From: Sycon ciliatum
Taxonomy: Eukaryota > Porifera > Calcarea > Leucosolenida > Sycettidae
Assembly: GCF_964019385.1 (NCBI RefSeq)
Contig: NC_088654.1
Location: forward strand, 25,256,941-25,320,940
DNA length: 64,000 nucleotides
Direction: 5' to 3'
The position numbers and the translations under genes are program-made. Numbering within the stretch: position 1 is the first letter of the stretch; every line of letters begins with the position of its first letter. This document shows positions 1-64,000 of this stretch, in pieces. The notes beneath the pieces were generated by a model. The model saw only the letters and a program-made list of their open reading frames with translations. It was not told where the DNA came from and ran no database searches.

Positions 1-3000
1 CGGAATCGTCCATCTTCCCTTGAAATACCAACTAAAATTAGTGCTTGTAGATTGGCGAAGAGAAACTACTTTGCCACAATGACGTAGGCAGCCCGTGATG
101 ATGTAACCAAATGGCCGCATGACGTCAGGGCGCGGCCCCCGTTTTTGCAATTTCAAAGTGAAATATCTCAAGAACGCTTCGTCGTAGAGGCTTCGGACCA
201 AGACCATTCGACTCAGCGCCCGAAACTCTACAGGCTGTCAAAGTTTCATTTTTTCGTGGAGTTCCCCTTTAATCATTCAAGTTATCAAGTTTGGTGACAA
301 TCTGAAAAGCGAAAGCAAGGAAAATAGAGTTTGAAGTCACACAGGTCAAGATTCCGTACAGTTGGTGCAGCATCCATGCCCAGTGACTCCATGCAAGTTG
401 ATCCTACAGTTTCGGATTGTGATGCGGAACAGGTACATGTAAGTAAATAGAATGCAAGTCAGGCTTGCCCTCTTGGTGCTGCAGGCATGAGTAGTTCAGA
501 AGTGTGACGATATTCCGTATACATGTACACCACTACCTTCTTTACAACACCAGAGTGCAAAACGATGATTGGTGGCTGGCCTTCCAAATTGTGTTCAGGG
601 ACCTCTGTGGTGGCAGTTTGAGCATTGTCCCAAAGCTTGCCATACTGATAGATGTACTGACCAATACCACTGACATCCACTCCCTTGCACACTTTCACTC
701 AAACCATGATTTCAGCATAATTGTATTTCAATGATATGAGCGAATACTCGCGTTTTGTAGCACGTGAAGATGTTGCCCCAAAGCGTTCAGCCGGTTTGAC
801 TTTTTAGGGATCCCTTTTCTCAGCACAGGCAGCAGCCAGCTTGGCTTCGGCTGGCAAGGTAGAGTACTGATAATACTACGCTCTGTTTTGCGCCGTGAGA
901 AGCCCTCCATCAGTGTCTGCAACATCATTGTTGTCGATGTAGAAATACGGATCGCTCAGCGGGTCGACAATCAGCTTCTCCTCGCAGTCGCTATTACTCC
1001 AGCACTGACTATCGTCGCCACCAGTATCCAGTGTCAATTTTATGAGGGCTCTTCGTTGCTATGCATATGAGACTCGCCACTGCTGGACAAACTCAGCGAG
1101 ATCGCCACCAGAGAAATAATTCCGATCGCGAACTAACTTTCAGCGCCGCTTCGTACAGGGAGTCTCACGCTGACAACTCTGGACCTAAGTCCTTGTCGCG
1201 ACACCTGTCGCCATCGCTGTGTCGAAACTCAACCTCCCTGTGACGAGCTCTCACCTAGCGCTAAAATAAATTGACCAGAGACATTTGAAGCCACTTGAAA
1301 CTCCTTTGACAACAAAGACACCCACTCGATCGAAAAAGAATCTTCAAAAGCCAGCTCACTGCGCGTCCCAAACTTTGACGTCACATTTTGATGATTGATA
1401 TCAAGTACACAAGTGCTGGTTTTCGCTGGCCGGGGCTCATATACTATTTTCGGTTCCCGGTTTGAAAGTTGACAGGCGACTTTCGTGGCTTGAAAAAGGA
1501 GTAGAGAGCGACAAAGGTACGTCTGTAGCTGATTTTTGACTGCTCCTCGTGCATTTTGGTGGCAATAGAAAATTGTCAGACCAAATTCAGCGCGGCGGTG
1601 GGCGTGCAGTTTTCTTGTTGACCTTTTAGTTGTTTCATCTCGTACCTACATGTATGTCAGTATCGTGATGGTGAAGTGGACAAGATGATTCTCTTCCTCT
1701 AGGCTTCGTTCGGCCGACTTTGCTTAGTCCTCGTTGAAAAATGATGCTGAAAAAAGTTCGATTCGCAAAATATGTTGATTTTCAATGTACGTGATGACAT
1801 GCGATTGCTGGCTTTGGGCCGACAAACAGTTCACGGCATTAACAGCATTGAATACAGCACTTCTTTCACTTCGTGAATGCAATAAACCAATTGAAAATAA
1901 CCAAATTCTGCCGTGATCGACCTTCTCTCTCTCACGGAGCTAAGCAGAATGTACGTCATCGATAAGTTTTTTACATTAAGTTTGGCTTGTCATACGCAAG
2001 CAAGAGATATGCCATTCGAATCGATATCAAATTATTTTTCATCTGGACCCTACTTGAAAAATCGATGCACTTCCCCTTTCCCTTTCCGCGCCATGGACGC
2101 GTTTACACGTTTTTTTCAGTATGAGCAGATTGGCCATGGACGCGTTCACGCGTTCTGTCTACATTGTGCAATGTACACTGTCAGGGCACACGGTTGGGAT
2201 GCCAAAACTCGATTACGTGGGAGGACATCTTGAAATCTGATCACCATAGAAATGAGATCGCGTGACCTGAGCTACATGCACGCGGCAGTGCGCGGAGCAC
2301 AGCAAGGACTCGAGGTTTTGTGAGTTGCAGTGACTGACAAGAAGAAGTAGAACTGAGGAAGACGGAGACCGGCTGGGGCCTTTCGTTTCACTTTGGTTAC
2401 CGTTCACCGTCGTTATTATTGTTTCTTTCCGAGCCCATGTGTTGGGAGCAGTGTTGGCCTCGTAAGCCGAAGGCTTCAGACATTTCGCACGCGGACTCCT
2501 GCGATAAGTAGAAGTTGCAATTTCTGCAGTCTTTGCTGAGAAAGGGATCAACATCTATCTCGTACGCTGATGCGCTGGCGCAGGTGAGGAGAGATAGAGA
2601 ACAAGAGCTCCTTGACGGAATGAAGCAAAGACTCACACCGTGTTCCAGTTCTAGCTCGTTATCTCTGTTCTCAGAGTGTTTTGTAAATACACGTATACGG
2701 GTGAAAGAGCCGTGCCACGCTGCTGTGAGAAGTGACGATGGAGAGTTGTGAATTATTTGATATACCACTCTGTTTCGTTGCAAGAGGAAAAATCAAAATA
2801 ATGGCTTCGCCGTTGTACTGGTCATGTATTTTAGGTTCGCCATAGCTGCTGAAGCACACAGCAGTAGAGCACCGATGAGCGAGACAGCAAACAGTGAAGA
2901 GTTTTCAAGAGTTTGTCAGTCACGGAGGAAACATTGCAAAAAACGCCTTGCTGCTGCCGTGCTGGTGTAGTTTCAGCATCTACGACGTATATGCACATGC

Positions 3001-3904
3001 TTCCTTCCTTGTCGTCGCGCACGGGAGTTTGCGTGCGCCCCTGCCGACTTACCTCACTTCGAAACTGTATAAGGTAGCACAATATTGGCCGATTTTGACA
3101 ATCGATGGCTCAAAATGTTCAGAAGATGCTAAGCTGTACAACACATGTCTATTGCAGGCTATAGACGAGGGTACAAACTGTCATAATTCAGTGCGAAATT
3201 CTCGGATTTCTAGAAAATGAGACACCGCTCGAAAGGTTTCAGCTTTCCAGGGGTATAAAGTTCTTTGCGATACGACAAGGTATGACCGAGCAGCGAAACA
3301 TTGAATGGCAAGAATGCGCAAATTTCACATTTTGGTTGTCGATACAATTCTTGTTTTCGACTTCGCGCGGGCTAGGGATTTTCCCTAGAGATAGGGCATG
3401 CACAGTGAACTTCAACGAGCACACTTGAATCTCAGCATTTCCAGTTTGAATCGTGAAAATCCGTTCACTATGAGCAAGAAGACGAAAGAAAACACGAGAA
3501 CCAGTCGTTTTGATATTTCCAGGCATGGTAGGGGACTTGGAGAGGAGGTGGAAGTAACCCTGGTATGCCTATCAAGCTATGAGCCCATGGAATGGCATCC
3601 CATGGTCAAGATCTTTCCAACAAGCCATGGATCGTGAAAATCCATCAAGGTACAGTGAAATAGGAATAAATTTCATCCCGAGCTGCGCTTGCGGCTTTGA
3701 ACAGGTGAGCGCAGTGCAGAGACAAGTGCGGCCAATACAGGGAAAACTTGCTGGCATGAAAAGGGTTAAGCACGATATTTCAAGGATGTCTTATTCTAGT
3801 CTTTCAGCCACAAACTATGTTGAGGTATGCAGCCAGCGTAGAACTAAATTTTTAGTCAACCATGCTGCCATTAGTCTTCTATTATGGCTTTTCTATATAA
3901 GTAT
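1..3904. other. Non-coding stretch, nothing recognised
   Basis: Probably intron or 5' flank of the FN3 gene. Open frames of up to about 140 codons occur on both strands (for example around 2213-2783 and 3579-4001). They overlap each other, begin at arbitrary ATGs and show no domain, signal peptide or repeat that I recognise, so I do not call them genes. No FN3-like exon was found here. Confidence 0.5.
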
Positions 3905-4385
3905 TTACTTGTATTTTATTGTGGCAATCAACAGAATCAGCGAAGCGGACATTGGACGTAGTAATCAACAAGAATTAAATATGGATAATAAAATTTCCTA
4001 GCAAGTTTTCTAGAGACATTCATCAGGAAAATACGTCGTAATTATGAAATCTAGCAGTAAACAACATTATATATGTGGAAGAGTACGAAATGCACTATAT
4101 GAAAAAAATAGGAGAAAAGAAGGTGAAGTGAGAAAGACTAGAGAAGTGAGAACTAATAACAGGGGTACGCGAAGAGAAAAGTATGGCACGTATATATTGT
4201 TGTTTACTGCTAGATTTCATTATTGAGACGTATGTCCCTGATGAACGCCTCTAGAAAACTTGCTAGGAAATTTTATTATCCATATTTTATTCTTGTTCAT
4301 TTCTATGTCCAATGTGCGCTTCACTGATTCTGCTGATTGCAATAACAACGTTTATTGTCTCCGTGCCGCTTATTCGTTTACTTCT
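3905..4385. repeat. Foldback (palindromic) element next to FN3 exon A1
   Basis: Two inverted arms of roughly 180-200 bp meet near 4140. The left arm contains CCTAGCAAGTTTTCTAGAG (3993-4013 region) and its reverse complement lies near 4250-4268. The left run AACAGAATCAGCGAAGCG near 3932 matches, with a few changes, the complement of 4322-4345. No coding capacity. The right arm ends about 35 bp before the 3' splice site of exon A1. It looks like a MITE or foldback insertion. Confidence 0.75.
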
Positions 4386-4419
4386 ATTTGTCCCGATTTT
4401 CTCTCATTCAAATATACAG

Positions 4420-4710
4420 CTCCGTCTCAATCTCCCGTATTTAATCTATTTCCTGGTGCCACTTCTGTCCGCTTGGTGTGGACAAAGGTAAAAAAACCGC
4501 ATATCAATGGTGATCCAAAAGGGTATGATATATTCTACAACGAATATGGAGCCACAAGCAATGTTCACAATATACGTGTTGACCCTTCTGTCGCTCAGAA
4601 AATAGTCTCTGATTTAAATTTCAGCACGAATTACACATTCTCAATGGCTGCCATATCATCAGGTGGAAGAGGACCAAATCTAACCCAAACTATTGTTACA
4701 ACCCAGGAAC
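4420..4710 (+). CDS. FN3-domain exon A1 (partial gene)
   Basis: One fibronectin type III domain of 97 codons, presumably extracellular and part of a long adhesion or receptor protein. The acceptor AG is at 4418-4419 (AATATACAG) and the donor is GTAAGT at 4711. Both junctions split a codon after its first base (phase 1-1), so the exon can be skipped or duplicated without breaking frame. The landmarks are FN3-like: a Trp in the B strand (LVWTKV), the NYTFSMAA strand with its Tyr, and the turn SSGGRGP. Two possible N-glycosylation sites (NFS, NYT) fit an extracellular place. The upstream open frame back to 4260 belongs to the preceding foldback repeat, so I start at the splice site. It most resembles exon A3. 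Confidence 0.88.
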
Positions 4711-5261
4711 GTAAGTTTTAAACGAAGAGAATATTGAAGGCTGGGTACCCCCAGCCCCCCCCCCCCCCCTCCCTGCTGCCTCGTCAATAGACTCTATGGT
4801 ATGAATGTAGTGTAATAAGCACTGTTTAGTGATGCTTGTTAAGGCACAAGTTTTTCCTGCGGATAGGTCTGCACAAAGTTCTCTGTCCTTGTGCCTGTGG
4901 TCGACCTACCGTGTCAGCAAACAACACGGAACTTAGCAAATCCATCATCCGGGCTCAGTCCAAACTGTCATGTTTGTTGACCAAACCAGCAAGTACGTTT
5001 CCTTAGCGGGAAATTGCCACGTAACAAGCAGATCTCAGCGGGTTTATGGCTCTCTTTGGGTTTGCAAAACACTCCTCCTGAGTTACCCATATTCGTTCAT
5101 TGTTTGTTTGGGCAAATTTCGAGTGATATCGGGGCCACATTGCGTCGACATCTCAGCGTGGTATCGTTACATCTTTTTGGGGATTAAAAGAAATTCACTA
5201 ATGAAAGTGTTACACCGTGTTATGTTACATCAAAACGAATTCTGTACTTGTGCGATTAAAG
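4711..5261. other. Intron sequence
   Basis: Start of the 4.3-kb intron between exons A1 and B1. It has a C homopolymer near 4757-4769. No element or exon recognised. Confidence 0.5.
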
Positions 5262-5615
5262 CCCTCTCTCGAATAGTTCCCCAGTCTCTAAGAGCTAGTG
5301 AACAAATATGGCCCTCTCTTGAATAGCTCCCCCCCCCCCCCCCGTCTTGTAACCAAGAGCATGTGAAAGTTAGGTGCTCTTTTGGTAATGTTCTTGTCCA
5401 TGTCATCGAACTGGTGGTTTCAGGATCCAAATCGCAGTTCCTGTTGCCCTTTCTCTGGAGTCGTGATAGTTTACAGAACACATTAGGTTCAGTTTTCTTT
5501 GCCTTCTTTGTTTTTATGGTAGATGACGTAAATGTGCCAGCATTGAAAAAATAGTGCTCTCTCTCTCTCTCTCTTGAATAGTGCCCTCTCTTGAATAGCG
5601 CCCCATTTGTGATGC
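5262..5615. repeat. Dispersed repeat with CCCTCTCTTGAATAG motifs
   Basis: The motif CCCTCTCTTGAATAG and variants recur at 5263, 5311, 5570 and 5584, with poly-C near 5327-5343 and a CT run at 5559-5576. The 5262-5300 part (ending CCAGTCTCTAAGAGC) matches the reverse complement of 60334-60366, and ACTATTCAAGAGAGGG at 59625 is the complement of the same motif. These are therefore copies of one family, inverted relative to each other. No protein. Confidence 0.6.
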
Positions 5616-5648
5616 ACATTGAAAAAATAGTGCGCCATTTGCACTAAT

Positions 5649-6681
5649 CGTGAGAGTACTTCCTCCGCGTCAGCGAAATTGTCGCAGTTTGACTAGTGAC
5701 TTGCCACTTGTTACTGACAACTCCATAAGCTAAACCATTCAAAACTTATTACACAGTATGATAGTCTGAAGACTAGAGTAACGTTCCAGGACAGTTTGAC
5801 TGAGAGTTTTCATGCAGAGATGAAGTCTTCGTCGCCGCTGATGTCAATGGACGCAAAAATATCGTTCCGACATATTTCAAGGAAGGTTGAAAGTTGGTCG
5901 CGCCTCATCTCAGACGCTTTGACTTTCTGCACAGGACAAGAGCTGCTATGCTTGTCGTCTGCTAGCTCTGGATGATTTCTACTTCACCACCAACGAAGCC
6001 TAGTAAGAATACACGATCGTTGCCAGGTCGATGATTACCGTCGGCGGAATCACCTCGATCTTGAAATGAACTTGTTTTTAGCCGTGGCATGCCCATTTAT
6101 TTTAGCAGTGTGGTCACAGTTCATGCAGGTAAGTGTACTATCATCCAGCGCGCCCTCTTTTTCAGCATCACTGGTGCAGCACCTGCGTGTGCATCACTAG
6201 CACTTCGTGTAGAGGCTACACGGCTCTTGCAGGTACAATCATGTACTGAGTGTCTCAGCCAGAGCGACAAATTATTATTTTATCGCTGTTGCATGCATTT
6301 GGTTTGCTGACCCCTCGATGTTTCTCCAACTTGTCCAAGCGCTGCTACTTGTTCCACGAAGTCATTCTCACCCCAGCTAAGGTAAAACAGTGATGAGGCT
6401 TGAGTGAATGGCCATAAGCACGAGAAATGTGCAGGCTGCAACGCCTGACTGATCTCGGCGAGTCGAAATTACCATCGCAGCGACATCAGCGAAGAAATTA
6501 CGTCTAGTTCAAAAATTTCAGCTTCCAATAACAGAAAATAGAACTTTGCCGTCACCCTATACTGATGACTATCGCATATCCGATTCCTTGCCTCTGGTAC
6601 GAGTGCTGGTGAGTAAATACCCCGTTTTATGTCAAAAGTCAAACTGCGACAATTTCGATGACGCGGAGGAAGTACGGTAAC
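5649..6681. repeat. Inverted-repeat element, arms about 45 bp
   Basis: The run beginning GTACTTCCTCCGCGTCAGCG near 5656 returns inverted with few changes, ending in ACGCGGAGGAAGTACGG near 6660-6676. The arms are about 0.95 kb apart. No transposase frame lies between them. It is probably a non-autonomous DNA element. Sequence just outside (6705-6745, ending CGTTTCACCCCTAG) resembles the end of the hAT-like element at 42557-43008. Confidence 0.55.
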
Positions 6682-6831
6682 TCGAATTGTTTTCCAAACG
6701 AATAATTCTAGAATATTCGGTGAATTCGTTTCACCCCTAGTTATATGCAATGCCTGCAACTTGAACACTTCGTTTACGGACTACTATTCGGTAAGATTTA
6801 AAACAAAAAAGTGTGATGGCTGCAAAATTAA

Positions 6832-8764
6832 GAGAGCATGTCTGAGAATACCAAAGTACAGGTCCTCCCTCATTAGTAGATAATCTCTGAGCTATCAAAA
6901 AGTTATCTTGTAACGAGACTTATCTTGTGACAGGACTTGCAGCTAAAAGTGAAGTAAGCACTAATTCATACTTAGCAGGGCTTCCCTCGATACAACATAA
7001 ATTGTCGACACTTCAACTCAATAATAAGATAATTGAAGATGTCCAACAGCGTTCTTGGGTTTTCTTGAAAAAGACAATTTGAAATGTTCCTCTCCATCAT
7101 GCAGAAATACGGCCAAACTCATACCTGCCCAGGAAAGCTCGCCCCTCCGTGAAGTATCCTCAGCATTTTCCTACTCCAACACTACTCCCAAAGCTGCAGA
7201 ACAAAGTGTATTGTTGACTCTGAAAAGGAAAAGCGGCGGTGATCACTTGTCACTCCAAATGACAAGCTTCTAGTGCGCCACCAACAATTTTTGGTCCGAT
7301 CGCTTATGCCAAAGTGAAGTCCTGAGCGAAGGTATTGAATTTTACTGCAAGAGGCATGGTGACATCACGTGCCTCGTTACACAAGAATGACAAGTCTCGT
7401 GAATCTCAGCTCACGAAATATCCAAGTCAGCTTGGTCAAGTGCGTTGTTACTTGGCTTCAACGCCCGTTGCTCTAGAAGCGATCACACTCGCGTTGTCAC
7501 AAAGCCTAAGAACACGCTGGCCGTGTTGTAGAACTGCGAACTGGGACTTTCCCCTGACCATGTAGCTTGAAGACCATTAAAATCACGTTCCTAATGACGT
7601 AATAAATCTGCCATGCGGTTCATGCATCAAGCACTGTTTGTACCAGTCAACACAAAGCGACCACGCTAGCAGCTCTTGTCGAGCATCGGCATGAACCCAA
7701 GGGACTTTTAATGTTGGATCATGTTCGGGATAGCAGGAGGTAAGAGTAAAAGATGCATAACTCTCCTTGCTGTATGGGGGAATATTTCAAAGGCGTATTG
7801 CCTTTGCAACACTCCTAGGACAGTTTGTTGGGGTTCTGAGCAGACCATGCAGGAAATGCAGCGCAGCTTACCTCAGCCATCACCGTCCGTTCCGAGTAGC
7901 GTGCCAGGCACGATCGTGATCAATTGCTTCGTGTCGTGATCCGGAAAACGTCATCCTGCGTCATGAAGCACGTGATTTCACTGTACCTCTTGCTGTAAAT
8001 TCAAAACCTTCGCTCAGGACTCAGTCACTTTTGCATCAACAGTCGCACCAAAAAGTGTGGGTAGCCCAAGGAGAAGGTTGTCGTTTGGAGTGATACGTGA
8101 TCATCGCTGATTTTCCTTGTCAGGGTCAACGATACACTTTGTTCTGCAGTGTTGGGAGTAGCTTTGGAGTAGAAATTGCTGAAGGAGACGTCGCGGAGGG
8201 GCGAGCTTTCCTGGACAGGTATGAGCTTGGCTGAAGTTCAGCATGATGGAGTGGACAATTTCAAAATTGTTTATTTCAAGAAAACCCAAGAATGAAGATG
8301 GGGGAACATGTCCTCAGTGCTAGAAGAGGTGTTCTACTATCTGCCGGTGTATAGTTCTTGCTAATTGGAGATGTAGCTCGTACTTTTATCAGCGCTTGTA
8401 AATTGGCTGTTTTCAGTACGATCATTTGAGACGTCAGGGGTTGATGGCCCTTGTCTTCTGGGGTGCTGGCATGGCTAAGCTGTGCTGTCCCAGGAACTCT
8501 TCTAAGGTAAGGCAATGTTGGCTTCAAGGAATTTTGTTCCTAGCCTGTTCGTGTACCCTGTGGCGAGACTGGTTTTTAGACTCATAAATGATGTTATTCT
8601 TTGACCATCTTTGAGGGGTATGCCAGTTTCAAGGTTCCCGTCAGGAATTTTTCAAGTGTTTTGCAAAGTCGATCTACACCCCAAAGGGAACCTATGTGCA
8701 AATTTTGAGCGAAATCGGAGAGATCGACTTGCACACATAATTTGGTATTCTCAGACATGCTGTC
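6832..8764. repeat. Large foldback element with long inverted arms
   Basis: The outer ends GCATGTCTGAGAATACCAAA (6836-6855) and its exact complement (8741-8760) mirror each other. A second, longer pair of arms, about 7050-7390 against 7960-8300, also mirrors with moderate divergence. It shares CAGGAAAGCTCGCCCCTCCG near 7131 with its complement near 8190-8210, and the GAGCGAAGG / CCTTCGCTC segment. About 570 bp of unrelated spacer lies between. Small open frames exist but no transposase motif. It looks like a non-autonomous foldback transposon of 1.9 kb inside the A1-B1 intron. Confidence 0.7.
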
Positions 8765-8965
8765 TTTAGGGAACATCAATTTGAGTTCTGAATCCCTTTA
8801 GAGTTAAAGAAGTATCATTTGAAGTCTGTTTAGTTGACTTAGCAGTTAGATTGTTTACCTTCAATTTTCCACCTAGACCCTTCCTGTTTTTATTGCAGGG
8901 TCGAAACTTGTAGCCTTCTACCTTGGAATCCGTGTATCTGTATTGTATGCTTTGCCTCTCTTTAG

Positions 8966-9268
8966 GGCCCAGTTTACCTATAATCAACTCCACGGATATA
9001 ACATCAACAACAGTTACTATCAATCTTCAGATTGTTCCAGGACACTATCATTTCTCCCAGTTTTGTTGTAACTTCACGAGGTCTTCAGTGTCGGACATAC
9101 CAATGTCAGGTTTGGATACAGTGAGCATTTGCAAACAAGTTAGCCCCATCATCTTGTCTCCAGTTGAGGAAGATGCCACCTACACAAACACACAATGTGC
9201 CACACAAAATACACTTGGAGTGATTGGACTGCCAAACATGCTTGGTGACTTTAGTACAAGAACAGCAG
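8966..9268 (+). CDS. FN3-like exon B1, cysteine-bearing type (partial gene)
   Basis: A domain-sized exon of 101 codons, phase 1-1. The acceptor is TCTTTAG ending at 8965 and the donor is GTGATT at 9269. It follows the FN3 pattern only loosely and belongs to the B type defined by four exons in this window: a beta-rich start, FCCNFTRSSVSD with adjacent cysteines, a third cysteine in SICKQ, then SPVEEDATY. A fourth cysteine (QCATQN) follows, shared only with exon B3. N-glycosylation motifs (NST, NFT) suggest an extracellular domain. The usual FN3 tryptophan is absent. I infer the FN3 relation from size, phase, alternation with clear FN3 exons and the closing E-D-A-T-Y segment. Confidence 0.82.
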
Positions 9269-10127
9269 GTGATTTCATTCTGTAGCTGCTTCATGTTTTT
9301 GCATACCTTTGCTGCACTTGTCTTTTACTTTCCGCAGGGCTGCGGGACCAGTCCGGTTGGTCCGGTTGTCACCGGACCAACTCTGGCTCAGGTCACCCCC
9401 TAAGATTCATCCAAAACCGGGGAGAGAAAATTCTGTGTACATGTCCATGTATTATCGATCATGCATACATACTTGTATGTACATGCACCCATGGTGGGCC
9501 ATACATTGTACATTGATGTCCATGCAAAGTTATTCCCTGTAGTTGGCACTGAAAACTTGTGAAAGGGCCAAACTCTGCTATTTCTGACCGGATTTTTCAA
9601 AAAATGTCCACGGGAGATCCCACGGACCCCCCTCAAACCGGACCAACTTTGCCGGCGGGCCTGTTACGTCACCAATGGCACACGCATAATTGCCTCCTCA
9701 CCGAAGAAGGATGAAGGAAATTATATTATGACTCGGATACTGAGCCAATAAATATCATTATGCTGACCTTTCATACAAACTTCCAGTCAACTTGCCCATC
9801 ATGCTGGTGGTTTATACTGGGCATATAAACCTCATATAAACCTCATACAAACCCCATATAGACCACCACCATACAAACTCCTTTTTAGAGATTGAGAAGA
9901 ATTATTATCACATTATCTCATGAGCAGAATAACCATGCCTACATGCCAACAGGCAAATCAGCTTTAGAGGAAGCTAGGCGCCTAGCAGCAAGATAATTAT
10001 TTAGCAGAATGCGAGCCTCAACAGCACGCTCTGCGTGAATACTGAACACAATAGAACTGTGCTTGAAAGTAGTGGAAGCAGCATTCAGATAAGGAGATAC
10101 GGCAGAAGCAGAGCTCTGAACAGCAGA
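9269..10127. other. Intron sequence, possible short DNA element
   Basis: Start of the 23.6-kb B1-A2 intron. A segment near 9335-9663 begins CAGGGCTGCGGGACC and ends CGGCGGGCCTG, with inner GGTTGGTCCGG / CCGGACCAAC copies, which hints at a short inverted-repeat element. No target duplication was seen. 9800-9870 has a short tandem run of CATATAAACCTCAT units. No gene. Confidence 0.35.
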
Positions 10128-10724
10128 TTAATGGCTCTGAATAGTGACAGCGGGTGTGGATGACTGCACAGCATGGTTTGATTTATCAGCTACAGGCAAT
10201 CTCAGATCAATAGCTTCAGCCATAGAGTACGACTCTGTTAGGTTGGGCCTATCATAAGCAGTAAGAGACTGAACATTGCGATGACCAGAAACAGAACAAA
10301 TTCTCCTATCATCCACACCACATTTTTTCATGTTGGTAATTGATGTTGCTCTAACACAGTGATTCGTATACTGCATTGACAAAAGAGCATCCGAGGGCAA
10401 GCGCTTTATCATGCCAGATAAGATATTGTGTGAAAGAGGCATTTTCATGAACCAGCAATTGGCAGCAGCAGACATCTCACCTGACAAAGCTCGCTGGAAC
10501 AAACGATTCTCGTCAGGATGGAGTTTGGATAGGTAGCGCTTGATAGCCGACAGCTGAAACTCATCGCGGATGACGCCAGCACGCAGGATCGGTAAATATG
10601 TTGATCTGCCGCGAGAATGACGAGATATGCCGCTGAATCGCACCACGGGCAGATTGAAGACTGTTTTTCGCGAACCCGGAGCCATCCTTCTTCTTCACAT
10701 TCGCGTAGAATGACGAGAGGATAT
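10128..10724 (-). pseudogene. Crypton-like tyrosine recombinase, broken
   Basis: Minus-strand remnant of a tyrosine recombinase, the enzyme of Crypton-type DNA transposons and of the host proteins derived from them. The C-terminal frame (10128-10685) ends with the catalytic signature: Arg in CVRATS, His and Arg in SGHRNVQSL, and the nucleophile Tyr in TAYDRP, preceded by a WFMKMPL segment. An N-terminal part in another frame (10561-10724) carries FYANVKKKDGSG, typical of the N-terminal SAM-like domain. The two frames meet near 10600, where the middle of the catalytic domain seems to be missing, so the gene has a frameshift and an internal deletion. BEL1 begins at 10725, exactly where the N-terminal part stops. 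Inactive, by inference. Confidence 0.75.
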
Positions 10725-11133
10725 TGTGGAATATTGCATGCTTGTTGAATATTGCATGCTTGTTGAATATTGCATGCTTGTAAGATAGTGCATGCTTGTT
10801 AGAGATTGCATGAATAAGAGTATTGTCACAAACTAATGGTTCGCACCAAGCATACAAGCAATTGATTATACAGTCTTCTTTCTTCTTTCTATCGTGTCTT
10901 CTAAAGTATTTTACTTGCCTTTTGCGCCATGGGACGCCTACGACGTTCCCATGGTCTTCACGTCCGACATACGGTTTTCTAGCCCTTTTTCCTGGAGCTT
11001 GTCTCCTCGTGTCGTTTCTGTTTCATTGGTTTTTTCATTACGTTGTCTAGTGATAAGTTACAGTTTGAGTCTAAGAGAACCCAAGATGCGCTCGCGTTGA
11101 GCCAAAGCAGTCTTACAATATACCCTTTTGTAA
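10725..11133 (+). repeat. BEL1 5' LTR
   Basis: Starts TGTGGAATATTGCATGC and ends about CCCTTTTGTAAA. Contains several tandem ATTGCATGCTTGTT(G/A)AAT units near its start. Confidence 0.85.
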
Positions 11134-11135
11134 AT

Positions 11136-11151
11136 TGGTTCTTCGAGCCGG
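11136..11151 (+). other. BEL1 primer-binding site
   Basis: TGGTTCTTCGAGCCGG lies directly after the 5' LTR, in the place of a tRNA primer-binding site. The tRNA is not assigned. Confidence 0.6.
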
Positions 11152-11468
11152 TTGAATTCAGTTAGTTGTTGTTCAGACGTTCGCAGTTACAACCTACAGC
11201 CTCACAGATTCAGTCGACATGTGAAGTAGCCATGCATGCAATTTTGGCGCGAAATACCAGGTGTAAAGCCCCGCCTAGCGCCTAGCATTAAAGGTGTGTG
11301 AAGTCTTTTGGTGTCCCTCACCTGGCTTGACTTACAATGAAATTCCAAGACTTTGTGTTTCATTTCTACATAGTCATTGACCAAGGGAACAAGTAATTAC
11401 TAAATTACTTACCTCTTTCTTGTAGGGGTACAGCATCAGTTTCTGGTCCAAAGTACTGTTGAAGTAAC

Positions 11469-12083
11469 ATGGCGGCGAAGAAGAGAGCGGCAGAGCCTCG
11501 CAAATCGGCTGGCGAGAGCTGGAAAGAGGTGACGAACCTGGAGTTTGTGAACCCTGGTCGTAAAGCCTTAGTTGCGAATGGCGACGAAGACCAGTTGAGC
11601 CGCAGAGATCGACGCAAGCGAGAAGAGATGATTCGGAAGTGGAAAATGGTCGAAGTCAGTGTTTTCGTCAACAACCGCAGCTACTGTCAGCGACAGCGGA
11701 GCTGTATTTCTACAAACTGCACAGACCTCGGTGGTCTCGCCTCAACGTCCAGATCGAAAAGTGCATGTACGAGTAATGCTAGACGGTGGGAGCCAACGCT
11801 CGTACGCTACATCATCGGTACTGACTCAACTGGATGTGCGCCGCTCCGGTCAAGAACGTGTAGTGATAAACGCGTTTGGCGGCGAACAGCCAAGCCCAAG
11901 CACACTCCGGGACGTGGTCGAACTGGGCATTCAGTGCGTTGCTGGCAACCGGATTCGTGTCAACTGCATCGTCGTTCCATCAGTCTGTGCACCCGTGCAA
12001 AATCAGCACACCACAGATGTAGTCACAGCTTACAAGTCTCTACAGAATCTCAGTCTCGCCGTCAACTGTGGCGGCTCAGCTAG
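11469..12083 (+). pseudogene. BEL1 gag-position reading frame (5' remnant)
   Basis: An ATG frame of 204 codons where gag should start. The first 60 or so residues are rich in Lys, Arg and Glu (start MAAKKRAAEP, later SRRDRRKREEM) and do not look like a BEL gag. After about 11650 this frame only shadows pol, which is read in another frame from 11659. The expected gag central domain (DUF1759-like) and CCHC knuckles, both present in BEL2, are absent. I infer that gag was deleted or replaced. A pyrimidine tract ending TCTTGTAG at about 11426 just upstream could be a splice acceptor. Confidence 0.5.
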
Positions 12084-15000
12084 CATCGACATTCTACTCG
12101 GCGCTGACGTTAATTGGCAGATCGTCACGGGCGACATCGTTCGTGTAGACGATGGGCCAACTGCTCTCGATACTCGCCTCGGATGGGTTCTGTCCGGACC
12201 AACAGGCAGGTGTAATTCAGGCATCATCTCCACTAACGTCGCAACCGTTCACGCTTGCGATGTCGAACCATCTACCGTGCAAGATCCAGACAGTGCTTTG
12301 GTCCAGCTACTCAAGAAGTTCTGGCAGCTTGAATCCATCGGCATCTTGCCTAATGAACCGGACACTCTGCAGCTGTTCCAACAGACCATCCGCTACGATG
12401 GGCAGAGGTACACGGTCAGGTTGCCATGGAGGGAGGATCATCGCGCGCTTCCAGACAATTACAGTCTGTCCGAGAAACGGCTACAGTCAACACTCAAGAA
12501 ACTGCAGAAGTCACCAGAAATTCTGAAGGAATACAATGCAGTAATTCAAGAGCAACTTCAGAAGGGCATCATCGAGGAGGTGCCAACTACAGAGCACGAC
12601 ATGGTGGGCGAAGTACATTACCTGCCTCACCATCCTGTCATTCGGCAGGACAAGACCACTACGAAGGTTCGTGTGGTGTACGATGCCTCAGCCAAGGTGA
12701 AGACGCATCCGTCCCTGAACGACTGCATCCACACGGGACCACCGCTGCTCGAGCAGATCACCAGCATACTGCTCCGGTTCCAAAAGCATGCGGTAGCCTT
12801 CACCGCAGACATAGAAAAGGCGTTCTTGATGGTTGGGATTGAGGCAGCCGACCGCGACGTCCTACGCTTCCTCTGGGTCGACAATCCCACAAGCGCTCAG
12901 CCGGTACTCAAGACGTACCGATTCACGCGTGTTGTCTTCGGTGTATCCGCTAGCCCATTCTTATTGAAGGCTACCCTGCAACACCATCTCGCCAAGTTTT
13001 ATCCCGAGTTCACTACGAAGCTGCTGCGGAGTCTGTACGTGGACGATGTTGCGAGTGGCGGCAACAGCAATGCCAATGCGTTGGAACCGTTCAACCGTGC
13101 CAAGAATCACCTCGCAACAGGCGGATTCAACTTGCGCAAGTTTGTCTCCAACTCCGCTGAGTTGAATGAGATCGTCAATGGTACCGCAGCGACACCACTG
13201 TCGACTAACGGTCTGCCTACTGTCGCCGTGGACAACGACTCGTATGCCAAGACCATGTTGAACGGCTCATCCGCAGCCACCACCAAAGTCCTGGGCATTC
13301 CATGGGACAGGACATCTGACCGTCTTACGTTCAGCGTCGACGAGGTGTTCAGCACGACCAAGGTCGACTCGCCAGTGACTAAGCGCCAAGTCCTATCGGC
13401 GTAAGCCAAGATGTATGACCCCCTCGGACTCCTGGCACCTATCACCATCACCCTCAAGGTATTTCACCAACAACTATGCCAGTTGAAGATGGGCTGGGAT
13501 GACCCATTGGAGGGAGAGTGTCTTGGCAAGTGGCAGACGATGATACGGGAATTGAAGGCCGTGCCACCGGTCTCATTGCCACGGCACTACGCAACAGACG
13601 CGAACGGCAACATCACACGTGTCGAGCTACACGGTTTCTGTGACGCGTCCGAGAGAGCCTATGCAGCAGCCATCTACATTGTGTTCACGACGGAGGTGGG
13701 CACTTCAGTACAGCTAGTCGCTGCAAAGACTCGTGTTGCGCCTCTGAAGCAACAGACCATTCCCCGTCTCGAGTTGCTTTCAGCACTGGTATTGGCTCGC
13801 CTGATGGCATCAGTCTCCTCAACTTTGGCAGATCTGAAGATTGATCAGATTCACTACTGGTCAGACTCCCAAGTGGCACTGGCGTGGATAGCTGGAGTGG
13901 AGCAAACTTGGAAGCAGTTTGTTGAGAGCCGGGTTACAGAGATCCGACGTCTCGTTCCGACGTCCTGCTGGAGCTACTGCCTAACATCTTTGAACCCAGC
14001 TGACCTGCCGTCACGAGGAGTGAAGCCCAGCGAGCTCACCAGTACCATCTGGTACACTGGTCCGAAGTGGCTACACGAGCCACAACCCCGAGCAGAAGTC
14101 GACAGCCGCTCCGCAGCATCGCAGTATGAAGAAGTCGAGAGAGAGCGGAAGGCAACACCTACCACGGTCATGGCAGTCGGCTGCACCTCGCACAGTAGCA
14201 TCGAGAAGGTCATCGATGTGAATCGATTCAGCTCACTAAGCAAACTGCTGTGTGTGACCGCTTACGTCCTGAAGTTCACAGAGCTGTTGAAGCGTCGCAG
14301 CAAGACCACACATCTGTCTGCGAAGGATCTCCACAGAGCACATACACTGTGGATGGTCAACATTCAACAGGATCTGTCCAAGAACAAGACGTACCCTGGT
14401 TGGTATAAGGAGTTCGGCCTTTTCACCGACGAGAGTGGCATGCTACGGTGTGGCGGACGTCTGCAAAACGCTGGACTGTCGCATGATCAAACCCATCCGA
14501 TTTTGCTGAACGCGAACCACCCGTTGACACGTCTAGCCGTCCTGCAGGCGCATGACACGGTATGCCACAATGGTGTCAAGGAGACACTAACCGAGCTACA
14601 ATCCCGTTACTGGATCATTCGTGGTCGGCAATTCGTACGAAAGATTGTCGGCCAATGCACCGTTTGTCGACGTCTCGAGTCGAAGCCGTACGCTCCGGAA
14701 GATTCACCTCCCCTGCCGGAATTCAGGACCAAGGTGGACTTCCCCTTTAGTTACGTCGGTGTGGACTTCGCAGGGCCACTGTTCGTCAGGGAAGGAGCAG
14801 ACACCAAGAAGGTGTATATCGCGCTCTTCACCTGCGCCGTCAGCCGAGCGCTCCATCTAGATCTTGTGCCTGACCTATCAGCGGAAACGTTCCTCCGTTG
14901 TTTCAAGCGGTTTACGGCACGATTTGGCATCCCTCGGCACGTTACCTCTGACAACGCCAAGACCTTCAAGTCAGCGGCTAAGTCACTAGTGGGTTTGTTC

Positions 15001-15837
15001 GGTCTGCCGGAAGTCACCGACTATCTAACAGCACACGGCATGGAATGGTCGTTCAACTTGGAGAAGGCTCCATGGTGGGGTGGATTTTATGAACGGATGG
15101 TCCGATGTGTAAAACGCTGCTTGAGGAAGATTCTCGGCCAGGCACGCGTCACGTACGAAGAACTGCTCACCTTCTTGCTCGAGGTTGAAGCAGTCCTCAA
15201 CAGTCGCCCTCTGACATTTGTGTCAACTGAAGATGTCGAGGAGCCATTAACACCGTCCCATCTACTGTATGGTCGGCGCGTCCTGTCATTTCCGACAGTT
15301 TGTCCTGATGACGTCGATGTCGCGTCAATTCAACGAGATGAGCTTCTACACCGACTCACCCACCTCAACACAATCCTGGAGTATTTCTGGTGCAGATGGA
15401 GAAGCGAGTATCTCCTCGAACTCCGAAACGCTCACAGGCGAGGCAATCAGCACGACCAAGGAGCAACAGTGTGCGTCGGTGATGTAGTAGTCGTGCACGA
15501 CGAGAATGAGAAGCGTGGCCTGTGGAGACTAGCGTTAGTCGAAGACCTCATCCGAGGCAAGGACAACAAGGTCCGAGGAGCGGTGATAAAATGCTCTTCC
15601 CGCGGAGGACGAGCATCCACCATGCGTCGCCCGGTACAGCGACTGTACCCCGTGGAGGTAGCGAGCCCTGCACCAGTCGCCGATGTTCTCGGCAAACAGC
15701 CACAGGCAGTTGTTGCAGACCCAGCCTCTGCTAGCCAGCAATCCGGTGCGCACCCCGGCGCCATGCGTCCAAAGAGAGATGCTGGCCGGTCAGCTGATAA
15801 AGCCAGACAGCAACTGATTAATGCCGGCTCCTTATAG
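11659..15837 (+). pseudogene. BEL1 pol: protease, RT, RNase H, integrase, with one stop
   Basis: One frame encodes the polyprotein, interrupted only by TAA at 13402-13404. Protease-like VMLDGGSQRSY comes near residue 40. The RT has DIEKAFLMV and the catalytic LYVDDVASGG near residue 460 (codons at 13036-13047). After the stop come MYDPLGLLAP, RNase H (FCDASERAYA, RLELLSALVL, YWSDSQVALAW), the integrase zinc module (VCHNGVKET and CTVCRR) and the integrase core with Asp in VGVDFAGP, Asp in TSDNAKTFK and Glu in GGFYERMVR. It would copy the element RNA and integrate the DNA. The stop lies between RT and RNase H. All other catalytic residues I can check are present. Confidence 0.88.
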
Positions 15838-15974
15838 AACTGCAGCAGCAATATTCTGTGTTAGATGAGAGCATCACGTTGCACCATGCTCTGTACTCTA
15901 GCAGCATCACGCTGTTGTAGGAACGAGTCAGGTACATGTAGTACACTAAATTCTAAGCTCTCATCTGGAGGGAG

Positions 15975-16384
15975 TGTGGAATATTGCATGCTTGTCAGAT
16001 AGTGCATGCTTGTTAGATATTGCATGCTTGTTAGAGATTGCATGAATAAGAGTATTGTTACAAACTAATGGTTCGCACCAAGCATACATACAAGCATACA
16101 AGCAATTGATTATACAGTCTTCTTTCTTCTTTCTATCGTGTCTTCTTAAGTATTTTACTTACCTTTTGCGCCATGGTACGTCTACGACGTTTCAATGGTC
16201 TTCACGTACGACATACGGTTTTCTAGCCCTTTTTCCTGGAGGTTGTCTCCTCGTGTCGTTTCTGTTTCATTGGTTTTTCATTACGTTGCCTAATGACAAG
16301 TTACAGTTTGAGTCTGTGAGTCTAAGAGAACTCAAGATGCGCTCGCGTTGAGCCAAAGCAGTTTTACAATATACCCTTTTGTAA
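15975..16384 (+). repeat. BEL1 3' LTR
   Basis: Direct repeat of 10725-11133 with substitutions and small indels (for example an extra AAGCATACATAC unit). It ends within CCCTTTTGTAAA and abuts a foreign LTR fragment. Confidence 0.85.
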
Positions 16385-16796
16385 ACCGACGGACAAGATA
16401 ATAATATAATTTTAGACTCTGACGAGTATACTTGGTTGGGAGATTTATTGATTAGACTGAAAGACTGATTGTAGAAATACTTGGGTTCGTATAAATAATT
16501 CTCTGTATAAATACTTCTCTGTATACTAGTAAATACTTCTCTGGATACTAGTAGTAAATACTTCTCTGGATAAATACTGATCTGAGAGAGAAGCATACAT
16601 TTGTAACTCTGAAACGAGTGGAAGCAAAATATCTGTCTACATGGACGAAGGAGTACCGAGTTTTTTCCTCGTGTGCTGACCTCGTTGCCATAGAAAATAA
16701 ACATGGCGGCTGTACGCAAGAAAAATCTCATGCGTAAAAAATACACAAAATACGTAAAATAAATAATTCGGAATCTCCGTCGTGAGATTCGCGACA
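16385..16796 (+). repeat. Truncated solo LTR of the BEL2 family
   Basis: Matches the BEL2 LTR from its 28th base (CCGACGGACAAGATAATAAT) to the end (GATTCGCGACA), including the repeated AAATACTTCTCTGGATA units. The first 27 bp are missing and are replaced by the end of the BEL1 LTR. Confidence 0.8.
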
Positions 16797-17838
16797 CTTG
16801 ACACGCTCTCCTCCGCTTTGTACACTTCCTTTAAAATCCTCTAAGTGGTAGTATCCCGAAACTCCTAAGGTCCCCCATCAATCATCGCCTTGAGGCAAGC
16901 TGATTGAAGGCTTGTCACATGGGTCCTGGAAGGTAGGTTTTCACCCAAGTTGTGCTGGCTCAAACATCAACTAAGGTTCCCTGAAAGACAGCACCAGCTT
17001 TTTGAGACTCCCACTATATGTGTTGAGAGCTTTTTGCTCACTGCGTTTTACATTCAATTGCTAGCCATTCTTGCATGTGTGAACAGCTACCCGGGATGTG
17101 TATGATGAGACGGGGTGCATACTGCATTCTGTTGGTTATTGCATCATCACTGCATCACTTTAACCTTTGCATTGCTGAGCCTGTAGTGTTACACAACAGT
17201 ATTATGTGATGAGTGTACATCACACATTGATGAGAATTAACTGGGCGTGCATATGTTCATACGCCCGTTAATTCTTACTCGATTCCCAATCGAAATAATG
17301 TACGGCGATGCGAAAGCTCTCAGCTTGCGATCGGGTCAATATTCGTTGATTTATGGTGCTCCATGGACAAGCATACCCACACGAAACCAACGACTATTGT
17401 GCAGTGAGTGGGTGCTTGATTTTCTTCTTTCTATGTTTTTTCAACGTGGTGCCATGACTGCTTCGAGCAATAGACCCGCGGGAGTGTTCAAAAAACATTT
17501 GACCTCGATACAACCGAGGAGAGTCAAATGGCGGCTGAAAGAAAACTTTCTTTTGATTTGTGCAAACGCGACTTTAGGACAAATTCGCTTAGTTCTAAAT
17601 CTGGTCTCCTGCCATGGGAAGACTTATGCTTCAGCTCATCATTTTCCTGGTTGTAGTAGCTTTCCAGGAAGCCAAAGACCATGAAATATGGAGAATGTGG
17701 ATGCCTGAGCTACAGCCTTTAACTTAACATGCAGTATGTTCTTAGTAAAACAGAACCGTTTTCTCTGATCCTTAGGGCCCTGGCAGCAGTATCCGCATAC
17801 ATACACCGATACACAGCATGCACTCGGCTGTTTAGTGA
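16797..17838. other. Intron sequence, one hairpin
   Basis: No gene recognised. 17231-17277 is a near-perfect hairpin (GAATTAACTGGGCGTGCAT mirrored by ATGTTCATACGCCCGTTAATTC). Frames such as 17247-17684 have no recognisable domain. Confidence 0.45.
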
Positions 17839-18379
17839 TGTTACGAAACTACAACTAGACTTGTTTGCTCCTGCGGTTCACGAACCCCACACGGCACTCA
17901 CTGGCCCGCACGACACGCAGCCAAAACAACACAACCGTCTTCTTCTGGGTCTAGAAAGGTTCTAAAGGATTAAATCCATAGAGCTATGTGAAATATACTA
18001 AGAGAAAGTACCAACGACCCGGGTCGGCGCAAACAAGCTTGCCCAACGACCCCGGGTCGGTGCAGGTACGCATACTACAAGACTTGCACGTTCCAGAGTG
18101 CAGCTGCACGTGCAGTGCAGCACCGGAAGTCAACCAAAGCAGTGTACAATAATACACAGTGGCGGAACGTGCCGCGCTGCAGAGCGGGCAGGAAGTCATG
18201 CAACCAAAGCACCATACAGTAATAAGTCCAGTGCAGTGCAACCACCGTACAATAAATTACGATGGATTTGTCCAAACAGAGTGGAAGACTACAAGACAAT
18301 ACGCACGCACATGCATCACGCGTACACCAGTGGGAGAGAGGCAGAGAGGGAGAGAGAGAGACACCTTACTTCTCTAACA
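17839..18379 (-). repeat. Gypsy1 3' LTR, full length
   Basis: On plus it starts TGTTACGAAACTACAAC and ends TTCTCTAACA. The purine tract adjoining its 18379 edge supports this boundary. It contains paired CGACCCGGGTCGG motifs and a GAGA-rich stretch near 18332-18360. Confidence 0.75.
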
Positions 18380-18403
18380 CCCCTCCCCTAGGCATGATCT
18401 CTC

Positions 18404-19615
18404 TCACGCATAGCGAGCGGAGGGACGGACGTCACGACGATCGCACAGACCGCAGACTTGCCGGCCAGCAATCGGCTCCACGCCGTGCTCGGCAGGTGTG
18501 TCATCGCCATCGGATTGGTCACCAGCCGCGACAGGTTGTGATGGCGAGGGCTTCAGAAGGTCAGCATTGATAACCTTCTCCCTGCCATTCACGTGTCGGA
18601 TGTCAAAGGTCGAGGTGCCCACGACTCTTTTTACCATCCACCCGGTCTCGTAACGCAGCGCCAGCTTGCGCTGCCGTGTCGGCTGACGGAGCAGGACGGC
18701 ATCTCCTACGTCATAAGCCGACTGTTCAGAGACTTCGACGACAGAATCGGTCGTAGAGAACTCTGCTTCAACGAGGTCACGAAGGGCTGTCCGCTCTCCT
18801 AGCCGCGTCACCCATGCGCTGAGGCTACACACCTCCTGATCAGTTGCAACGATGAGATCTCGCGGCAGCCAGCCAGTCATGGCAACCATCAATGCAACGC
18901 CGGTTGCAGAGTGCGGGCGCGTCCTGTAGTAGAGGAGGAGGAGCTCCAGCTCAGACTTCCAGTCAGACGCTTCTAACAGCACCTTCCGCATCAAGGTGAT
19001 TAGTGTCCTGTTCATACGCTCCGCAGCTCCTTGGGACTGCGGGCATCGCACCGCTCCGGTTCTGACTTCCATGCCGAACTGCTGGAAGAGGGCATCGCAG
19101 ACGGCATTCCTGAACTCCGTGTCATTGTCCATGCGAACGATGTCCGACGAACCCCAGTGGCAGCAGATTGTCGTGAACGCGGCGGCGACACACTCCGCGT
19201 TGTGACGGCGAAGAGGCACAACCTCAGCCCACTTCCTGAACTCATCAATACAGATAAGCACGCAGTTAAACTTGCCGCTCTTCTCCGCACCAAGTTCCAG
19301 CGTGTCGATCTGCACGACACTCCACGGGCGGCTTGGGACTTCCGTTCTGGCCTGCGGCGATGCTGGCCCTCTCTGCCCACTGGCTGCTCTGCATCGCTCG
19401 CAGCTTTGGCAGTGACTCTGCCAGCTCTCGGCGATTGACGGAAAGTAACAGCGACTGCGTAGCATCTCGTACATCACGCCCCAACTGGCATGTCCAGATG
19501 CGCAATGGGCGGCTTTTACGACCTTCGGGACAAGCTTGGTCGGGATCACGGGCACCGCTACCACGCCTTCAACGGGCAGTTTGACGCTTCGGCAAAGGAC
19601 GCCACCGTTGATCAC
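18404..19615 (-). CDS. Gypsy1 integrase
   Basis: An open frame of about 403 codons with the integrase that would insert element DNA. The N-terminal zinc module reads HCASGHASWG with CQSCERC downstream. The catalytic core has Asp in VQIDTLELG, Asp in VRMDNDTEF (most Gypsy integrases have DNG here) and Glu in GAAERMNRT. The C-terminal part (YDVGDAVLLRQPTRQRKLAL, then DIRHVNGREKVINADLL) is the usual beta-barrel region, with no chromodomain. The frame is continuous with the RNase H tail upstream except for the TAG at 19619-19621, so it is the 3' end of pol and not a separate gene. Confidence 0.85.
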   Translation of the reverse strand: MINGGVLCRSVKLPVEGVVAVPVIPTKLVPKVVKAAHCASGHASWGVMYEMLRSRCYFPSIAESWQSHCQSCERCRAASGQRGPASPQARTEVPSRPWSVVQIDTLELGAEKSGKFNCVLICIDEFRKWAEVVPLRRHNAECVAAAFTTICCHWGSSDIVRMDNDTEFRNAVCDALFQQFGMEVRTGAVRCPQSQGAAERMNRTLITLMRKVLLEASDWKSELELLLLYYRTRPHSATGVALMVAMTGWLPRDLIVATDQEVCSLSAWVTRLGERTALRDLVEAEFSTTDSVVEVSEQSAYDVGDAVLLRQPTRQRKLALRYETGWMVKRVVGTSTFDIRHVNGREKVINADLLKPSPSQPVAAGDQSDGDDTPAEHGVEPIAGRQVCGLCDRRDVRPSARYA

Positions 19616-19898
19616 GAGCTACTTGCTGACTTTCTTGAACGGACCGGCAATCAACTCAGGCGTGCCAGCCTCGATCAGCTCAGTAGCGGAATCAATGTCA
19701 GCATCAACAAGCTGACCCCTAGCGATCTCTTCTCTCGGCACAGGGCCGACTACCGCTGGAACAGTGGCGGCTCCGACGGCGGTTTCCTTGGCTGCCGTTT
19801 TCTGACACTTTGACCACTCCGACGGCACGCGGGTCAGCCGGTCGGCCGGGTTATGCTCGGATCGGACCCACTCCAGTTTGACAGCTAAGCCGGTCGAC

Positions 19899-22301
19899 TC
19901 AACCAGGTCTTCGATGACTTGAAGGCGGCGCTGGACGAGTACCTTGAAGACCGCTCACCTTCACACGGCAGACGTTGCCGACTACTTGTTCCAGCCATCC
20001 GAACACGGTCTTCGAATCGGTGATCAGCCGAACTGCCTCCAGCTTCCACTCCGCAGCAAATGTCAAGCCGCGGAGCGCGGCGTCAAGCTCAGCGACGTTG
20101 ATGTGCTTGCTGTCGTTCGCGTCTCTCAGCCACGAGCTGTCCTCGATGACTTTGCCGTCGAGCTGCAAGACGACTCCTACTGCCAGGTCAGACGCATCGC
20201 AGAACACGGCCCAGTCGCCGACAGCCGTCGACGGGACGCTCCATACGCCGTGTACTGGATCTCTGCTTGCGACCTTCGCTTCTAGGTCCTCGCAGCACCG
20301 GACGGTAGCGCCGGACACGGCAACATCCCAGTGATCCCCCGCGCATGCGAGCGTCTTGAGCCACGCGCAGGCCGGACAAAGCCAGGCACACACCGGGTAG
20401 TGGCTGGTCAGACGTCCAGTCCACTTGAACACGCCACGCTTCGTCAGCGGACGGTCGAAGCTGAGGTCGACACCGTCGCGGCGTGCCCAGTTGACCACGT
20501 CGGCCGCCGAAGTGGACAGCTGTAGGCCAAGCACGCGGGCAGACGGCAGAGACTCGGCAGGCTTAGTCGGCAGGCCATAGCGTAGCAGCTCCGCAGCCAC
20601 GGCTTCGCGGATCTGCGCCGGCATCAGGATGTCGTCAACGTAATTGTCGACTCCAGGCCACTTCCGCGTGACCCAGCGCACGATCATGTCCATGAACTTA
20701 GGCGCGATGGAGAGACCGAATCCCATGCGCGTCATCACATACATCTTCCCGTTCCACACGACGACTTGATAGCGCAACAGTGACGGGTCAACGTGCACTT
20801 GCAGATAGGCCTTGCGGATGTCGACCAGCTGATAATCCGCGTCGCAGCTTGACCGCCATTTCCGGATCTTCTCTGCACAGGCCGGGGCATCGGTGCCTGG
20901 GTTGGACTTGATCAGCGAATTCAGACCACGATAGTCCAGGCAAGGCCTGACGGGCGTGGAACTCTTGTGCTCTTGCGCCTTCGCCAGCAAGGGCAACAGG
21001 CTCGCCATGGACTGCCGGATCGTGCTCAACAAGCAGCCGTTCTTCACCCAGGAGTCGACCTCGTCATAGTATAGCGACACCTGCTCCGCCGTGAGTTTGT
21101 TCCGCGCATACTGGCCAATGCCGGACCCAACAGGAGCTGTCGGCTGCTGGTCTTCCCACGCCCATGTCAGCATCCAACGCTGTGCGACGCAGTCCCAGCA
21201 GACTTGACCGTCATCCGGCGACAGGGTGACGTCATCTCCGTCCTGCTCGACAGTCACACGGCGCGACGGATGCTTGTCGGCGGCTGCGGCAACAACGGCA
21301 GGCTCCTTCGTTTGACCAAAGCGCACTCCGTCCAGCACACCGTTGTCGTCGTAGCTGAGCTGTACGCCACCAACACCTGCCACAATGTCGGCTCCAATCA
21401 GCACGTCGGTGCCAATGACCTCCAGACTCCGCGTCACGCATGCCACGACAGACACACAGGGTAGAAACACAGGGCCGTCCTGCCGCTGGACGTCAAGGTT
21501 GACGGTGCCGATCAGGTCGATCTCGCTACCATCCAGGGCAACCATCCCGACGGACACGTCATCACTGTACGGGATGTTGCGGGCCTGTAGAAACTTCGCA
21601 GAGACGAGCGAGTGACTCGCACACGTGTCGACGACGGCCATCGCTCGCGCCCACTCCTGGCCAGGACCGTTGGCAGGTCGGATGTCCATGTACACGCGCG
21701 GCAGCGCTCCTCTAGACCGTGCAGCAACCGTGCAGAGGCAGGGGTCGCTGCTGCTGCTCTGTGCAGCTGCGTCCTCTCCCGCGGCAGCTGCGCCCCTCTT
21801 GCGGGCTAGCCACGGCTTCCGCTCAGGGCAGTCCGCCTTGACGTGCCCAACGCCATCGCAGAAATAGCAACTCAGCTGCGTCGCGCCCTTCTGGCGACCG
21901 CCACCTCCTGGTCCACCGCCACTCCGTGGTGCACCCCGCTGCAGGTGAGGGCAGTTGCGCCTGATGTGGCCGACTTCCTGGCAGTTAAAACACACTCCGT
22001 TTCCAGTGGAGGTGCCGCTCGACTGGGCGCTAGACGCTGGCATCGCAGCAGCCACGGGCTGTTGTACTGACTGACGAGCGTCGGTGGCAGCAGTCCGCAG
22101 TGCTCGGATCAGGTCCGTACAGCCGCTCACGGAGTATTCTTTCCCGGCCATGGCCAGCCTCAGCTCGCGCTGAAATTCCGCCGGAAGACCGCACTCTATT
22201 TGCTCGACGACCATCGGGTCCTTATCATCGGATGCGTCGTGGCCAGCCAGCCCCGCCAGACGCTGCAGATCGGCGATGTAAGCGTCGACGGCCTCGTCCA
22301 C
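19899..22301 (-). CDS. Gypsy1 gag C-terminus, protease, RT and RNase H
   Basis: About 800 codons. Gag ends with two CCHC knuckles (CFNCQEVGHIRRNC and CYFCDGVGHVKADC). The protease site reads VVDTCASHS, where DTGA is usual, so Cys replaces the active-site Gly. The RT has CLDYRGLN, LVDIRKAYLQV and an intact NYVDDIL. RNase H has FCDASDLAVG, ELDAALRG and ITDSKTVFGW. The frame ends after a frameshift near 19940; the rest of RNase H continues in another frame (19622-19940) to a TAG and then into integrase. The frame is open upstream only to the TAG at 22335-22337, beyond which gag continues. Confidence 0.85.
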   Translation of the reverse strand: MDEAVDAYIADLQRLAGLAGHDASDDKDPMVVEQIECGLPAEFQRELRLAMAGKEYSVSGCTDLIRALRTAATDARQSVQQPVAAAMPASSAQSSGTSTGNGVCFNCQEVGHIRRNCPHLQRGAPRSGGGPGGGGRQKGATQLSCYFCDGVGHVKADCPERKPWLARKRGAAAAGEDAAAQSSSSDPCLCTVAARSRGALPRVYMDIRPANGPGQEWARAMAVVDTCASHSLVSAKFLQARNIPYSDDVSVGMVALDGSEIDLIGTVNLDVQRQDGPVFLPCVSVVACVTRSLEVIGTDVLIGADIVAGVGGVQLSYDDNGVLDGVRFGQTKEPAVVAAAADKHPSRRVTVEQDGDDVTLSPDDGQVCWDCVAQRWMLTWAWEDQQPTAPVGSGIGQYARNKLTAEQVSLYYDEVDSWVKNGCLLSTIRQSMASLLPLLAKAQEHKSSTPVRPCLDYRGLNSLIKSNPGTDAPACAEKIRKWRSSCDADYQLVDIRKAYLQVHVDPSLLRYQVVVWNGKMYVMTRMGFGLSIAPKFMDMIVRWVTRKWPGVDNYVDDILMPAQIREAVAAELLRYGLPTKPAESLPSARVLGLQLSTSAADVVNWARRDGVDLSFDRPLTKRGVFKWTGRLTSHYPVCAWLCPACAWLKTLACAGDHWDVAVSGATVRCCEDLEAKVASRDPVHGVWSVPSTAVGDWAVFCDASDLAVGVVLQLDGKVIEDSSWLRDANDSKHINVAELDAALRGLTFAAEWKLEAVRLITDSKTVFGWLEQVVGNVCRVKVSGLQGTRPAPPSSHRRPG

Positions 22302-22334
22302 CTTCAGCCGACGCTGAGGGAAACACTTGTAGGC

Positions 22335-22559
22335 CTAGGCCTTCGCGATACAAAACGACTCTTGCATCTTCGAGACGACTGTGCCCTGGACCTTGCGGTC
22401 CGTGGCGCTCAGGCGTGAACACACCAGGAACGCGTCGCCGTCGAGGAAAAGAGGCAGGCTCTTCATCCTCTTCGTCTCCGTGTCCCAGCCCTGGATACTG
22501 GCGAGCACGAGGAACTTCTCAAAAACCCGCTCCCGGTCATCCCCGTTCCCGCGGAACAC
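22335..22559 (-). pseudogene. Gypsy1 gag N-terminal part
   Basis: About 75 codons in the same frame as the downstream gag-pol, ending at TAG 22335-22337. The segments ERVFEKFLVLASIQGWD and MKSLPLFLDGDAFLV are typical of the capsid N-terminal region of Gypsy gag. A more upstream ATG near 22590 lies in a different frame, so the true start also appears frameshifted. Whether the amber codon is a mutation or a suppressed stop cannot be told from one copy. Confidence 0.65.
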
Positions 22560-22603
22560 TCGCAGAAACTTGGTTGTCTAATTTCATCGACATGTTTACT
22601 GAG

Positions 22604-22621
22604 TCCCGGGTTTCGGCACCA
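22604..22621 (-). other. Gypsy1 primer-binding site (tRNA-Phe type)
   Basis: Minus strand TGGTGCCGAAACCCGGGA, two bases inside the 5' LTR. It is complementary to the 3' end of animal tRNA-Phe as I recall it. BEL2 has the identical 18-mer at 32474-32491. Confidence 0.8.
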
Positions 22622-22623
22622 GA

Positions 22624-23009
22624 TGTTACGAAACTACAACTAGACTTGTTTTCTCCTGCGGTTCACGAACCCCACACGGCACTCACTGGCCCACACGACA
22701 CGCAGCCAAAACAACACAACCGTCTTCTTCTGGGTCTAGAAAGGTTCTAAAGGAATAAATCCATACAGCTATGTGAAATATACTAAGAGAAAGCACCAAC
22801 GACCCGGGTCGGCGCAAACACGCATGCCCAACGACCCCGGGTCGGTGCAGGAACGCATACTACAAGACTTGCACGTTCCAGAGTGCAGCTGCACGTGCAG
22901 TGCAGCACCGGAAGTCAACCAAAGCAGTGTACAATAATACACAGTGGCGGAACATGCCGCGCTGTAGAGCTGGCAGGAAGTCATGCAACCAAAGCACCAT
23001 ACAGTAATT
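22624..23009 (-). repeat. Gypsy1 5' LTR, truncated
   Basis: Copy of 17839-18224 with about a dozen differences. The match stops at ACCATACAGTAAT, and 23010-23204 is unrelated. Confidence 0.8.
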
Positions 23010-23204
23010 ATCCATATAAAAACCGCTCTGTGAGCGGTTCTGAAAAACCTTTACTGGTGCTGCCCCGTCGTAAAAGTAAGAAATTAGAACTGGCCCATTG
23101 TCCCCCAAATGCGAACTGATCCACCTAAATCGCGAATGACGGGACCCGAACGCACCAGTAGCACGAGGTCGGGAGGGCACAGGATCACAGCATCATAGGG
23201 TAAC
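23010..23204. other. Unassigned segment between Gypsy1 and BEL2
   Basis: No similarity to either LTR. Contains a small hairpin ACCGCTCTGTGAGCGGT (23023-23039). Confidence 0.4.
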
Positions 23205-23378
23205 TGTCGCGTCGTTATCGTTACATAGACCGACGGACAAGATAATAATTTTAGACTCTGACGAGTATACTTGGTTGGGAGATTTATTGATTAGACTGAA
23301 AGACTGATTGTGGAAATACTTGGGTTCGTATAAATAATTCTCTGTATAAATACTTCTCTGGCTACTAGTAAATACTTC
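23205..23378 (-). repeat. BEL2 3' LTR, first part
   Basis: Starts TGTCGCGTCGTTATCG, matching 32495 onward. Interrupted at 23378 by the nested element; CTTC at 23375-23378 is the left copy of the target duplication. Confidence 0.85.
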
Positions 23379-23863
23379 TGTCGTCTCGGAAGGTTGAGAA
23401 CGAACTGCCTCTTCTATCCTCGCCACGCCACACCTCAAAACGAACTAGTCAGTGGTTTTTCTCTAGAGCTAGAGAGAGAGCTTTTCATAGTTTACTTCAA
23501 GCGGCGACGGAAGAACTCATAATGGAGAACTAGCACTGACAACGAATGACTGACGACTGTCAACAAACGTCTGACTCTGACAACGAATGACTGACAACTG
23601 ACGACGACCGTCGGACAACTGACTCTGACAACGAACGTCTGACAACTGACGACTGACATGGCAAAAGGAAAACATGATAATCATAAATTGGTGCCCTCGT
23701 CAGCACAAAAAGGTGCACGTGTCAACAACAAAGCAGCGCAGCAGCATGTACGGGTCAGCAACAAAGCAGCGCGCGCAGCAGCATGTACGGGTCAGCAGCA
23801 CAGAGACACAAATACAGCAGCAGCTACGACGAAGAGATAACACGTGCAGGCGCAGGTACAACA
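23379..23863 (-). repeat. LARD 3' LTR
   Basis: TGTCGTCTCGG to GGTACAACA. Contains degenerate tandem CTGACAACGAATGACTGACAACTGAC-like units (23550-23655, about 25 bp each). A 60-codon plus-strand ATG frame (23658-23840) appears in both LTRs simply because the LTRs are near identical. Confidence 0.88.
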
Positions 23864-24600
23864 CTATCCCCTACCAAAAAAAGACATCCACTCCTGTGGA
23901 TGGAAGCAAAAGTGAAGTGTATAAAAAACGGAAGAACACAGACCGGAGAAGAAGACAGAAAGACAGGGGAAATGAAATATGAAGCAACATAAACAGGCGA
24001 CAATAAAACACAAAAGAGGTGGGCCACAACTGTTGAACGCATGACGAGTAGGCCAGGAGGGTTAACACCAGTCGGGCGCCCCGCAAAACTGTGCACCAAT
24101 CAACGGAACCTGCAAGCAACAGATTTTGCAGAGGACCCCGGCTGGCGAGCTGTTCGACCTGTGTTTGTCCCTTTGGATCTTTTATTCTTAGAACAGCACC
24201 AACCTAGTACGCCACCCATCCACCAGTCATGACAAAACAAAAGTACAAATGCATGAGAAAACAGGTTATGCCGACGGACCCAGCGACGCTTCCAGGAGCG
24301 GCGAGACCGACAGTACGCACCGACCGAGAAGACTGGGGCAGCAGGACGCACACTGGCCGGCTGTCAGAAAACCGATGGCGCTACAGAAACTCCGAGAATC
24401 ACAGGACACACACAGAAAGAGAGAAGGACTGACGCAAACATCTCAGCCATCACCAAAAATCAGAAAAGCACACGAAGGAAGGGAAGAACAGCCAGGAAGA
24501 ACACGTCGACTGAAACAGGAGCAATTAATCAGTGAGGACACCATTGAGGACACACAAACAAATCGGTTACCAATACGCAAAAGATAATGAAGAAAAACCA

Positions 24601-24712
24601 CAGGGCGCTACCCTGAATAACCACAGGTCTCTAACCTGAAAAAAACCCACAGGGATTGAACCTGAAAAAAACCACAGGGATTGAACCTGAAAACCCGCAG
24701 GGATCGAACCTG
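24601..24712 (-). repeat. Array of five small stem-loops, T-arm-like
   Basis: Five 15-bp units of the form CAGG-N7-CCTG begin at 24601, 24624, 24650, 24675 and 24698, spaced 23-26 bp. Examples are CAGGGCGCTACCCTG, CAGGTCTCTAACCTG and CAGGGATCGAACCTG. On the element strand the last reads CAGGTTCGATCCCTG, a tRNA T-arm and Pol III B-box look-alike. Confidence 0.7.
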
Positions 24713-25749
24713 AATAACACGGAACTGATAGTACATCCGCTCACAAAACCGAAAAACCGAAGAAAAAAAACTGTCCGGCACCGACTGGGACGCACAAGGG
24801 CCAGCCAGCAACACACGGAAACCATAACACCCGCAAGGCAAACCGATACAAAAAAGCGCAGGATCCCTGCAGACCACCAAGCAGACCGTGGCTCACCATG
24901 ATCAGACGCCCACCCAGACGAACTAGAGAAACCCACATGCCGAAACACAATTATTACAAAACCATACGCTCACAAACAAAATTCAACCTGGATCAAGAAC
25001 GAGAATCCTACATGAAGTTCACACCTCCCACCAAACCGGAAGCCAACAGCTTTCCTACTTTGTTGACAGTGCATGACCGAGCCTGACAACGCTCTACACC
25101 ATGTACACAGAACATGGAGAAACTACTACTAAAACGGTAAAAACACGAAACAAAACAATATGGATCGACTACATACGAGGCAGCACCTCGAGAACGTTCA
25201 GGTGGACATCTAAACAAATCACGCGACACAGTCACACTATCGGAGCAGTCCGACGGCAACTCCGTGACAAGCACAAGTGCACAACACAAGACGAGATCAA
25301 AGCTACCCATGCTGAATGCACGACGAACATGCAAACACAAGTAATTAGTTCAAATTCGAACGAGTAGCGCACGAACAGAAGTTTGAAATTTTCATACACA
25401 ACAGTACAGTACAGGGTAGTCAGAGCACAACTAACACAACGGGGCGAACTTCCAACGAGCAGCAAGACTACACTACGAGTACACACTCGAACACAAGAGA
25501 ACAAGGTTCCACGGAATTCCTGCCGGGACCCTAGTCACCCGACGCAAAACAATTATTTGAAAATTCGAAATCGAATACAAGGTACGGCAACATTGCAACA
25601 CATTACGCAGAGCAGACAATTACAAAGGCATGCTCACCTGAGTAGGAGCTCCGAGGATCTAGGAAAGGGTTGAACAGACGCAGCAAAGCGGAGCCATGGC
25701 GAGAACGCGAAGAGGAAAACGAAAAACACCGGCCGGAGAGCGACGAGCT

Positions 25750-25781
25750 TCAGGGTCGTGGGTTCGATTAGTTGGGCGCCA
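25750..25781 (-). other. LARD primer-binding site, two-part tRNA-Lys complement
   Basis: On minus, TGGCGCCCAAC (25781-25771) sits two bases inside the LTR and matches the 3' end of tRNA-Lys(CUU) as I recall it. After three bases, an 18-mer (25767-25750, TCGAACCCACGACCCTGA) matches the T-loop to variable region of the same tRNA. The 3' strand of the T stem between them is missing. Confidence 0.7.
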
Positions 25782-25783
25782 AA

Positions 25784-26268
25784 TGTCGTCTCGGAAGGTT
25801 GAGAACGAACTGCCTCTTCTATCCTCGCCACGCCACACCTCAAAACGAACTAGTCAGTGGTTTTTCTCTAAAGCTAGAGAGAGAGCTTTTCATAGTTTAC
25901 TTCAAGCGGCGACGGAAGAACTCATAATGGAGAACTAGCACTGACAACGAATGACTGACGACTGTCAACAAACGTCTGACTCTGACAACGAATGACTGAC
26001 AACTGACGACGACCGTCGGACAACTGACTCTGACAACGAACGTCTGACAACTGACGACTGACATGGCAAAAGGAAAACATGATAATCATAAATTGGTGCC
26101 CTCGTCAGCACAAAAAGGTGCACGTGTCAACAACAAAGCAGCGCAGCAGCATGTACGGGTCAGCAACAAAGCAGCGCGCGCAGCAGCATGTACGGGTCAG
26201 CAGCACAGAGACACAAATACAGCAGCAGCTACGACGAAGAGATAACACGTGCAGGCGCAGGTACAACA
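25784..26268 (-). repeat. LARD 5' LTR
   Basis: Near-identical copy of 23379-23863. The right target duplication CTTC follows at 26269. Confidence 0.88.
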
Positions 26269-26272
26269 CTTC

Positions 26273-26534
26273 TCTGGATACTAGTAGTAAATACTTCTCT
26301 GGATAAATACTGATCTGAGAGAGAAGCATACATTTGTAACTCTGAAACGAGTGGAAGCAAAATATCTCTGTCTACGTGGACGAAGGAGCCCCGAGTTCTT
26401 TCCTCGTGTGCTGACCTCGTTGCCATAGAAAATAAACATGGCGGCTGTACGCAAGAAAAAATCTCATGCGTAAAAAATACACAAAAATACGTAAAAATAA
26501 ATAATTCGGAATCTCCGCCCTGAGATTCGCGACA
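26273..26534 (-). repeat. BEL2 3' LTR, second part
   Basis: Continues the LTR from TCTGGATACTAGTAG to ATTCGCGACA, matching the solo LTR at 16385-16796. With 23205-23378 it makes a 436-bp LTR. Confidence 0.85.
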
Positions 26535-26776
26535 CTCCCACAGGCAAGAGAATAAGAAAGAGGGAGAGGGAACAATAAACCGTGTCAGTACACGGTCAAA
26601 TACATAGAATCGCAATCGGAAGTGTGTCGACGAAGACACAAAGACAGAAAGAGAGAATAATAATGTGTTGTGCGTGTACGCACGATCGAATAAACAACAC
26701 GCACTCAGAAGGGTGTCAGCGGAGGCACAAAGACAGAAAGAGAGAGAAAGAAACGCTAGAATGTTAGTCCGACGAA

Positions 26777-28606
26777 TCAGACAAGATCCTTATCTTTCAT
26801 GTCCTTGATGCCTTGACGACAACGGTCAGCAGCACGGCGTGTAGGTCTGGCGACTGGCTGTGGGTTACTAGTAACCGGAGTCCGTGGAGCTGCAGGTTCT
26901 GCTGGTGGTGTAATATTCGGTGGTGTTGCAGGTTCTGGCATGGTCTCAAGTGGGTAAAGTAAGGTGACAGGTCTCCTAATCCGTCGGTCTGTTCCAGTTA
27001 CTCTGACCGTGGCTGATCGGATCTCTTGATCTGAGCTGCTGTGCACCTCCACTACTCGAACAAGTTTCCATGAGGCTCTGGGCATGTGTTGCTCAGCAAT
27101 TATCACCACGTCACCAACCTGAGGCTGCATTGAATGTTCACCACGTTTCCTGCTGTGGGCATCTGCTCGTTCACGCAATGCGAGGAGGTAGTGTTTCCTC
27201 CAGTGGCTCCAGAAGGCGTCCACTAACGCTTGACCTCTCTTCCACGTCTGGAGCAAAGAAACAGCAGAAGACAAATCGGGAACAAACTGAGTATCAAATT
27301 CATCATGAGTAGGAGACAGAGGCGGGAACCCTAAGCTAGGTTTCAGAGATAGAAAGTGAGAGGGTGTGATCACCCCACAGTCACCCGAGTCACCCCCTAC
27401 ATACACCAGAGGCCGACTATTGACAACCGCTTCTGCTTCAGTGAGTACCGTCAGGAGTTGAGTCGGTAACAGGCGTCGATTGCCGATGGCCTTGCGCAAC
27501 GCTGACTTCACAACACCCACCATGCGTTCATAAACGCCTCCCATCCATGGTGCAGATTCTACAATAAATTGCCACGAGATGCCTTTCGAAGTGGCGTGAT
27601 GCACCACATCAGGATCAATGACGAGTTGCGACCAGGCTTTGTCGATGGCGGACTTCGTCAGTTTGAACTGTGGGGCATTGTCAGAGACAATGAACTGGGG
27701 AACCCCACGCCTTGCAGTGAAGCGCCGGAGGCAGAGGACAAAGTGCTCCGCACTCATGTTTTCCACTAACTCCAAGTGTACTGCCCTCGTCACTAGACAA
27801 GTGAATAGGCATACCCATGTCTTAGATACTTCGCTGTCTGGGTTGCGCACATAGATTGGCCCGAAATAGTCGAGTCCGGTGAAAGTAAACGCGTCAGCTG
27901 CTGTTACTCGCTGTGATGGTAGCTGGGGCATCTGTGGCTGATGATACGGTCCACCTTGCAGACGTCTGCACACCACACACTTCTTCAGAACAGATTTGAT
28001 GGAGCGTCGGCCTTGAGGGATCCAGTACTGGTTTCTCAAGGATGCCAATGTGTGGGTACCACCCGCATGCATCAGACTATGGTGAGTCTCACTGATTATT
28101 AGTGTGGTCAGGTGAGAACTGCTGGACAGGAGGATAGGCGAACGTGCCGACTCAGGAACGTCTGCAAACTGTAGGCGCCCAGCAGATCTAATGAGTCCTT
28201 CATGAGTGTAGAGACGGAGAGAGACAATAAGTTGATTAGATTTTCCATCTTGGAGATCCGAGTAAGTCTGAGCGTACTGCTGGCGTTGGTCAAACTTCAA
28301 CCACGTCACGTGAGCTTTGCGGAGCTCTTCAGAGGAGAGCCAGGGTGTACTGTAACATCTCTCTTGCTTGCGGCATTTTTCGACGAAACGACTTGCCCAT
28401 GCGGTAACTCGAATCAGTTTGCTCAACGACGAAAATCTAGTGATGTCAATGCCAAACGGGGGTTCACATCCCTTTTTTTTTGAGCGGGAAGTGGGTGTGC
28501 TCTCGCTGCCCCTTTTTTTTGAACGGGGGACGAGGGCTCCGTCTGTGTCTCCTTTTTTTTTGAACGGAGAGCAGGATCTGCAACCTTTTTTTTTGAGCGG
28601 TCGCAA
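26777..28606 (-). CDS. BEL2 integrase and C-terminal region
   Basis: About 600 codons. The first 55 are the low-complexity K/R/S repeat (RSKKKG units) from the poly-A tracts. A BEL region before integrase follows (ITRFSSLSKLIRVT). Zinc module: HHSLMHAGGTH with CVVCRRLQG. Catalytic core: Asp in TGLDYFGP, Asp in VSDNAPQFK and Glu in GGVYERMVG, all in place. The C-terminal part (QPQVGDVVIIAEQ, RRPVTLLYPLE) is the BEL DUF-type tail. No ATG starts the frame; it is the 3' part of pol, displaced by one frame from the RT part. Confidence 0.85.
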   Translation of the reverse strand: MRPLKKKGCRSCSPFKKKGDTDGALVPRSKKRGSESTPTSRSKKKGCEPPFGIDITRFSSLSKLIRVTAWASRFVEKCRKQERCYSTPWLSSEELRKAHVTWLKFDQRQQYAQTYSDLQDGKSNQLIVSLRLYTHEGLIRSAGRLQFADVPESARSPILLSSSSHLTTLIISETHHSLMHAGGTHTLASLRNQYWIPQGRRSIKSVLKKCVVCRRLQGGPYHQPQMPQLPSQRVTAADAFTFTGLDYFGPIYVRNPDSEVSKTWVCLFTCLVTRAVHLELVENMSAEHFVLCLRRFTARRGVPQFIVSDNAPQFKLTKSAIDKAWSQLVIDPDVVHHATSKGISWQFIVESAPWMGGVYERMVGVVKSALRKAIGNRRLLPTQLLTVLTEAEAVVNSRPLVYVGGDSGDCGVITPSHFLSLKPSLGFPPLSPTHDEFDTQFVPDLSSAVSLLQTWKRGQALVDAFWSHWRKHYLLALRERADAHSRKRGEHSMQPQVGDVVIIAEQHMPRASWKLVRVVEVHSSSDQEIRSATVRVTGTDRRIRRPVTLLYPLETMPEPATPPNITPPAEPAAPRTPVTSNPQPVARPTRRAADRCRQGIKDMKDKDLV

Positions 28607-28690
28607 GAAGCCTCACTGACATCACCGGGAACCGAAGTCGAACAGAGGGCCGAGTCTTCTGCAACCTTTTATTTTGAGCGGTCGCAAGAA
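28465..28690 (-). repeat. Repeated poly-A tracts at the RNase H/integrase junction of BEL2
   Basis: Five runs of 8-9 A on the coding strand (T on plus) start near 28472, 28507, 28552, 28584 and 28667 (the last broken by one base). Each is followed on plus by GAGCGG or GAACGG, with unit spacing 32-83 bp. They encode KKKG repeats and separate the two pol frames. Confidence 0.75.
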
Positions 28691-31600
28691 GTCTCACTAG
28701 CAGGACTGAATTCCGAAGGACCCTCCCCCTGTACATGAGATGCAGGAGCGAATGTACCTGGGAACTCTGGTTCGGAGATAGAGGGATCAATAAGCCAGTT
28801 AGGACCATGCCACCACAACGACTCCTCAGAGAGATGTATGGTACTGCCACGGGAAGGCAAGTCGGCTGGATTCTCGAAGGTAGGTACATACTTGCACTCA
28901 ACACCTGACTCGTTGATATACTTGACACGGTTCTGTACGAAGCTGGGGAGTTTCTTGGTACTTCGAACCCAGCCCAGGACACACGTTGAGTCAAGCCACA
29001 GGCAGACCCGTTCGAACTTTAGATCTAGCTGCTTTGTCAGGTGTCTTGCGACTTTAGCGCCGAGTGCTGCTGCCATAAGTTCCATTCTTGGTATGGTCAG
29101 TGTCTCTGGTCGTTTGATGGGGGCGACTTTGGATTTGCTGAAGATGAGATAAGATACATCTCGCCCTTCAGCGCTGGTTTTTAAGTATGCTGCAGCAGCG
29201 TATGCAGACTGGGACGCATCGCAGAATATGTGAAGGCTGTGTGTTTCTGCAGACGGCAGCGAGCAGTACCGGGGAACTGTAAATGTGGACGCGACATCCA
29301 TTTCTGTAGCCACAGTAGACCAGGCGTCATGTATAGAGTTTGGGAGTGGATCATCCCAATCCAAGTTGAGTCTCCAGACTTCTTGAAGGATCAGCTTCGC
29401 TTTGACGACTACAGGCGCGTGGATGCCTAGAGGATCATAGAAGTGCGCAAGGGCTTGTAGCAGCTCGCGTTTCGAACGGACGAGCCGTTGGGACATCTGT
29501 GTGTCGGAGATATTCAAAGTGTCATGGCTCGTGTCCCATGTGGTCCCCAACACCTGCTGAAGTACACTGTCTGCTCTGTCGCCTTCCGGTAAAAGGTCCT
29601 TAAGTTCTTCCGAGTTGGTGCTCCATTCACGTAAGTTCATGGAGGCGCGGGCAAAATTGGATTTCGCTGTGGTATAGTACTGCTGGCCAGCAGCAACATC
29701 AGACACACCGCCTACTACGTTGTCAACATATGTGTTGGCAAGAATGTGGTGAGCTTGAGGAGACTCTATGCGCGTTAGATGATGTTGGAGTGTAGCCGCA
29801 AGAAGGAAAGGACTTGAGACTACGCCGAAGGGAACTCTAGTGAAACGATAAGTGACTAGATTCTGGCCGCTGACAGGAGAATGGATGTCGCGTACCCAGA
29901 GGAAACGAGTCACGTCCATGTCTTCTTCCGCGAGACTGACTTGTAAGAAGGCCTTCTCCACATCGCTGATGATGCCGATAGGAAATGTTCGGAAGCGAAG
30001 CAAGACTCCTGTGAGGTCAGGAAGGAGGACTGGTCCTCTGTGTAGGCAGTCATTGAGGCTGGGAGCATCGTATGCAGACTTGGCTGATGCATCATACACC
30101 AGTCTTAGCTTGGTAGTCGTGCTGGTTGTTTTGAACACACCGTGATGTGGCAAGTAGTGGAGCTTAGAGTCTGAGTACCTAGGTGCTTCTTCGATGACTC
30201 CAGACTGGGCCTGTTGCTCAATGACTTCATGATACTTCTCTAGCTGGCTGTGATCTGTGGAGAGTCGCTTGTAAAGGGACTGCAGTCGACCGAAGGCTAA
30301 ACCATAGTTGTCGGGCAGAGGCGGCGCACAGTCTCTCCATGGCCACTTGACAACATATCTGTTGTCTTCAAATTGCACCGAATCCTTGAATGCTTGGTGT
30401 GCTCGGGCATCATCATCACGACAATCGTCTGGTTCCTGTATCTCATCGGCTGCCCAGAATTGGTGAAGATTAGCGTCAGGAACGATGGTGGACGTTTCGC
30501 TCGAGGAGAAGCACGTCGCGTCCTTAGGGTCGTTACTCGAAGCTTTCCCGGTACACACATAGCCCAGTGTCGATTGCAGTAAGATGAGACCATCTGGGAA
30601 GTTGAGGCGTTCGGATAGAATAAAGTCAAAATAATAGTCACTGCCAATAAGAAGGTCTACTGTGACCCACTCCTGGTTACTGGATAGGGGTTCCACAAGA
30701 GGAAGATGACGCAGAGCAGGGTGACCTGTGGCGTCGACGGGGTACTTCGCTATAGGGCTAGAGATGACTGGAACGATGCTCACGGATAATTTCTTCAGGG
30801 AGCCGTTGGACAGCCGAACCTCGACTTCGACGACGTCAAGCGTTTGATGTTTACGACTACACGCGCCAAAAGTGGCTGTGGACATGGACTCAGTGGCGAC
30901 TGTAGGAAGATCAAGAGCAGAGCGAAGATCTGCAGTGATATACGACCGAGATGCACCCGTGTCGAAAAGGAGGCGGGCTGGCTTCACAAAGGAGTTGTGT
31001 CTAGCTTCTGTCAGCGCTGTTTGCAGGTTGACATTGCCCTCAGGCGAGATGAGCGCAGTGTCGGGTGAGAACGGTTCCGCATGGACGTTGAGCGCAGAGG
31101 TTGCCTGACCGAACTTGGTGACACATAAGCTGCGGTGATGTGGTCCGGAACAATAGTAACACTTGCGAGTGATAGTACAATCCCGAGCAGAATGTTCCTT
31201 GCGAAAACAGCGAAAGCATTGATCCTTGACACGTTCCTTTCTCTGTTCAACGGTACGATACTTCAAACATTCGTCCGAGAAGTGAGATTCTTTACAAAAA
31301 TGACACTTGGGTTGGCGGTCGTTCAGCAGTGTTGCTCCGGATCGGTGGGAATTCTGGCTGGGTTTAGGCCTGGTCTGCGAGCTAGTCTGAGCACGGTCGG
31401 ACTCTGAATGCACTGCGCCCTGTTCTTCGGCGACTTCCTTGGCCTTAACATATTCACTGAATGCCTGTCGCAGTGAACTGACTTTCCACTGAGTTGGTTT
31501 TCGCAGTTCAAGCTGCAGCACGGTGTGCTGAGGGAGCTTGTTTAGAAGGAGTGAGACGAAGATGTCTTGACCAACGTCTTGGCCAAGTGCTGCGAGACTG

Positions 31601-32088
31601 CGCAGATGTTCTTCGAGTTTGTCATGCAAGCTGCGCAGTGAGTGGGTCTTGTTAGACGCAGGTGGCAGATTCATCAAAGCAGTGTAGTGTGCGTGTATGG
31701 ATTTCTGTTTGGATCCATAGCGTTCCTTTAGCACACCCCACACTACCCGATAATTGGCGTCTGTGATCTGATATCCTGCCACAGCTTCTTTAGCCGACCC
31801 CACCAGACACTCTCTCAAATAACTTAATTTCTGAACATCAGAAATGCGTGCGTTGTCATGGACAGTCGCAACAAACACATCAAAAAACTCTTGAGATTTC
31901 AAAACAGAACCATCGAACTTGGGCAGGTCCAGCTTGGGGAGTTTGACCTCAGGTGAGACAGCGTGGTTAGTGTGTGTAGTGGGTTGCGTCACGACTGCCG
32001 TGTTTCTTCTGTGACGGATGTGCAACTGCTTTAGAACGGATCTGAGGAAGCTGATGCGACGGTTACAATCTACACCTAACAGAAGCAA
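28669..32088 (-). CDS. BEL2 gag, protease, RT and RNase H
   Basis: About 1,139 codons. The gag core (LPKLDLPKFDG, EAVAGYQITDANY) is DUF1759-like. CCHC-type knuckles follow (CHFCKESHFSDEC and CYYCSGPHHRSLC). The protease has LLFDTGASRSYI with normal DTGA. The RT has DVEKAFLQV, but its catalytic box reads TYVDNVVGG: the second Asp is Asn (codon at 29719-29721). RNase H has FCDASQSAYA, IPRMELMAAAL and WLDSTCVLGW. The frame stops at TAA in a poly-A tract near 28669. The YVDN change should abolish polymerase activity. That is inference from the catalytic role of the YxDD aspartates. Confidence 0.88.
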   Translation of the reverse strand: MLLLGVDCNRRISFLRSVLKQLHIRHRRNTAVVTQPTTHTNHAVSPEVKLPKLDLPKFDGSVLKSQEFFDVFVATVHDNARISDVQKLSYLRECLVGSAKEAVAGYQITDANYRVVWGVLKERYGSKQKSIHAHYTALMNLPPASNKTHSLRSLHDKLEEHLRSLAALGQDVGQDIFVSLLLNKLPQHTVLQLELRKPTQWKVSSLRQAFSEYVKAKEVAEEQGAVHSESDRAQTSSQTRPKPSQNSHRSGATLLNDRQPKCHFCKESHFSDECLKYRTVEQRKERVKDQCFRCFRKEHSARDCTITRKCYYCSGPHHRSLCVTKFGQATSALNVHAEPFSPDTALISPEGNVNLQTALTEARHNSFVKPARLLFDTGASRSYITADLRSALDLPTVATESMSTATFGACSRKHQTLDVVEVEVRLSNGSLKKLSVSIVPVISSPIAKYPVDATGHPALRHLPLVEPLSSNQEWVTVDLLIGSDYYFDFILSERLNFPDGLILLQSTLGYVCTGKASSNDPKDATCFSSSETSTIVPDANLHQFWAADEIQEPDDCRDDDARAHQAFKDSVQFEDNRYVVKWPWRDCAPPLPDNYGLAFGRLQSLYKRLSTDHSQLEKYHEVIEQQAQSGVIEEAPRYSDSKLHYLPHHGVFKTTSTTTKLRLVYDASAKSAYDAPSLNDCLHRGPVLLPDLTGVLLRFRTFPIGIISDVEKAFLQVSLAEEDMDVTRFLWVRDIHSPVSGQNLVTYRFTRVPFGVVSSPFLLAATLQHHLTRIESPQAHHILANTYVDNVVGGVSDVAAGQQYYTTAKSNFARASMNLREWSTNSEELKDLLPEGDRADSVLQQVLGTTWDTSHDTLNISDTQMSQRLVRSKRELLQALAHFYDPLGIHAPVVVKAKLILQEVWRLNLDWDDPLPNSIHDAWSTVATEMDVASTFTVPRYCSLPSAETHSLHIFCDASQSAYAAAAYLKTSAEGRDVSYLIFSKSKVAPIKRPETLTIPRMELMAAALGAKVARHLTKQLDLKFERVCLWLDSTCVLGWVRSTKKLPSFVQNRVKYINESGVECKYVPTFENPADLPSRGSTIHLSEESLWWHGPNWLIDPSISEPEFPGTFAPASHVQGEGPSEFSPASETSCDRSK

Positions 32089-32120
32089 TTGTCTAAGTCA
32101 ACCTCCGGAGATAACAGGGG

Positions 32121-32363
32121 TTAGCCCGAAGTTTCTACAAGAGCATCACACACCCCCTCAAAGACAATAACAGAGTCATTAAATTTATCAACAAATATAC
32201 TTAACTCTTCCATTGTCGTCTCCAGATCGTCGTCATCAGACATCTTGCGCCAGTCGTCATACTGGAAACTTGCTTGCAAGTCTTGTTCCAAGACGCCCGC
32301 GTAAATGTGAGCTTCCCTCGACTTGCGTGCAGCGACGAACGACGATGCCGCTGGTGTTGACAT
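32121..32363 (-). pseudogene. BEL2 gag N-terminal part
   Basis: An 80-codon ATG frame (starts MSTPAASSFVAARKS, acidic middle RKMSDDDDLETTMEEL) directly after the primer-binding-site leader. It ends 33 bp before the main gag-pol frame and is in another frame, so gag appears frameshifted here. Assigned as gag by position only. Confidence 0.55.
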
Positions 32364-32473
32364 CGCCTGAGACGGTTCGTCATCTTATTCTTTGTAACTT
32401 TCCAGTGGAGATTCGTTCTCTCCAACCGGTTTCGACGGTGTTACAGCACCTTTCTTGTTCTTGCCTTTGCTCA

Positions 32474-32491
32474 TCCCGGGTTTCGGCACCA
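32474..32491 (-). other. BEL2 primer-binding site (tRNA-Phe type)
   Basis: Minus strand TGGTGCCGAAACCCGGGA, three bases from the LTR. Identical to the site of Gypsy1. Confidence 0.8.
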
Positions 32492-32494
32492 GTT

Positions 32495-32746
32495 TGTCGC
32501 GTCGTTATCGTTACATAGACCGACGGACAAGATAATAATTTTAGACTCTGACGAGTATACTTGGTTGGGAGATTTATTGATTAGACTGAAAGACTGATTG
32601 TGGAAATACTTGGGTTCGTATAAATAATTCTCTGTATAAATACTTCTCTGGCTACTAGTAAATACTTCTCTGGATACTAGTAGTAAATACTTCTCTGGAT
32701 AAATACTGATCTGAGAGAGAAGCATACATTTGTAACTCTGAAACGA
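32495..32746 (-). repeat. BEL2 5' LTR, truncated
   Basis: Starts TGTCGCGTCGTTATCG. Similarity ends at CTCTGAAACGAGT, where the intact LTR continues GGAAGC. About 185 bp of the outer end is missing. Confidence 0.82.
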
Positions 32747-32829
32747 GTAACTCTGAAACGTAGTCACGACTATTAGCACACTGAATCTATCTCTATTTCT
32801 ATCTCTCTATTTCACCTCATTATGGACAG

Positions 32830-33120
32830 CTCCAAGTGTGGCACCTGGCAACTTTGCCTTGGACTCCAGAACAGCAACAACAGTAACACTCAGCTGGACT
32901 GCTGTAGACCCATACAAGCTGAATGGAAAGCTGGTTGCATACCATGTTGACTGTGCATATCAGAATGGCAGACATGTGACATCGGCCAGTACCAACAACA
33001 CCCATGCAACACTCTCAGGACTAACTTTTGATACAACATACAACTTATCACTGGTCGCTAAATCAACCGGTGGTACCGGCAGCTACGAGAGTCGCCTGCA
33101 AAGTTCTACCACCCAGGATG
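32830..33120 (+). CDS. FN3-domain exon A2 (partial gene)
   Basis: A 97-codon FN3 domain, phase 1-1, with acceptor GACAG ending at 32829 and donor GTAAGA at 33121. It starts APSVAPGNFAL. FN3 landmarks are TVTLSWTAVDPYKLNG (Trp), VAYHVDC, the strand TTYNLSLVAKS with its Tyr, and the turn TGGTGS. It carries one Cys (HVDCAY) at the place where exon A4 also has one, and these two are the closest A pair (SWTAVDPYKLNG against SWSAVNPYELNG). An N-glycosylation site (NNT) and similar motifs fit an extracellular domain. It lies only about 80 bp from the BEL2 LTR remnant. Confidence 0.92.
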
Positions 33121-33297
33121 GTAAGACAATGAGTTATTCTCATGTGGCCAGTTTTTTTTTCAACCTATCAACTGCCAAGCCCGTACTATTATGTGATTCT
33201 AGATTATGTCCATGCTCTTTGCGTGTTCCTCAAATACACACTTGAAAGAAGGAATCCAAGCGTTTTGCTGTACCTCTGAGTTTCACGGTTTTGTAAG

Positions 33298-34174
33298 AGT
33301 CACGAGCAACTGCACAGCACTGTAACTAGATACAATGTAGTATTGGAATGGACTGTATTATCTAGTAGTTTTAGTGCTACAGCAGTTGGTACATGTACTT
33401 CAGTACTGAAACACTGAAACTGCATGCACGTGATATTCACTGATACTCTTCCATTGTTGAATTTGCACAAGAAATGGTGGAGTTACGAAGGTTTTTGTGG
33501 TCGATCATATGATCGAAAGTCTGTAGACAGGTAGTAGAGGGTTAACACAGTGGAATATGGAGAATGAGTGTCCGAGTTACGGACTCTTTTTTTTTGAGGT
33601 GGTGTGTTTTCAGGAAAAAGACCCGCTTTTTGCTGGCCCTTAGCAGACGGATGACATTACCAATGCAGCAGTCAAAGGCCCCCACCACCATGGCTGCTGC
33701 ATGTTCCCATTGCATGCACCACATGGCCTTTAGTAAACAAATATAATAAAATAAAAAAGAAGGTGGAAGCTGTCAGAGTCCGCAATGATTGAGCACTGCT
33801 GAAGCGGAAAAATGATGTGCCTCTTGTACCTCAAGGATAACTCCATTCTCCTATCAAGAACGTTTGTATCAGAAATCCTTTACTCCAAAAGGTACTGAAG
33901 AGCCACTCAAAACCACACAAAAATGCCGAGTAGTAATGACTTACAAACCCCATCACTGCCCCAAACCCAAGCTCCTTGAGGGTTGGCTGGCACACACCAA
34001 ACCAGCGCCGGGAGGCACCGGCAAAAGCTAGCTCCTGATCCACCCTAATTCCAGCGGATACCACGTGCATGCAGTTTGAGTACATGTACCAACCGCTGTA
34101 GCACAAAACTACTAGATAATACAGTCCATTCCTATACTACATTGTATCTAGTTACAGTACAGATGCTCGTGACT
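33298..34174. repeat. Inverted-repeat element with 100-bp arms
   Basis: 33298-33397 (with GGACTGTATTATCTAGTAG at 33352) returns inverted at 34076-34174 (CTACTAGATAATACAGTCC) with a few differences. The arms enclose about 680 bp with no transposase motif. Non-autonomous DNA element filling half the A2-B2 intron. Confidence 0.75.
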
Positions 34175-34274
34175 CGTATCCATGTGTCACTGCTCCATTC
34201 CGTGCAATGATAAATATTGATCGATCTTAAACATGTTGCATCCATGTTGAAGGTCTGTTGAGTGGTCGCTTAAA

Positions 34275-34660
34275 AGGCTGTATTTACATGGAAGTTTTCA
34301 ACCTGGGTCAAATTTCAACCCACCATGAGCACAGATAGATTGACTGGATGGATCATTTACATGACACATTGCAGCTGACCTGGAAATTTCAACCCTTCCA
34401 TCAAGGGAGGGTTGAAATCAAGGAATCGCACTACCTTACCTCTGTGCATATTTCGTGCCAGGTTTGCGCAGCACTGGAAAGGCAACGTTCGCGCGAAAGT
34501 AGTCACGCGGCCATACAGCACTCTAGAAGTGGACTTTTCTCGGCATATCAGTAATTGACCTGGGTCAACTTTTTTCATGTAAGCACTCCCCCCTCCCTAT
34601 TTTTTTTCAATCGTACAGACTTTCAACCCGGGGTTGAAAGTTCTCATGTTAACACAGCCT
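34275..34660. mobile_element. MITE with AGGCTGT termini
   Basis: The ends AGGCTGTATTTACATGGAAG and the complement of its variant (CATGTTAACACAGCCT) mirror each other, with inner TTTCAACC / GGTTGAAA pairs. No coding capacity. Target duplication uncertain. Confidence 0.55.
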
Positions 34661-34812
34661 TCAGCATGCTTTACTGTATGTGCACAAGGACCGGTATCGC
34701 GGTGTGGTGGGCACTCTCTCGTGCAGCCATGACTCACTTCAAGTTTGCACGTTGTCTTCATCATGCTTACAGCTTACTAGTGGTGCTTTGTTTGTACTCT
34801 ATTTGCAAACAG

Positions 34813-35106
34813 CACCGCCAGCACCCATGTTCATGGTTTCAACATCAACAACATGGATATCTGTGACTTTCACCAAACTGACTGGACAATTCGATGTTGC
34901 AAATTACTGCTGTGACTTCACGCAACTTTCCGTGTCCGGAACTGATTCAAAGGAAAAAACCATACGTCTTTGCAGCCAAACCATATACCTCAATCTGACT
35001 GGAACTGAAGAAGATGCCACGTATAGCCTGACAGCGTTTGCCAACAATACAGAAGGGCATATTGGCGAGAATGCTACAATGAACAATGTGATAACTAAAC
35101 CAGCAG
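34813..35106 (+). CDS. FN3-like exon B2, cysteine-bearing type (partial gene)
   Basis: A 98-codon exon, phase 1-1, with acceptor GCAAACAG ending at 34812 and donor GTACTC at 35107. B-type signature: ANYCCDFTQLSVSG, IRLCSQTIY, then GTEEDATYSLTAFANN. It has three cysteines only, lacking the fourth of B1 and B3. It shares the AFANNT segment and the KPA ending with B4 (GFANNT, KPE), so B2 and B4 form a pair. N-glycosylation motifs are NLT, NNT and NAT. The exon begins APPAPMF like the A-type exons. The upstream open frame to 34680 is intron. Confidence 0.85.
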
Positions 35107-35436
35107 GTACTCGATATTCAAATAATCTACGTGGAGATAAAAGTTTAATAATAGCAATGAAAAGTATGAATGCCGCAGACATCACCACGCAACATGACAA
35201 TTTGTTCAAGGTTTGGTTTTGTGTGTTTCCAAAATCGATTTTCACGTTCCGATCATCAGTGGAAATACGGAACTAAAGAGAACAAGGGGAAAACAAAGGT
35301 TAAAAATCCAAAGAAGTGTGACACACGACGGGTAACTTGTGGTAAGTATTACAAAAAGTGAGAACTAAAATAAAGAGTAAGTGTGACAAACGGGCATGAA
35401 CAGTGCAGAAACAACTCATGAACACGGGGTGCAAAC
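35107..35436. other. Intron sequence
   Basis: Start of the 6.1-kb B2-A3 intron. Nothing recognised. Confidence 0.5.
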
Positions 35437-36114
35437 TCACGAAAATAACCTAAGTGCTAAAACATGTTCTTTTTGCTTACACAAATCGGGCTTATGCGTA
35501 CGAATACAAACAGCTTCAAGGACCTTCAACTGCTGGACATAACGGGCACGGCACAGTACAGAGAAGTGGGAATCATCATACACACGCAAACAATCGGGAC
35601 GAGATAACAAATGCAAATACACAGCTGACTTCTTACGAATTTCACCCTCATCAGCTCCATCACCTTCCCTGCCACCTGACTCCTCCTCGTCCGTTTTATC
35701 ACCATCACCACCAGCCGTCTCACCGTCATCCGCCTCGTCTTCATCCGCCGCCTCGTCATCACCCGCCTCGTCGTCATCTGTATCCTCGCCGTCATCCGCC
35801 TCGTCGTCATCTGTATTCTCGTCATCCGCCGCATCATCACCCAACTCATATTCACCACCAGTCAGTCGTCTGATACCATCCATGTTCTCCTTCCTACGTC
35901 TGTCCCGTGTCACTGTCCTTACCTCATCTACGTCCCGAGATTGTGTTCCGTTTTGCCCCCGGCTTCCGGTCTCCTTCGATGCTCCGCGTGGGCCTTGGCC
36001 ATTCCTAGCATATATTTCGGTTGAATAATTGGCGGTCGACCTCCGTGGTCTCTGGACCCACGGATCAATCGCCGGAGGGTGCTGCGGTGTCCGCACAGCC
36101 GGATACTGTGTCAA
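35437..36114 (-). pseudogene. Penelope-like element: C-terminal half of GIY-YIG endonuclease with acidic tract
   Basis: A 225-codon minus frame. Its last 65 residues (SAVYLHLLSRPDC, VLEAVCIRTHKPDLCKQKEH, ALRLFS end) match the C-terminal half of the GIY-YIG endonuclease domain of Penelope-like retroelements, including the Glu in LEAV. They also match the second copy at 59066-59422. Before it lies a tract of about 90 residues made almost only of Asp, Glu, Gly and Ala. The N-terminal 90 residues are unrecognised. No RT domain is attached, so this is a 3' fragment. The head-to-head neighbour at 36138 holds the other half of the same kind of domain on plus. Confidence 0.7.
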
Positions 36115-36137
36115 AGAAATGGGCTCAATTTATGTGA

Positions 36138-36590
36138 TTGGCGGTACTGTTGTTGTTGCCGACTCCTCCCCAACCCCAGCCACCAACGGCACTGGTGGTG
36201 GCTCCGGTGGCGGCACAAACATACTTTGCGGCGCACTTCATCCCTGTGTTCACTACGATACGTGCGTTCACGGTGAGGAAGGATGTCCTACCATCCCACC
36301 TATTGAGCCACTTGGTCTACCAATTTGAGTGCCGGAATTGTGATAGCCGGTACGTTGGTAGGACCCTTCAACACCTGAGCGCACGTATCAAGCAGCATGT
36401 ACCACTTCACATGCTGCCGGACGCAGCAAAAGCGAAGCGCCCGAAGCGGGGAAGACCACGCAAGAACCCGCTCCCTCTACCACCGACACAACCAGAGCAA
36501 GTCGAACACACGGTGCAAAGGAAGAGTGGTGGATCACTAAGCCAACCGAATGTGCCTTCTCCACCGTTGCCCTTGCCGCCACCGGAGCCA
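36138..36590 (+). pseudogene. Penelope-like element: N-terminal half of GIY-YIG endonuclease with AT-hook
   Basis: The plus frame (open to 36680) carries KDVLPSHLLSHLVYQFECRN, a CxxC pair and YVGRTLQHLSARIKQH. This is the first half of the GIY-YIG domain used by Penelope-like elements: the first Tyr in VYQF, the second in YVGRT, and the Arg in ARIK. It is followed by KRPKRGRPRKNP, an AT-hook-like basic motif, and a Pro-rich linker. At about 36590 the frame gives way to a pogo transposase read in another frame. The catalytic Glu half is missing here. Confidence 0.65.
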
Positions 36591-38170
36591 CCACCAGTGG
36601 CGGAAACAGAAAGTCGAGCTGTCGAAGAAGAAAGTCGCATCCAAATCGCTACATGCTGGACCCGAGCCACGATGGAATGAACTTGAGCGTAAGGTTTTCG
36701 AATGGATCGAGAAAAATCGAGAAGATGGGATTGGATTGAGTGGCACAATGATTCGCCTAAAAGCGAAAGTCTTCGCAAAGGAGATGAACGCCGTAAGTTT
36801 CAACGCAACTGTTAGTTGGTGCTATCGTTTCATGAAGCGACATAGCCTTGTTATCCGGGTGAAGACTCACCTGTGCCAGCGACTGCCGGACGAGTTTGAG
36901 GAGAAGATTCTGTCCTTTCAGCGCAACGTCATCAGGTTGAGAGAACAGAACAAGTATCCGCTAGATCAGATTGGCAATATGGATGAAACACCTCTGAACT
37001 TCGACATGCCCTTGTCCCGCACTATCGACAAAATTGGAGCGAAGGCTATTCACATCAAAACGACAGGGCACGAACGTGAGCACTTTACTGTGGCTTTAGC
37101 ATGCCTTGCCAATGGGACAAAGTTACGGCCATTTGTCATTTTCAAGCGAAAGACTATGCCAAAGGATGCAGTGCCGCCTGATATCATTGTCCACGTTCAC
37201 CCCAAAGGCTGGATGGATGAAGCTAGAATGCATATGTGGCTGGATAAGGTTTGGTGTGCAAGGCAAGGTGGCCGTAGGAGCACCCCTGTTCGAAGCTGCC
37301 TTGTCTTTGACTCGTTTCGTGCACATCTAGTAGAGAACTTCAAAAGACGTGCTCGTGAAACAAGGACCGACCTTGCTGTTATCCCTGGTGGTCTGACATC
37401 CCAGCTTCAGCCACTTGATGTGTGCCTCAACAAGCCATTCAAGTGCCACATCAGGCAGCACTGGACAGACTGGATCATTGGTGGAAACCATGAGTTTACA
37501 CCAACAGGCCGTATGAAGAAGCCATCAATTTCCAAAGTATGCAAATGGGTGGATGAGTCATGGAAGACCATCCCAACTACAATGGTCGCCAAATCATTCA
37601 AAAAGTGCTCAATTTCAAATGCACTGGACGGCACTGAAGATGTCGAAAGATTAGGATTCCCAATCTCTCGATTTATCAACACAGGTCACAAGTCCGATCT
37701 CACCTCTACAGGTGGCACACATCATAGGACAAAGGAGTCTGTAGTAATCGCTCTTTCCAGAATAATGCTAGAGAACAACAAAACTGAAAAACCACTCGTG
37801 TCCAAGAAGAGCCGCATAACCCACCACCGTGGGAGAAGAAAAAACACATTCCCAAAAGCGCGTCAAACTGTGCTGCATGCACGTGCCTTGACAAGTACAT
37901 GTACAGTCATGCATACGTGGGCCAGAACAAGTCATACAAAGCACGGGAACGTGGGCATGGAACTAGCGTTTTGTACTGAAACAAGAACAGGCACAAACAT
38001 GATACAAATCGCGCGACAAGGTCGCCGCGACAGAAGATGACATGATCTTTGAGGACCACAATGATTCAGACTCCGGCAGCAATGAAGACGGCGACGGCAT
38101 CGCTGCAGAGGTAGCTTTGATCAACATCAGTGGCAGCGAGACTGAAGATAGTGCAGATGACATGGAGTGA
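36590..38170 (+). pseudogene. pogo/Tigger-type DDE transposase, N-truncated and interrupted
   Basis: Cut-and-paste transposase of the pogo branch of Tc1/mariner. It starts inside the first helix-turn-helix (QWRKQKVELSKKK). Then comes the CENPB-type second HTH region (RWNELERKVFEWIEKNRE, SWCYRFMKRHSL) and the catalytic core with Asp in IGNMDETPLN, Asp in CLVFDSFRAH and Asp in LQPLDVCLNKPFK. The C-terminus normally continues from SNALDGTED into an acidic tail, but a 390-bp insertion (37643-38032) with 7-bp repeats GAAGATG (37636 and 38033) lies between; the acidic tail resumes at 38040 and ends at TGA 38168-38170. AATAAA follows at 38269-38274. The right terminal end TATACCCCGGAAAATACGG closes at 38426, next to TA. 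The left end is missing, replaced by the Penelope fragment. Confidence 0.85.
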
Positions 38171-38540
38171 TCTGTAGTCAACACAGCAATACACCAACAT
38201 CTCTGCAGCAACCTGTGGTGCACTTACACTTCATAATCTGATCTAACATGGTATTTAGCTCCATAACCATAATAAATTTGTAGAAAGGCCATTTGTCAAT
38301 GAGTGTGAAAAATCTTGGTTTGTGGATGCGGCTTATACTCCGAATACCAACTATTAGTTAATATTTTTCCTCAAAAAGGGGGGTGCGGCTTATACCCCGG
38401 TGCGGCTTATACCCCGGAAAATACGGTATATTATTATTATTATATGCATTTCCGCGGCAATGTCACCCGAACAATGGCAACCCACATATTCGCATATGCC
38501 GGAAATAGAATGCTCTGCCAAAACCATAAATCAAATGACA

Positions 38541-39488
38541 TCATAATATATATCCGTTCTGTGTAAACCAGTCAAGAGAAACATACGACGGCACAGAGTC
38601 CTCTCCACCCTGCACGGTCCCTTGCCAGGATCCGTAGGCGCTGCAAGTCACCAAGCGACACAAGCCTTCCATTATCCGCTTTCGCCAGGTTTCCCGACAG
38701 CTTCGTGACAATTGTGACACGTGGGCGTCCTCGCCAGGTCTTCTCATCGTGCGTGAAATACGCCGCCATTGCCAATGATGCTGGGGTGTCCTCTGGCAAG
38801 CGGAGAATGTGACCAAAGAGTTAGTAGTAGTAGTAGTCTTTTATTTTCCATCGGAAGCCTCAACAGTGATGAACACAACTCTTAAGAGGGCCGATAACAG
38901 AGTAGAGGGGTGTGGGGTGAGAAAAAATAATAATAATAATAATTTGAAACTCGGATGTTGAGCCATAAATAAAGGTAAAAGAGAAAACTTGTTTTGTAGT
39001 CAACTAGTCCATCACAATGTCATGCATGAGGAGTACTGTAGGAGTTTGGCTTTCGGCTTGTACAATTCGTTTTCGCAAAGCTTCCCTTTCTTTACTTATC
39101 TTTGATATTTATGACCCACCCAAGTTGGGTGGTGTGCTGCTTTGCTGCTTCGAATTGTAGTTAGACCGCTTTGTCAAATATCGTACTGGTCTCGTCATCG
39201 TCCAGTAACAATCGACATTCTTTGTTCCGTTGGGACTGTGGCTTTTGCTCGTTTTCGTTGCGCTTGCCTTCCCCTCTTTGGTCTTTCCATAACCTTGAAC
39301 CTTCCAAGTTGGAAGGCTGTCGGTTAGCGCTACGGAGATGTGTTGAAGTTAGGTGTCAGGACGTCGAATGTCTCAGTACTCTGTCAGTTTTGTGCCTAGT
39401 TATTGCACTTTCTGACTGTATATAGTATCATGTTACAGTGATGGAGAGTTACTCTTAACTCGTATCCATATGTCATTTTCTCTTTTAC

Positions 39489-39556
<68 letters not shown>

Positions 39557-40308
39557 GAGATATTTAAACTAAACTAAACTGATCCTTGGAACAATAAAGC
39601 AGCAGTAAGCAGTAAGCAGTAAACACAGGTATACAATACAAGAGTTGCCACCGCAGACGCTTGAGAATGTTGGTGATTTGCTCAGCTTTGCACCTGGCGT
39701 ACAAAGAGACATTCGTCATCTTCTGACGCCAACTAATGCCAAGTAGTGATCGCAGTTGCTGACGGTGGAAGGAATCGAGACTCTGCTCCAAAGCCACCTT
39801 CAAGCCCCATGTTCCGCCGTCAGTGTAGGTCAGTACTGGTATGACAAACGCCTGATAGAGCCTCTGGCGCATCTTCTCACTGATAAGCTCTCGTCAACAC
39901 CACACAGCAAAGAGTGACCTGAAAGCAGCTGTTGTGAGCTGCTTCCTTCTGATCACGTCTTGTTCATCACCCAGAAGTGACCCAAGCTTACATGTCTTTC
40001 TCCAGACTTCCGCTAGACGATCCCCTTCTCTGCGTAGTGTTTTTTGCTCAGTTTTCTCTTCGTTCACTTTGAGATGCCATTCTCTGAGGACCTCAGTTAT
40101 GCTTGGGCTGAAAATATCATGTCCGTGAGCTGCTCAGAAAATCCGTATCATCAGCATAGATAACTTCCCCAGGCAAGAGCTCATCAGCTGGCAGCCTGGG
40201 AGGTAACGTGGCCTTGAGATCACGTAGCGCTGATTCCCAGTAAATGACAAAAAGAACTGGAGATAGGCAGTCGCCCTGTGGGGTGCCGATCGTGGTCTCA
40301 AGCTCCAG
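38541..40308 (-). pseudogene. LINE reverse transcriptase, 3' portion, interrupted
   Basis: Minus-strand non-LTR retrotransposon remnant. Near 40270-40310 it reads TPQGDCLSPVLFVIYWESAL and near 40150 VIYADDT, the RT catalytic box. 39873-39645 gives RLYQAFVIPVLTYTDGGTWG, SFHRQQLRSLLGISWR and ILKRLRW. The continuation FGHILRLPEDTPASLAMAAY lies at 38815 and downward, with WRGRPRVT and LARDRAGWRGLC at the end. Between them is an 824-bp insertion (38823-39646). Frame breaks are present. It resembles the Ingi/RTE side of LINEs by the LRW-GHILR tail. 5' truncated at about 40308. Confidence 0.75.
38823..39646. mobile_element. Composite insertion in the LINE RT, with LINE-type 3' tail
   Basis: Flanked by AAGAGTT at 38816-38822 and 39640-39646. 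On minus its low end reads AAAATAAAAGA followed by CTA repeats, like a retroposon tail. 39330-39490 on plus resembles 48600-48765 (GGTGTCAGGACGTCGAATGT against GGTGTCAGGTCGCCAAATGT), a shared LINE or SINE 3' end, followed by an AAT microsatellite (39489-39555). Probably two retroposed pieces. Confidence 0.55.
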
Positions 40309-41178
40309 CTATAGCTAAACCAGCTATAGCCCTATGTATTTCTATCAAGATGGTAGAACTTTTCTTAGTGGGAAAGGCCCTGGTACAACCTTCATAGTAT
40401 GTGGGACTGAGTTTTTGCCGTTATTAAACCGATATCACGTACAGGTGGAATTACCCCTTGCCTGCCATACTGCTACTTCTTGTACTGATGTTGTGCCTGG
40501 AGGTAGGATCTGTATTCAAGTTTCATATAATCTGTGGGGAGCTTTACCAGAGAATACTGAACACTGAGTACTTAGACTTGGGTGGAGACAAACCACGACA
40601 TGTTACTGTTATAAGGGTAGAGTTCGACTGTATTTTGATCGTGGTTCGAATGCCACGGTGTATACGAGACGCGAACGGTAGCAGCCGAAAAAACTAAGAA
40701 ACATTTCTGGACACTCCTTGACGACTATTGCATATTTTTCTTCTCCACCACTGCTTGTTCATGTTTGCATTGCTCCACAAACACTTTGAAGACAACATTA
40801 TTCATTATCATATTGCATCTTCCTTTCATAAAAACCGCTTGCTTGAGCTGAGCGCCAGTTCATTAAGTGTACCTTTGTCAAGTATCGTGCAATGTTATCG
40901 CATGATCTGATTGTAAAGTAACTGGTGATGCCAGTGGATATTATAGCATAACTTGCAGCTCTTTGGTCCTCTTTTCTTCTTATGAAGACTGCATGAGTAA
41001 TGTCGCTTTAAAAGGTCGTTTTATAGGGAACTTGCTGGTTCCACTCCACAAAATGCAGACACCGTTTGGGTACCAATTTAGGGTTGGCCATCATTGCACG
41101 CAGATCGGGCCCTGCGGGTATATATCCCTGTTTTACCATGTTGCTATGTACTGCTTTTACTATAATTATGTTCTGCAG
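40309..41178. other. Intron sequence
   Basis: End of the B2-A3 intron. No element or exon recognised apart from a small palindrome AGCTATAGCT near 40309. Confidence 0.45.
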
Positions 41179-41469
41179 CTCCAGATGATCCCCCGGGAGC
41201 ACTGACCATCGGATCAAAATCACCTACATCTATCTCTATTTCCTGGACACCAGTTGATTATCTGCGTCTGAACGGGGAATTACTGGGTTACAGTGTGAAA
41301 TATACAGATGAAGGAATGGTCGTAACCATGTTCAATGTGACCCTGTCAGAGAAAGCTAACATACCCGGCTTGGACCCAGGTTATACATACAACATTGAGG
41401 TAGCAGCAATCTCAACTGGTGGTATTGGCCCATATACTTCTCCGGTAAAAGCTACCACCACACAAGAAT
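41179..41469 (+). CDS. FN3-domain exon A3 (partial gene)
   Basis: A 97-codon FN3 domain, phase 1-1, with acceptor TTCTGCAG ending at 41178 and donor GTAAGT at 41470. It begins APDDPPGALTIG. Landmarks are ISISWTPVDYLRLNGELLGY (Trp), the strand YTYNIEVAAIS and the turn TGGIGPYTSP, ending TTTQE like A1. No cysteine. NVT is a possible glycosylation site. The first ATG-initiated frame begins only at 41295, but the splice acceptor and the FN3 N-terminal strand place the exon start at 41179. Confidence 0.92.
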
Positions 41470-42079
41470 GTAAGTCCGGACTGTGAAGTCAGCACAGACC
41501 AACAAGAAATGGATAGGTCACGGGTATAGCCAGAAATCAACATCACAGTAAAAAAAACTAGTTTACTGGCACTCCTGGACACCTTCAAGTACACACGCAC
41601 ACTCATATCACACCCATCCACACGAGTCATTTGCACACATGCATGCACAAACGCACACACAGACACACATGCACGGACACACACATACTGTGTTATCTCC
41701 ATTATAAGCCCGCGCCTATATTTTTTCAACCAGTCCGGATTAGAGACTGGGCTTCTACTAGAGACTGGGCTTATAGTTTTTCAACCACCTGGTACATATA
41801 AATTACCTATTATTTTTCATTGTATCAGTAGCACAAAGTTTCCTAGCAGGTACCGAGACTGCAGTTTTGTGCTTCCAGGTACACTCAGTCTGAACATTAG
41901 ATTTCAGGGATCACAGACCTTTACCACAGCATGTGTTTATGTGATACTGTGTGATGTCAAACATGCATGGACATGATCCATACAGTTCTCCTTTATAAGC
42001 CCTGCGCTTGTACATCTTCGAAGCCCTCTTGGAGTGCGCTTATAATAGAGACTGGGCTTCTACAAGAGACTGAGTTAAT
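41470..42079. other. Intron sequence with GAGACTGGGCTT repeats
   Basis: The motif AGAGACTGGGCTTCTAC and variants recur at 41742, 41759 and 42047, with TATAAGCCC(T)GCGC at 41704 and 41993. This is probably a decayed short repeat. No gene. Confidence 0.4.
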
Positions 42080-42300
42080 AGAGATAATACGGTCCACGCA
42101 TACAGTACATACACACATAATATACACACATACATACATAATACACACATAATATACACACGCCTCTTGTATGGATACATACAGTACATTCACACATACA
42201 CACATACACACATACACATATACACACATACGCACATACACACATAATATACACACACACACGCCTCTTGTATGGATACATACAGTACATGTACGCATAC
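42080..42300. repeat. CA/TACA microsatellite
   Basis: Alternating ACACAT, ACATAC and ATATAC units. A CGCCTCTTGTATGGATACAT segment is repeated at 42161 and 42263, flanking part of the tract. Open frames here are artefacts of the repeat. Confidence 0.8.
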
Positions 42301-42305
42301 GAGTA

Positions 42306-42487
42306 CAGTCTACTCGCGATAAGTCATGAAATTTTAAGTCACGCTCTCGAGACAAATCGCGCACTTTTGCAATTTGGACGGCATATATGTTTTATATACG
42401 TATACCATTGTGCAAGTCGCGCACTCGCGATAAGTCACGCATTTCTTGTCTTCAAGATAGGGTGCGCGGCTTAATGCGAGTAGACTG
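42306..42487. mobile_element. pogo-like MITE, 182 bp
   Basis: Ends CAGTCTACTCGCGATAAGTC and the mirrored GCGAGTAGACTG, flanked by TA on both sides (42304-42305 and 42488-42489). No coding capacity. Confidence 0.75.
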
Positions 42488-42556
42488 TACCTGCACATAC
42501 ATGTACCTACGTATACACACATAAGTATACACATATACGTATACACACATGCATAG

Positions 42557-43008
42557 TTAGGGGTGAAACGAGTATCTATTTTGACCAACCGATCACTCGT
42601 TCATAATATTCGATCGAGTATCCGATTAGTATTTTATCAAAATTCAAAAGCGCTAGATTTGCAAGTTCTCGACCAATTCGGAAGAAATTATCTGTGAACA
42701 TAGAACAAAAGTCGCCAACGTCTTGTACAGAGTGTAAAGTAACGATTTTCATCAGTACTTTCATATCTCAGAACGTTACTTGCCGTGGTGATCGCATCGT
42801 CCAAGTCTTAAAATACTGACTCAAAGCCATGCATAACGCATGCATACCAGTGGACCAGCGGTACAACAAAAGTTTTTTAAAAAACAATGCCAATCCTAAA
42901 AATAAAAAAAATAAAATAAAAAACGATTGAGTGCAAAATTTCGAATACTCGCTCGTTTGAAATTTTCGAACGAATACTCGAATATTCGAACTAATCGTTT
43001 CACCCCTA
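42557..43008. mobile_element. hAT-like MITE
   Basis: Ends TTAGGGGTGAAACGA and TCGTTTCACCCCTA. Flanked by ATGCATAG (42549-42556) and ATGCATAC (43009-43016), an 8-bp duplication with one difference, though the flank is microsatellite-like. The right half is AT-rich with repeated TCGAATA. Confidence 0.7.
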
Positions 43009-43128
43009 ATGCATACATATAATTATACACACACACACATGCATACATATAATTACACACACATGCATACAAATCCGTTGATCCCCGAGCTGCAGAGAGT
43101 GCTCAATGTCAGAGACAGAGCTTAGTAA

Positions 43129-43580
43129 ATAGCAGACTCAGCGGAGGACGTTCAGGTTGGTTGTAACTCTGAGTTTCATGCCGTTAGGCAACCATCAGAC
43201 AACTGATACTCGGGTCTACCCAACAGTATTCTTATAAACACATAGGGCCACAAGCATAAACAAATTTAGCGCTAAATCTGGTGTGAGGTATGGGGAGAAA
43301 ACTGTACACTGCCTCCCCATCGCTTCTTCCCGCGCTTTCATGCTCACACCTGCCTGTTGCCCGCCACCCTCCTGGCACTTCTACTGTCGTGCCTTGGCCC
43401 GCGCCAGCTTTCTCCCCATACCTCACACCAGATTTAGCGCTAAATTAGTTTATGCTTGTGGCCCTATGTGATTATAAGCATACTGTTGGGTAGACCCGAG
43501 TATCAGTTGTCTGATGATTGCCTAACGGCATGAAACTCAGAGTTACAACCAACCTGAACGTCCTCCGCTGAGTTTGCTAT
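43129..43580. repeat. Palindromic element with 175-bp arms
   Basis: ATAGCAGACTCAGCGGAGGA at the left returns inverted at the right (TCCTCCGCTGAGTTTGCTAT). The arms run about 43129-43310 and 43400-43580 with few differences, and a 95-bp spacer of different sequence lies between. Both flanks hold ACACATGCATACATATAATTA. No coding capacity. Confidence 0.8.
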
Positions 43581-43907
43581 GTACACACATGCATACATAT
43601 AATTATACTTCTTCCGTATACAAAAACTTCGTGACTTTTTTTTTAAGGCTGTGCATAGTTCTGGAATTGTTCCGTTTGACTTGGAATAACACTCGTGGCA
43701 TTGTCTAACCTGTTTACAAGCTATATACAAAAAAAGGAACTCAGACGAATGAGATTGAGTTTATTCAGAGTCTTCGTCGCTCCTGTCATTGTCACCTGAC
43801 GACACTGACACCGCATCGCCAAAAGTCGCTGCTTCCGCTCGCAATTCGTTCAGATTCTTTTCAGCTGCAATGATGATCCGACGCGGGACTTTGGCTAGCG
43901 TACTCTT

Positions 43908-44139
43908 TGTAGTGGTTCTACAAACGCACCAAAGACATCTTGTAACTAGCTTCGTTACTACAAATCACAAGTGTGTGGGAATACAGAGAACGACAGAGAG
44001 ATCAAAGGAAAAGCCAGGCAGGCAAGTACAGCTAAAGTGCGTACGGTACAACTGGCATGTCGCACAGCGCGGCCGGATGAATGCATACATGTTACATAAA
44101 AGGATACAATGACAAACAGTGGGATGTGCATCCACTACA
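43908..44139 (-). repeat. Gypsy2 3' LTR
   Basis: On plus TGTAGTGGTTCTACAAACGC to GCATCCACTACA; the ends are 8-bp inverted repeats. 232 bp. Confidence 0.85.
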
Positions 44140-44286
44140 TCTCCCCTCTGAGATTAAACAGGCTATAATAGAGAAGATGAGGAGTCCAAAGACTATTCGA
44201 TAATGTAGGTATTGTTTGTAGAGCAAGTTGCAGTGAAAGAGTGATGTGCAGAGACGACGGCAGATACGTCTCGGCACGTTGCTGAA

Positions 44287-45729
44287 TTAGCATGATTCAA
44301 TGAGGCGGTTGACAGGCTGAGGAGCTCTAGCAGAGCGACGGACTGGATCAGCTGCTGTGCCACCGTACTCAACCTCGACTGTCGGCTTCTCTGCTTCTAG
44401 CAGTGGCAGTCGGATCAAGTGACGACGATTGCGGCGAACAGTAGAGTGACCAGACTCAACGAGGTAAGAACGATTGGACACTTGCTCTACTATCTTGCCC
44501 TCCCGTTCGAGATCGGTGATGAATACACGGTCATGAAGCTGTAGAGTCGCGAGAGGCTTAGCTGCATTTTTTTTTTTTTTTTTTTTTTTACAAAAAAACC
44601 ACAAACCATTTGATGGCACAAAGCAGCAAGCATGCCGTTGGTTGTAGTGCAACTTCTGCTGTTCCTGGGACTGAGTTTCCGATTCCAGAATACTAGGGAG
44701 ATCTGGCCATTTCGGTTCCAGCTGTTCAGTCGTTGCAGGTAGACCGGTACGGAGCTGGCGGCCATACAACAGCTGACATGGGGCATAGCCGTTGCTCAGC
44801 GGTGTCGTGCGGAAAGCCAAGAGTGCATCTTGCAGGCTTTCGGCCTTCCGCAGGAGATTCTTGGCGGTGCGAACTGCACGTTCCGCTTCGCCATTCGACT
44901 GAGGATACCGTGGACTGGAAGTGCGATGGGTGATGTCGTTTGCTGTGCAGAACTCAGTAAACGCTTCGCTGGCAAACTGAGGACCGTTGTCTGTAACCAA
45001 GGTGGACGGGAAACCATGCTCGGCACAGATGCGGTGCAGATGCTTGATGACAGCAATCGAGGTTGTGGCAGTCAGCGGTACGACATCGAGGTAACGCGAG
45101 AGATAGTCAACAATGACGAGGTAAGTCGTGCCGTTGAATTCCATCAGATCTGCACCAACCGTGTGCCACGGCAGTGTTGGGCGTTGGACGGGTTGCAGTG
45201 GTTCGGTCGACTGGACGCGGTGTTTGGTGCACACTTCACACGTAGCGACCATCGTGTCGATTTGCCTTGACAAGCCTGGCCACCAAATGGAATGGCGGGC
45301 GCGAGACTTGCACTTCGTTGCACCTTGATGTCCCTCGTGGAGCTTCTCGAGCATCTCAGGCTGCAGAGAGGGTGGCATGACAATGCGGAAGCCATGGTAC
45401 AGCACACCTTGCTCACAGGACAGTAACTGGCGTTCATGGAAGTATGGGCGCACAGTGTCGTCGACATCACGTGGGTTGCACGGCCATCCGTGTTGGACGA
45501 AGTGGAGGACTTGCTTGAGCGTCTCATCTTGTGTGGTGGCGTCAGCAATGTCACGGGCTTTACCATCCGACACGATCTCGCCGATGTAAGATGCGAGGTT
45601 GACGCTGATCTTGTCTTGGAGACTAGGCGTGTCGTCACAGGCGAGCGGAGCGCGAGACAGAGCATCGGCAACAACTAGCTCTTTGCCAGGGACATACACA
45701 GCGGCTGGATTGTACGTGAGCAGGCGCAT
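44287..45729 (-). CDS. Gypsy2 integrase (RNase H tail plus integrase)
   Basis: 480 codons without a stop. It starts in the RNase H tail (VYVPGKELVVADALSRAPL), directly after the primer-binding site, which shows the internal deletion. The zinc module is HEGHQGATKCK with CEVCTKH. The catalytic core is complete: Asp in VGADLMEFNG, Asp in LVTDNGPQFAS and Glu in SNGEAERAVRT, then PCQLLYGRQLRTGLP. Near residue 375 lies a foreign in-frame stretch ending in about nine lysines, encoded by a 24-bp A run (plus 44566-44589). After it the barrel region resumes (LHDRVFITDLEREGKI). Possibly still a translatable protein. Alternatively it is neutral remnant DNA that happens to be young. Confidence 0.88.
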   Translation of the reverse strand: MRLLTYNPAAVYVPGKELVVADALSRAPLACDDTPSLQDKISVNLASYIGEIVSDGKARDIADATTQDETLKQVLHFVQHGWPCNPRDVDDTVRPYFHERQLLSCEQGVLYHGFRIVMPPSLQPEMLEKLHEGHQGATKCKSRARHSIWWPGLSRQIDTMVATCEVCTKHRVQSTEPLQPVQRPTLPWHTVGADLMEFNGTTYLVIVDYLSRYLDVVPLTATTSIAVIKHLHRICAEHGFPSTLVTDNGPQFASEAFTEFCTANDITHRTSSPRYPQSNGEAERAVRTAKNLLRKAESLQDALLAFRTTPLSNGYAPCQLLYGRQLRTGLPATTEQLEPKWPDLPSILESETQSQEQQKLHYNQRHACCFVPSNGLWFFCKKKKKKKNAAKPLATLQLHDRVFITDLEREGKIVEQVSNRSYLVESGHSTVRRNRRHLIRLPLLEAEKPTVEVEYGGTAADPVRRSARAPQPVNRLIESC

Positions 45730-45732
45730 CGA

Positions 45733-45750
45733 ATCCCACTTCTGACACCA
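45733..45750 (-). other. Gypsy2 primer-binding site (tRNA-Leu type)
   Basis: Minus TGGTGTCAGAAGTGGGAT directly follows the LTR. It is complementary to the 3' end of an animal tRNA-Leu as I recall it. Confidence 0.75.
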
Positions 45751-45987
45751 TGTAGTGGTTCTACAAACGCACCAAAGACATCTTGTAACTAGCTTCGTTA
45801 CTACAAATCACAAGTGTGTGGGAATACAGAGAACGACAGAGAGATCAAAGGAAAAGCCAGGCAGGCAAGTACAGCTAAAGTGCGTACGGTACAACTGGCA
45901 TGTCGCACAGCGCGGCCGGATGAATGCATACATGTTACATAAAAGGATACAATGACAAACAGTGGGATGTGCATCCACAACTACAAC
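45751..45987 (-). repeat. Gypsy2 5' LTR, outer end interrupted
   Basis: Same as 43908-44139 up to GCATCCAC, then ACAACTACAAC instead of the normal end. The remaining AACTACA lies at 47224-47230. Confidence 0.75.
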
Positions 45988-47212
45988 ATTTGGCGCCCAA
46001 CTATCTCTCGACGCGGAGTTCTGCCTCCGCAGCTCACGACCCTGAGATGTGTGTTGCTCCCGTCACTGCTGGACTGTCCTGGTTTATTCGTCACCCCTGT
46101 CCGTGTTCGAACGTTCGTCGTGGAGCTGTGTCGTCGTGCTGTGTCGTCGTGCTGTATCGTCGTCCGGTGTCCCGTCGTCGTCGTCGTCGTCCCGTCGTCG
46201 TCGTCTACTCAATTCGATCAAGCTGACGCCCTCCGCTGAGCTGTGTTCAAGTGTCGCTGTGCGTCCGCCGTTTCGTTGTCCTGATACGAGTGGAGTATCA
46301 GCTTCGCAGTTGGCTTCCTGCTGCTCCGAAGTCGTGTGCTGGCTGGGAATGCGCCGCCTTTCTTCTCTCCATATCTCTCTTCTTTTCTTTGTTTTCCGGT
46401 GAGTGTTTATGTGTGTGCATGCGTGCGTGCATACGGGAGTTTGTTTGAATTGCTACTTGTGTTGGGAACTGGCGTCTGATCATGGTGAACCACGGTTGGT
46501 TCTCCTTGTGGCAGTCCACATCGAAGGCAACGAACGTCCGATCAGGGTGAGCCCCGGTTCATTGCTGGGAGCTAGACTCGCTGCTTGTTTGTCGTTGCCA
46601 TGTATATATTTTATTTATTTTTGTTTTTTCGGTGACAGTCATGGGTTTGGCTGGCGTTGTGTGGATGGGCAGGGCTCATCGGTTTTTAGGCTTAGGTTTA
46701 GCCTGTGTTTTTTTGTGTGTGCGTGGCTAGACAGCAATGCAGTGTTTCTTCTCTTCTCTTTAACATTCACCTCTCTTTCTTTCTTCTGGCTTTGGTTGCC
46801 CTGTTTTATTCTGGGGAGCTACATGCGTTGGTCCTGTGGCTACTTTTGCTGTTTGCGGCTGCGTCTCTCTATGCGTTGGTCCTGTGGCTACTTTTGCTGT
46901 TTGCGGTTGCGTCTCTCTGCGTATTGTGTTTTATTTGGTCATACCGAGGACGGTATGTGTTTTTTTGGTCGGGATATTGTGGTAGATTTGGTGTCACGTG
47001 TTTGTTTCGTCTTGGTCGCTGTGGACACGCGTCATTGGTTGGTGGTGTTGTGCGCATGCGCGAAACTGTGTGAGCTAGTCTTTGGTCTGTCGTCTTGTCA
47101 AGATGTAGTCGTTTTCCGTGTTCTTGGTTATTCGTCAATAAAAGAGTGTAAAAAGGCAGTCCAGTTGGTGGCGGTTGAGCTGATGCAGTGATGGAGAAGT
47201 AATGGTAGACTT
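45988..47212 (+). mobile_element. LTR-less retroelement-like segment beginning with a primer-binding site
   Basis: Starts ATTTGGCGCCCAAC, a tRNA-Lys-type primer-binding site, and ends with a purine-rich GATGGAGAAGTAATGG. It is flanked by 11-bp repeats ACAACTACAAC (45977-45987 and 47213-47223). Inside are a GTC-rich tract (46106-46207), a possible splice donor CCGGTGAGTG (46396-46405), a 46-bp tandem duplication (46822-46918) and AATAAA at 47139. The longest frame (262 codons, 46403-47191) is compositionally biased and matches nothing I know. Orientation is from the primer-binding site. Confidence 0.5.
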
Positions 47213-47235
47213 ACAACTACAACAACTACACTCTT

Positions 47236-47886
47236 CATTTCCAGAGCTGTGTACGAATCGATGTCGACTATATTCAGTCGTTCCAACCCGCGACCTCCAT
47301 TATGCCGTGAAACGAGTCGCTCAAGCACATCCACACGCTTCGCATTTTCTCGGCAGGAGAATCCTCCCAGCATTCTACAACGGCTTCGACGAGGTCCCTG
47401 CGATTCCCCTAGGCCACAACGGAGACGTCCGACTGGAGTAGAGAGAGGCGAAGAAAGCCAGGTCGTCGACATTCCGATCCGGAGTCTGCGCTGGTTGCAC
47501 AACGACTCAAATGTTTCATCTTTCCGTGCGAGCTGAACCGATTTATGTTGTCACGCTGCGTATGGGGCCGCGCACCGCAAGTACGAGCCTGGCCAGTTTC
47601 AGGGCAGCGAGTGCAGCGTGAGTCGTGACTCCGTGCTCCAGGCGCGAGCTCCACTTCGTCACAGTGTCAGTTTCGAGCAAGTTAGTGCTATTTTTTTGTC
47701 ATTTGACTCGTGAGTTCCTGTCGGCAACGTCCTCGCACGCATGGCTTCCGTAGAGAATCTGTTCGACATCAACCAAACCTACATCACATGAATGTGGGCT
47801 GTCTATGACAGCCTTTGGTGCGGTTCGTTGAGCAGGTTCTTGCTCAAAAACACCGTTGAAAAAAAGTCACGAAGTTTTTGTATACG
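47236..47886. other. Intron sequence
   Basis: Frames of up to 124 codons on both strands without recognisable motifs. Nothing assigned. Confidence 0.4.
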
Positions 47887-47918
47887 GAGGAAGTACACAC
47901 ACACGCACACACATGCAT

Positions 47919-47983
<65 letters not shown>
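47887..47983. repeat. AC microsatellite
   Basis: Nearly pure (AC)n with a few GC/AT interruptions at its start. Confidence 0.9.
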
Positions 47984-47986
<3 letters not shown>

Positions 47987-48024
47987 TTGACCTTTGACGC
48001 CCCATCTCCAGTGGAGATGATAGG

Positions 48025-48395
48025 CTACTGAGTTGGGCAGTACTTGATGTGACGCTTCAAATCGCCACTTCTCCTAAACGCTCTGCCGCATGCGCAGTGA
48101 AAGTCCTTCGGTGCCGGGGGAGGAAGACGATGTTGATGGACCCACCTGCGCCATTCCGGGCGATCTTGCGCGAGCCGATACCACTCGGACTCCGGAACAT
48201 CCAGTGAGCGCAGATCACCGACAATCGTTTCTCGCCAACGCTTCTTTGGCCCATGCCGTGGTCTGGTTGCCTCGAGCTCCCCAAACAACACTTGTTGAGG
48301 AATCCGTGCCGCGTCCATACGGGCAACATGACCCAGCCAACGCAGACGGTACTCACGCAGGAGAGTGCCAATGTCTTCAGGAAGACGCGCTCTCT
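48025..48395 (-). pseudogene. LINE reverse transcriptase C-terminus with zinc finger
   Basis: The minus frame ending at 48025 reads RLRWLGHVARMD, RWRETIVGDLRSL, then a final FHCACGRAFRRSGDLKRHIK with a closing Cys. This is the C-terminal tail of an RTE/Ingi-like LINE polyprotein with a C2H2-type finger. The microsatellite at 48405 replaces the upstream RT. Fragment only. Confidence 0.7.
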
Positions 48396-48403
48396 GGGCT
48401 AGA

Positions 48404-48404
<1 letters not shown>

Positions 48405-48479
<75 letters not shown>

Positions 48480-48521
48480 CTGTACTGTACTGTACTGTAC
48501 TGTACTGTACTGTACTGTACT
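48405..48521. repeat. AC microsatellite followed by TACTG repeats
   Basis: (AC)n to 48477, then about eight TACTG units (48478-48521). The open frames reading through are artefacts. Confidence 0.9.
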
Positions 48522-48594
48522 TGCTCACTGCCAAAACTAGTCACCTGGGTCACCCCGGGAGAGGGGAGAGGGGTTGGAAGATTGTTGGTTTGCG

Positions 48595-48775
48595 CATTGG
48601 AGAAGTGTTGGAGCTAGGTGTCAGGTCGCCAAATGTCTCCGTACTCCTTTGTCAGTTTTGGGCCATTTTGTCGCACTCGCTGACTGTATAAGATCTGGTT
48701 ACGTTGGTGGACACTTAGTCATAACTCGTAACATGTTGTCCTCCTTTTTCACTCTAAAAAATAATAATAACTGCA
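48595..48775 (+). repeat. LINE/SINE 3' tail
   Basis: Resembles 39330-39490 (GGTGTCAGGTCGCCAAATG, GACTGTATAAGATCTGGTTAC) and ends in AATAATAATAA. Probably the 3' end of a LINE of the same family. Confidence 0.6.
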
Positions 48776-48835
48776 TTTACCCCTGCCCCAGTGAAGGTAA
48801 TGCTTGCTACTAGTGTGGGTGGCTCAATCAGAGTT

Positions 48836-49218
48836 CAGTGCTGCCAACCTGCTCGGTCTGATTTGCGTACTCGGGCGGCTGAATTTCCGTATTTTCCAGA
48901 GTTTTTGCGTGCTACCAAATTGTTTTAATCCCACGATTTATAATGTATTTTTGCGAAAAGAATGAATATTTAAAGGGGAAGTAAAGGCTGAAATCAAATT
49001 TTCACCAGTTTAGTTGTAGTCATCAGGGTGCTGAGTCGAATGGAATACTGTTTTAGCGTGTACTTGGCAATTTTATGTGCTCTGCATACATGTACATGCA
49101 CAGGTAAAGTATGTAGTGATGTGTAAAACTGGTTCATAGTCAGCAGATCCATACTTCTCAGTTTTCCCGTACAATTTCGGTCAATTTCCGTACAAATACG
49201 GAAAATTTGGCAGCACTG
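48836..49218. mobile_element. MITE with CAGTGCTGCCAA ends
   Basis: Ends CAGTGCTGCCAA and TTGGCAGCACTG, flanked by AGAGTT (48830-48835 and 49219-49224). Inner AATTTCCGTA motifs recur on both strands. 383 bp, non-coding. Confidence 0.75.
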
Positions 49219-49546
49219 AGAGTTGGTCTGATATAAGCTTCACTAGCACCATTGATTACACAAGAGTTAATCTAGCCAGAAGTAGTCCATGGTTAACAGG
49301 CATGTATACTTCAAAAAGAAAATATCTGAACCCTGGAACAAACAAAGGTTGCAGGTACAGGTGTAGGAGTTGCATTTTAATAGAAAGTATATTTTTCGCA
49401 GTAAAAGAGTATTTATTTGTAGAGCTTGTGTTGATACAGATTCCTAGGTTCAAACCCCAAGATGGGCAGTTAGTTACATTTTTTTCTCTCCTTGCGTATT
49501 TTGTATCTGCATGTTATTACCCTTTCCGACAGTCGCTCGTGAGTAA

Positions 49547-49964
49547 TGTATGAGTCGTGTATGGCTAAACCCGTATTTACCCGTATGACTGCTGCTAGTG
49601 TTATTGTTCTAGAACATTAGCATAATTTAACCAATCACAGTTCACAGCTCTGGAATATTCTAGAATTTCGTCGGCGACCGGTTTATATAGATTGCTCATT
49701 GGTTGATGACCTAAAGAACATGGCTGCCGTTCGCCGTGTGTTTTGTCTTCTTGCATTGTTCTTATCTTGTGCTTTTTCACTTCTTATCTTTACTTGCCGA
49801 GTGTGCAACTAATAATTCTGTCCTAACGAGTATTCGTGAAACCACAAAGTGAGTGCTTTGTTTGAGTGTGTGAAATTGTCTCCGACGGCCAGCTATTACA
49901 TTGGTGGCAGCGGTGGGATTCGAACCCACGCCTCCGGCGAGACTGGAGGGGCCAGCTATTACAC
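49547..49964 (+). mobile_element. LTR joined to a tRNA-Leu 3'-half copy
   Basis: A 354-bp LTR-like segment (TGTATGAGTCG to AGCTATTACA at 49900) has a TATA-like GTTTATATAG at 49680. From 49902 a 46-bp stretch (to 49947) begins TGGTGGCAGCGGTGGGATTC and is complementary to a tRNA-Leu 3' half, from anticodon stem to CCA, as I recall that tRNA. GGCCAGCTATTACA, the last 14 bp of the LTR, is repeated at 49951-49964 after it. No gag or pol follows. Confidence 0.65.
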
Positions 49965-50195
49965 AGGCACACATACGCACACATACACATTGAAGAAGTC
50001 ATTTACCGTAAAAGTTCGTAGATAAGTACCTGCCCAAAATAAATACCCCCTTCATCCCTTTGATTCTGTCTGTTGAAGTCTAGTTCAGCCCGATAAACAT
50101 ACTGCCCAAAATAAGTACCGGTATGGTTCACAGATGCAGCGCTTAGCATGTACATTTTCTTTTTATGAAAATTACTTCTCCACTACACACAAGTC

Positions 50196-50475
50196 GGGTC
50201 CGAAAGTTAGTTCGTGCCCGAAAGTTAGTACCCGCCCGAAAGTTAGTACCCGCCCAAAAGTTAGTACCCGCCTGAAAGTACCCGCCCGAAAGTTAGTACC
50301 TGCCCGAAAATTAGTACCCACCCGAAAGTTAGTACCCACCCGAAAGTTAGTACCCACCCAAAAGTTAGTACCCACCCGAAAGTTAGTACCCACCCGAAAG
50401 TTAGTACCCACCCGAAAGTTAGAACCCACCCGAAAGTTAGTACCCGCCCGAAAGTTAGTACGGGTGCGACCACTA
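50196..50475. repeat. Minisatellite of about 18-bp units
   Basis: About 15 tandem units of CCCACCCGAAAGTTAGTA and variants. It keeps a frame open on both strands (plus 50134-50667, minus 50172-50576), giving repeats such as KLVPTR or VGTNFR. I regard these as artefacts of an 18-bp period lacking stops. Confidence 0.85.
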
Positions 50476-50491
50476 AATTCGAAAGTAAGTA

Positions 50492-52105
50492 CAGGTAGAC
50501 TCCCTCTAATTCGAATACGGTATAATTCGAACATTCCGTGTAATTCGAACTTTTTCTTCGTACCGATCTCCTGCAAGTCACTTCAAGTCGAATTCGAATG
50601 CGTCATTCGAAGGACGAAACGTGCGCCGATTGGAAAATTCAAACTCAGTCTTCGTACAGAAGAGTAGTTTGCAGTACAGTGACTATGTCCTTGGAACGCT
50701 TATTTCGAAGTGAGATGGAGGTATTATACAGTCTGTATCGGCTATAGAGTGACCGGATATAAGAATATATCGGCTACAGTGATATTGGTACGAAATATCA
50801 AAAGCAAAACGTATTTTATCCTGTACAAATATCACTATAACCAATATTATCGGATGTAATGATATATCGGATATTATGATGGCAACATAGAATCAAAACA
50901 TGCATAACACACTACATTATAATGGGCTATAGTGATAACTTTAAAATACATGTTGCAATAATATCAAAGGCCCTATTTTTTTACTTTCTTCACGCTGCTT
51001 ATTTTGGTAGTGACACATGTACATGTACATGTACATAACAGAATTTTTTATGGAAATGCGGGCACTGTCAACTATGCAGCATGCTCATTTGTCAAAACGC
51101 CATGCTGGAAGTATTCCCTTGCCTTTCATGTGTCGCTCGAAAAAAATCGATCGTATCGCATATAGTGATGCATCGGTTATAGTGATAAAATCACGGAAAT
51201 CAAAAGGGTACGCTATAGCCGATACAGACTGTAATTGTAATTCGGAGTTCATTCTTTTGTCCTTCTCTAGCCTAGAGTAGCTCAAAAATCGATCCCTGGT
51301 CCGCTGCAGGATCGACAGTAGCGTTCAAGAAGCCCACCTTCTCTCGAAATTTGATTCAAGCCTGTGGGAGGCAAAGTGCAAAGATTTGATTGAAGACGAC
51401 TTCTTCCAGGTGGCTGACTCCGTTCGCGGATCTCAGTGGCCTTTCATGCAGCGCCAGCTCGCGCGCAGAGATGCTATGCGCCGCTTTTTTATTTTTTATT
51501 TATTTTATTTTTTTACTATGTTCACATACCCAACTCATAAATAATACAGAAGACAATGGTACTGAGACAAGGACAAACGTGACAACTACTGAGAAGGGGC
51601 TGCACCGAGGTGCAGCAGTGATGGTGGGGCATTGATGGCTCTGCCGACCTGAGGTCTCGGCATCACGGCCAGAAACACGCACCAAAAACAAAAGATAGAG
51701 CGGTAAGGGTCAGGAAAAATAAGAATAAAGCAAGGGCAAGCAACAGCTTCCGTTCCTCAGAACGACGTGCTGCTGTCCAACGGCCTTTCATGATGCGGAT
51801 TAGGCGGCGCTGTTCTTTTCCTTGAAATTGTTTCAGGACAGCTGCAGTGCCCGGCAACTTCTTTACTAGAAGATCAAGATATCATCTTTGCGTTAATCCA
51901 TTGTTTTATTATAAAATGGCCTGGTGCATTGTACATGACCACCTATGTTTCGTTGATGCGAATAAAACGTGCGAAAATAATCACCACGCGATTTCGAGCA
52001 TTTTGACATACATATCAGTGCATTGGGCTGCATTAATTAGAAGTTCCTGATAATTAGAAGTTGGGGCCTGGCAATTTGAGGTTCGAATTTTAGGGAGTCT
52101 ACTTG
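50492..52105. mobile_element. pogo/Tigger-like element remnant with a nested MITE
   Basis: Left end CAGGTAGACTCCCTCTAATT and right end (complement) CAAGTAGACTCCCTAAAATT, flanked by TA (50490-50491 and 52106-52107). No transposase frame remains. A second short element (50729-51231) lies inside. The right end stops about 90 bp before exon B3. Confidence 0.7.
50729..51231. mobile_element. pogo-like MITE, 503 bp, nested
   Basis: Perfect ends CAGTCTGTATCGGCTATAG and CTATAGCCGATACAGACTG, flanked by TA (50727-50728 and 51232-51233). AT-rich with repeated TATAGTGATA. Confidence 0.82.
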
Positions 52106-52196
52106 TACATGCTTATTAACGGGCTTTTACAGTATGTGGCACCAAAGACTATTGAGCGCTTAATTCCTCACTTCATTTCCCTTATTTTCTGTGCAG

Positions 52197-52502
52197 ATGC
52201 GCCAAAGCCAAGCTTTTTTGTTGAGATATTTCCGACAAAGGTCATCGTGAACATCTCTGCAAGCACAGGAAATTACCGTTTCTCCAAGTTCTGCTGTTAC
52301 TTCACGAGGTATTCCGTATCTAACATACCAAAGTCCAACAGGCATAAGGTGACGGTTTGTAACCGTACTAGTCCCATTGTCTTCTCACCTGTTGAGGAGG
52401 ATGCCAGTTACGGTAACCCGCGGCCATACTGTGTAATAAAGGACACACGTCCAGTTGACGGATATCCCACATTTATTCAAAACTTCACCACACCAGCAAC
52501 AG
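52197..52502 (+). CDS. FN3-like exon B3, cysteine-bearing type (partial gene)
   Basis: A 102-codon exon, phase 1-1, with acceptor TCTGTGCAG ending at 52196 and donor GTAAAT at 52503. It begins DAPKPSFFVEIF. B-type signature: FSKFCCYFTRYSVSNIPKS, VTVCNRTSPIVFSPVEEDAS and then Y. A fourth cysteine follows in PYCVIKD. The closest relative is B1 (FTRSSVSDIP, SPIILSPVEEDA), which shares the fourth Cys and the extra length. NIS, NRT and NFT are possible glycosylation sites. The classic FN3 Trp is missing, as in the other B exons. Confidence 0.87.
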
Positions 52503-52648
52503 GTAAATAATATTATTGTTCTCATTTTGTTGTTCTCAGGTCGAATTGTTGCTACTGCTAGTCCCGCATCATCTCCACATTCACCGATACTTAACACAAC
52601 ATGCCCATGATCCAGGTTGATATTTGGACCATTGGCTTTGCCTTGGTA

Positions 52649-53147
52649 CAGTCAAACCTTGTTAGGACGAGCTTCAAGTGACCGAACAAGTTTTTTTACT
52701 CTTATCCGGAGTTCTTCTTATCCAGATCTGACAAAATATTTGATATACACATCATATGGATTGTTTTTATGTGAAGGTGCATACTGTGGCAAATGTAAAA
52801 CATTTTTTCATAACATAACCCAGCAATAGGTAAGTACAATGTGCAATGAATTCATGAAAGCATTACATCCGCCTTGTAATATGTTTTGCCGGTACAAGAG
52901 GCATCGACTATCGTAAAAAATCTACAGCCAGCGTACCCACGGGGACTGAAAGTTCGTATTACACGCTGATTTTGTTCCAATCACGCTTGAAATTAGTTCG
53001 TCTTCGAGAAAGTTCGCCCTGCAGAGTTTGTCGTAAACCAATAATTTAGACTTGATATGATGATGCCTGGCCAACCATAGGATTGACCCGAGTTCGTACT
53101 AATGGAAAGTTCACATTATCAGTGTTCATCCTAACGAGGTTGGACTG
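52649..53147. mobile_element. pogo-like MITE, 499 bp
   Basis: Ends CAGTCAAACCTTGTTAGGAC and (complement) CAGTCCAACCTCGTTAGGAT, flanked by TA on both sides (52647-52648 and 53148-53149). No coding capacity. Confidence 0.8.
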
Positions 53148-53199
53148 TACATGTCCTGATGCATTTGTGTGAACCCCACTTCATTCTGTAAAAAAAACA

Positions 53200-53461
53200 G
53201 GTACCTTATTTTTCGTTTTAAGAATAAGCCGTACCCAGATTTTGTTGTCACGAAATACAGACATCTACCCTGTTTTTTCACGATTCATTTGCCCATCACA
53301 GTATTCGCCTTACTTACTGCTTTTTATCGGGTGTTAGTGGCCGTCGTGAGTTCCCTTCGGGAACGGATACGATAATTTACTTATTAATTTTATTTTACTG
53401 CTTTGCGGTGAACTACTGGTGTTGAAAGTGCATCTCAGTATACTCCGGAAAATAAGGTACC
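53200..53461. mobile_element. Short inverted-repeat element with GGTACCTTATTTT ends
   Basis: GGTACCTTATTTTTCG at the left and CGGAAAATAAGGTACC at the right. 262 bp, non-coding. The target duplication is unclear. Confidence 0.6.
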
Positions 53462-53515
53462 GACAGCACCTGAGATGAAACCAAGGACTTCTTGTGGCCA
53501 TCCTTGTACAGAATA

Positions 53516-53577
53516 GGTTGGTGCGACAGGGAAAGCGAGAGCTCCCACGTAGGGAGCACCACACAATTCCCTTCCTT
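53516..53577. repeat. Repeat shared with 58790-58925
   Basis: GGTTGGTGCGAC and GAGCTCCCACGTAGGGAGCA resemble the arms of the hairpin at 58790-58925. Confidence 0.45.
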
Positions 53578-53635
53578 GTGCTGTAGTAACTTTAATCAAT
53601 TCAAACTCTGCATGAATTACCACATCACTTATTAC

Positions 53636-53968
53636 TTAGTATTAGGAAATTGGAGGCCACATGCCACGTACTGCTCTTTTCTCTCCGAAACTCAACACTT
53701 GCACGCCAGATACGAAAGAAGGAAAAGTGTTGAGTTTCGGAGAGAAAAGAGCAGTACGTGGCATGTGGCCTCCAATTTCCTAATACTTGGAAATTCTCCG
53801 TAAAATGACTAAACATTACCCATATCATAAGCTAAGTAATAAGTTGCAATTTCAAATTTGGACTTCACGGAGAATTTCCAAGTATTAGGAAATTGGAGGC
53901 CACATGCCACGTACTGCCCTTACTGTCATCGCTAACACAACATTAAAATGCTGTGTTAGCGATGACAG
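53636..53968. repeat. Multi-hairpin repeat with three copies of one arm
   Basis: A segment starting TATTAGGAAATTGGAGGCCA occurs at 53640 (plus), about 53760-53793 (inverted) and 53882 (plus). The first two form a hairpin with 65-bp arms around a 23-bp loop. CTTGGAAATTCTCCGT (53788) and ACGGAGAATTTCCAAG (53868) form a second. TACTGTCATCGCTAACACA (53919) and its complement (53952 onward) form a third. Confidence 0.8.
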
Positions 53969-53971
53969 TAA

Positions 53972-54758
53972 GGGTTGGTTCACATATCGCCGGTACCGCC
54001 GGGAGTCATCGGGAGTGGGTCTCTTGCAACCTCTCCCGGCGCATTGCGATTATGTGAACCAGTGCAGTCGTAACAAAATCATACGGTAAAATATCGCAAG
54101 GGACCGCCGGCAAAGTTGGACAGTGCCCAACTCTTGCGATCTGCCCCGGCGCCGATCCCGTACAATTTTGACCTAAAGTGGTTTTTGAACCGTTCACGCC
54201 GGTGATCGCCGGCTGCCGGGAGCCAGACTTTGTCAAAATTTCAAACCAATACTTGTCCTAATTGTTTCTAAATTGAAGCTGGAGAGGAGGTCCGTTCGCC
54301 ATTCTTGTAGTCGTTTCAAGGTGGCAAATAAGTCAGCATACCAACCCGTCCTTCTCGGATGATCTGCTTGCCCATTGTGCAACTTATGAGACAAGTACAA
54401 TTGAAACAAATAAAAAATATGATGGATACATTGGCAAGTTCTTGTGACTTCATTAACGTTTGCAAGCATAATTTCGACACAATCGCTCACTAGACTGCAA
54501 TAAAATGTGTAGAAGTAGTTTCATGATCTCCAGCCGTAAAAGGTAGCACCGAGTGGCCATCACCGAAAGACCTTGAACTACTGGAGAAACAAAGAATTCA
54601 AGCTTCAATTGGCAAACCTGCCGTAGCATTTGGGCTCATTCTGTACTACTTTGTAGTAGATTTGGTACTCGAACCGTATGCGCAACGGATCGGGAGCTGC
54701 TCACCACCGATGTCTAGCGATGTCTTGCGGCGCCGATTTTGCTTATGTGAACCAACCC
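53972..54758. mobile_element. Harbinger-like element H1, 787 bp
   Basis: Ends GGGTTGGTTCACATA and TATGTGAACCAACCC, flanked by TAA (53969-53971 and 54759-54761). The 3-bp TAA duplication and G-rich ends fit PIF/Harbinger. No transposase frame. Internal GCCGG-rich motifs. Confidence 0.8.
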
Positions 54759-54761
54759 TAA

Positions 54762-55540
54762 GGGGGTGATTATATGTGCAGCTCCAGCCCGGGCTGGTCG
54801 ACAGGCGGGCCAGCCCGCCTGCAACGGGATCTCGGGGTTGTACACAAATCCACACAAAACCTGTGGTGCGTTTACATGGCAAGCGGGCTGGCCCGGCGAG
54901 GCGGGATCCCGCCTCGAGGCACCCGGGATCCCGGCTAGGCGGGCCAGAAAAAGCACATATAAACAGACCAGCCCGGGCCAGAGTTGTATTATTATGGTGT
55001 CGACACTGCGTGCATACTACAAAATAGGTACTTTTACCTTTTGAGGGTAGTTATAAAGAGGATTTCGGATATTGTAAAAAAATTTCTTCAGCTTTTTGTA
55101 CAGCAACAAGAAGGACGTACAGTGAGCACTGTTTATTTGTTGACATGCATGATTTACATTAAAGTGGAAGGGGAACTACTTGCAAAATACTTTGATATGG
55201 ACAGCTAAAAATGTGAAAAACAGGGAAAAGAAACGAGGTGATACAACACACCAAACATGTGCCACAGCGCAAAAAGAAATCAGCAGAAGAATACATTGTG
55301 TGAGAAAAAAGGTTTTTAGGTTTATAACCTGAGTATGGCTTGCAGCCCTGCGTTTCAGCCCGGGGCAGCACACTACAGTCGTAGTGTGTTTGCTGCATAC
55401 TCACAACGGGCTGGCGTGTGCTCAGCGCATATAAACTCACTGCGGGCTGGCGACCAGCCCGGCCTTGCACATGTAAACATCCTTGGCGGGCTGGCCCGCT
55501 TGCTCCAGCCCGGGCTGGAGTTGCACATATAATAGGCCCC
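54762..55540. mobile_element. Harbinger-like element H2, 779 bp, abutting H1
   Basis: Starts GGGGGTGATTATATGTGCAG and ends TGCACATATAATAGGCCCC, with inner CTCCAGCCCGGGCTGG at both ends. TAA at 54759-54761 (shared with H1) and 55541-55543. It holds many GGGCTGGC / CCAGCCCG motifs next to CACAT(A/G)TAAAC on both strands. No transposase. Confidence 0.8.
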
Positions 55541-55543
55541 TAA

Positions 55544-57662
55544 GACGTTATCTCCATCCGGGTGCTAAACTTGATTGATTGTCATGTATTGTGGTAGAGA
55601 GTTTGTTGTAACTGCTCTCTGCCCTTTCTCCACCTGCTCCCAGTCCCGTGCCATCTCCACACTTACACAAGGGGACGACGATACCTACATTTGAAAGACT
55701 GTTTATTGCAAGATGACTACGGAAACACAACTAGACATGACGGACTCAATACGAAGATTGCTTTTCACACCACCGCAACACACGCATGCACCAACATGAC
55801 GTACACACGACGTACACAAAATAACGTACTACAAGTGCAAGCTTGAAAACTAATCCTGAGAGCGCTGAATGTGGTATTGACAGGTCAGCGCCCAGGAGGT
55901 TTCCCATGCACACTAATCGTCGTAAAAATCTCTGCAAAGCTTGTGTTGTGTTTGGCCTGCAAGCCAAGCACATGTCCATTGTGGGGACAAGACAAAGACT
56001 GCAGATATATTTACGTCCAGCATGCACTTTTACAGATGAGAGAGAAAGAGACAATACGAGGAGAGATACTGCTGTGGCAACCACAACTACTGCCGTGGAC
56101 TTGGAAATCCAGTCGAATGACTGGGGCCGGCACCCTCAGTGCGTACAGAAAGTTGCATGCACAGAGCACATGTTGATCGTTTGCGTACTCACGGCTGCAT
56201 GGCTGGCACCCTAGGGCCGCTTGACCTCTGACTGGGTTTCCTCGTCCACCATAGAAGTGTTATGTACCTCCTCCCGTACATTGCCTCCTTCCACAACCTT
56301 TCCCTGCTGACCTGTATGCACCCTGTACTTACCCTCACGTACCCACCTTTTCTTGGCCTGGCTAGCTACTTGCATGACCATATTTGCCGTAGCTACCCAG
56401 GCCCTTGATCTTGCACTCCTTCTCTCAAAACTCTCTCTCCCTATCTTTCATCATGTAAACGTTCGTCTTTCTCTCCGTCTCTCGGTCTACCTAATAGATG
56501 TTGTCCTACTACATACCTGTTCCTCGTTCCCTTGTGTATGTGATTATGGCAGAAGTTTTAAAGTGTTCAACCGTAGCGTACACTACAGGTTGTGCCTTCC
56601 ACAAAGCCATGGCGCTCACACTGGCCTTCCTTCTTTTGTATGTGTTAATAGCCCACACTCAAAATGTCCAGGAACCGAGTTCGAGAGAAACCCCTTTCCT
56701 AAATCTAAAACTTTCAAGAGAAACTAGTCCGATGTACAACAGTAGGATACAGTCCAATAAGCATAGTCTCCTGATGATCGCGTAAGAACTTGCGGCAAGA
56801 AAATCTAGAGGAGAGATGCACAGATTGTTTCCACTGAACCTTGTGCATGGTGGTAGCTTCGCTGAATGCAACTCTACATCCTGCTTTGTGAGATTTTACT
56901 TTCCGCTTTTGAGGCCAGAAAAGGCCAAGGAGAGTAAACTTCAAATCTGGCCAGGTTTCACTAATTTTAAAAGACATGACACGATATTACAATCATGGCA
57001 AAATGTATGTAGAAGCAGGTCAAACATCCGTATTTATCAAAATTCAAGTAGGTTTTAGCCTCAATTCGGACAAAAATTTGTCTTTCAAAAACCAGCTGGA
57101 CGATTTTGAATTTTAGGGTTTTAGGCCGGCTGAAATGGGCGGCTGGGATCGTCAATTGTGCAACAAGGAAGTTGAGGCCAAAGGGAAAGATTTATTTGTC
57201 ACGTGTACGCAGTGCTAGATTGCTGTTCCTGTTCCTTTTCCCTTACCTGTATTTCACCTGATGAGAAGGCTTGAAAGTATACTTGTGAAACCAAACGACT
57301 TTCAAGATGTTCGTAAAGAGCCTGAATTGTGTCCTTTTTATGAGTATTATCGCATTTTTGTCTCGGAGGAAACTGTTTATTTATTTTCTTGCGCATGCTT
57401 TGTGTATGATGTGACGTCATCGTCAGAGTCATGCCGCTACAGAATATACGGATCGCAGACCATGATCAGGAACCTTGTCTGGGGATGCTGAGAATGAAGC
57501 AAAACTCAGCTGCCCCAAAATGGCAGCCGAATGATAGAATAGGTGTACCAAGCTCTTCATGAAATTTTACTGTGGAAGCTTGAAACTGTAATTCAAAATT
57601 TGGGATGGAATCTTCAAAATTCGTCTTATCACCTTTCATTATCCACTGTTCTCTATTTGCAG
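55544..57662. other. Intron sequence, nothing recognised
   Basis: Remaining part of the B3-A4 intron. Frames of up to 124 codons on both strands have no motif that I recognise and no splice-framed FN3 homology. Confidence 0.45.
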
Positions 57663-57950
57663 CTCCACATGTAGCCCCGTCAGATATACAATTCAATTCA
57701 AGCACAGCTACAACTGTCCATATCAGCTGGTCGGCAGTGAACCCATACGAGTTAAATGGAGTACTGGTGGGCTACAACGTCACATGCTGGCAAGGTACAA
57801 ACCTGATAACATATGTGCGCACTACAACAGAGAACGCGAACGTGACTGGCTTGAAATTCAACTCCATGTATAAAGTTTCAGTTGCAGCCATCTCATCAGG
57901 AGGGCTAGGTGTTTACTCTAACTACACCAATGTCACTACATCACAGAATG
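57663..57950 (+). CDS. FN3-domain exon A4 (partial gene)
   Basis: A 96-codon FN3 domain, phase 1-1, with acceptor CTATTTGCAG ending at 57662 and donor GTAAGT at 57951. Starts APHVAPSDIQF. Landmarks are TVHISWSAVNPYELNG (Trp), VGYNVTC with the single Cys shared with A2, the strand MYKVSVAAIS and the turn SGGLGVYSN, ending TTSQN. Glycosylation motifs are NVT (three) and NYT. The near match to A2 supports the block duplication. Confidence 0.92.
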
Positions 57951-58779
57951 GTAAGTGTCGTGTTTTTTAATATTCCGGTACTGTGTGTTGTCAATTCTTT
58001 TATCAACTGCATTGATGCACATGCATTCCACAAGTCCAAATATTATTCCTTTATGCTGAATTTTCATCATCTTTCTCTCCGCTTAGGAGCTGCGTTTGCA
58101 CCTTCAGCCTAGAGGGTGGTGGTTCTTGATCCACGTACACCAACATATCAACATAGATACAGACAACGGAGGCAGGAGCGTACAAAGTGAGGGGTAATAG
58201 GCCACAGCCAGAGGTGACTAGCAACACTGGTGAGACTCAAAAAACTGACTGAAGAATTCAGACAAAAAGAACAACAACAACAACAGAAGAAAAAATATCA
58301 CACGCTATATTCACAAGAGGAGAAATGTTGTTGCGCAAGCAATCTTTTCTCGCCTATCTCGCTCCGCTCGGCCGACCAGAAATAATAACATTCATGCAGA
58401 TACGGACAACTCAATCTAGATGAGCCTCACACAATCGTACAGAATATTTGGAAGCAAAGTTACGTTTAAAAGGAAGTTGGTTCCTCCCAACACTTGAGCT
58501 CGCTCTTTTCCCGTCAACTTGCCTTGACACTGGACTTCAAGCCCAAGTATTGTGTGCAACCCACCTTCTTTTGATTATCTCTGAAGTTTCTACAACTGAC
58601 GAGAAGACAACAGTAGTAAAATAGCAATGAAAAATACTAATTGTGCACTCATAACCATGTATAAAACAATTAAAATGAAACAATGCCAGAACGTTTTCCC
58701 GTGACTATCATCCGTGGAAGATCGTCACATAGTAAGAATCACTAAAATAACCAGTTATAATTATAGCTAGAATAATATG
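57951..58779. other. Intron sequence
   Basis: Start of the A4-B4 intron. Nothing recognised. Confidence 0.45.
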
Positions 58780-58787
58780 AAAAGAAG

Positions 58788-58925
58788 AAGGGGTTGGTGC
58801 GACTTCGGCGATAGTAGGGGTAGAGTGTGTTGCTCCCTACATGGGAGCTCGCGGTTTTCCTGCCAACTTGAATTCTCACTTAACCGCGCGTTCCCATGTA
58901 GGGAGCAACACACTCTTCCCCCAAT
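58788..58925. repeat. Short hairpin repeat
   Basis: GAGTGTGTTGCTCCCTACAT (58825 region) mirrors ATGTAGGGAGCAACACACTC (58894 region). The arms are about 40 bp. Related to 53516-53577. Confidence 0.7.
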
Positions 58926-59065
58926 ATGAAAAGAAGCGTGAGAATGCAGCAGCTCGCGCTTATGCATAACGCGTGTAGTGTGAACTTATTCAGTGGATCT
59001 GAGAATGGTAGCAGTACGTGAATGTGGCAGCTGTGAGTGCGTGTGGACAAACTGGTGAGTGCGTA

Positions 59066-59530
59066 TTATTTGAAAAGTGTGAGTGCTACAACATTTTCTT
59101 TTTGCTTGCATAGCACAGGGTCACGTATACGAATATAAACAGCTTCCAACACCTGGAACTGCTTAAAGAAACGTGCGCAACAAATAACACTGAACCAGGA
59201 ATCGTCAAACAACTTACGACAATCCGGACTGGACACCAAATGCTTGTAGATGGCAGACTTCCTCTTGTCGATATCAAACTCCTCCTCGTCAGTATCCTTC
59301 TCGTCCTCCACTTCCTGATCCTGCTCACCCTTGCTGTCCTCCTGACCATCCTGTTCACCCCCATCATCATCCTCCGCCTCCATCTCCTCTCGCCACCGCT
59401 TCTTTCTCTTTGACGCGTTCACTGCTGCGCCCGTACTTTCACCTGCCTCTCCTGGTCCGACCTTCTCGATTTTTCTCAGTCGTGCCTTCGCTAGTCTCTG
59501 GCTTCTCCTCAGATCCGTTTTGATCCCGAA
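59066..59530 (-). pseudogene. Penelope-like element: second GIY-YIG C-terminal half with acidic tract
   Basis: The minus frame 59066-59422 (118 codons) ends with SAIYKHLVSSPDCRKLFDDS, VLEAVYIRIRDPVLCKQKEN and ALTLFK, closely matching 35437-36114 and the GIY-YIG C-terminal half of Penelope-like elements (Glu in LEAV). It is preceded by an acidic tract (DDDGGEQDGQED, VEDEKDTDEEEFD). Upstream, after a frame change near 59430, lies a basic stretch. 3' fragment without RT. Confidence 0.7.
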
Positions 59531-59619
59531 ACCACCAGTGCAGTGACATGGACAAGAACGTTAGCAAAATATCACCTAACTTGCACGTGAGCTTGGTTAC
59601 CAGCGGGCGTGGGGGGGGG

Positions 59620-60380
59620 GGGATACTATTCAAGAGAGGGCTTTATTCCCGTAGCTATGCAGAAGACATTACTTCAGTAACGTCTGGCGCTAGCCAGGGT
59701 CCACACAGCTTTAATTTGGTATTTGTGTGTTTTTTTTGTGTCACGCCTGGCGCTCTCACGTATCTGATGGCAAAAAAAGCATAGGGATGTTATAAATTTT
59801 TCAATTCTCCTATTTTTTTTTCAGGCATATCCTGGGATTCGAACCCGCACTATTGCCCTATATGCATTCCCCCATACACTTCGCATTCATACCCATTCTT
59901 CCAAGTTGCTTCACGTTATGATCTTGCGTTTGAAAGCCCTATTTGAATATTGCGGGCAGCTGTATGTGGCCAGCTGTGTTTGATGGTACGGTACAGGAGA
60001 CGGTGTCGTATTACCCTCGATCGTACTTGTCCCGTACCTATCCCCTACCGTACCGTACCATCAAAGACGGCTGGCCACAATGCATATTCAAATAGAGCTT
60101 TCAAATGCAAGATCATAATGTGAAGCAACTTGGAAGAATTAGTATGTATGCGAAGTGTATCGGGGGATGCATGCAGGGCGCGATAGTGCGGGTTCGAATC
60201 CCAGGTTATGTCTTAAAAAAAGGAATTTTTTAAAGAATTTATAACATCCCTATGCTTTTTTTGTCTAGGTCATCAAGGCAAGAAAGCATAGCGTAGGGCC
60301 CTGAGCTTCCAAGCTCTCTCGTTTTTTCACTGGCTCTTAGAGACTGGGGCACTATTCGAGATAGGGCACTGTTCAAGATT
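59620..60380. repeat. Dispersed repeat related to 5262-5615
   Basis: The outer parts are inverted copies of motifs in 5262-5615 (ACTATTCAAGAGAGGG at 59625; GCTCTTAGAGACTGGGG at 60334). A palindromic element lies inside. A G run precedes it at 59609-59620. Confidence 0.55.
59769..60265. mobile_element. Palindromic element with a perfect B-box motif in each arm
   Basis: Arms of about 200 bp: AAAAAAAGCATAGGGATGTT at the left end mirrors AACATCCCTATGCTTTTTTT at the right. Each arm carries GGTTCGAATCC (plus at 60189-60199; complement at 59833-59843), a perfect Pol III B-box consensus. The spacer holds GGTACGGTAC-type motifs. No coding capacity. Confidence 0.75.
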
Positions 60381-60505
60381 TTTTGGAATTCTTTATACTC
60401 ACGATGGCACCATCGCCAATTAGTGATAAGTTTATGAGAAGGGGAGATGCTGTGGGTGAGGCTGTGGGTTATGCAGTTGGAAAGTGATTTACATCACTTT
60501 GAATT

Positions 60506-61000
60506 TTACAAGTATGGGAAAGGGTGAGCGCTGCAGGAGCAGATCGAGTTAATTAGCAGTGAGCAGGTTTCTTGTTTGAAATCAGGTCGGGAGGAGACGT
60601 CACGAATGCTAGCAGGGAGGGCATTGTAGTATTCTAGGGACTTGTACAGTGGGGAGTCTTTACAGCGGTCGGTTCTGGTGGGTGGGAGGCGCCAAGTGCA
60701 TGTGTGTCGAAGGCTACACTGGGGCGTAACTTGAGCGGGGTGTTGAGCATGCGTATGGGTTGTGGTGCATATTGGTAATTTATGGAGTGTGCAAGAAGGG
60801 TGAGCTTTACTTTGTGACGAGAAAACTTGTGACATTGTCCGCCATTTGAGCCAATGCAGCAGTGCTGAATGATGCGGAGGAGTGAAGAGGGGGAGACGGA
60901 GGCAAATTCTGGCCGCCTTGCTCTGGATTCGCTCAAGGCGGTCACGGGCTGTGATTGAGAGCGGGGTGACAGCAATGCATGCGTATTCAATTAAAGGCAT
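60506..61000 (-). pseudogene. LINE reverse transcriptase C-terminal fragment
   Basis: The 164-codon minus frame reads PLIEYACIAVTPLSITARDR, LERIQSKAARICL, HHSALLHWLKW, then SPLYKSLEYYNALPASIRD. This is the thumb and C-terminal region of a CR1/Jockey-like LINE RT. The catalytic part is missing upstream and the end is free. Different LINE type from 38541-40308. Confidence 0.72.
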
Positions 61001-61400
61001 GTATACGCATGATAGGTGTTTTGTAAATAAGAGAGAGAGACAGTGACTTAGTGTGTAGAATTGATTATAGCCTAAAGAGAAAATTGAATATATTTACAGC
61101 TTTCTTCAGCACAAAGTCAAGATAGAGCTCTTATCGCGCGAGTACGGTAAATCATGCAACAGAAAGGGCCAAAAAATCAGGAGAAGCAGCATGGTAAGTG
61201 GTGAGCATGGGTGAGTGGGCAGCAAGGGAGCGCCTGAAAACAATCATACATTCCTAGCCACGACCGCTCAACTGGGCTAGAGGAAAAACCCGCCTTCCGG
61301 CCAAAAAAATATCTATGACTGTTATTACTTCCTGCAACGCCCACTGCCAGTCGGACCCAAGAATAGAGAAAACAAGAAATTGTATGTAATATACGGGGTA

Positions 61401-61610
61401 CTGTAAATATACAAAATTTCGGCGCTGCAAAATTTCGGCACTTCACGATTTTTGACATTTCGGCGGCGATTTATTTTCGGCGTGGGGTAGAGGGCATGGT
61501 ATTGCGACAGATGCTGTGAAAAATTTCATCGGCGTTTTAAATTAGGCGTTTTGGGTCGGTGCCGAATATAGCCGAAATTAAATAGCTGCCGAAAATTTGT
61601 ACATTTACAG
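61401..61610. mobile_element. MITE with CTGTAAATATACAAAATTTC ends
   Basis: CTGTAAAT-type ends (right complement CTGTAAATGTACAAATTTTC), flanked by TA at 61399-61400 and 61611-61612. Repeated TTTCGGC motifs inside. 210 bp. Confidence 0.75.
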
Positions 61611-62037
61611 TATGTCATGATCGTAAGCCACAGACATCGGCATAGAATATCAAAATGTCCAGTGGAAGACCCCTTGAAACCGGGGTTGGTGGGCGGGCAA
61701 CTTCAATTACCACGAGGAAAACAAAGACCACGATGGCAGGTTCAATGGAGTTGCGCAGAACAAGAGCAAACGCACGAAAATATTGGTGAGTGAAAAGTAC
61801 GCTTTTTGCTCTCTTTCGCTCAGCCATGGAAAACAAAACTTCACCATTGTGGTCAGCAGCCTCAAAACCAAAATTGAGGCAAAAATAAGTCTGTGACAGT
61901 TCACATGTAACAGAACATAAGTGTTATCAAACATTATCATTTATCCAATATCCCGAATCGCCAAAGAAGTTGGATACGTGGAATTTGGCTGCAGATTGCA
62001 TACTATTTATGCTAACCTTACTTTGACTTCATGCAGA

Positions 62038-62116
62038 GCTAGCTAGTAGCTACTGACTCATGTGCATGACTTGTTGGGCTAGCTAGTAGCTACTGACTCA
62101 TGTGCATGACTTGTTG
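62038..62116 (+). repeat. 40-bp tandem duplication upstream of exon B4
   Basis: A unit starting GCTAGCTAGTAGCTACTGAC occurs twice (62038-62077 and 62078-62116), identical as far as I can read, 15-95 bp before the 3' splice site. Each copy has CTGAC, a branch-point-like motif. Confidence 0.85.
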
Positions 62117-62131
62117 TCGTGTGGCTTGCAG

Positions 62132-62428
62132 TTCCACCAACTCCAAAGATCACATCTAACTCATCAACTCCAGCAACAATTACTGTGGTGTTTGGCGCAC
62201 TGACTGGTCATTTCACAATTCATCGGTATTGCTGTCTGTACCACCGTGAAAGAGTCTCCGGGACTCCATCGCCAACAACCTCTACAACGGTTTGCAGTCA
62301 AGTCACAACCATCATACTGAAAAACCTGGAGGAGGATGCAACGTACTCCATAGAGGGGTTTGCCAACAACACTGCCATGAAGATTAGCCCACATACAATG
62401 CCATTCAGTCTCAAAACTAAACCCGAAG
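62132..62428 (+). CDS. FN3-like exon B4, cysteine-bearing type (partial gene)
   Basis: A 99-codon exon, phase 1-1, with acceptor GGCTTGCAG ending at 62131 and donor GTTGGT at 62429 (a weaker donor than in the other exons). Starts VPPTPKITSN. B-type signature: HRYCCLYHRERVSGTPS, TTVCSQVTTIIL, NLEEDATYSIEGFANNT. Three cysteines as in B2, with which it also shares GHF..YCC spacing and FANNT. NSS and NNT are possible glycosylation sites. Confidence 0.86.
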
Positions 62429-62993
62429 GTTGGTGATAAGTAGCAATGCCAGTAATGGGCTGAATGGCTTCCTCAACCATAGGATGTTACCTAAGAAATT
62501 CTGGTGGTCTGTGCCCCTTTAGAACTATCATTTGAATAGATTTTTGGTCATTACGCTAAATGTCCCTTTCAGGGATAGGGAATGGAATCAAGTGTGTCGT
62601 ATTCCTCGCCCGAAAAAGACTCATTTTGGTCAGTTCCGACAAAGTAGATTGTGGCCCAATGGGGTAAAAATCATCCAAAACCGTACATGTGCTGAAAACA
62701 ATTCATGCATCCTTGTTTTCCTCATGCATGGCCACGGATTCCAAAAAATGTGAATTTGACGAGAATTTTGCTCTGCGCCCAGGGTGTATTTCCGAGTCAA
62801 AATGCCATATTCCTATCAACTCGTTACATGGAATACGAGCATAGAACGCTATTCCTCACACTTCCTCATTCTTTTCTTCAGGGTGTCTGTGAGCGGTTGG
62901 GATGCCATTCTGATCATTCCCCTCAAAGCAGGACAGAGTTAGTTTCCTTATTCATCATGTCCCCGGTCGCTGAACCCGCAGACTTTGCATGCA
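62429..62993. other. Intron sequence
   Basis: First half of the short 1.1-kb B4-A5 intron. Nothing recognised. Confidence 0.45.
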
Positions 62994-63376
62994 CAGGGGC
63001 GTAGCACCCGCTACGACTGGTACGACCATGGCCATACCACTTTTCGAAAAGTGTGGTCCGTCCGGAACGTGCAAAACCGTAATAAAAAAATCAGGATCCA
63101 TCGATGCATATGCGCATCAGACTTTGACCTTTTTCTAGACTCGTACTCGTAGATCTGCCATGCATCTGTGCATGTCCATGCACGTCTCTTCTGACCGTGA
63201 AATAATTCAATGACTTTATAAACTGTGCCAGAAGTGTGCCAGAAGTTCCCAGAACGCAGGATTTTGTGTCTTTTTTACAACATTTCCCCGGGGGAGGTCC
63301 CCCACCCCCCTCCAAAACGGCCTTCGGCCGCGCCGACCTTCGGTCGTACCACTTCCAAAACCCCTCCTACGCCCTG
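62994..63376. mobile_element. hAT-like MITE
   Basis: Ends CAGGGGCGTAG and CTACGCCCTG, typical of hAT elements. Flanked by TGCATGCA (left) and ATGCATGA (right), an imperfect 8-bp repeat. 383 bp; the ORFs inside are spurious. Confidence 0.7.
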
Positions 63377-63574
63377 ATGCATGATATTTTACTCAAAATG
63401 AGGATGATATTTCATCTTGGGCCTTCACTAAAATGACTGGATGAAGAAAATTCCTGCATTTTGAGCACGTACTTTTGAAGTGAGAAACCGAATATAGAAA
63501 AGCCAAATGTGACTATCATCGCCGCAAGCTGATAGCTAAATGTTCCTGGCTATGTATTTTTGATTCTGACACAG

Positions 63575-63859
63575 CCCCATCTGAGCCACCCGCATCTGTA
63601 AGCATCACCAATGTCAACAGAACATCACTGACAGTAGTATGGAGGGAAGTACCCTTGCTTGGTCGCAATGGTCCAATCACACACTATCTGGTCAAGTACA
63701 ATAACAGCCATGACCGACGTGTTGGAAGTGATCAGCTCTCACTCACGCTGCATCACCTTCAGCCTAACACAAACTACAACATCAGTGTATCGGCTATAGG
63801 TCACGGAGGTCAAAGTGGACCTTATAGCAGTGAGGAGATTGTCAAAACACTCGAAGCTG
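63575..63859 (+). CDS. FN3-domain exon A5 (partial gene)
   Basis: A 95-codon FN3 domain, phase 1-1, with acceptor TCTGACACAG ending at 63574 and donor GTAAGA at 63860. Starts APSEPPASVSI. Landmarks are LTVVWREVPLLGRNGP (Trp), ITHYLVKYN, LQPNTNYNISVSAIG (Leu and Tyr of strand F) and the turn HGGQSGPYS, ending KTLEA. No cysteine. The gene continues beyond the window; by the alternation a B-type exon would be expected next. Confidence 0.92.
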
Positions 63860-64000
63860 GTAAGAACAGTAGCTCTTGGTAAATGATAGAATTAGTCCTT
63901 AGACATCTAGCAACACACACACTCATCATCCTGCTGGGCATGTAACACACTTCCATGAACAATAAACACTGACTACACAAAATGTCATCATCCAAACTCA
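63860..64000. other. Intron sequence to the end of the window
   Basis: AATAAA at 63960 is a chance match as far as I can tell, since exon A5 has a good donor. Nothing else seen. Confidence 0.4.

Follow-up and report, generated by a model that had tools for sequence, protein, structure and literature searches.

The window, that is, the whole stretch of DNA analysed here (positions 1 to 64,000), contains nine exons that follow one another on the forward strand in the order A-B-A-B-A-B-A-B-A, where A denotes a canonical FN3 exon and B a cysteine-bearing FN3-like exon. These exons probably constitute the middle of the ectodomain of a large single-pass surface receptor gene (W), which would have grown by the copying of exon pairs and blocks. 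Their positions and features are as follows.

4420-4710, + strand: exon A1, canonical FN3, 0 Cys, Pfam fn3 E 2e-7
8966-9268, + strand: exon B1, cysteine-bearing FN3-like, 4 Cys, without Pfam match
32830-33120, + strand: exon A2, canonical FN3, 1 Cys, fn3 E 1.2e-11
34813-35106, + strand: exon B2, cysteine-bearing FN3-like, 3 Cys, without Pfam match
41179-41469, + strand: exon A3, canonical FN3, 0 Cys, fn3 E 3.5e-16
52197-52502, + strand: exon B3, cysteine-bearing FN3-like, 4 Cys, without Pfam match
57663-57950, + strand: exon A4, canonical FN3, 1 Cys, fn3 E 3e-14
62132-62428, + strand: exon B4, cysteine-bearing FN3-like, 3 Cys, opens the recently duplicated pair B4-A5
63575-63859, + strand: exon A5, canonical FN3, 0 Cys, closes the recently duplicated pair B4-A5, fn3 E 1.8e-16

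The strict alternation claimed by the first-pass annotation was borne out by splice signals, phase, Pfam (for the A exons) and a profile scan. In particular, all nine exons are preceded by AG, followed by GT and a multiple of 3 in length, and each is a symmetric phase 1-1 module carrying one domain. Pfam fn3 (PF00041) exceeded its cut-off in all five A exons (E 2e-7 to 1.8e-16) and in none of the four B exons, where no other Pfam family passed its cut-off either. The scan of the whole window with A and B profiles, at E up to 0.1, recovered the nine exons and no tenth; its sole additional match was a weak B match overlying A2. By simple arithmetic, strict alternation is one of the 126 possible orders of five A and four B exons. 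The motifs and cysteine counts named in the earlier annotation were all present, with FTRxSVSxIP and SPVEEDA in B1 and B3, FANNT in B2 and B4, and SWxAVxPYxLNG in A2 and A4. Chance or misread reading frames were rejected as an explanation, since splice phase, the Pfam matches of the A exons, the structural model of B4 and the conserved paralogues concur. No RNA family reached its gathering score in the window.

With regard to the B exons, B4, the one of the four that was modelled, is predicted with confidence to be an FN3-like beta-sandwich: its AlphaFold2 model (pLDDT 92.8) has seven strands, finds its best PDB match in NCAM FN1 (E 3.6e-6) and superposes on sDscam FN1 with a TM score of 0.79-0.84. 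A known non-FN3 family was considered for the B exons and discarded, as no Pfam family exceeded its cut-off and the B profile met just two PDB chains, both FN3 and both weak (E 0.036 and 0.23). In the database search, the same profile gave 7 matches, all to ENA contigs, the best of which differs from B3, as compared by eye, by one residue over the exon. Within its own genome B3 has 40 matches, itself included.

A recent step in the growth of the array was directly observed: the pair B4-A5 has been copied as a two-exon unit. Self-comparison revealed five matching pieces with 96.4-97.8% identity, arranged head to tail, which delimit the two copies.

59420 to window-equivalent 64671 (59420-64000 inside the window), + strand: tandem duplication, first copy, holding exactly B4 and A5
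64667 to about 68626 (C13:25321607-25325566), + strand: tandem duplication, second copy

The second copy of the pair begins 0.7 kb beyond the window and is 96-98% identical to the first, with the copy of B4 at C13:25323401 and that of A5 at C13:25324471. The order past the window is B4'-A5'-B6-A6-A7-B(last), so that the alternation ends at A6-A7.

Judging from exon order, about eight related genes appear to exist, and further copies of the gene differ by the gain or loss of two or four exons. P1 has an additional pair, By-Ay, inserted between A4 and B4; in P6, By-Ay precedes B3-A4 and occupies the place of B2-A3; P7 reads A1-B1-A2-B2-A2-B2-A2-B2-A2; C11 has two B-A pairs; and in P5 none of the four consecutive exons A2, B2, A3 and B3 was found. 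B4 has one match in each of P1 to P6, and A1 is matched at 97-100% in P1, P3 and P4 and at 48-51% in P2, P5 and P7. Phase 1 sites near the domain ends were recorded for 76 of the 76 family domains examined (of 91 named), by a script that leans to yes by design; the splice donors of P5 B6 and P7 B1 look doubtful. The related genes nearby are mosaics of the array, and three FN3 exons are identical in DNA between P2 and P3, which nevertheless seem to carry different tails. Purifying selection was rejected as the cause of the alike slots of W and P4, because the same islands are seen at synonymous sites and in introns. A suggestive observation is that the exon was more divergent than its flank in 18 of the 29 slots with alignable flanks, among 44 compared. 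Copies as alike as W and P1, or P2 and P3, could be unpurged haplotypes.

Mean identity between the nine domains depends on their distance, being 39% at four, 33% at two, 20-26% at odd distances and 38% at eight (one pair only). From the nine domains alone the period is merely suggestive, since in an exact permutation within classes 160 of 2880 orders equal or beat the real one by score, and 226 of 2880 by identity, which leaves the excess of four over two short of significance at 5%. Once the paralogues are included, the period of four becomes firmer. The joint tree separates the A and B classes (100/98), contains A2+A4 (99/92), A3 with the Ay of P1 and P6 (97/89) and A5+A6 (97/88), and has B1+B3 at 100/100, as does the second tree. 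Forcing the neighbour pairs A1A2, A3A4, B1B2 and B3B4 together was rejected (AU p 1.6e-4, with a second AU figure of p 1.8e-9), and the idea that the domain order records duplication with a period of four was upheld. This rejection stems mainly from the B exons, as among the A exons alone A1+A2 (p 0.12) and A3+A4 (p 0.09) were not rejected. The period of four is real, but it rests mainly on the B exons.

Of the sister pairs that had been expected, B1+B3 was recovered in full, and A2+A4 may be regarded as moderate and sensitive to the choice of rows: in the A-only tree it has no branch, as the long A7 group enters, and forcing it costs 0.2 log units. B2+B4 was not recovered, B2 being placed with B1+B3 (98/93), and A1+A3 was absent as well, although neither constraint was rejected (p 0.21 for B2+B4; p 0.28 and 0.22 in two tests for A1+A3). 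What the trees support, but do not prove, is that an ancient four-exon copying made B1 and B3 sisters and probably A2 and A4 too.

Which four exons were copied may be read in several ways. The first-pass annotation had proposed that A1-B1-A2-B2 was copied once to give A3-B3-A4-B4, and that A5 begins a third block. The splits A1,A3|A2,A4 and B1,B3|B2,B4 are compatible with the joint tree, and its four pairs held jointly were not rejected (p 0.217), but two of them are the unrecovered A1+A3 and B2+B4, and in P1 A4 is followed by By-Ay, with Ay grouping with A3. Moreover, the third block has to be given up, given the grouping of A5 with A6 and the copying of B4-A5 as a pair, and we consider this history rather unlikely. 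In a different register, B1-A2-B2-A3 would have been copied to B3-A4-By-Ay, as found in P1, W would later have lost By-Ay, and B4-A5 and B6-A6 would be older pairs. The groups B1+B3, A2+A4 and A3+Ay all agree with such a copying, and its joint constraint was the best among five constrained trees (p 0.51); a register whose second half is B4-A5 (A3+A5 constraint) gave p 0.025 and was discarded. However, B2+By reaches just 47/0, and in P6 By-Ay occupies the B2-A3 position, ahead of B3-A4, so that exchange may have brought it, as a variant of B2-A3, into P1. The copying of B1-A2-B2-A3 is hence a tentative proposal, with the odds somewhat against it.

It is also possible to hypothesize that single A-B pairs were repeatedly gained and lost, and that the period is owed to the sequence in which they were gained, or to gene conversion between B1 and B3 and between A2 and A4. 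Two-exon steps are indeed observed in W, P1, P7 and C11, and the mosaic nature of the paralogues indicates that exchange is frequent. Against this, P5 is without four consecutive exons, and the agreement of B1-A2 with B3-A4, two adjacent pairs, is explained most simply by a single copying event. Growth by single pairs only is thus doubtful.

The receptor encoded by W would comprise sushi exons, a weak FN3-like exon, the alternating A and B exons, and a transmembrane exon with a short tyrosine-rich tail. Because each of the nine exons encodes a single domain and is flanked by phase 1 introns, whole exons could be copied or lost in any consecutive number with the frame intact. If A exons recombine unequally with A exons and B exons with B exons, or if breaks occur in introns, the array would change by pairs or blocks and the alternation would be preserved automatically; the inability of like-with-like exchange to break it suggests why the two-class order lasts.

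The nine exons probably belong to one gene and one transcript, as indicated by strand, phase and the order kept in paralogues, and the gene limits are tentatively placed from strand, order and spacing; no signal peptide was located. Upstream of the array lie twelve sushi exons, one of them partial, of which three were tested by Pfam. The transmembrane and tail exon is located about 1 kb beyond the last B exon, gave 1 match in the database search, to a contig equal in length (292,930) to that of two of the B-profile matches, and is conserved at 92-99% in P1, P2 and P5 and at 43% in P6, so that these genes, like W, would end in a tail with tyrosine motifs. In W these motifs, read by eye, are YGAV, YETV, YADV and YETT; compared with the ITIM and ITAM consensus, the tail contains no strict instance of either, YETV-x9-YADV being near but outside ITAM spacing. 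No PTP motif was found for W in L021-L023, and W thus does not qualify as an R3-type PTP gene. P3 and P4, by contrast with this tail, apparently end in a tyrosine phosphatase: of 22 PTP-exon matches in the genome, four belong to this cluster and lie downstream of P4 and P3. Each of these two genes is followed by a PTP exon and shows a second PTP match, which is weaker and contains an in-frame stop. In P4, FN3 exons A7/A8 and a TM-like ORF (25172777) precede the PTP domain (PF00102, E 2.6e-12, at 25188615), and the weak Ig-like ORFs between them make the gene limits unsure.

W may act as a receptor in adhesion or recognition, with its ectodomain modules passing between tandem paralogues, and it may signal through phosphorylated tyrosines, with sister genes of similar ectodomain carrying a tyrosine phosphatase. 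A bolder and rather improbable reading is that of a tandem paired-receptor family in an animal-like genome, in which neighbouring genes share FN3 modules, some of them identical in DNA, and connect them to opposite signalling ends, either a phosphorylatable tyrosine tail (W, P1, P2, P5, P6) or a tyrosine phosphatase (P3, P4), with single modules swapped as cassettes of exon size. FN3 domains, and not Ig domains, would then serve self/non-self or partner recognition, and the A/B array would be a cassette format that preserves frame and domain order at each exchange.

Long-range periodic domain order set by block duplication is a feature of the FN3/Ig super-repeats of titin, a muscle protein built from two domain superfamilies; here the periodic order would likewise be set by blocks, but it involves a receptor and two domain classes that have the same fold. 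Tandem duplication of several domains at once contributes to the growth of domain repeats (Bjorklund, Ekman, Elofsson 2006, PMC1553488). Compared with the repeats described there, each of the nine domains is here one phase 1-1 exon, the FN3 domains alternate between two classes, and the break points of a fresh copy of two exons are legible. As a rule, such growth has to be deduced from the faint resemblance that old domains retain. The family presents growth at several ages, namely, an old period of four, gains and losses of pairs, a four-exon loss and the recent pair copy, whose break points and introns can still be read.

We recognised no account of such a receptor family in the open-access literature searched. 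The R3 receptor tyrosine phosphatases contain numerous FN3 domains, most of them encoded by a single exon with phase 1 at either end (PMC5336234), and share with this family the FN3 exon format and, seemingly, the PTP end of P3 and P4; as far as that account goes, they differ from W, which has a short tyrosine tail in place of a PTP match, and, as single-PTP proteins, from P4 and P3 with their second match. Clusters of single-pass receptors also mediate invertebrate allorecognition, as with the Botryllus fester co-receptors and Hydractinia Alr, the former having a sushi domain and possible core YxxI/L/V tail motifs (PMC12065747). The present cluster resembles both in its arrangement, and fester in its combination of sushi domains with tail motifs, whereas, relative to the systems as presented there, it has FN3 in place of Ig ectodomains and is known from the sequence of one assembly. 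If the paired-tail reading is true, the family would be an FN3-based addition to the few known clusters of invertebrate recognition receptors.

All nine exons of the window are of phase 1-1, as read from their splice sites, with a length divisible by three, and the motifs and cysteine counts listed in the first-pass annotation proved correct when the exons were re-read. The A exons (A1 to A5) reach the Pfam fn3 family, while the alternating B exons (B1 to B4) reach no Pfam family; these share two adjacent cysteines (CC), a third one about 21 residues further on and EEDA-Y, with CV replacing CC in B matches from other contigs. The structure of B4 was modelled from 11 sequences with high confidence (pLDDT 92.8, seven strands), and the PDB entries closest to the model are FN3 domains, e.g., NCAM FN1 and sDscam FN1; B is therefore, as modelled, a divergent FN3 class. 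The introns contain transposon-like long ORFs (window positions 11632-15837, 18404-22334 minus, 26777-32097 minus, 36541-38040 and 44287-45807 minus), judged by eye to resemble reverse transcriptase, integrase or transposase, the 23.6-kb intron between B1 and A2 being the richest in them.

Own-genome searches (538 Mb, 313 contigs) were conducted with fn3, B3, B2, A1, the tail exon and the tyrosine phosphatase (PTP) exon as queries, the fn3 search scoring 150 of 462 candidates only. In the window gene (W), A5 is followed by B4' and A5' (second copies of B4 and A5), B6, A6, A7 and one final B exon, after which comes an ORF that encodes a TM segment and a tail carrying several tyrosines. Upstream of A1 we could notice a weak FN3-like exon (fn3 E 0.0024, below the cut-off) and 12 near-identical tandem sushi exons, the first one partial (three checked by Pfam) and several spaced by about 1.55 kb. 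We read this arrangement as one predicted receptor gene, running from sushi repeats through the FN3 array and the TM segment to a short tail, and sushi amplification also looks to be under way in the N-terminal part of apparently the same gene. Furthermore, we infer from the matching exons the related gene copies P1 to P9, with more remote relatives on C11.

Features of W and its relatives (P1 to P9 in Mb)
C13:25212745-25247864, tandem sushi exons (L014-L018), upstream of the window
C13:25256941-25320940, the window
C13:25351533-25352108, tyrosine-motif tail of W
C13 24.915-24.995, P1
C13 24.752-24.820, P2
C13 25.437-25.54, P3
C13 25.110-25.197, P4
C12 22.529-22.554, P5
C13 24.537-24.563, minus, P6
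C13 24.673-24.685, minus, P7
Near C13 24.59 and 24.63, minus, P8 and P9, partial copies
C13:24962062 (P1) and C13:24563378 (P6), By, B exon of an additional pair
C13:24963084 (P1) and C13:24561574 (P6), Ay, A exon of the same pair

The first-pass annotation had proposed that an A1-B1-A2-B2 block was copied to give A3-B3-A4-B4, with A5 opening a third block. In the joint tree (86 of the 91 named domains; four P9 rows were omitted, as was the last P6 B exon), A and B separate (100/98), B1 groups with B3 (100/100, as in the B-only tree of 38 rows), A2 with A4 (99/92) and A3 with Ay (97/89); A5 groups with A6 (97/88), which speaks against a third block opened by A5. B2 joins B1+B3 (98/93), leaving B4 outside. 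When pairs were held together, B2+B4 (AU p 0.21), A1+A3 (0.28), A2+A3 (0.13) and A3+A5 (0.057) did not fall below 0.05, as opposed to A1+A2 (0.049), B1+B2 (7e-6) and B3+B2 (6e-6). Among joint hypotheses, examined on 85 rows with a different alignment and model from the joint tree, the four proposed pairs gave p 0.217 and a copying of B1-A2-B2-A3 to B3-A4-By-Ay p 0.51; the register, i.e., the choice of four exons, that starts at B1-A2 with B4-A5 as second half gave p 0.025, and neighbour groupings 1.6e-4 and 1.8e-9. However, A2+A4 is not a branch of the A-only tree (43 rows), since the long A7 group falls within it; on these rows the neighbours A1+A2 (p 0.12) and A3+A4 (p 0.09) escape rejection, which counts against our reading, and B2+By reaches 47/0 in the B-only tree. 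Taken together, the joint tests and the separate trees support the proposed period of four firmly on the side of the B exons and less so on that of the A exons, and more than one register of the copied block may be right.

A more recent step lies at the right end of the window, where a unit spanning window position 59420 to equivalent position 64671 has a head-to-tail second copy directly behind it (equivalent 64667-68626); the two match in five pieces of 96.4-97.8% identity, and the exons carried are precisely B4 and A5. As the second copy is the shorter one, stretches have been gained or lost since the duplication. P1 to P6 have one B4 match each. The By-Ay pair lies between A4 and B4 in P1 and before B3 in P6, P7 repeats A2-B2 three times, two B-A pairs occur on C11, and P5 passes from B1 to A4, the searches finding no A2, B2, A3 or B3 match in it. 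P5 also looks as if decaying, with a TGA in its A1 match (C12:22529309) and a truncated extra B1 (C12:22532277) next to the intact one. With the exception of this truncated B1, the steps seen comprise two or four exons. Such steps arise on their own when like exons exchange, so that selection for alternation is not needed.

The paralogues are mosaic. Synonymous divergence between W and P4 is 0.01 at A1 and A3, saturated at B1, 0.96 at A2, 1.13 at B2, 1.57 at B3, 0.91 at A4, 0.51 at B4 and 0.12-0.14 from A5 to A7. Around A3, 2.3 kb of exon and intron are 95% identical between W and P4, flanked by slots (exon positions) whose synonymous divergence is saturated or high:
C13:25136353-25138705 (P4) versus window 39640-41974, A3 island

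The first 0.67 kb of the P4 island is a genome-wide repeat; as exon and intron are both alike, the island is shared DNA, beyond protein constraint alone. Over 11 slots, W and P2 diverge deeply at A1 and B1 only, and P3 combines the A1 of W (100%) with a P2-class B1 (95%). P2 and P3 are DNA-identical at A2 (288/288), B2 (291/291) and B3 (303/303), with 98.6% identity at B4, 95% at A4 and 86% at A3, and the A3 region of P3 matches W at 97% over 3.3 kb including the exon, the exon alone at 86.5%. The exon is more diverged than its flanks in 18 of the 29 slots with alignable flanks (44 compared), most clearly in P5 A5 (35/279 versus 2/200) and P2 A4 (17/285 versus 2/394). Exon-sized gene conversion is the simplest reading of these sequences, with diversifying selection as a possible alternative. 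Near-identical copies such as W and P1 or P2 and P3 could also be haplotypes kept separate in the assembly, in which case some paralogue comparisons become allele comparisons; the W/P4 mosaic and the tandem B4-A5 copy are unaffected by this.

The tyrosine-tail exon matches nine places, namely, W, P1 (99%), P5 (97%), P2 (92%), P6 (43%) and four weaker ones; its search of the genome gave no match at P3 or P4, both of which are followed by a PTP exon, with identical protein over 72 residues:
C13:25188876-25189091, PTP exon after P4 (PF00102, E 2.6e-12)
C13:25528738-25528953, PTP exon after P3

Second PTP matches, at C13:25196538 and 25540161, both carry an in-frame stop. In P4, weak Ig-like ORFs (C13:25174234, E 0.029; C13:25181871, E 0.013) follow the TM-like ORF and precede the PTP exons, so that the limits of this gene are unsure. 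Read by eye, the tail shows core YxxV motifs but neither a strict ITIM nor a strict ITAM. Related genes with similar ectodomains thus seem to carry either a tyrosine-motif tail or a tyrosine phosphatase at their end; in particular, P2 and P3 share A2, B2, B3 and nearly B4 and yet, judging from exon order, seem to have different signalling ends.

Expansion of FN3 domains mostly by units of four is already described by Bjorklund et al. (PMC1553488), so the main idea of the first-pass annotation concerns a known kind of event, and phase 1-1 FN3 exons are given as usual for R3 phosphatases in PMC5336234. The fester co-receptors of Botryllus (PMC12065747) resemble the window family in cluster and tail but differ in that the latter is without Ig domains. 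Judging from exon order, P2 and P3 would recall paired receptors in their similar ectodomains and different signalling parts. Less usual features are the strict alternation of two classes with a fresh copy of an exon pair, and the family's mosaic, two-tailed make-up.
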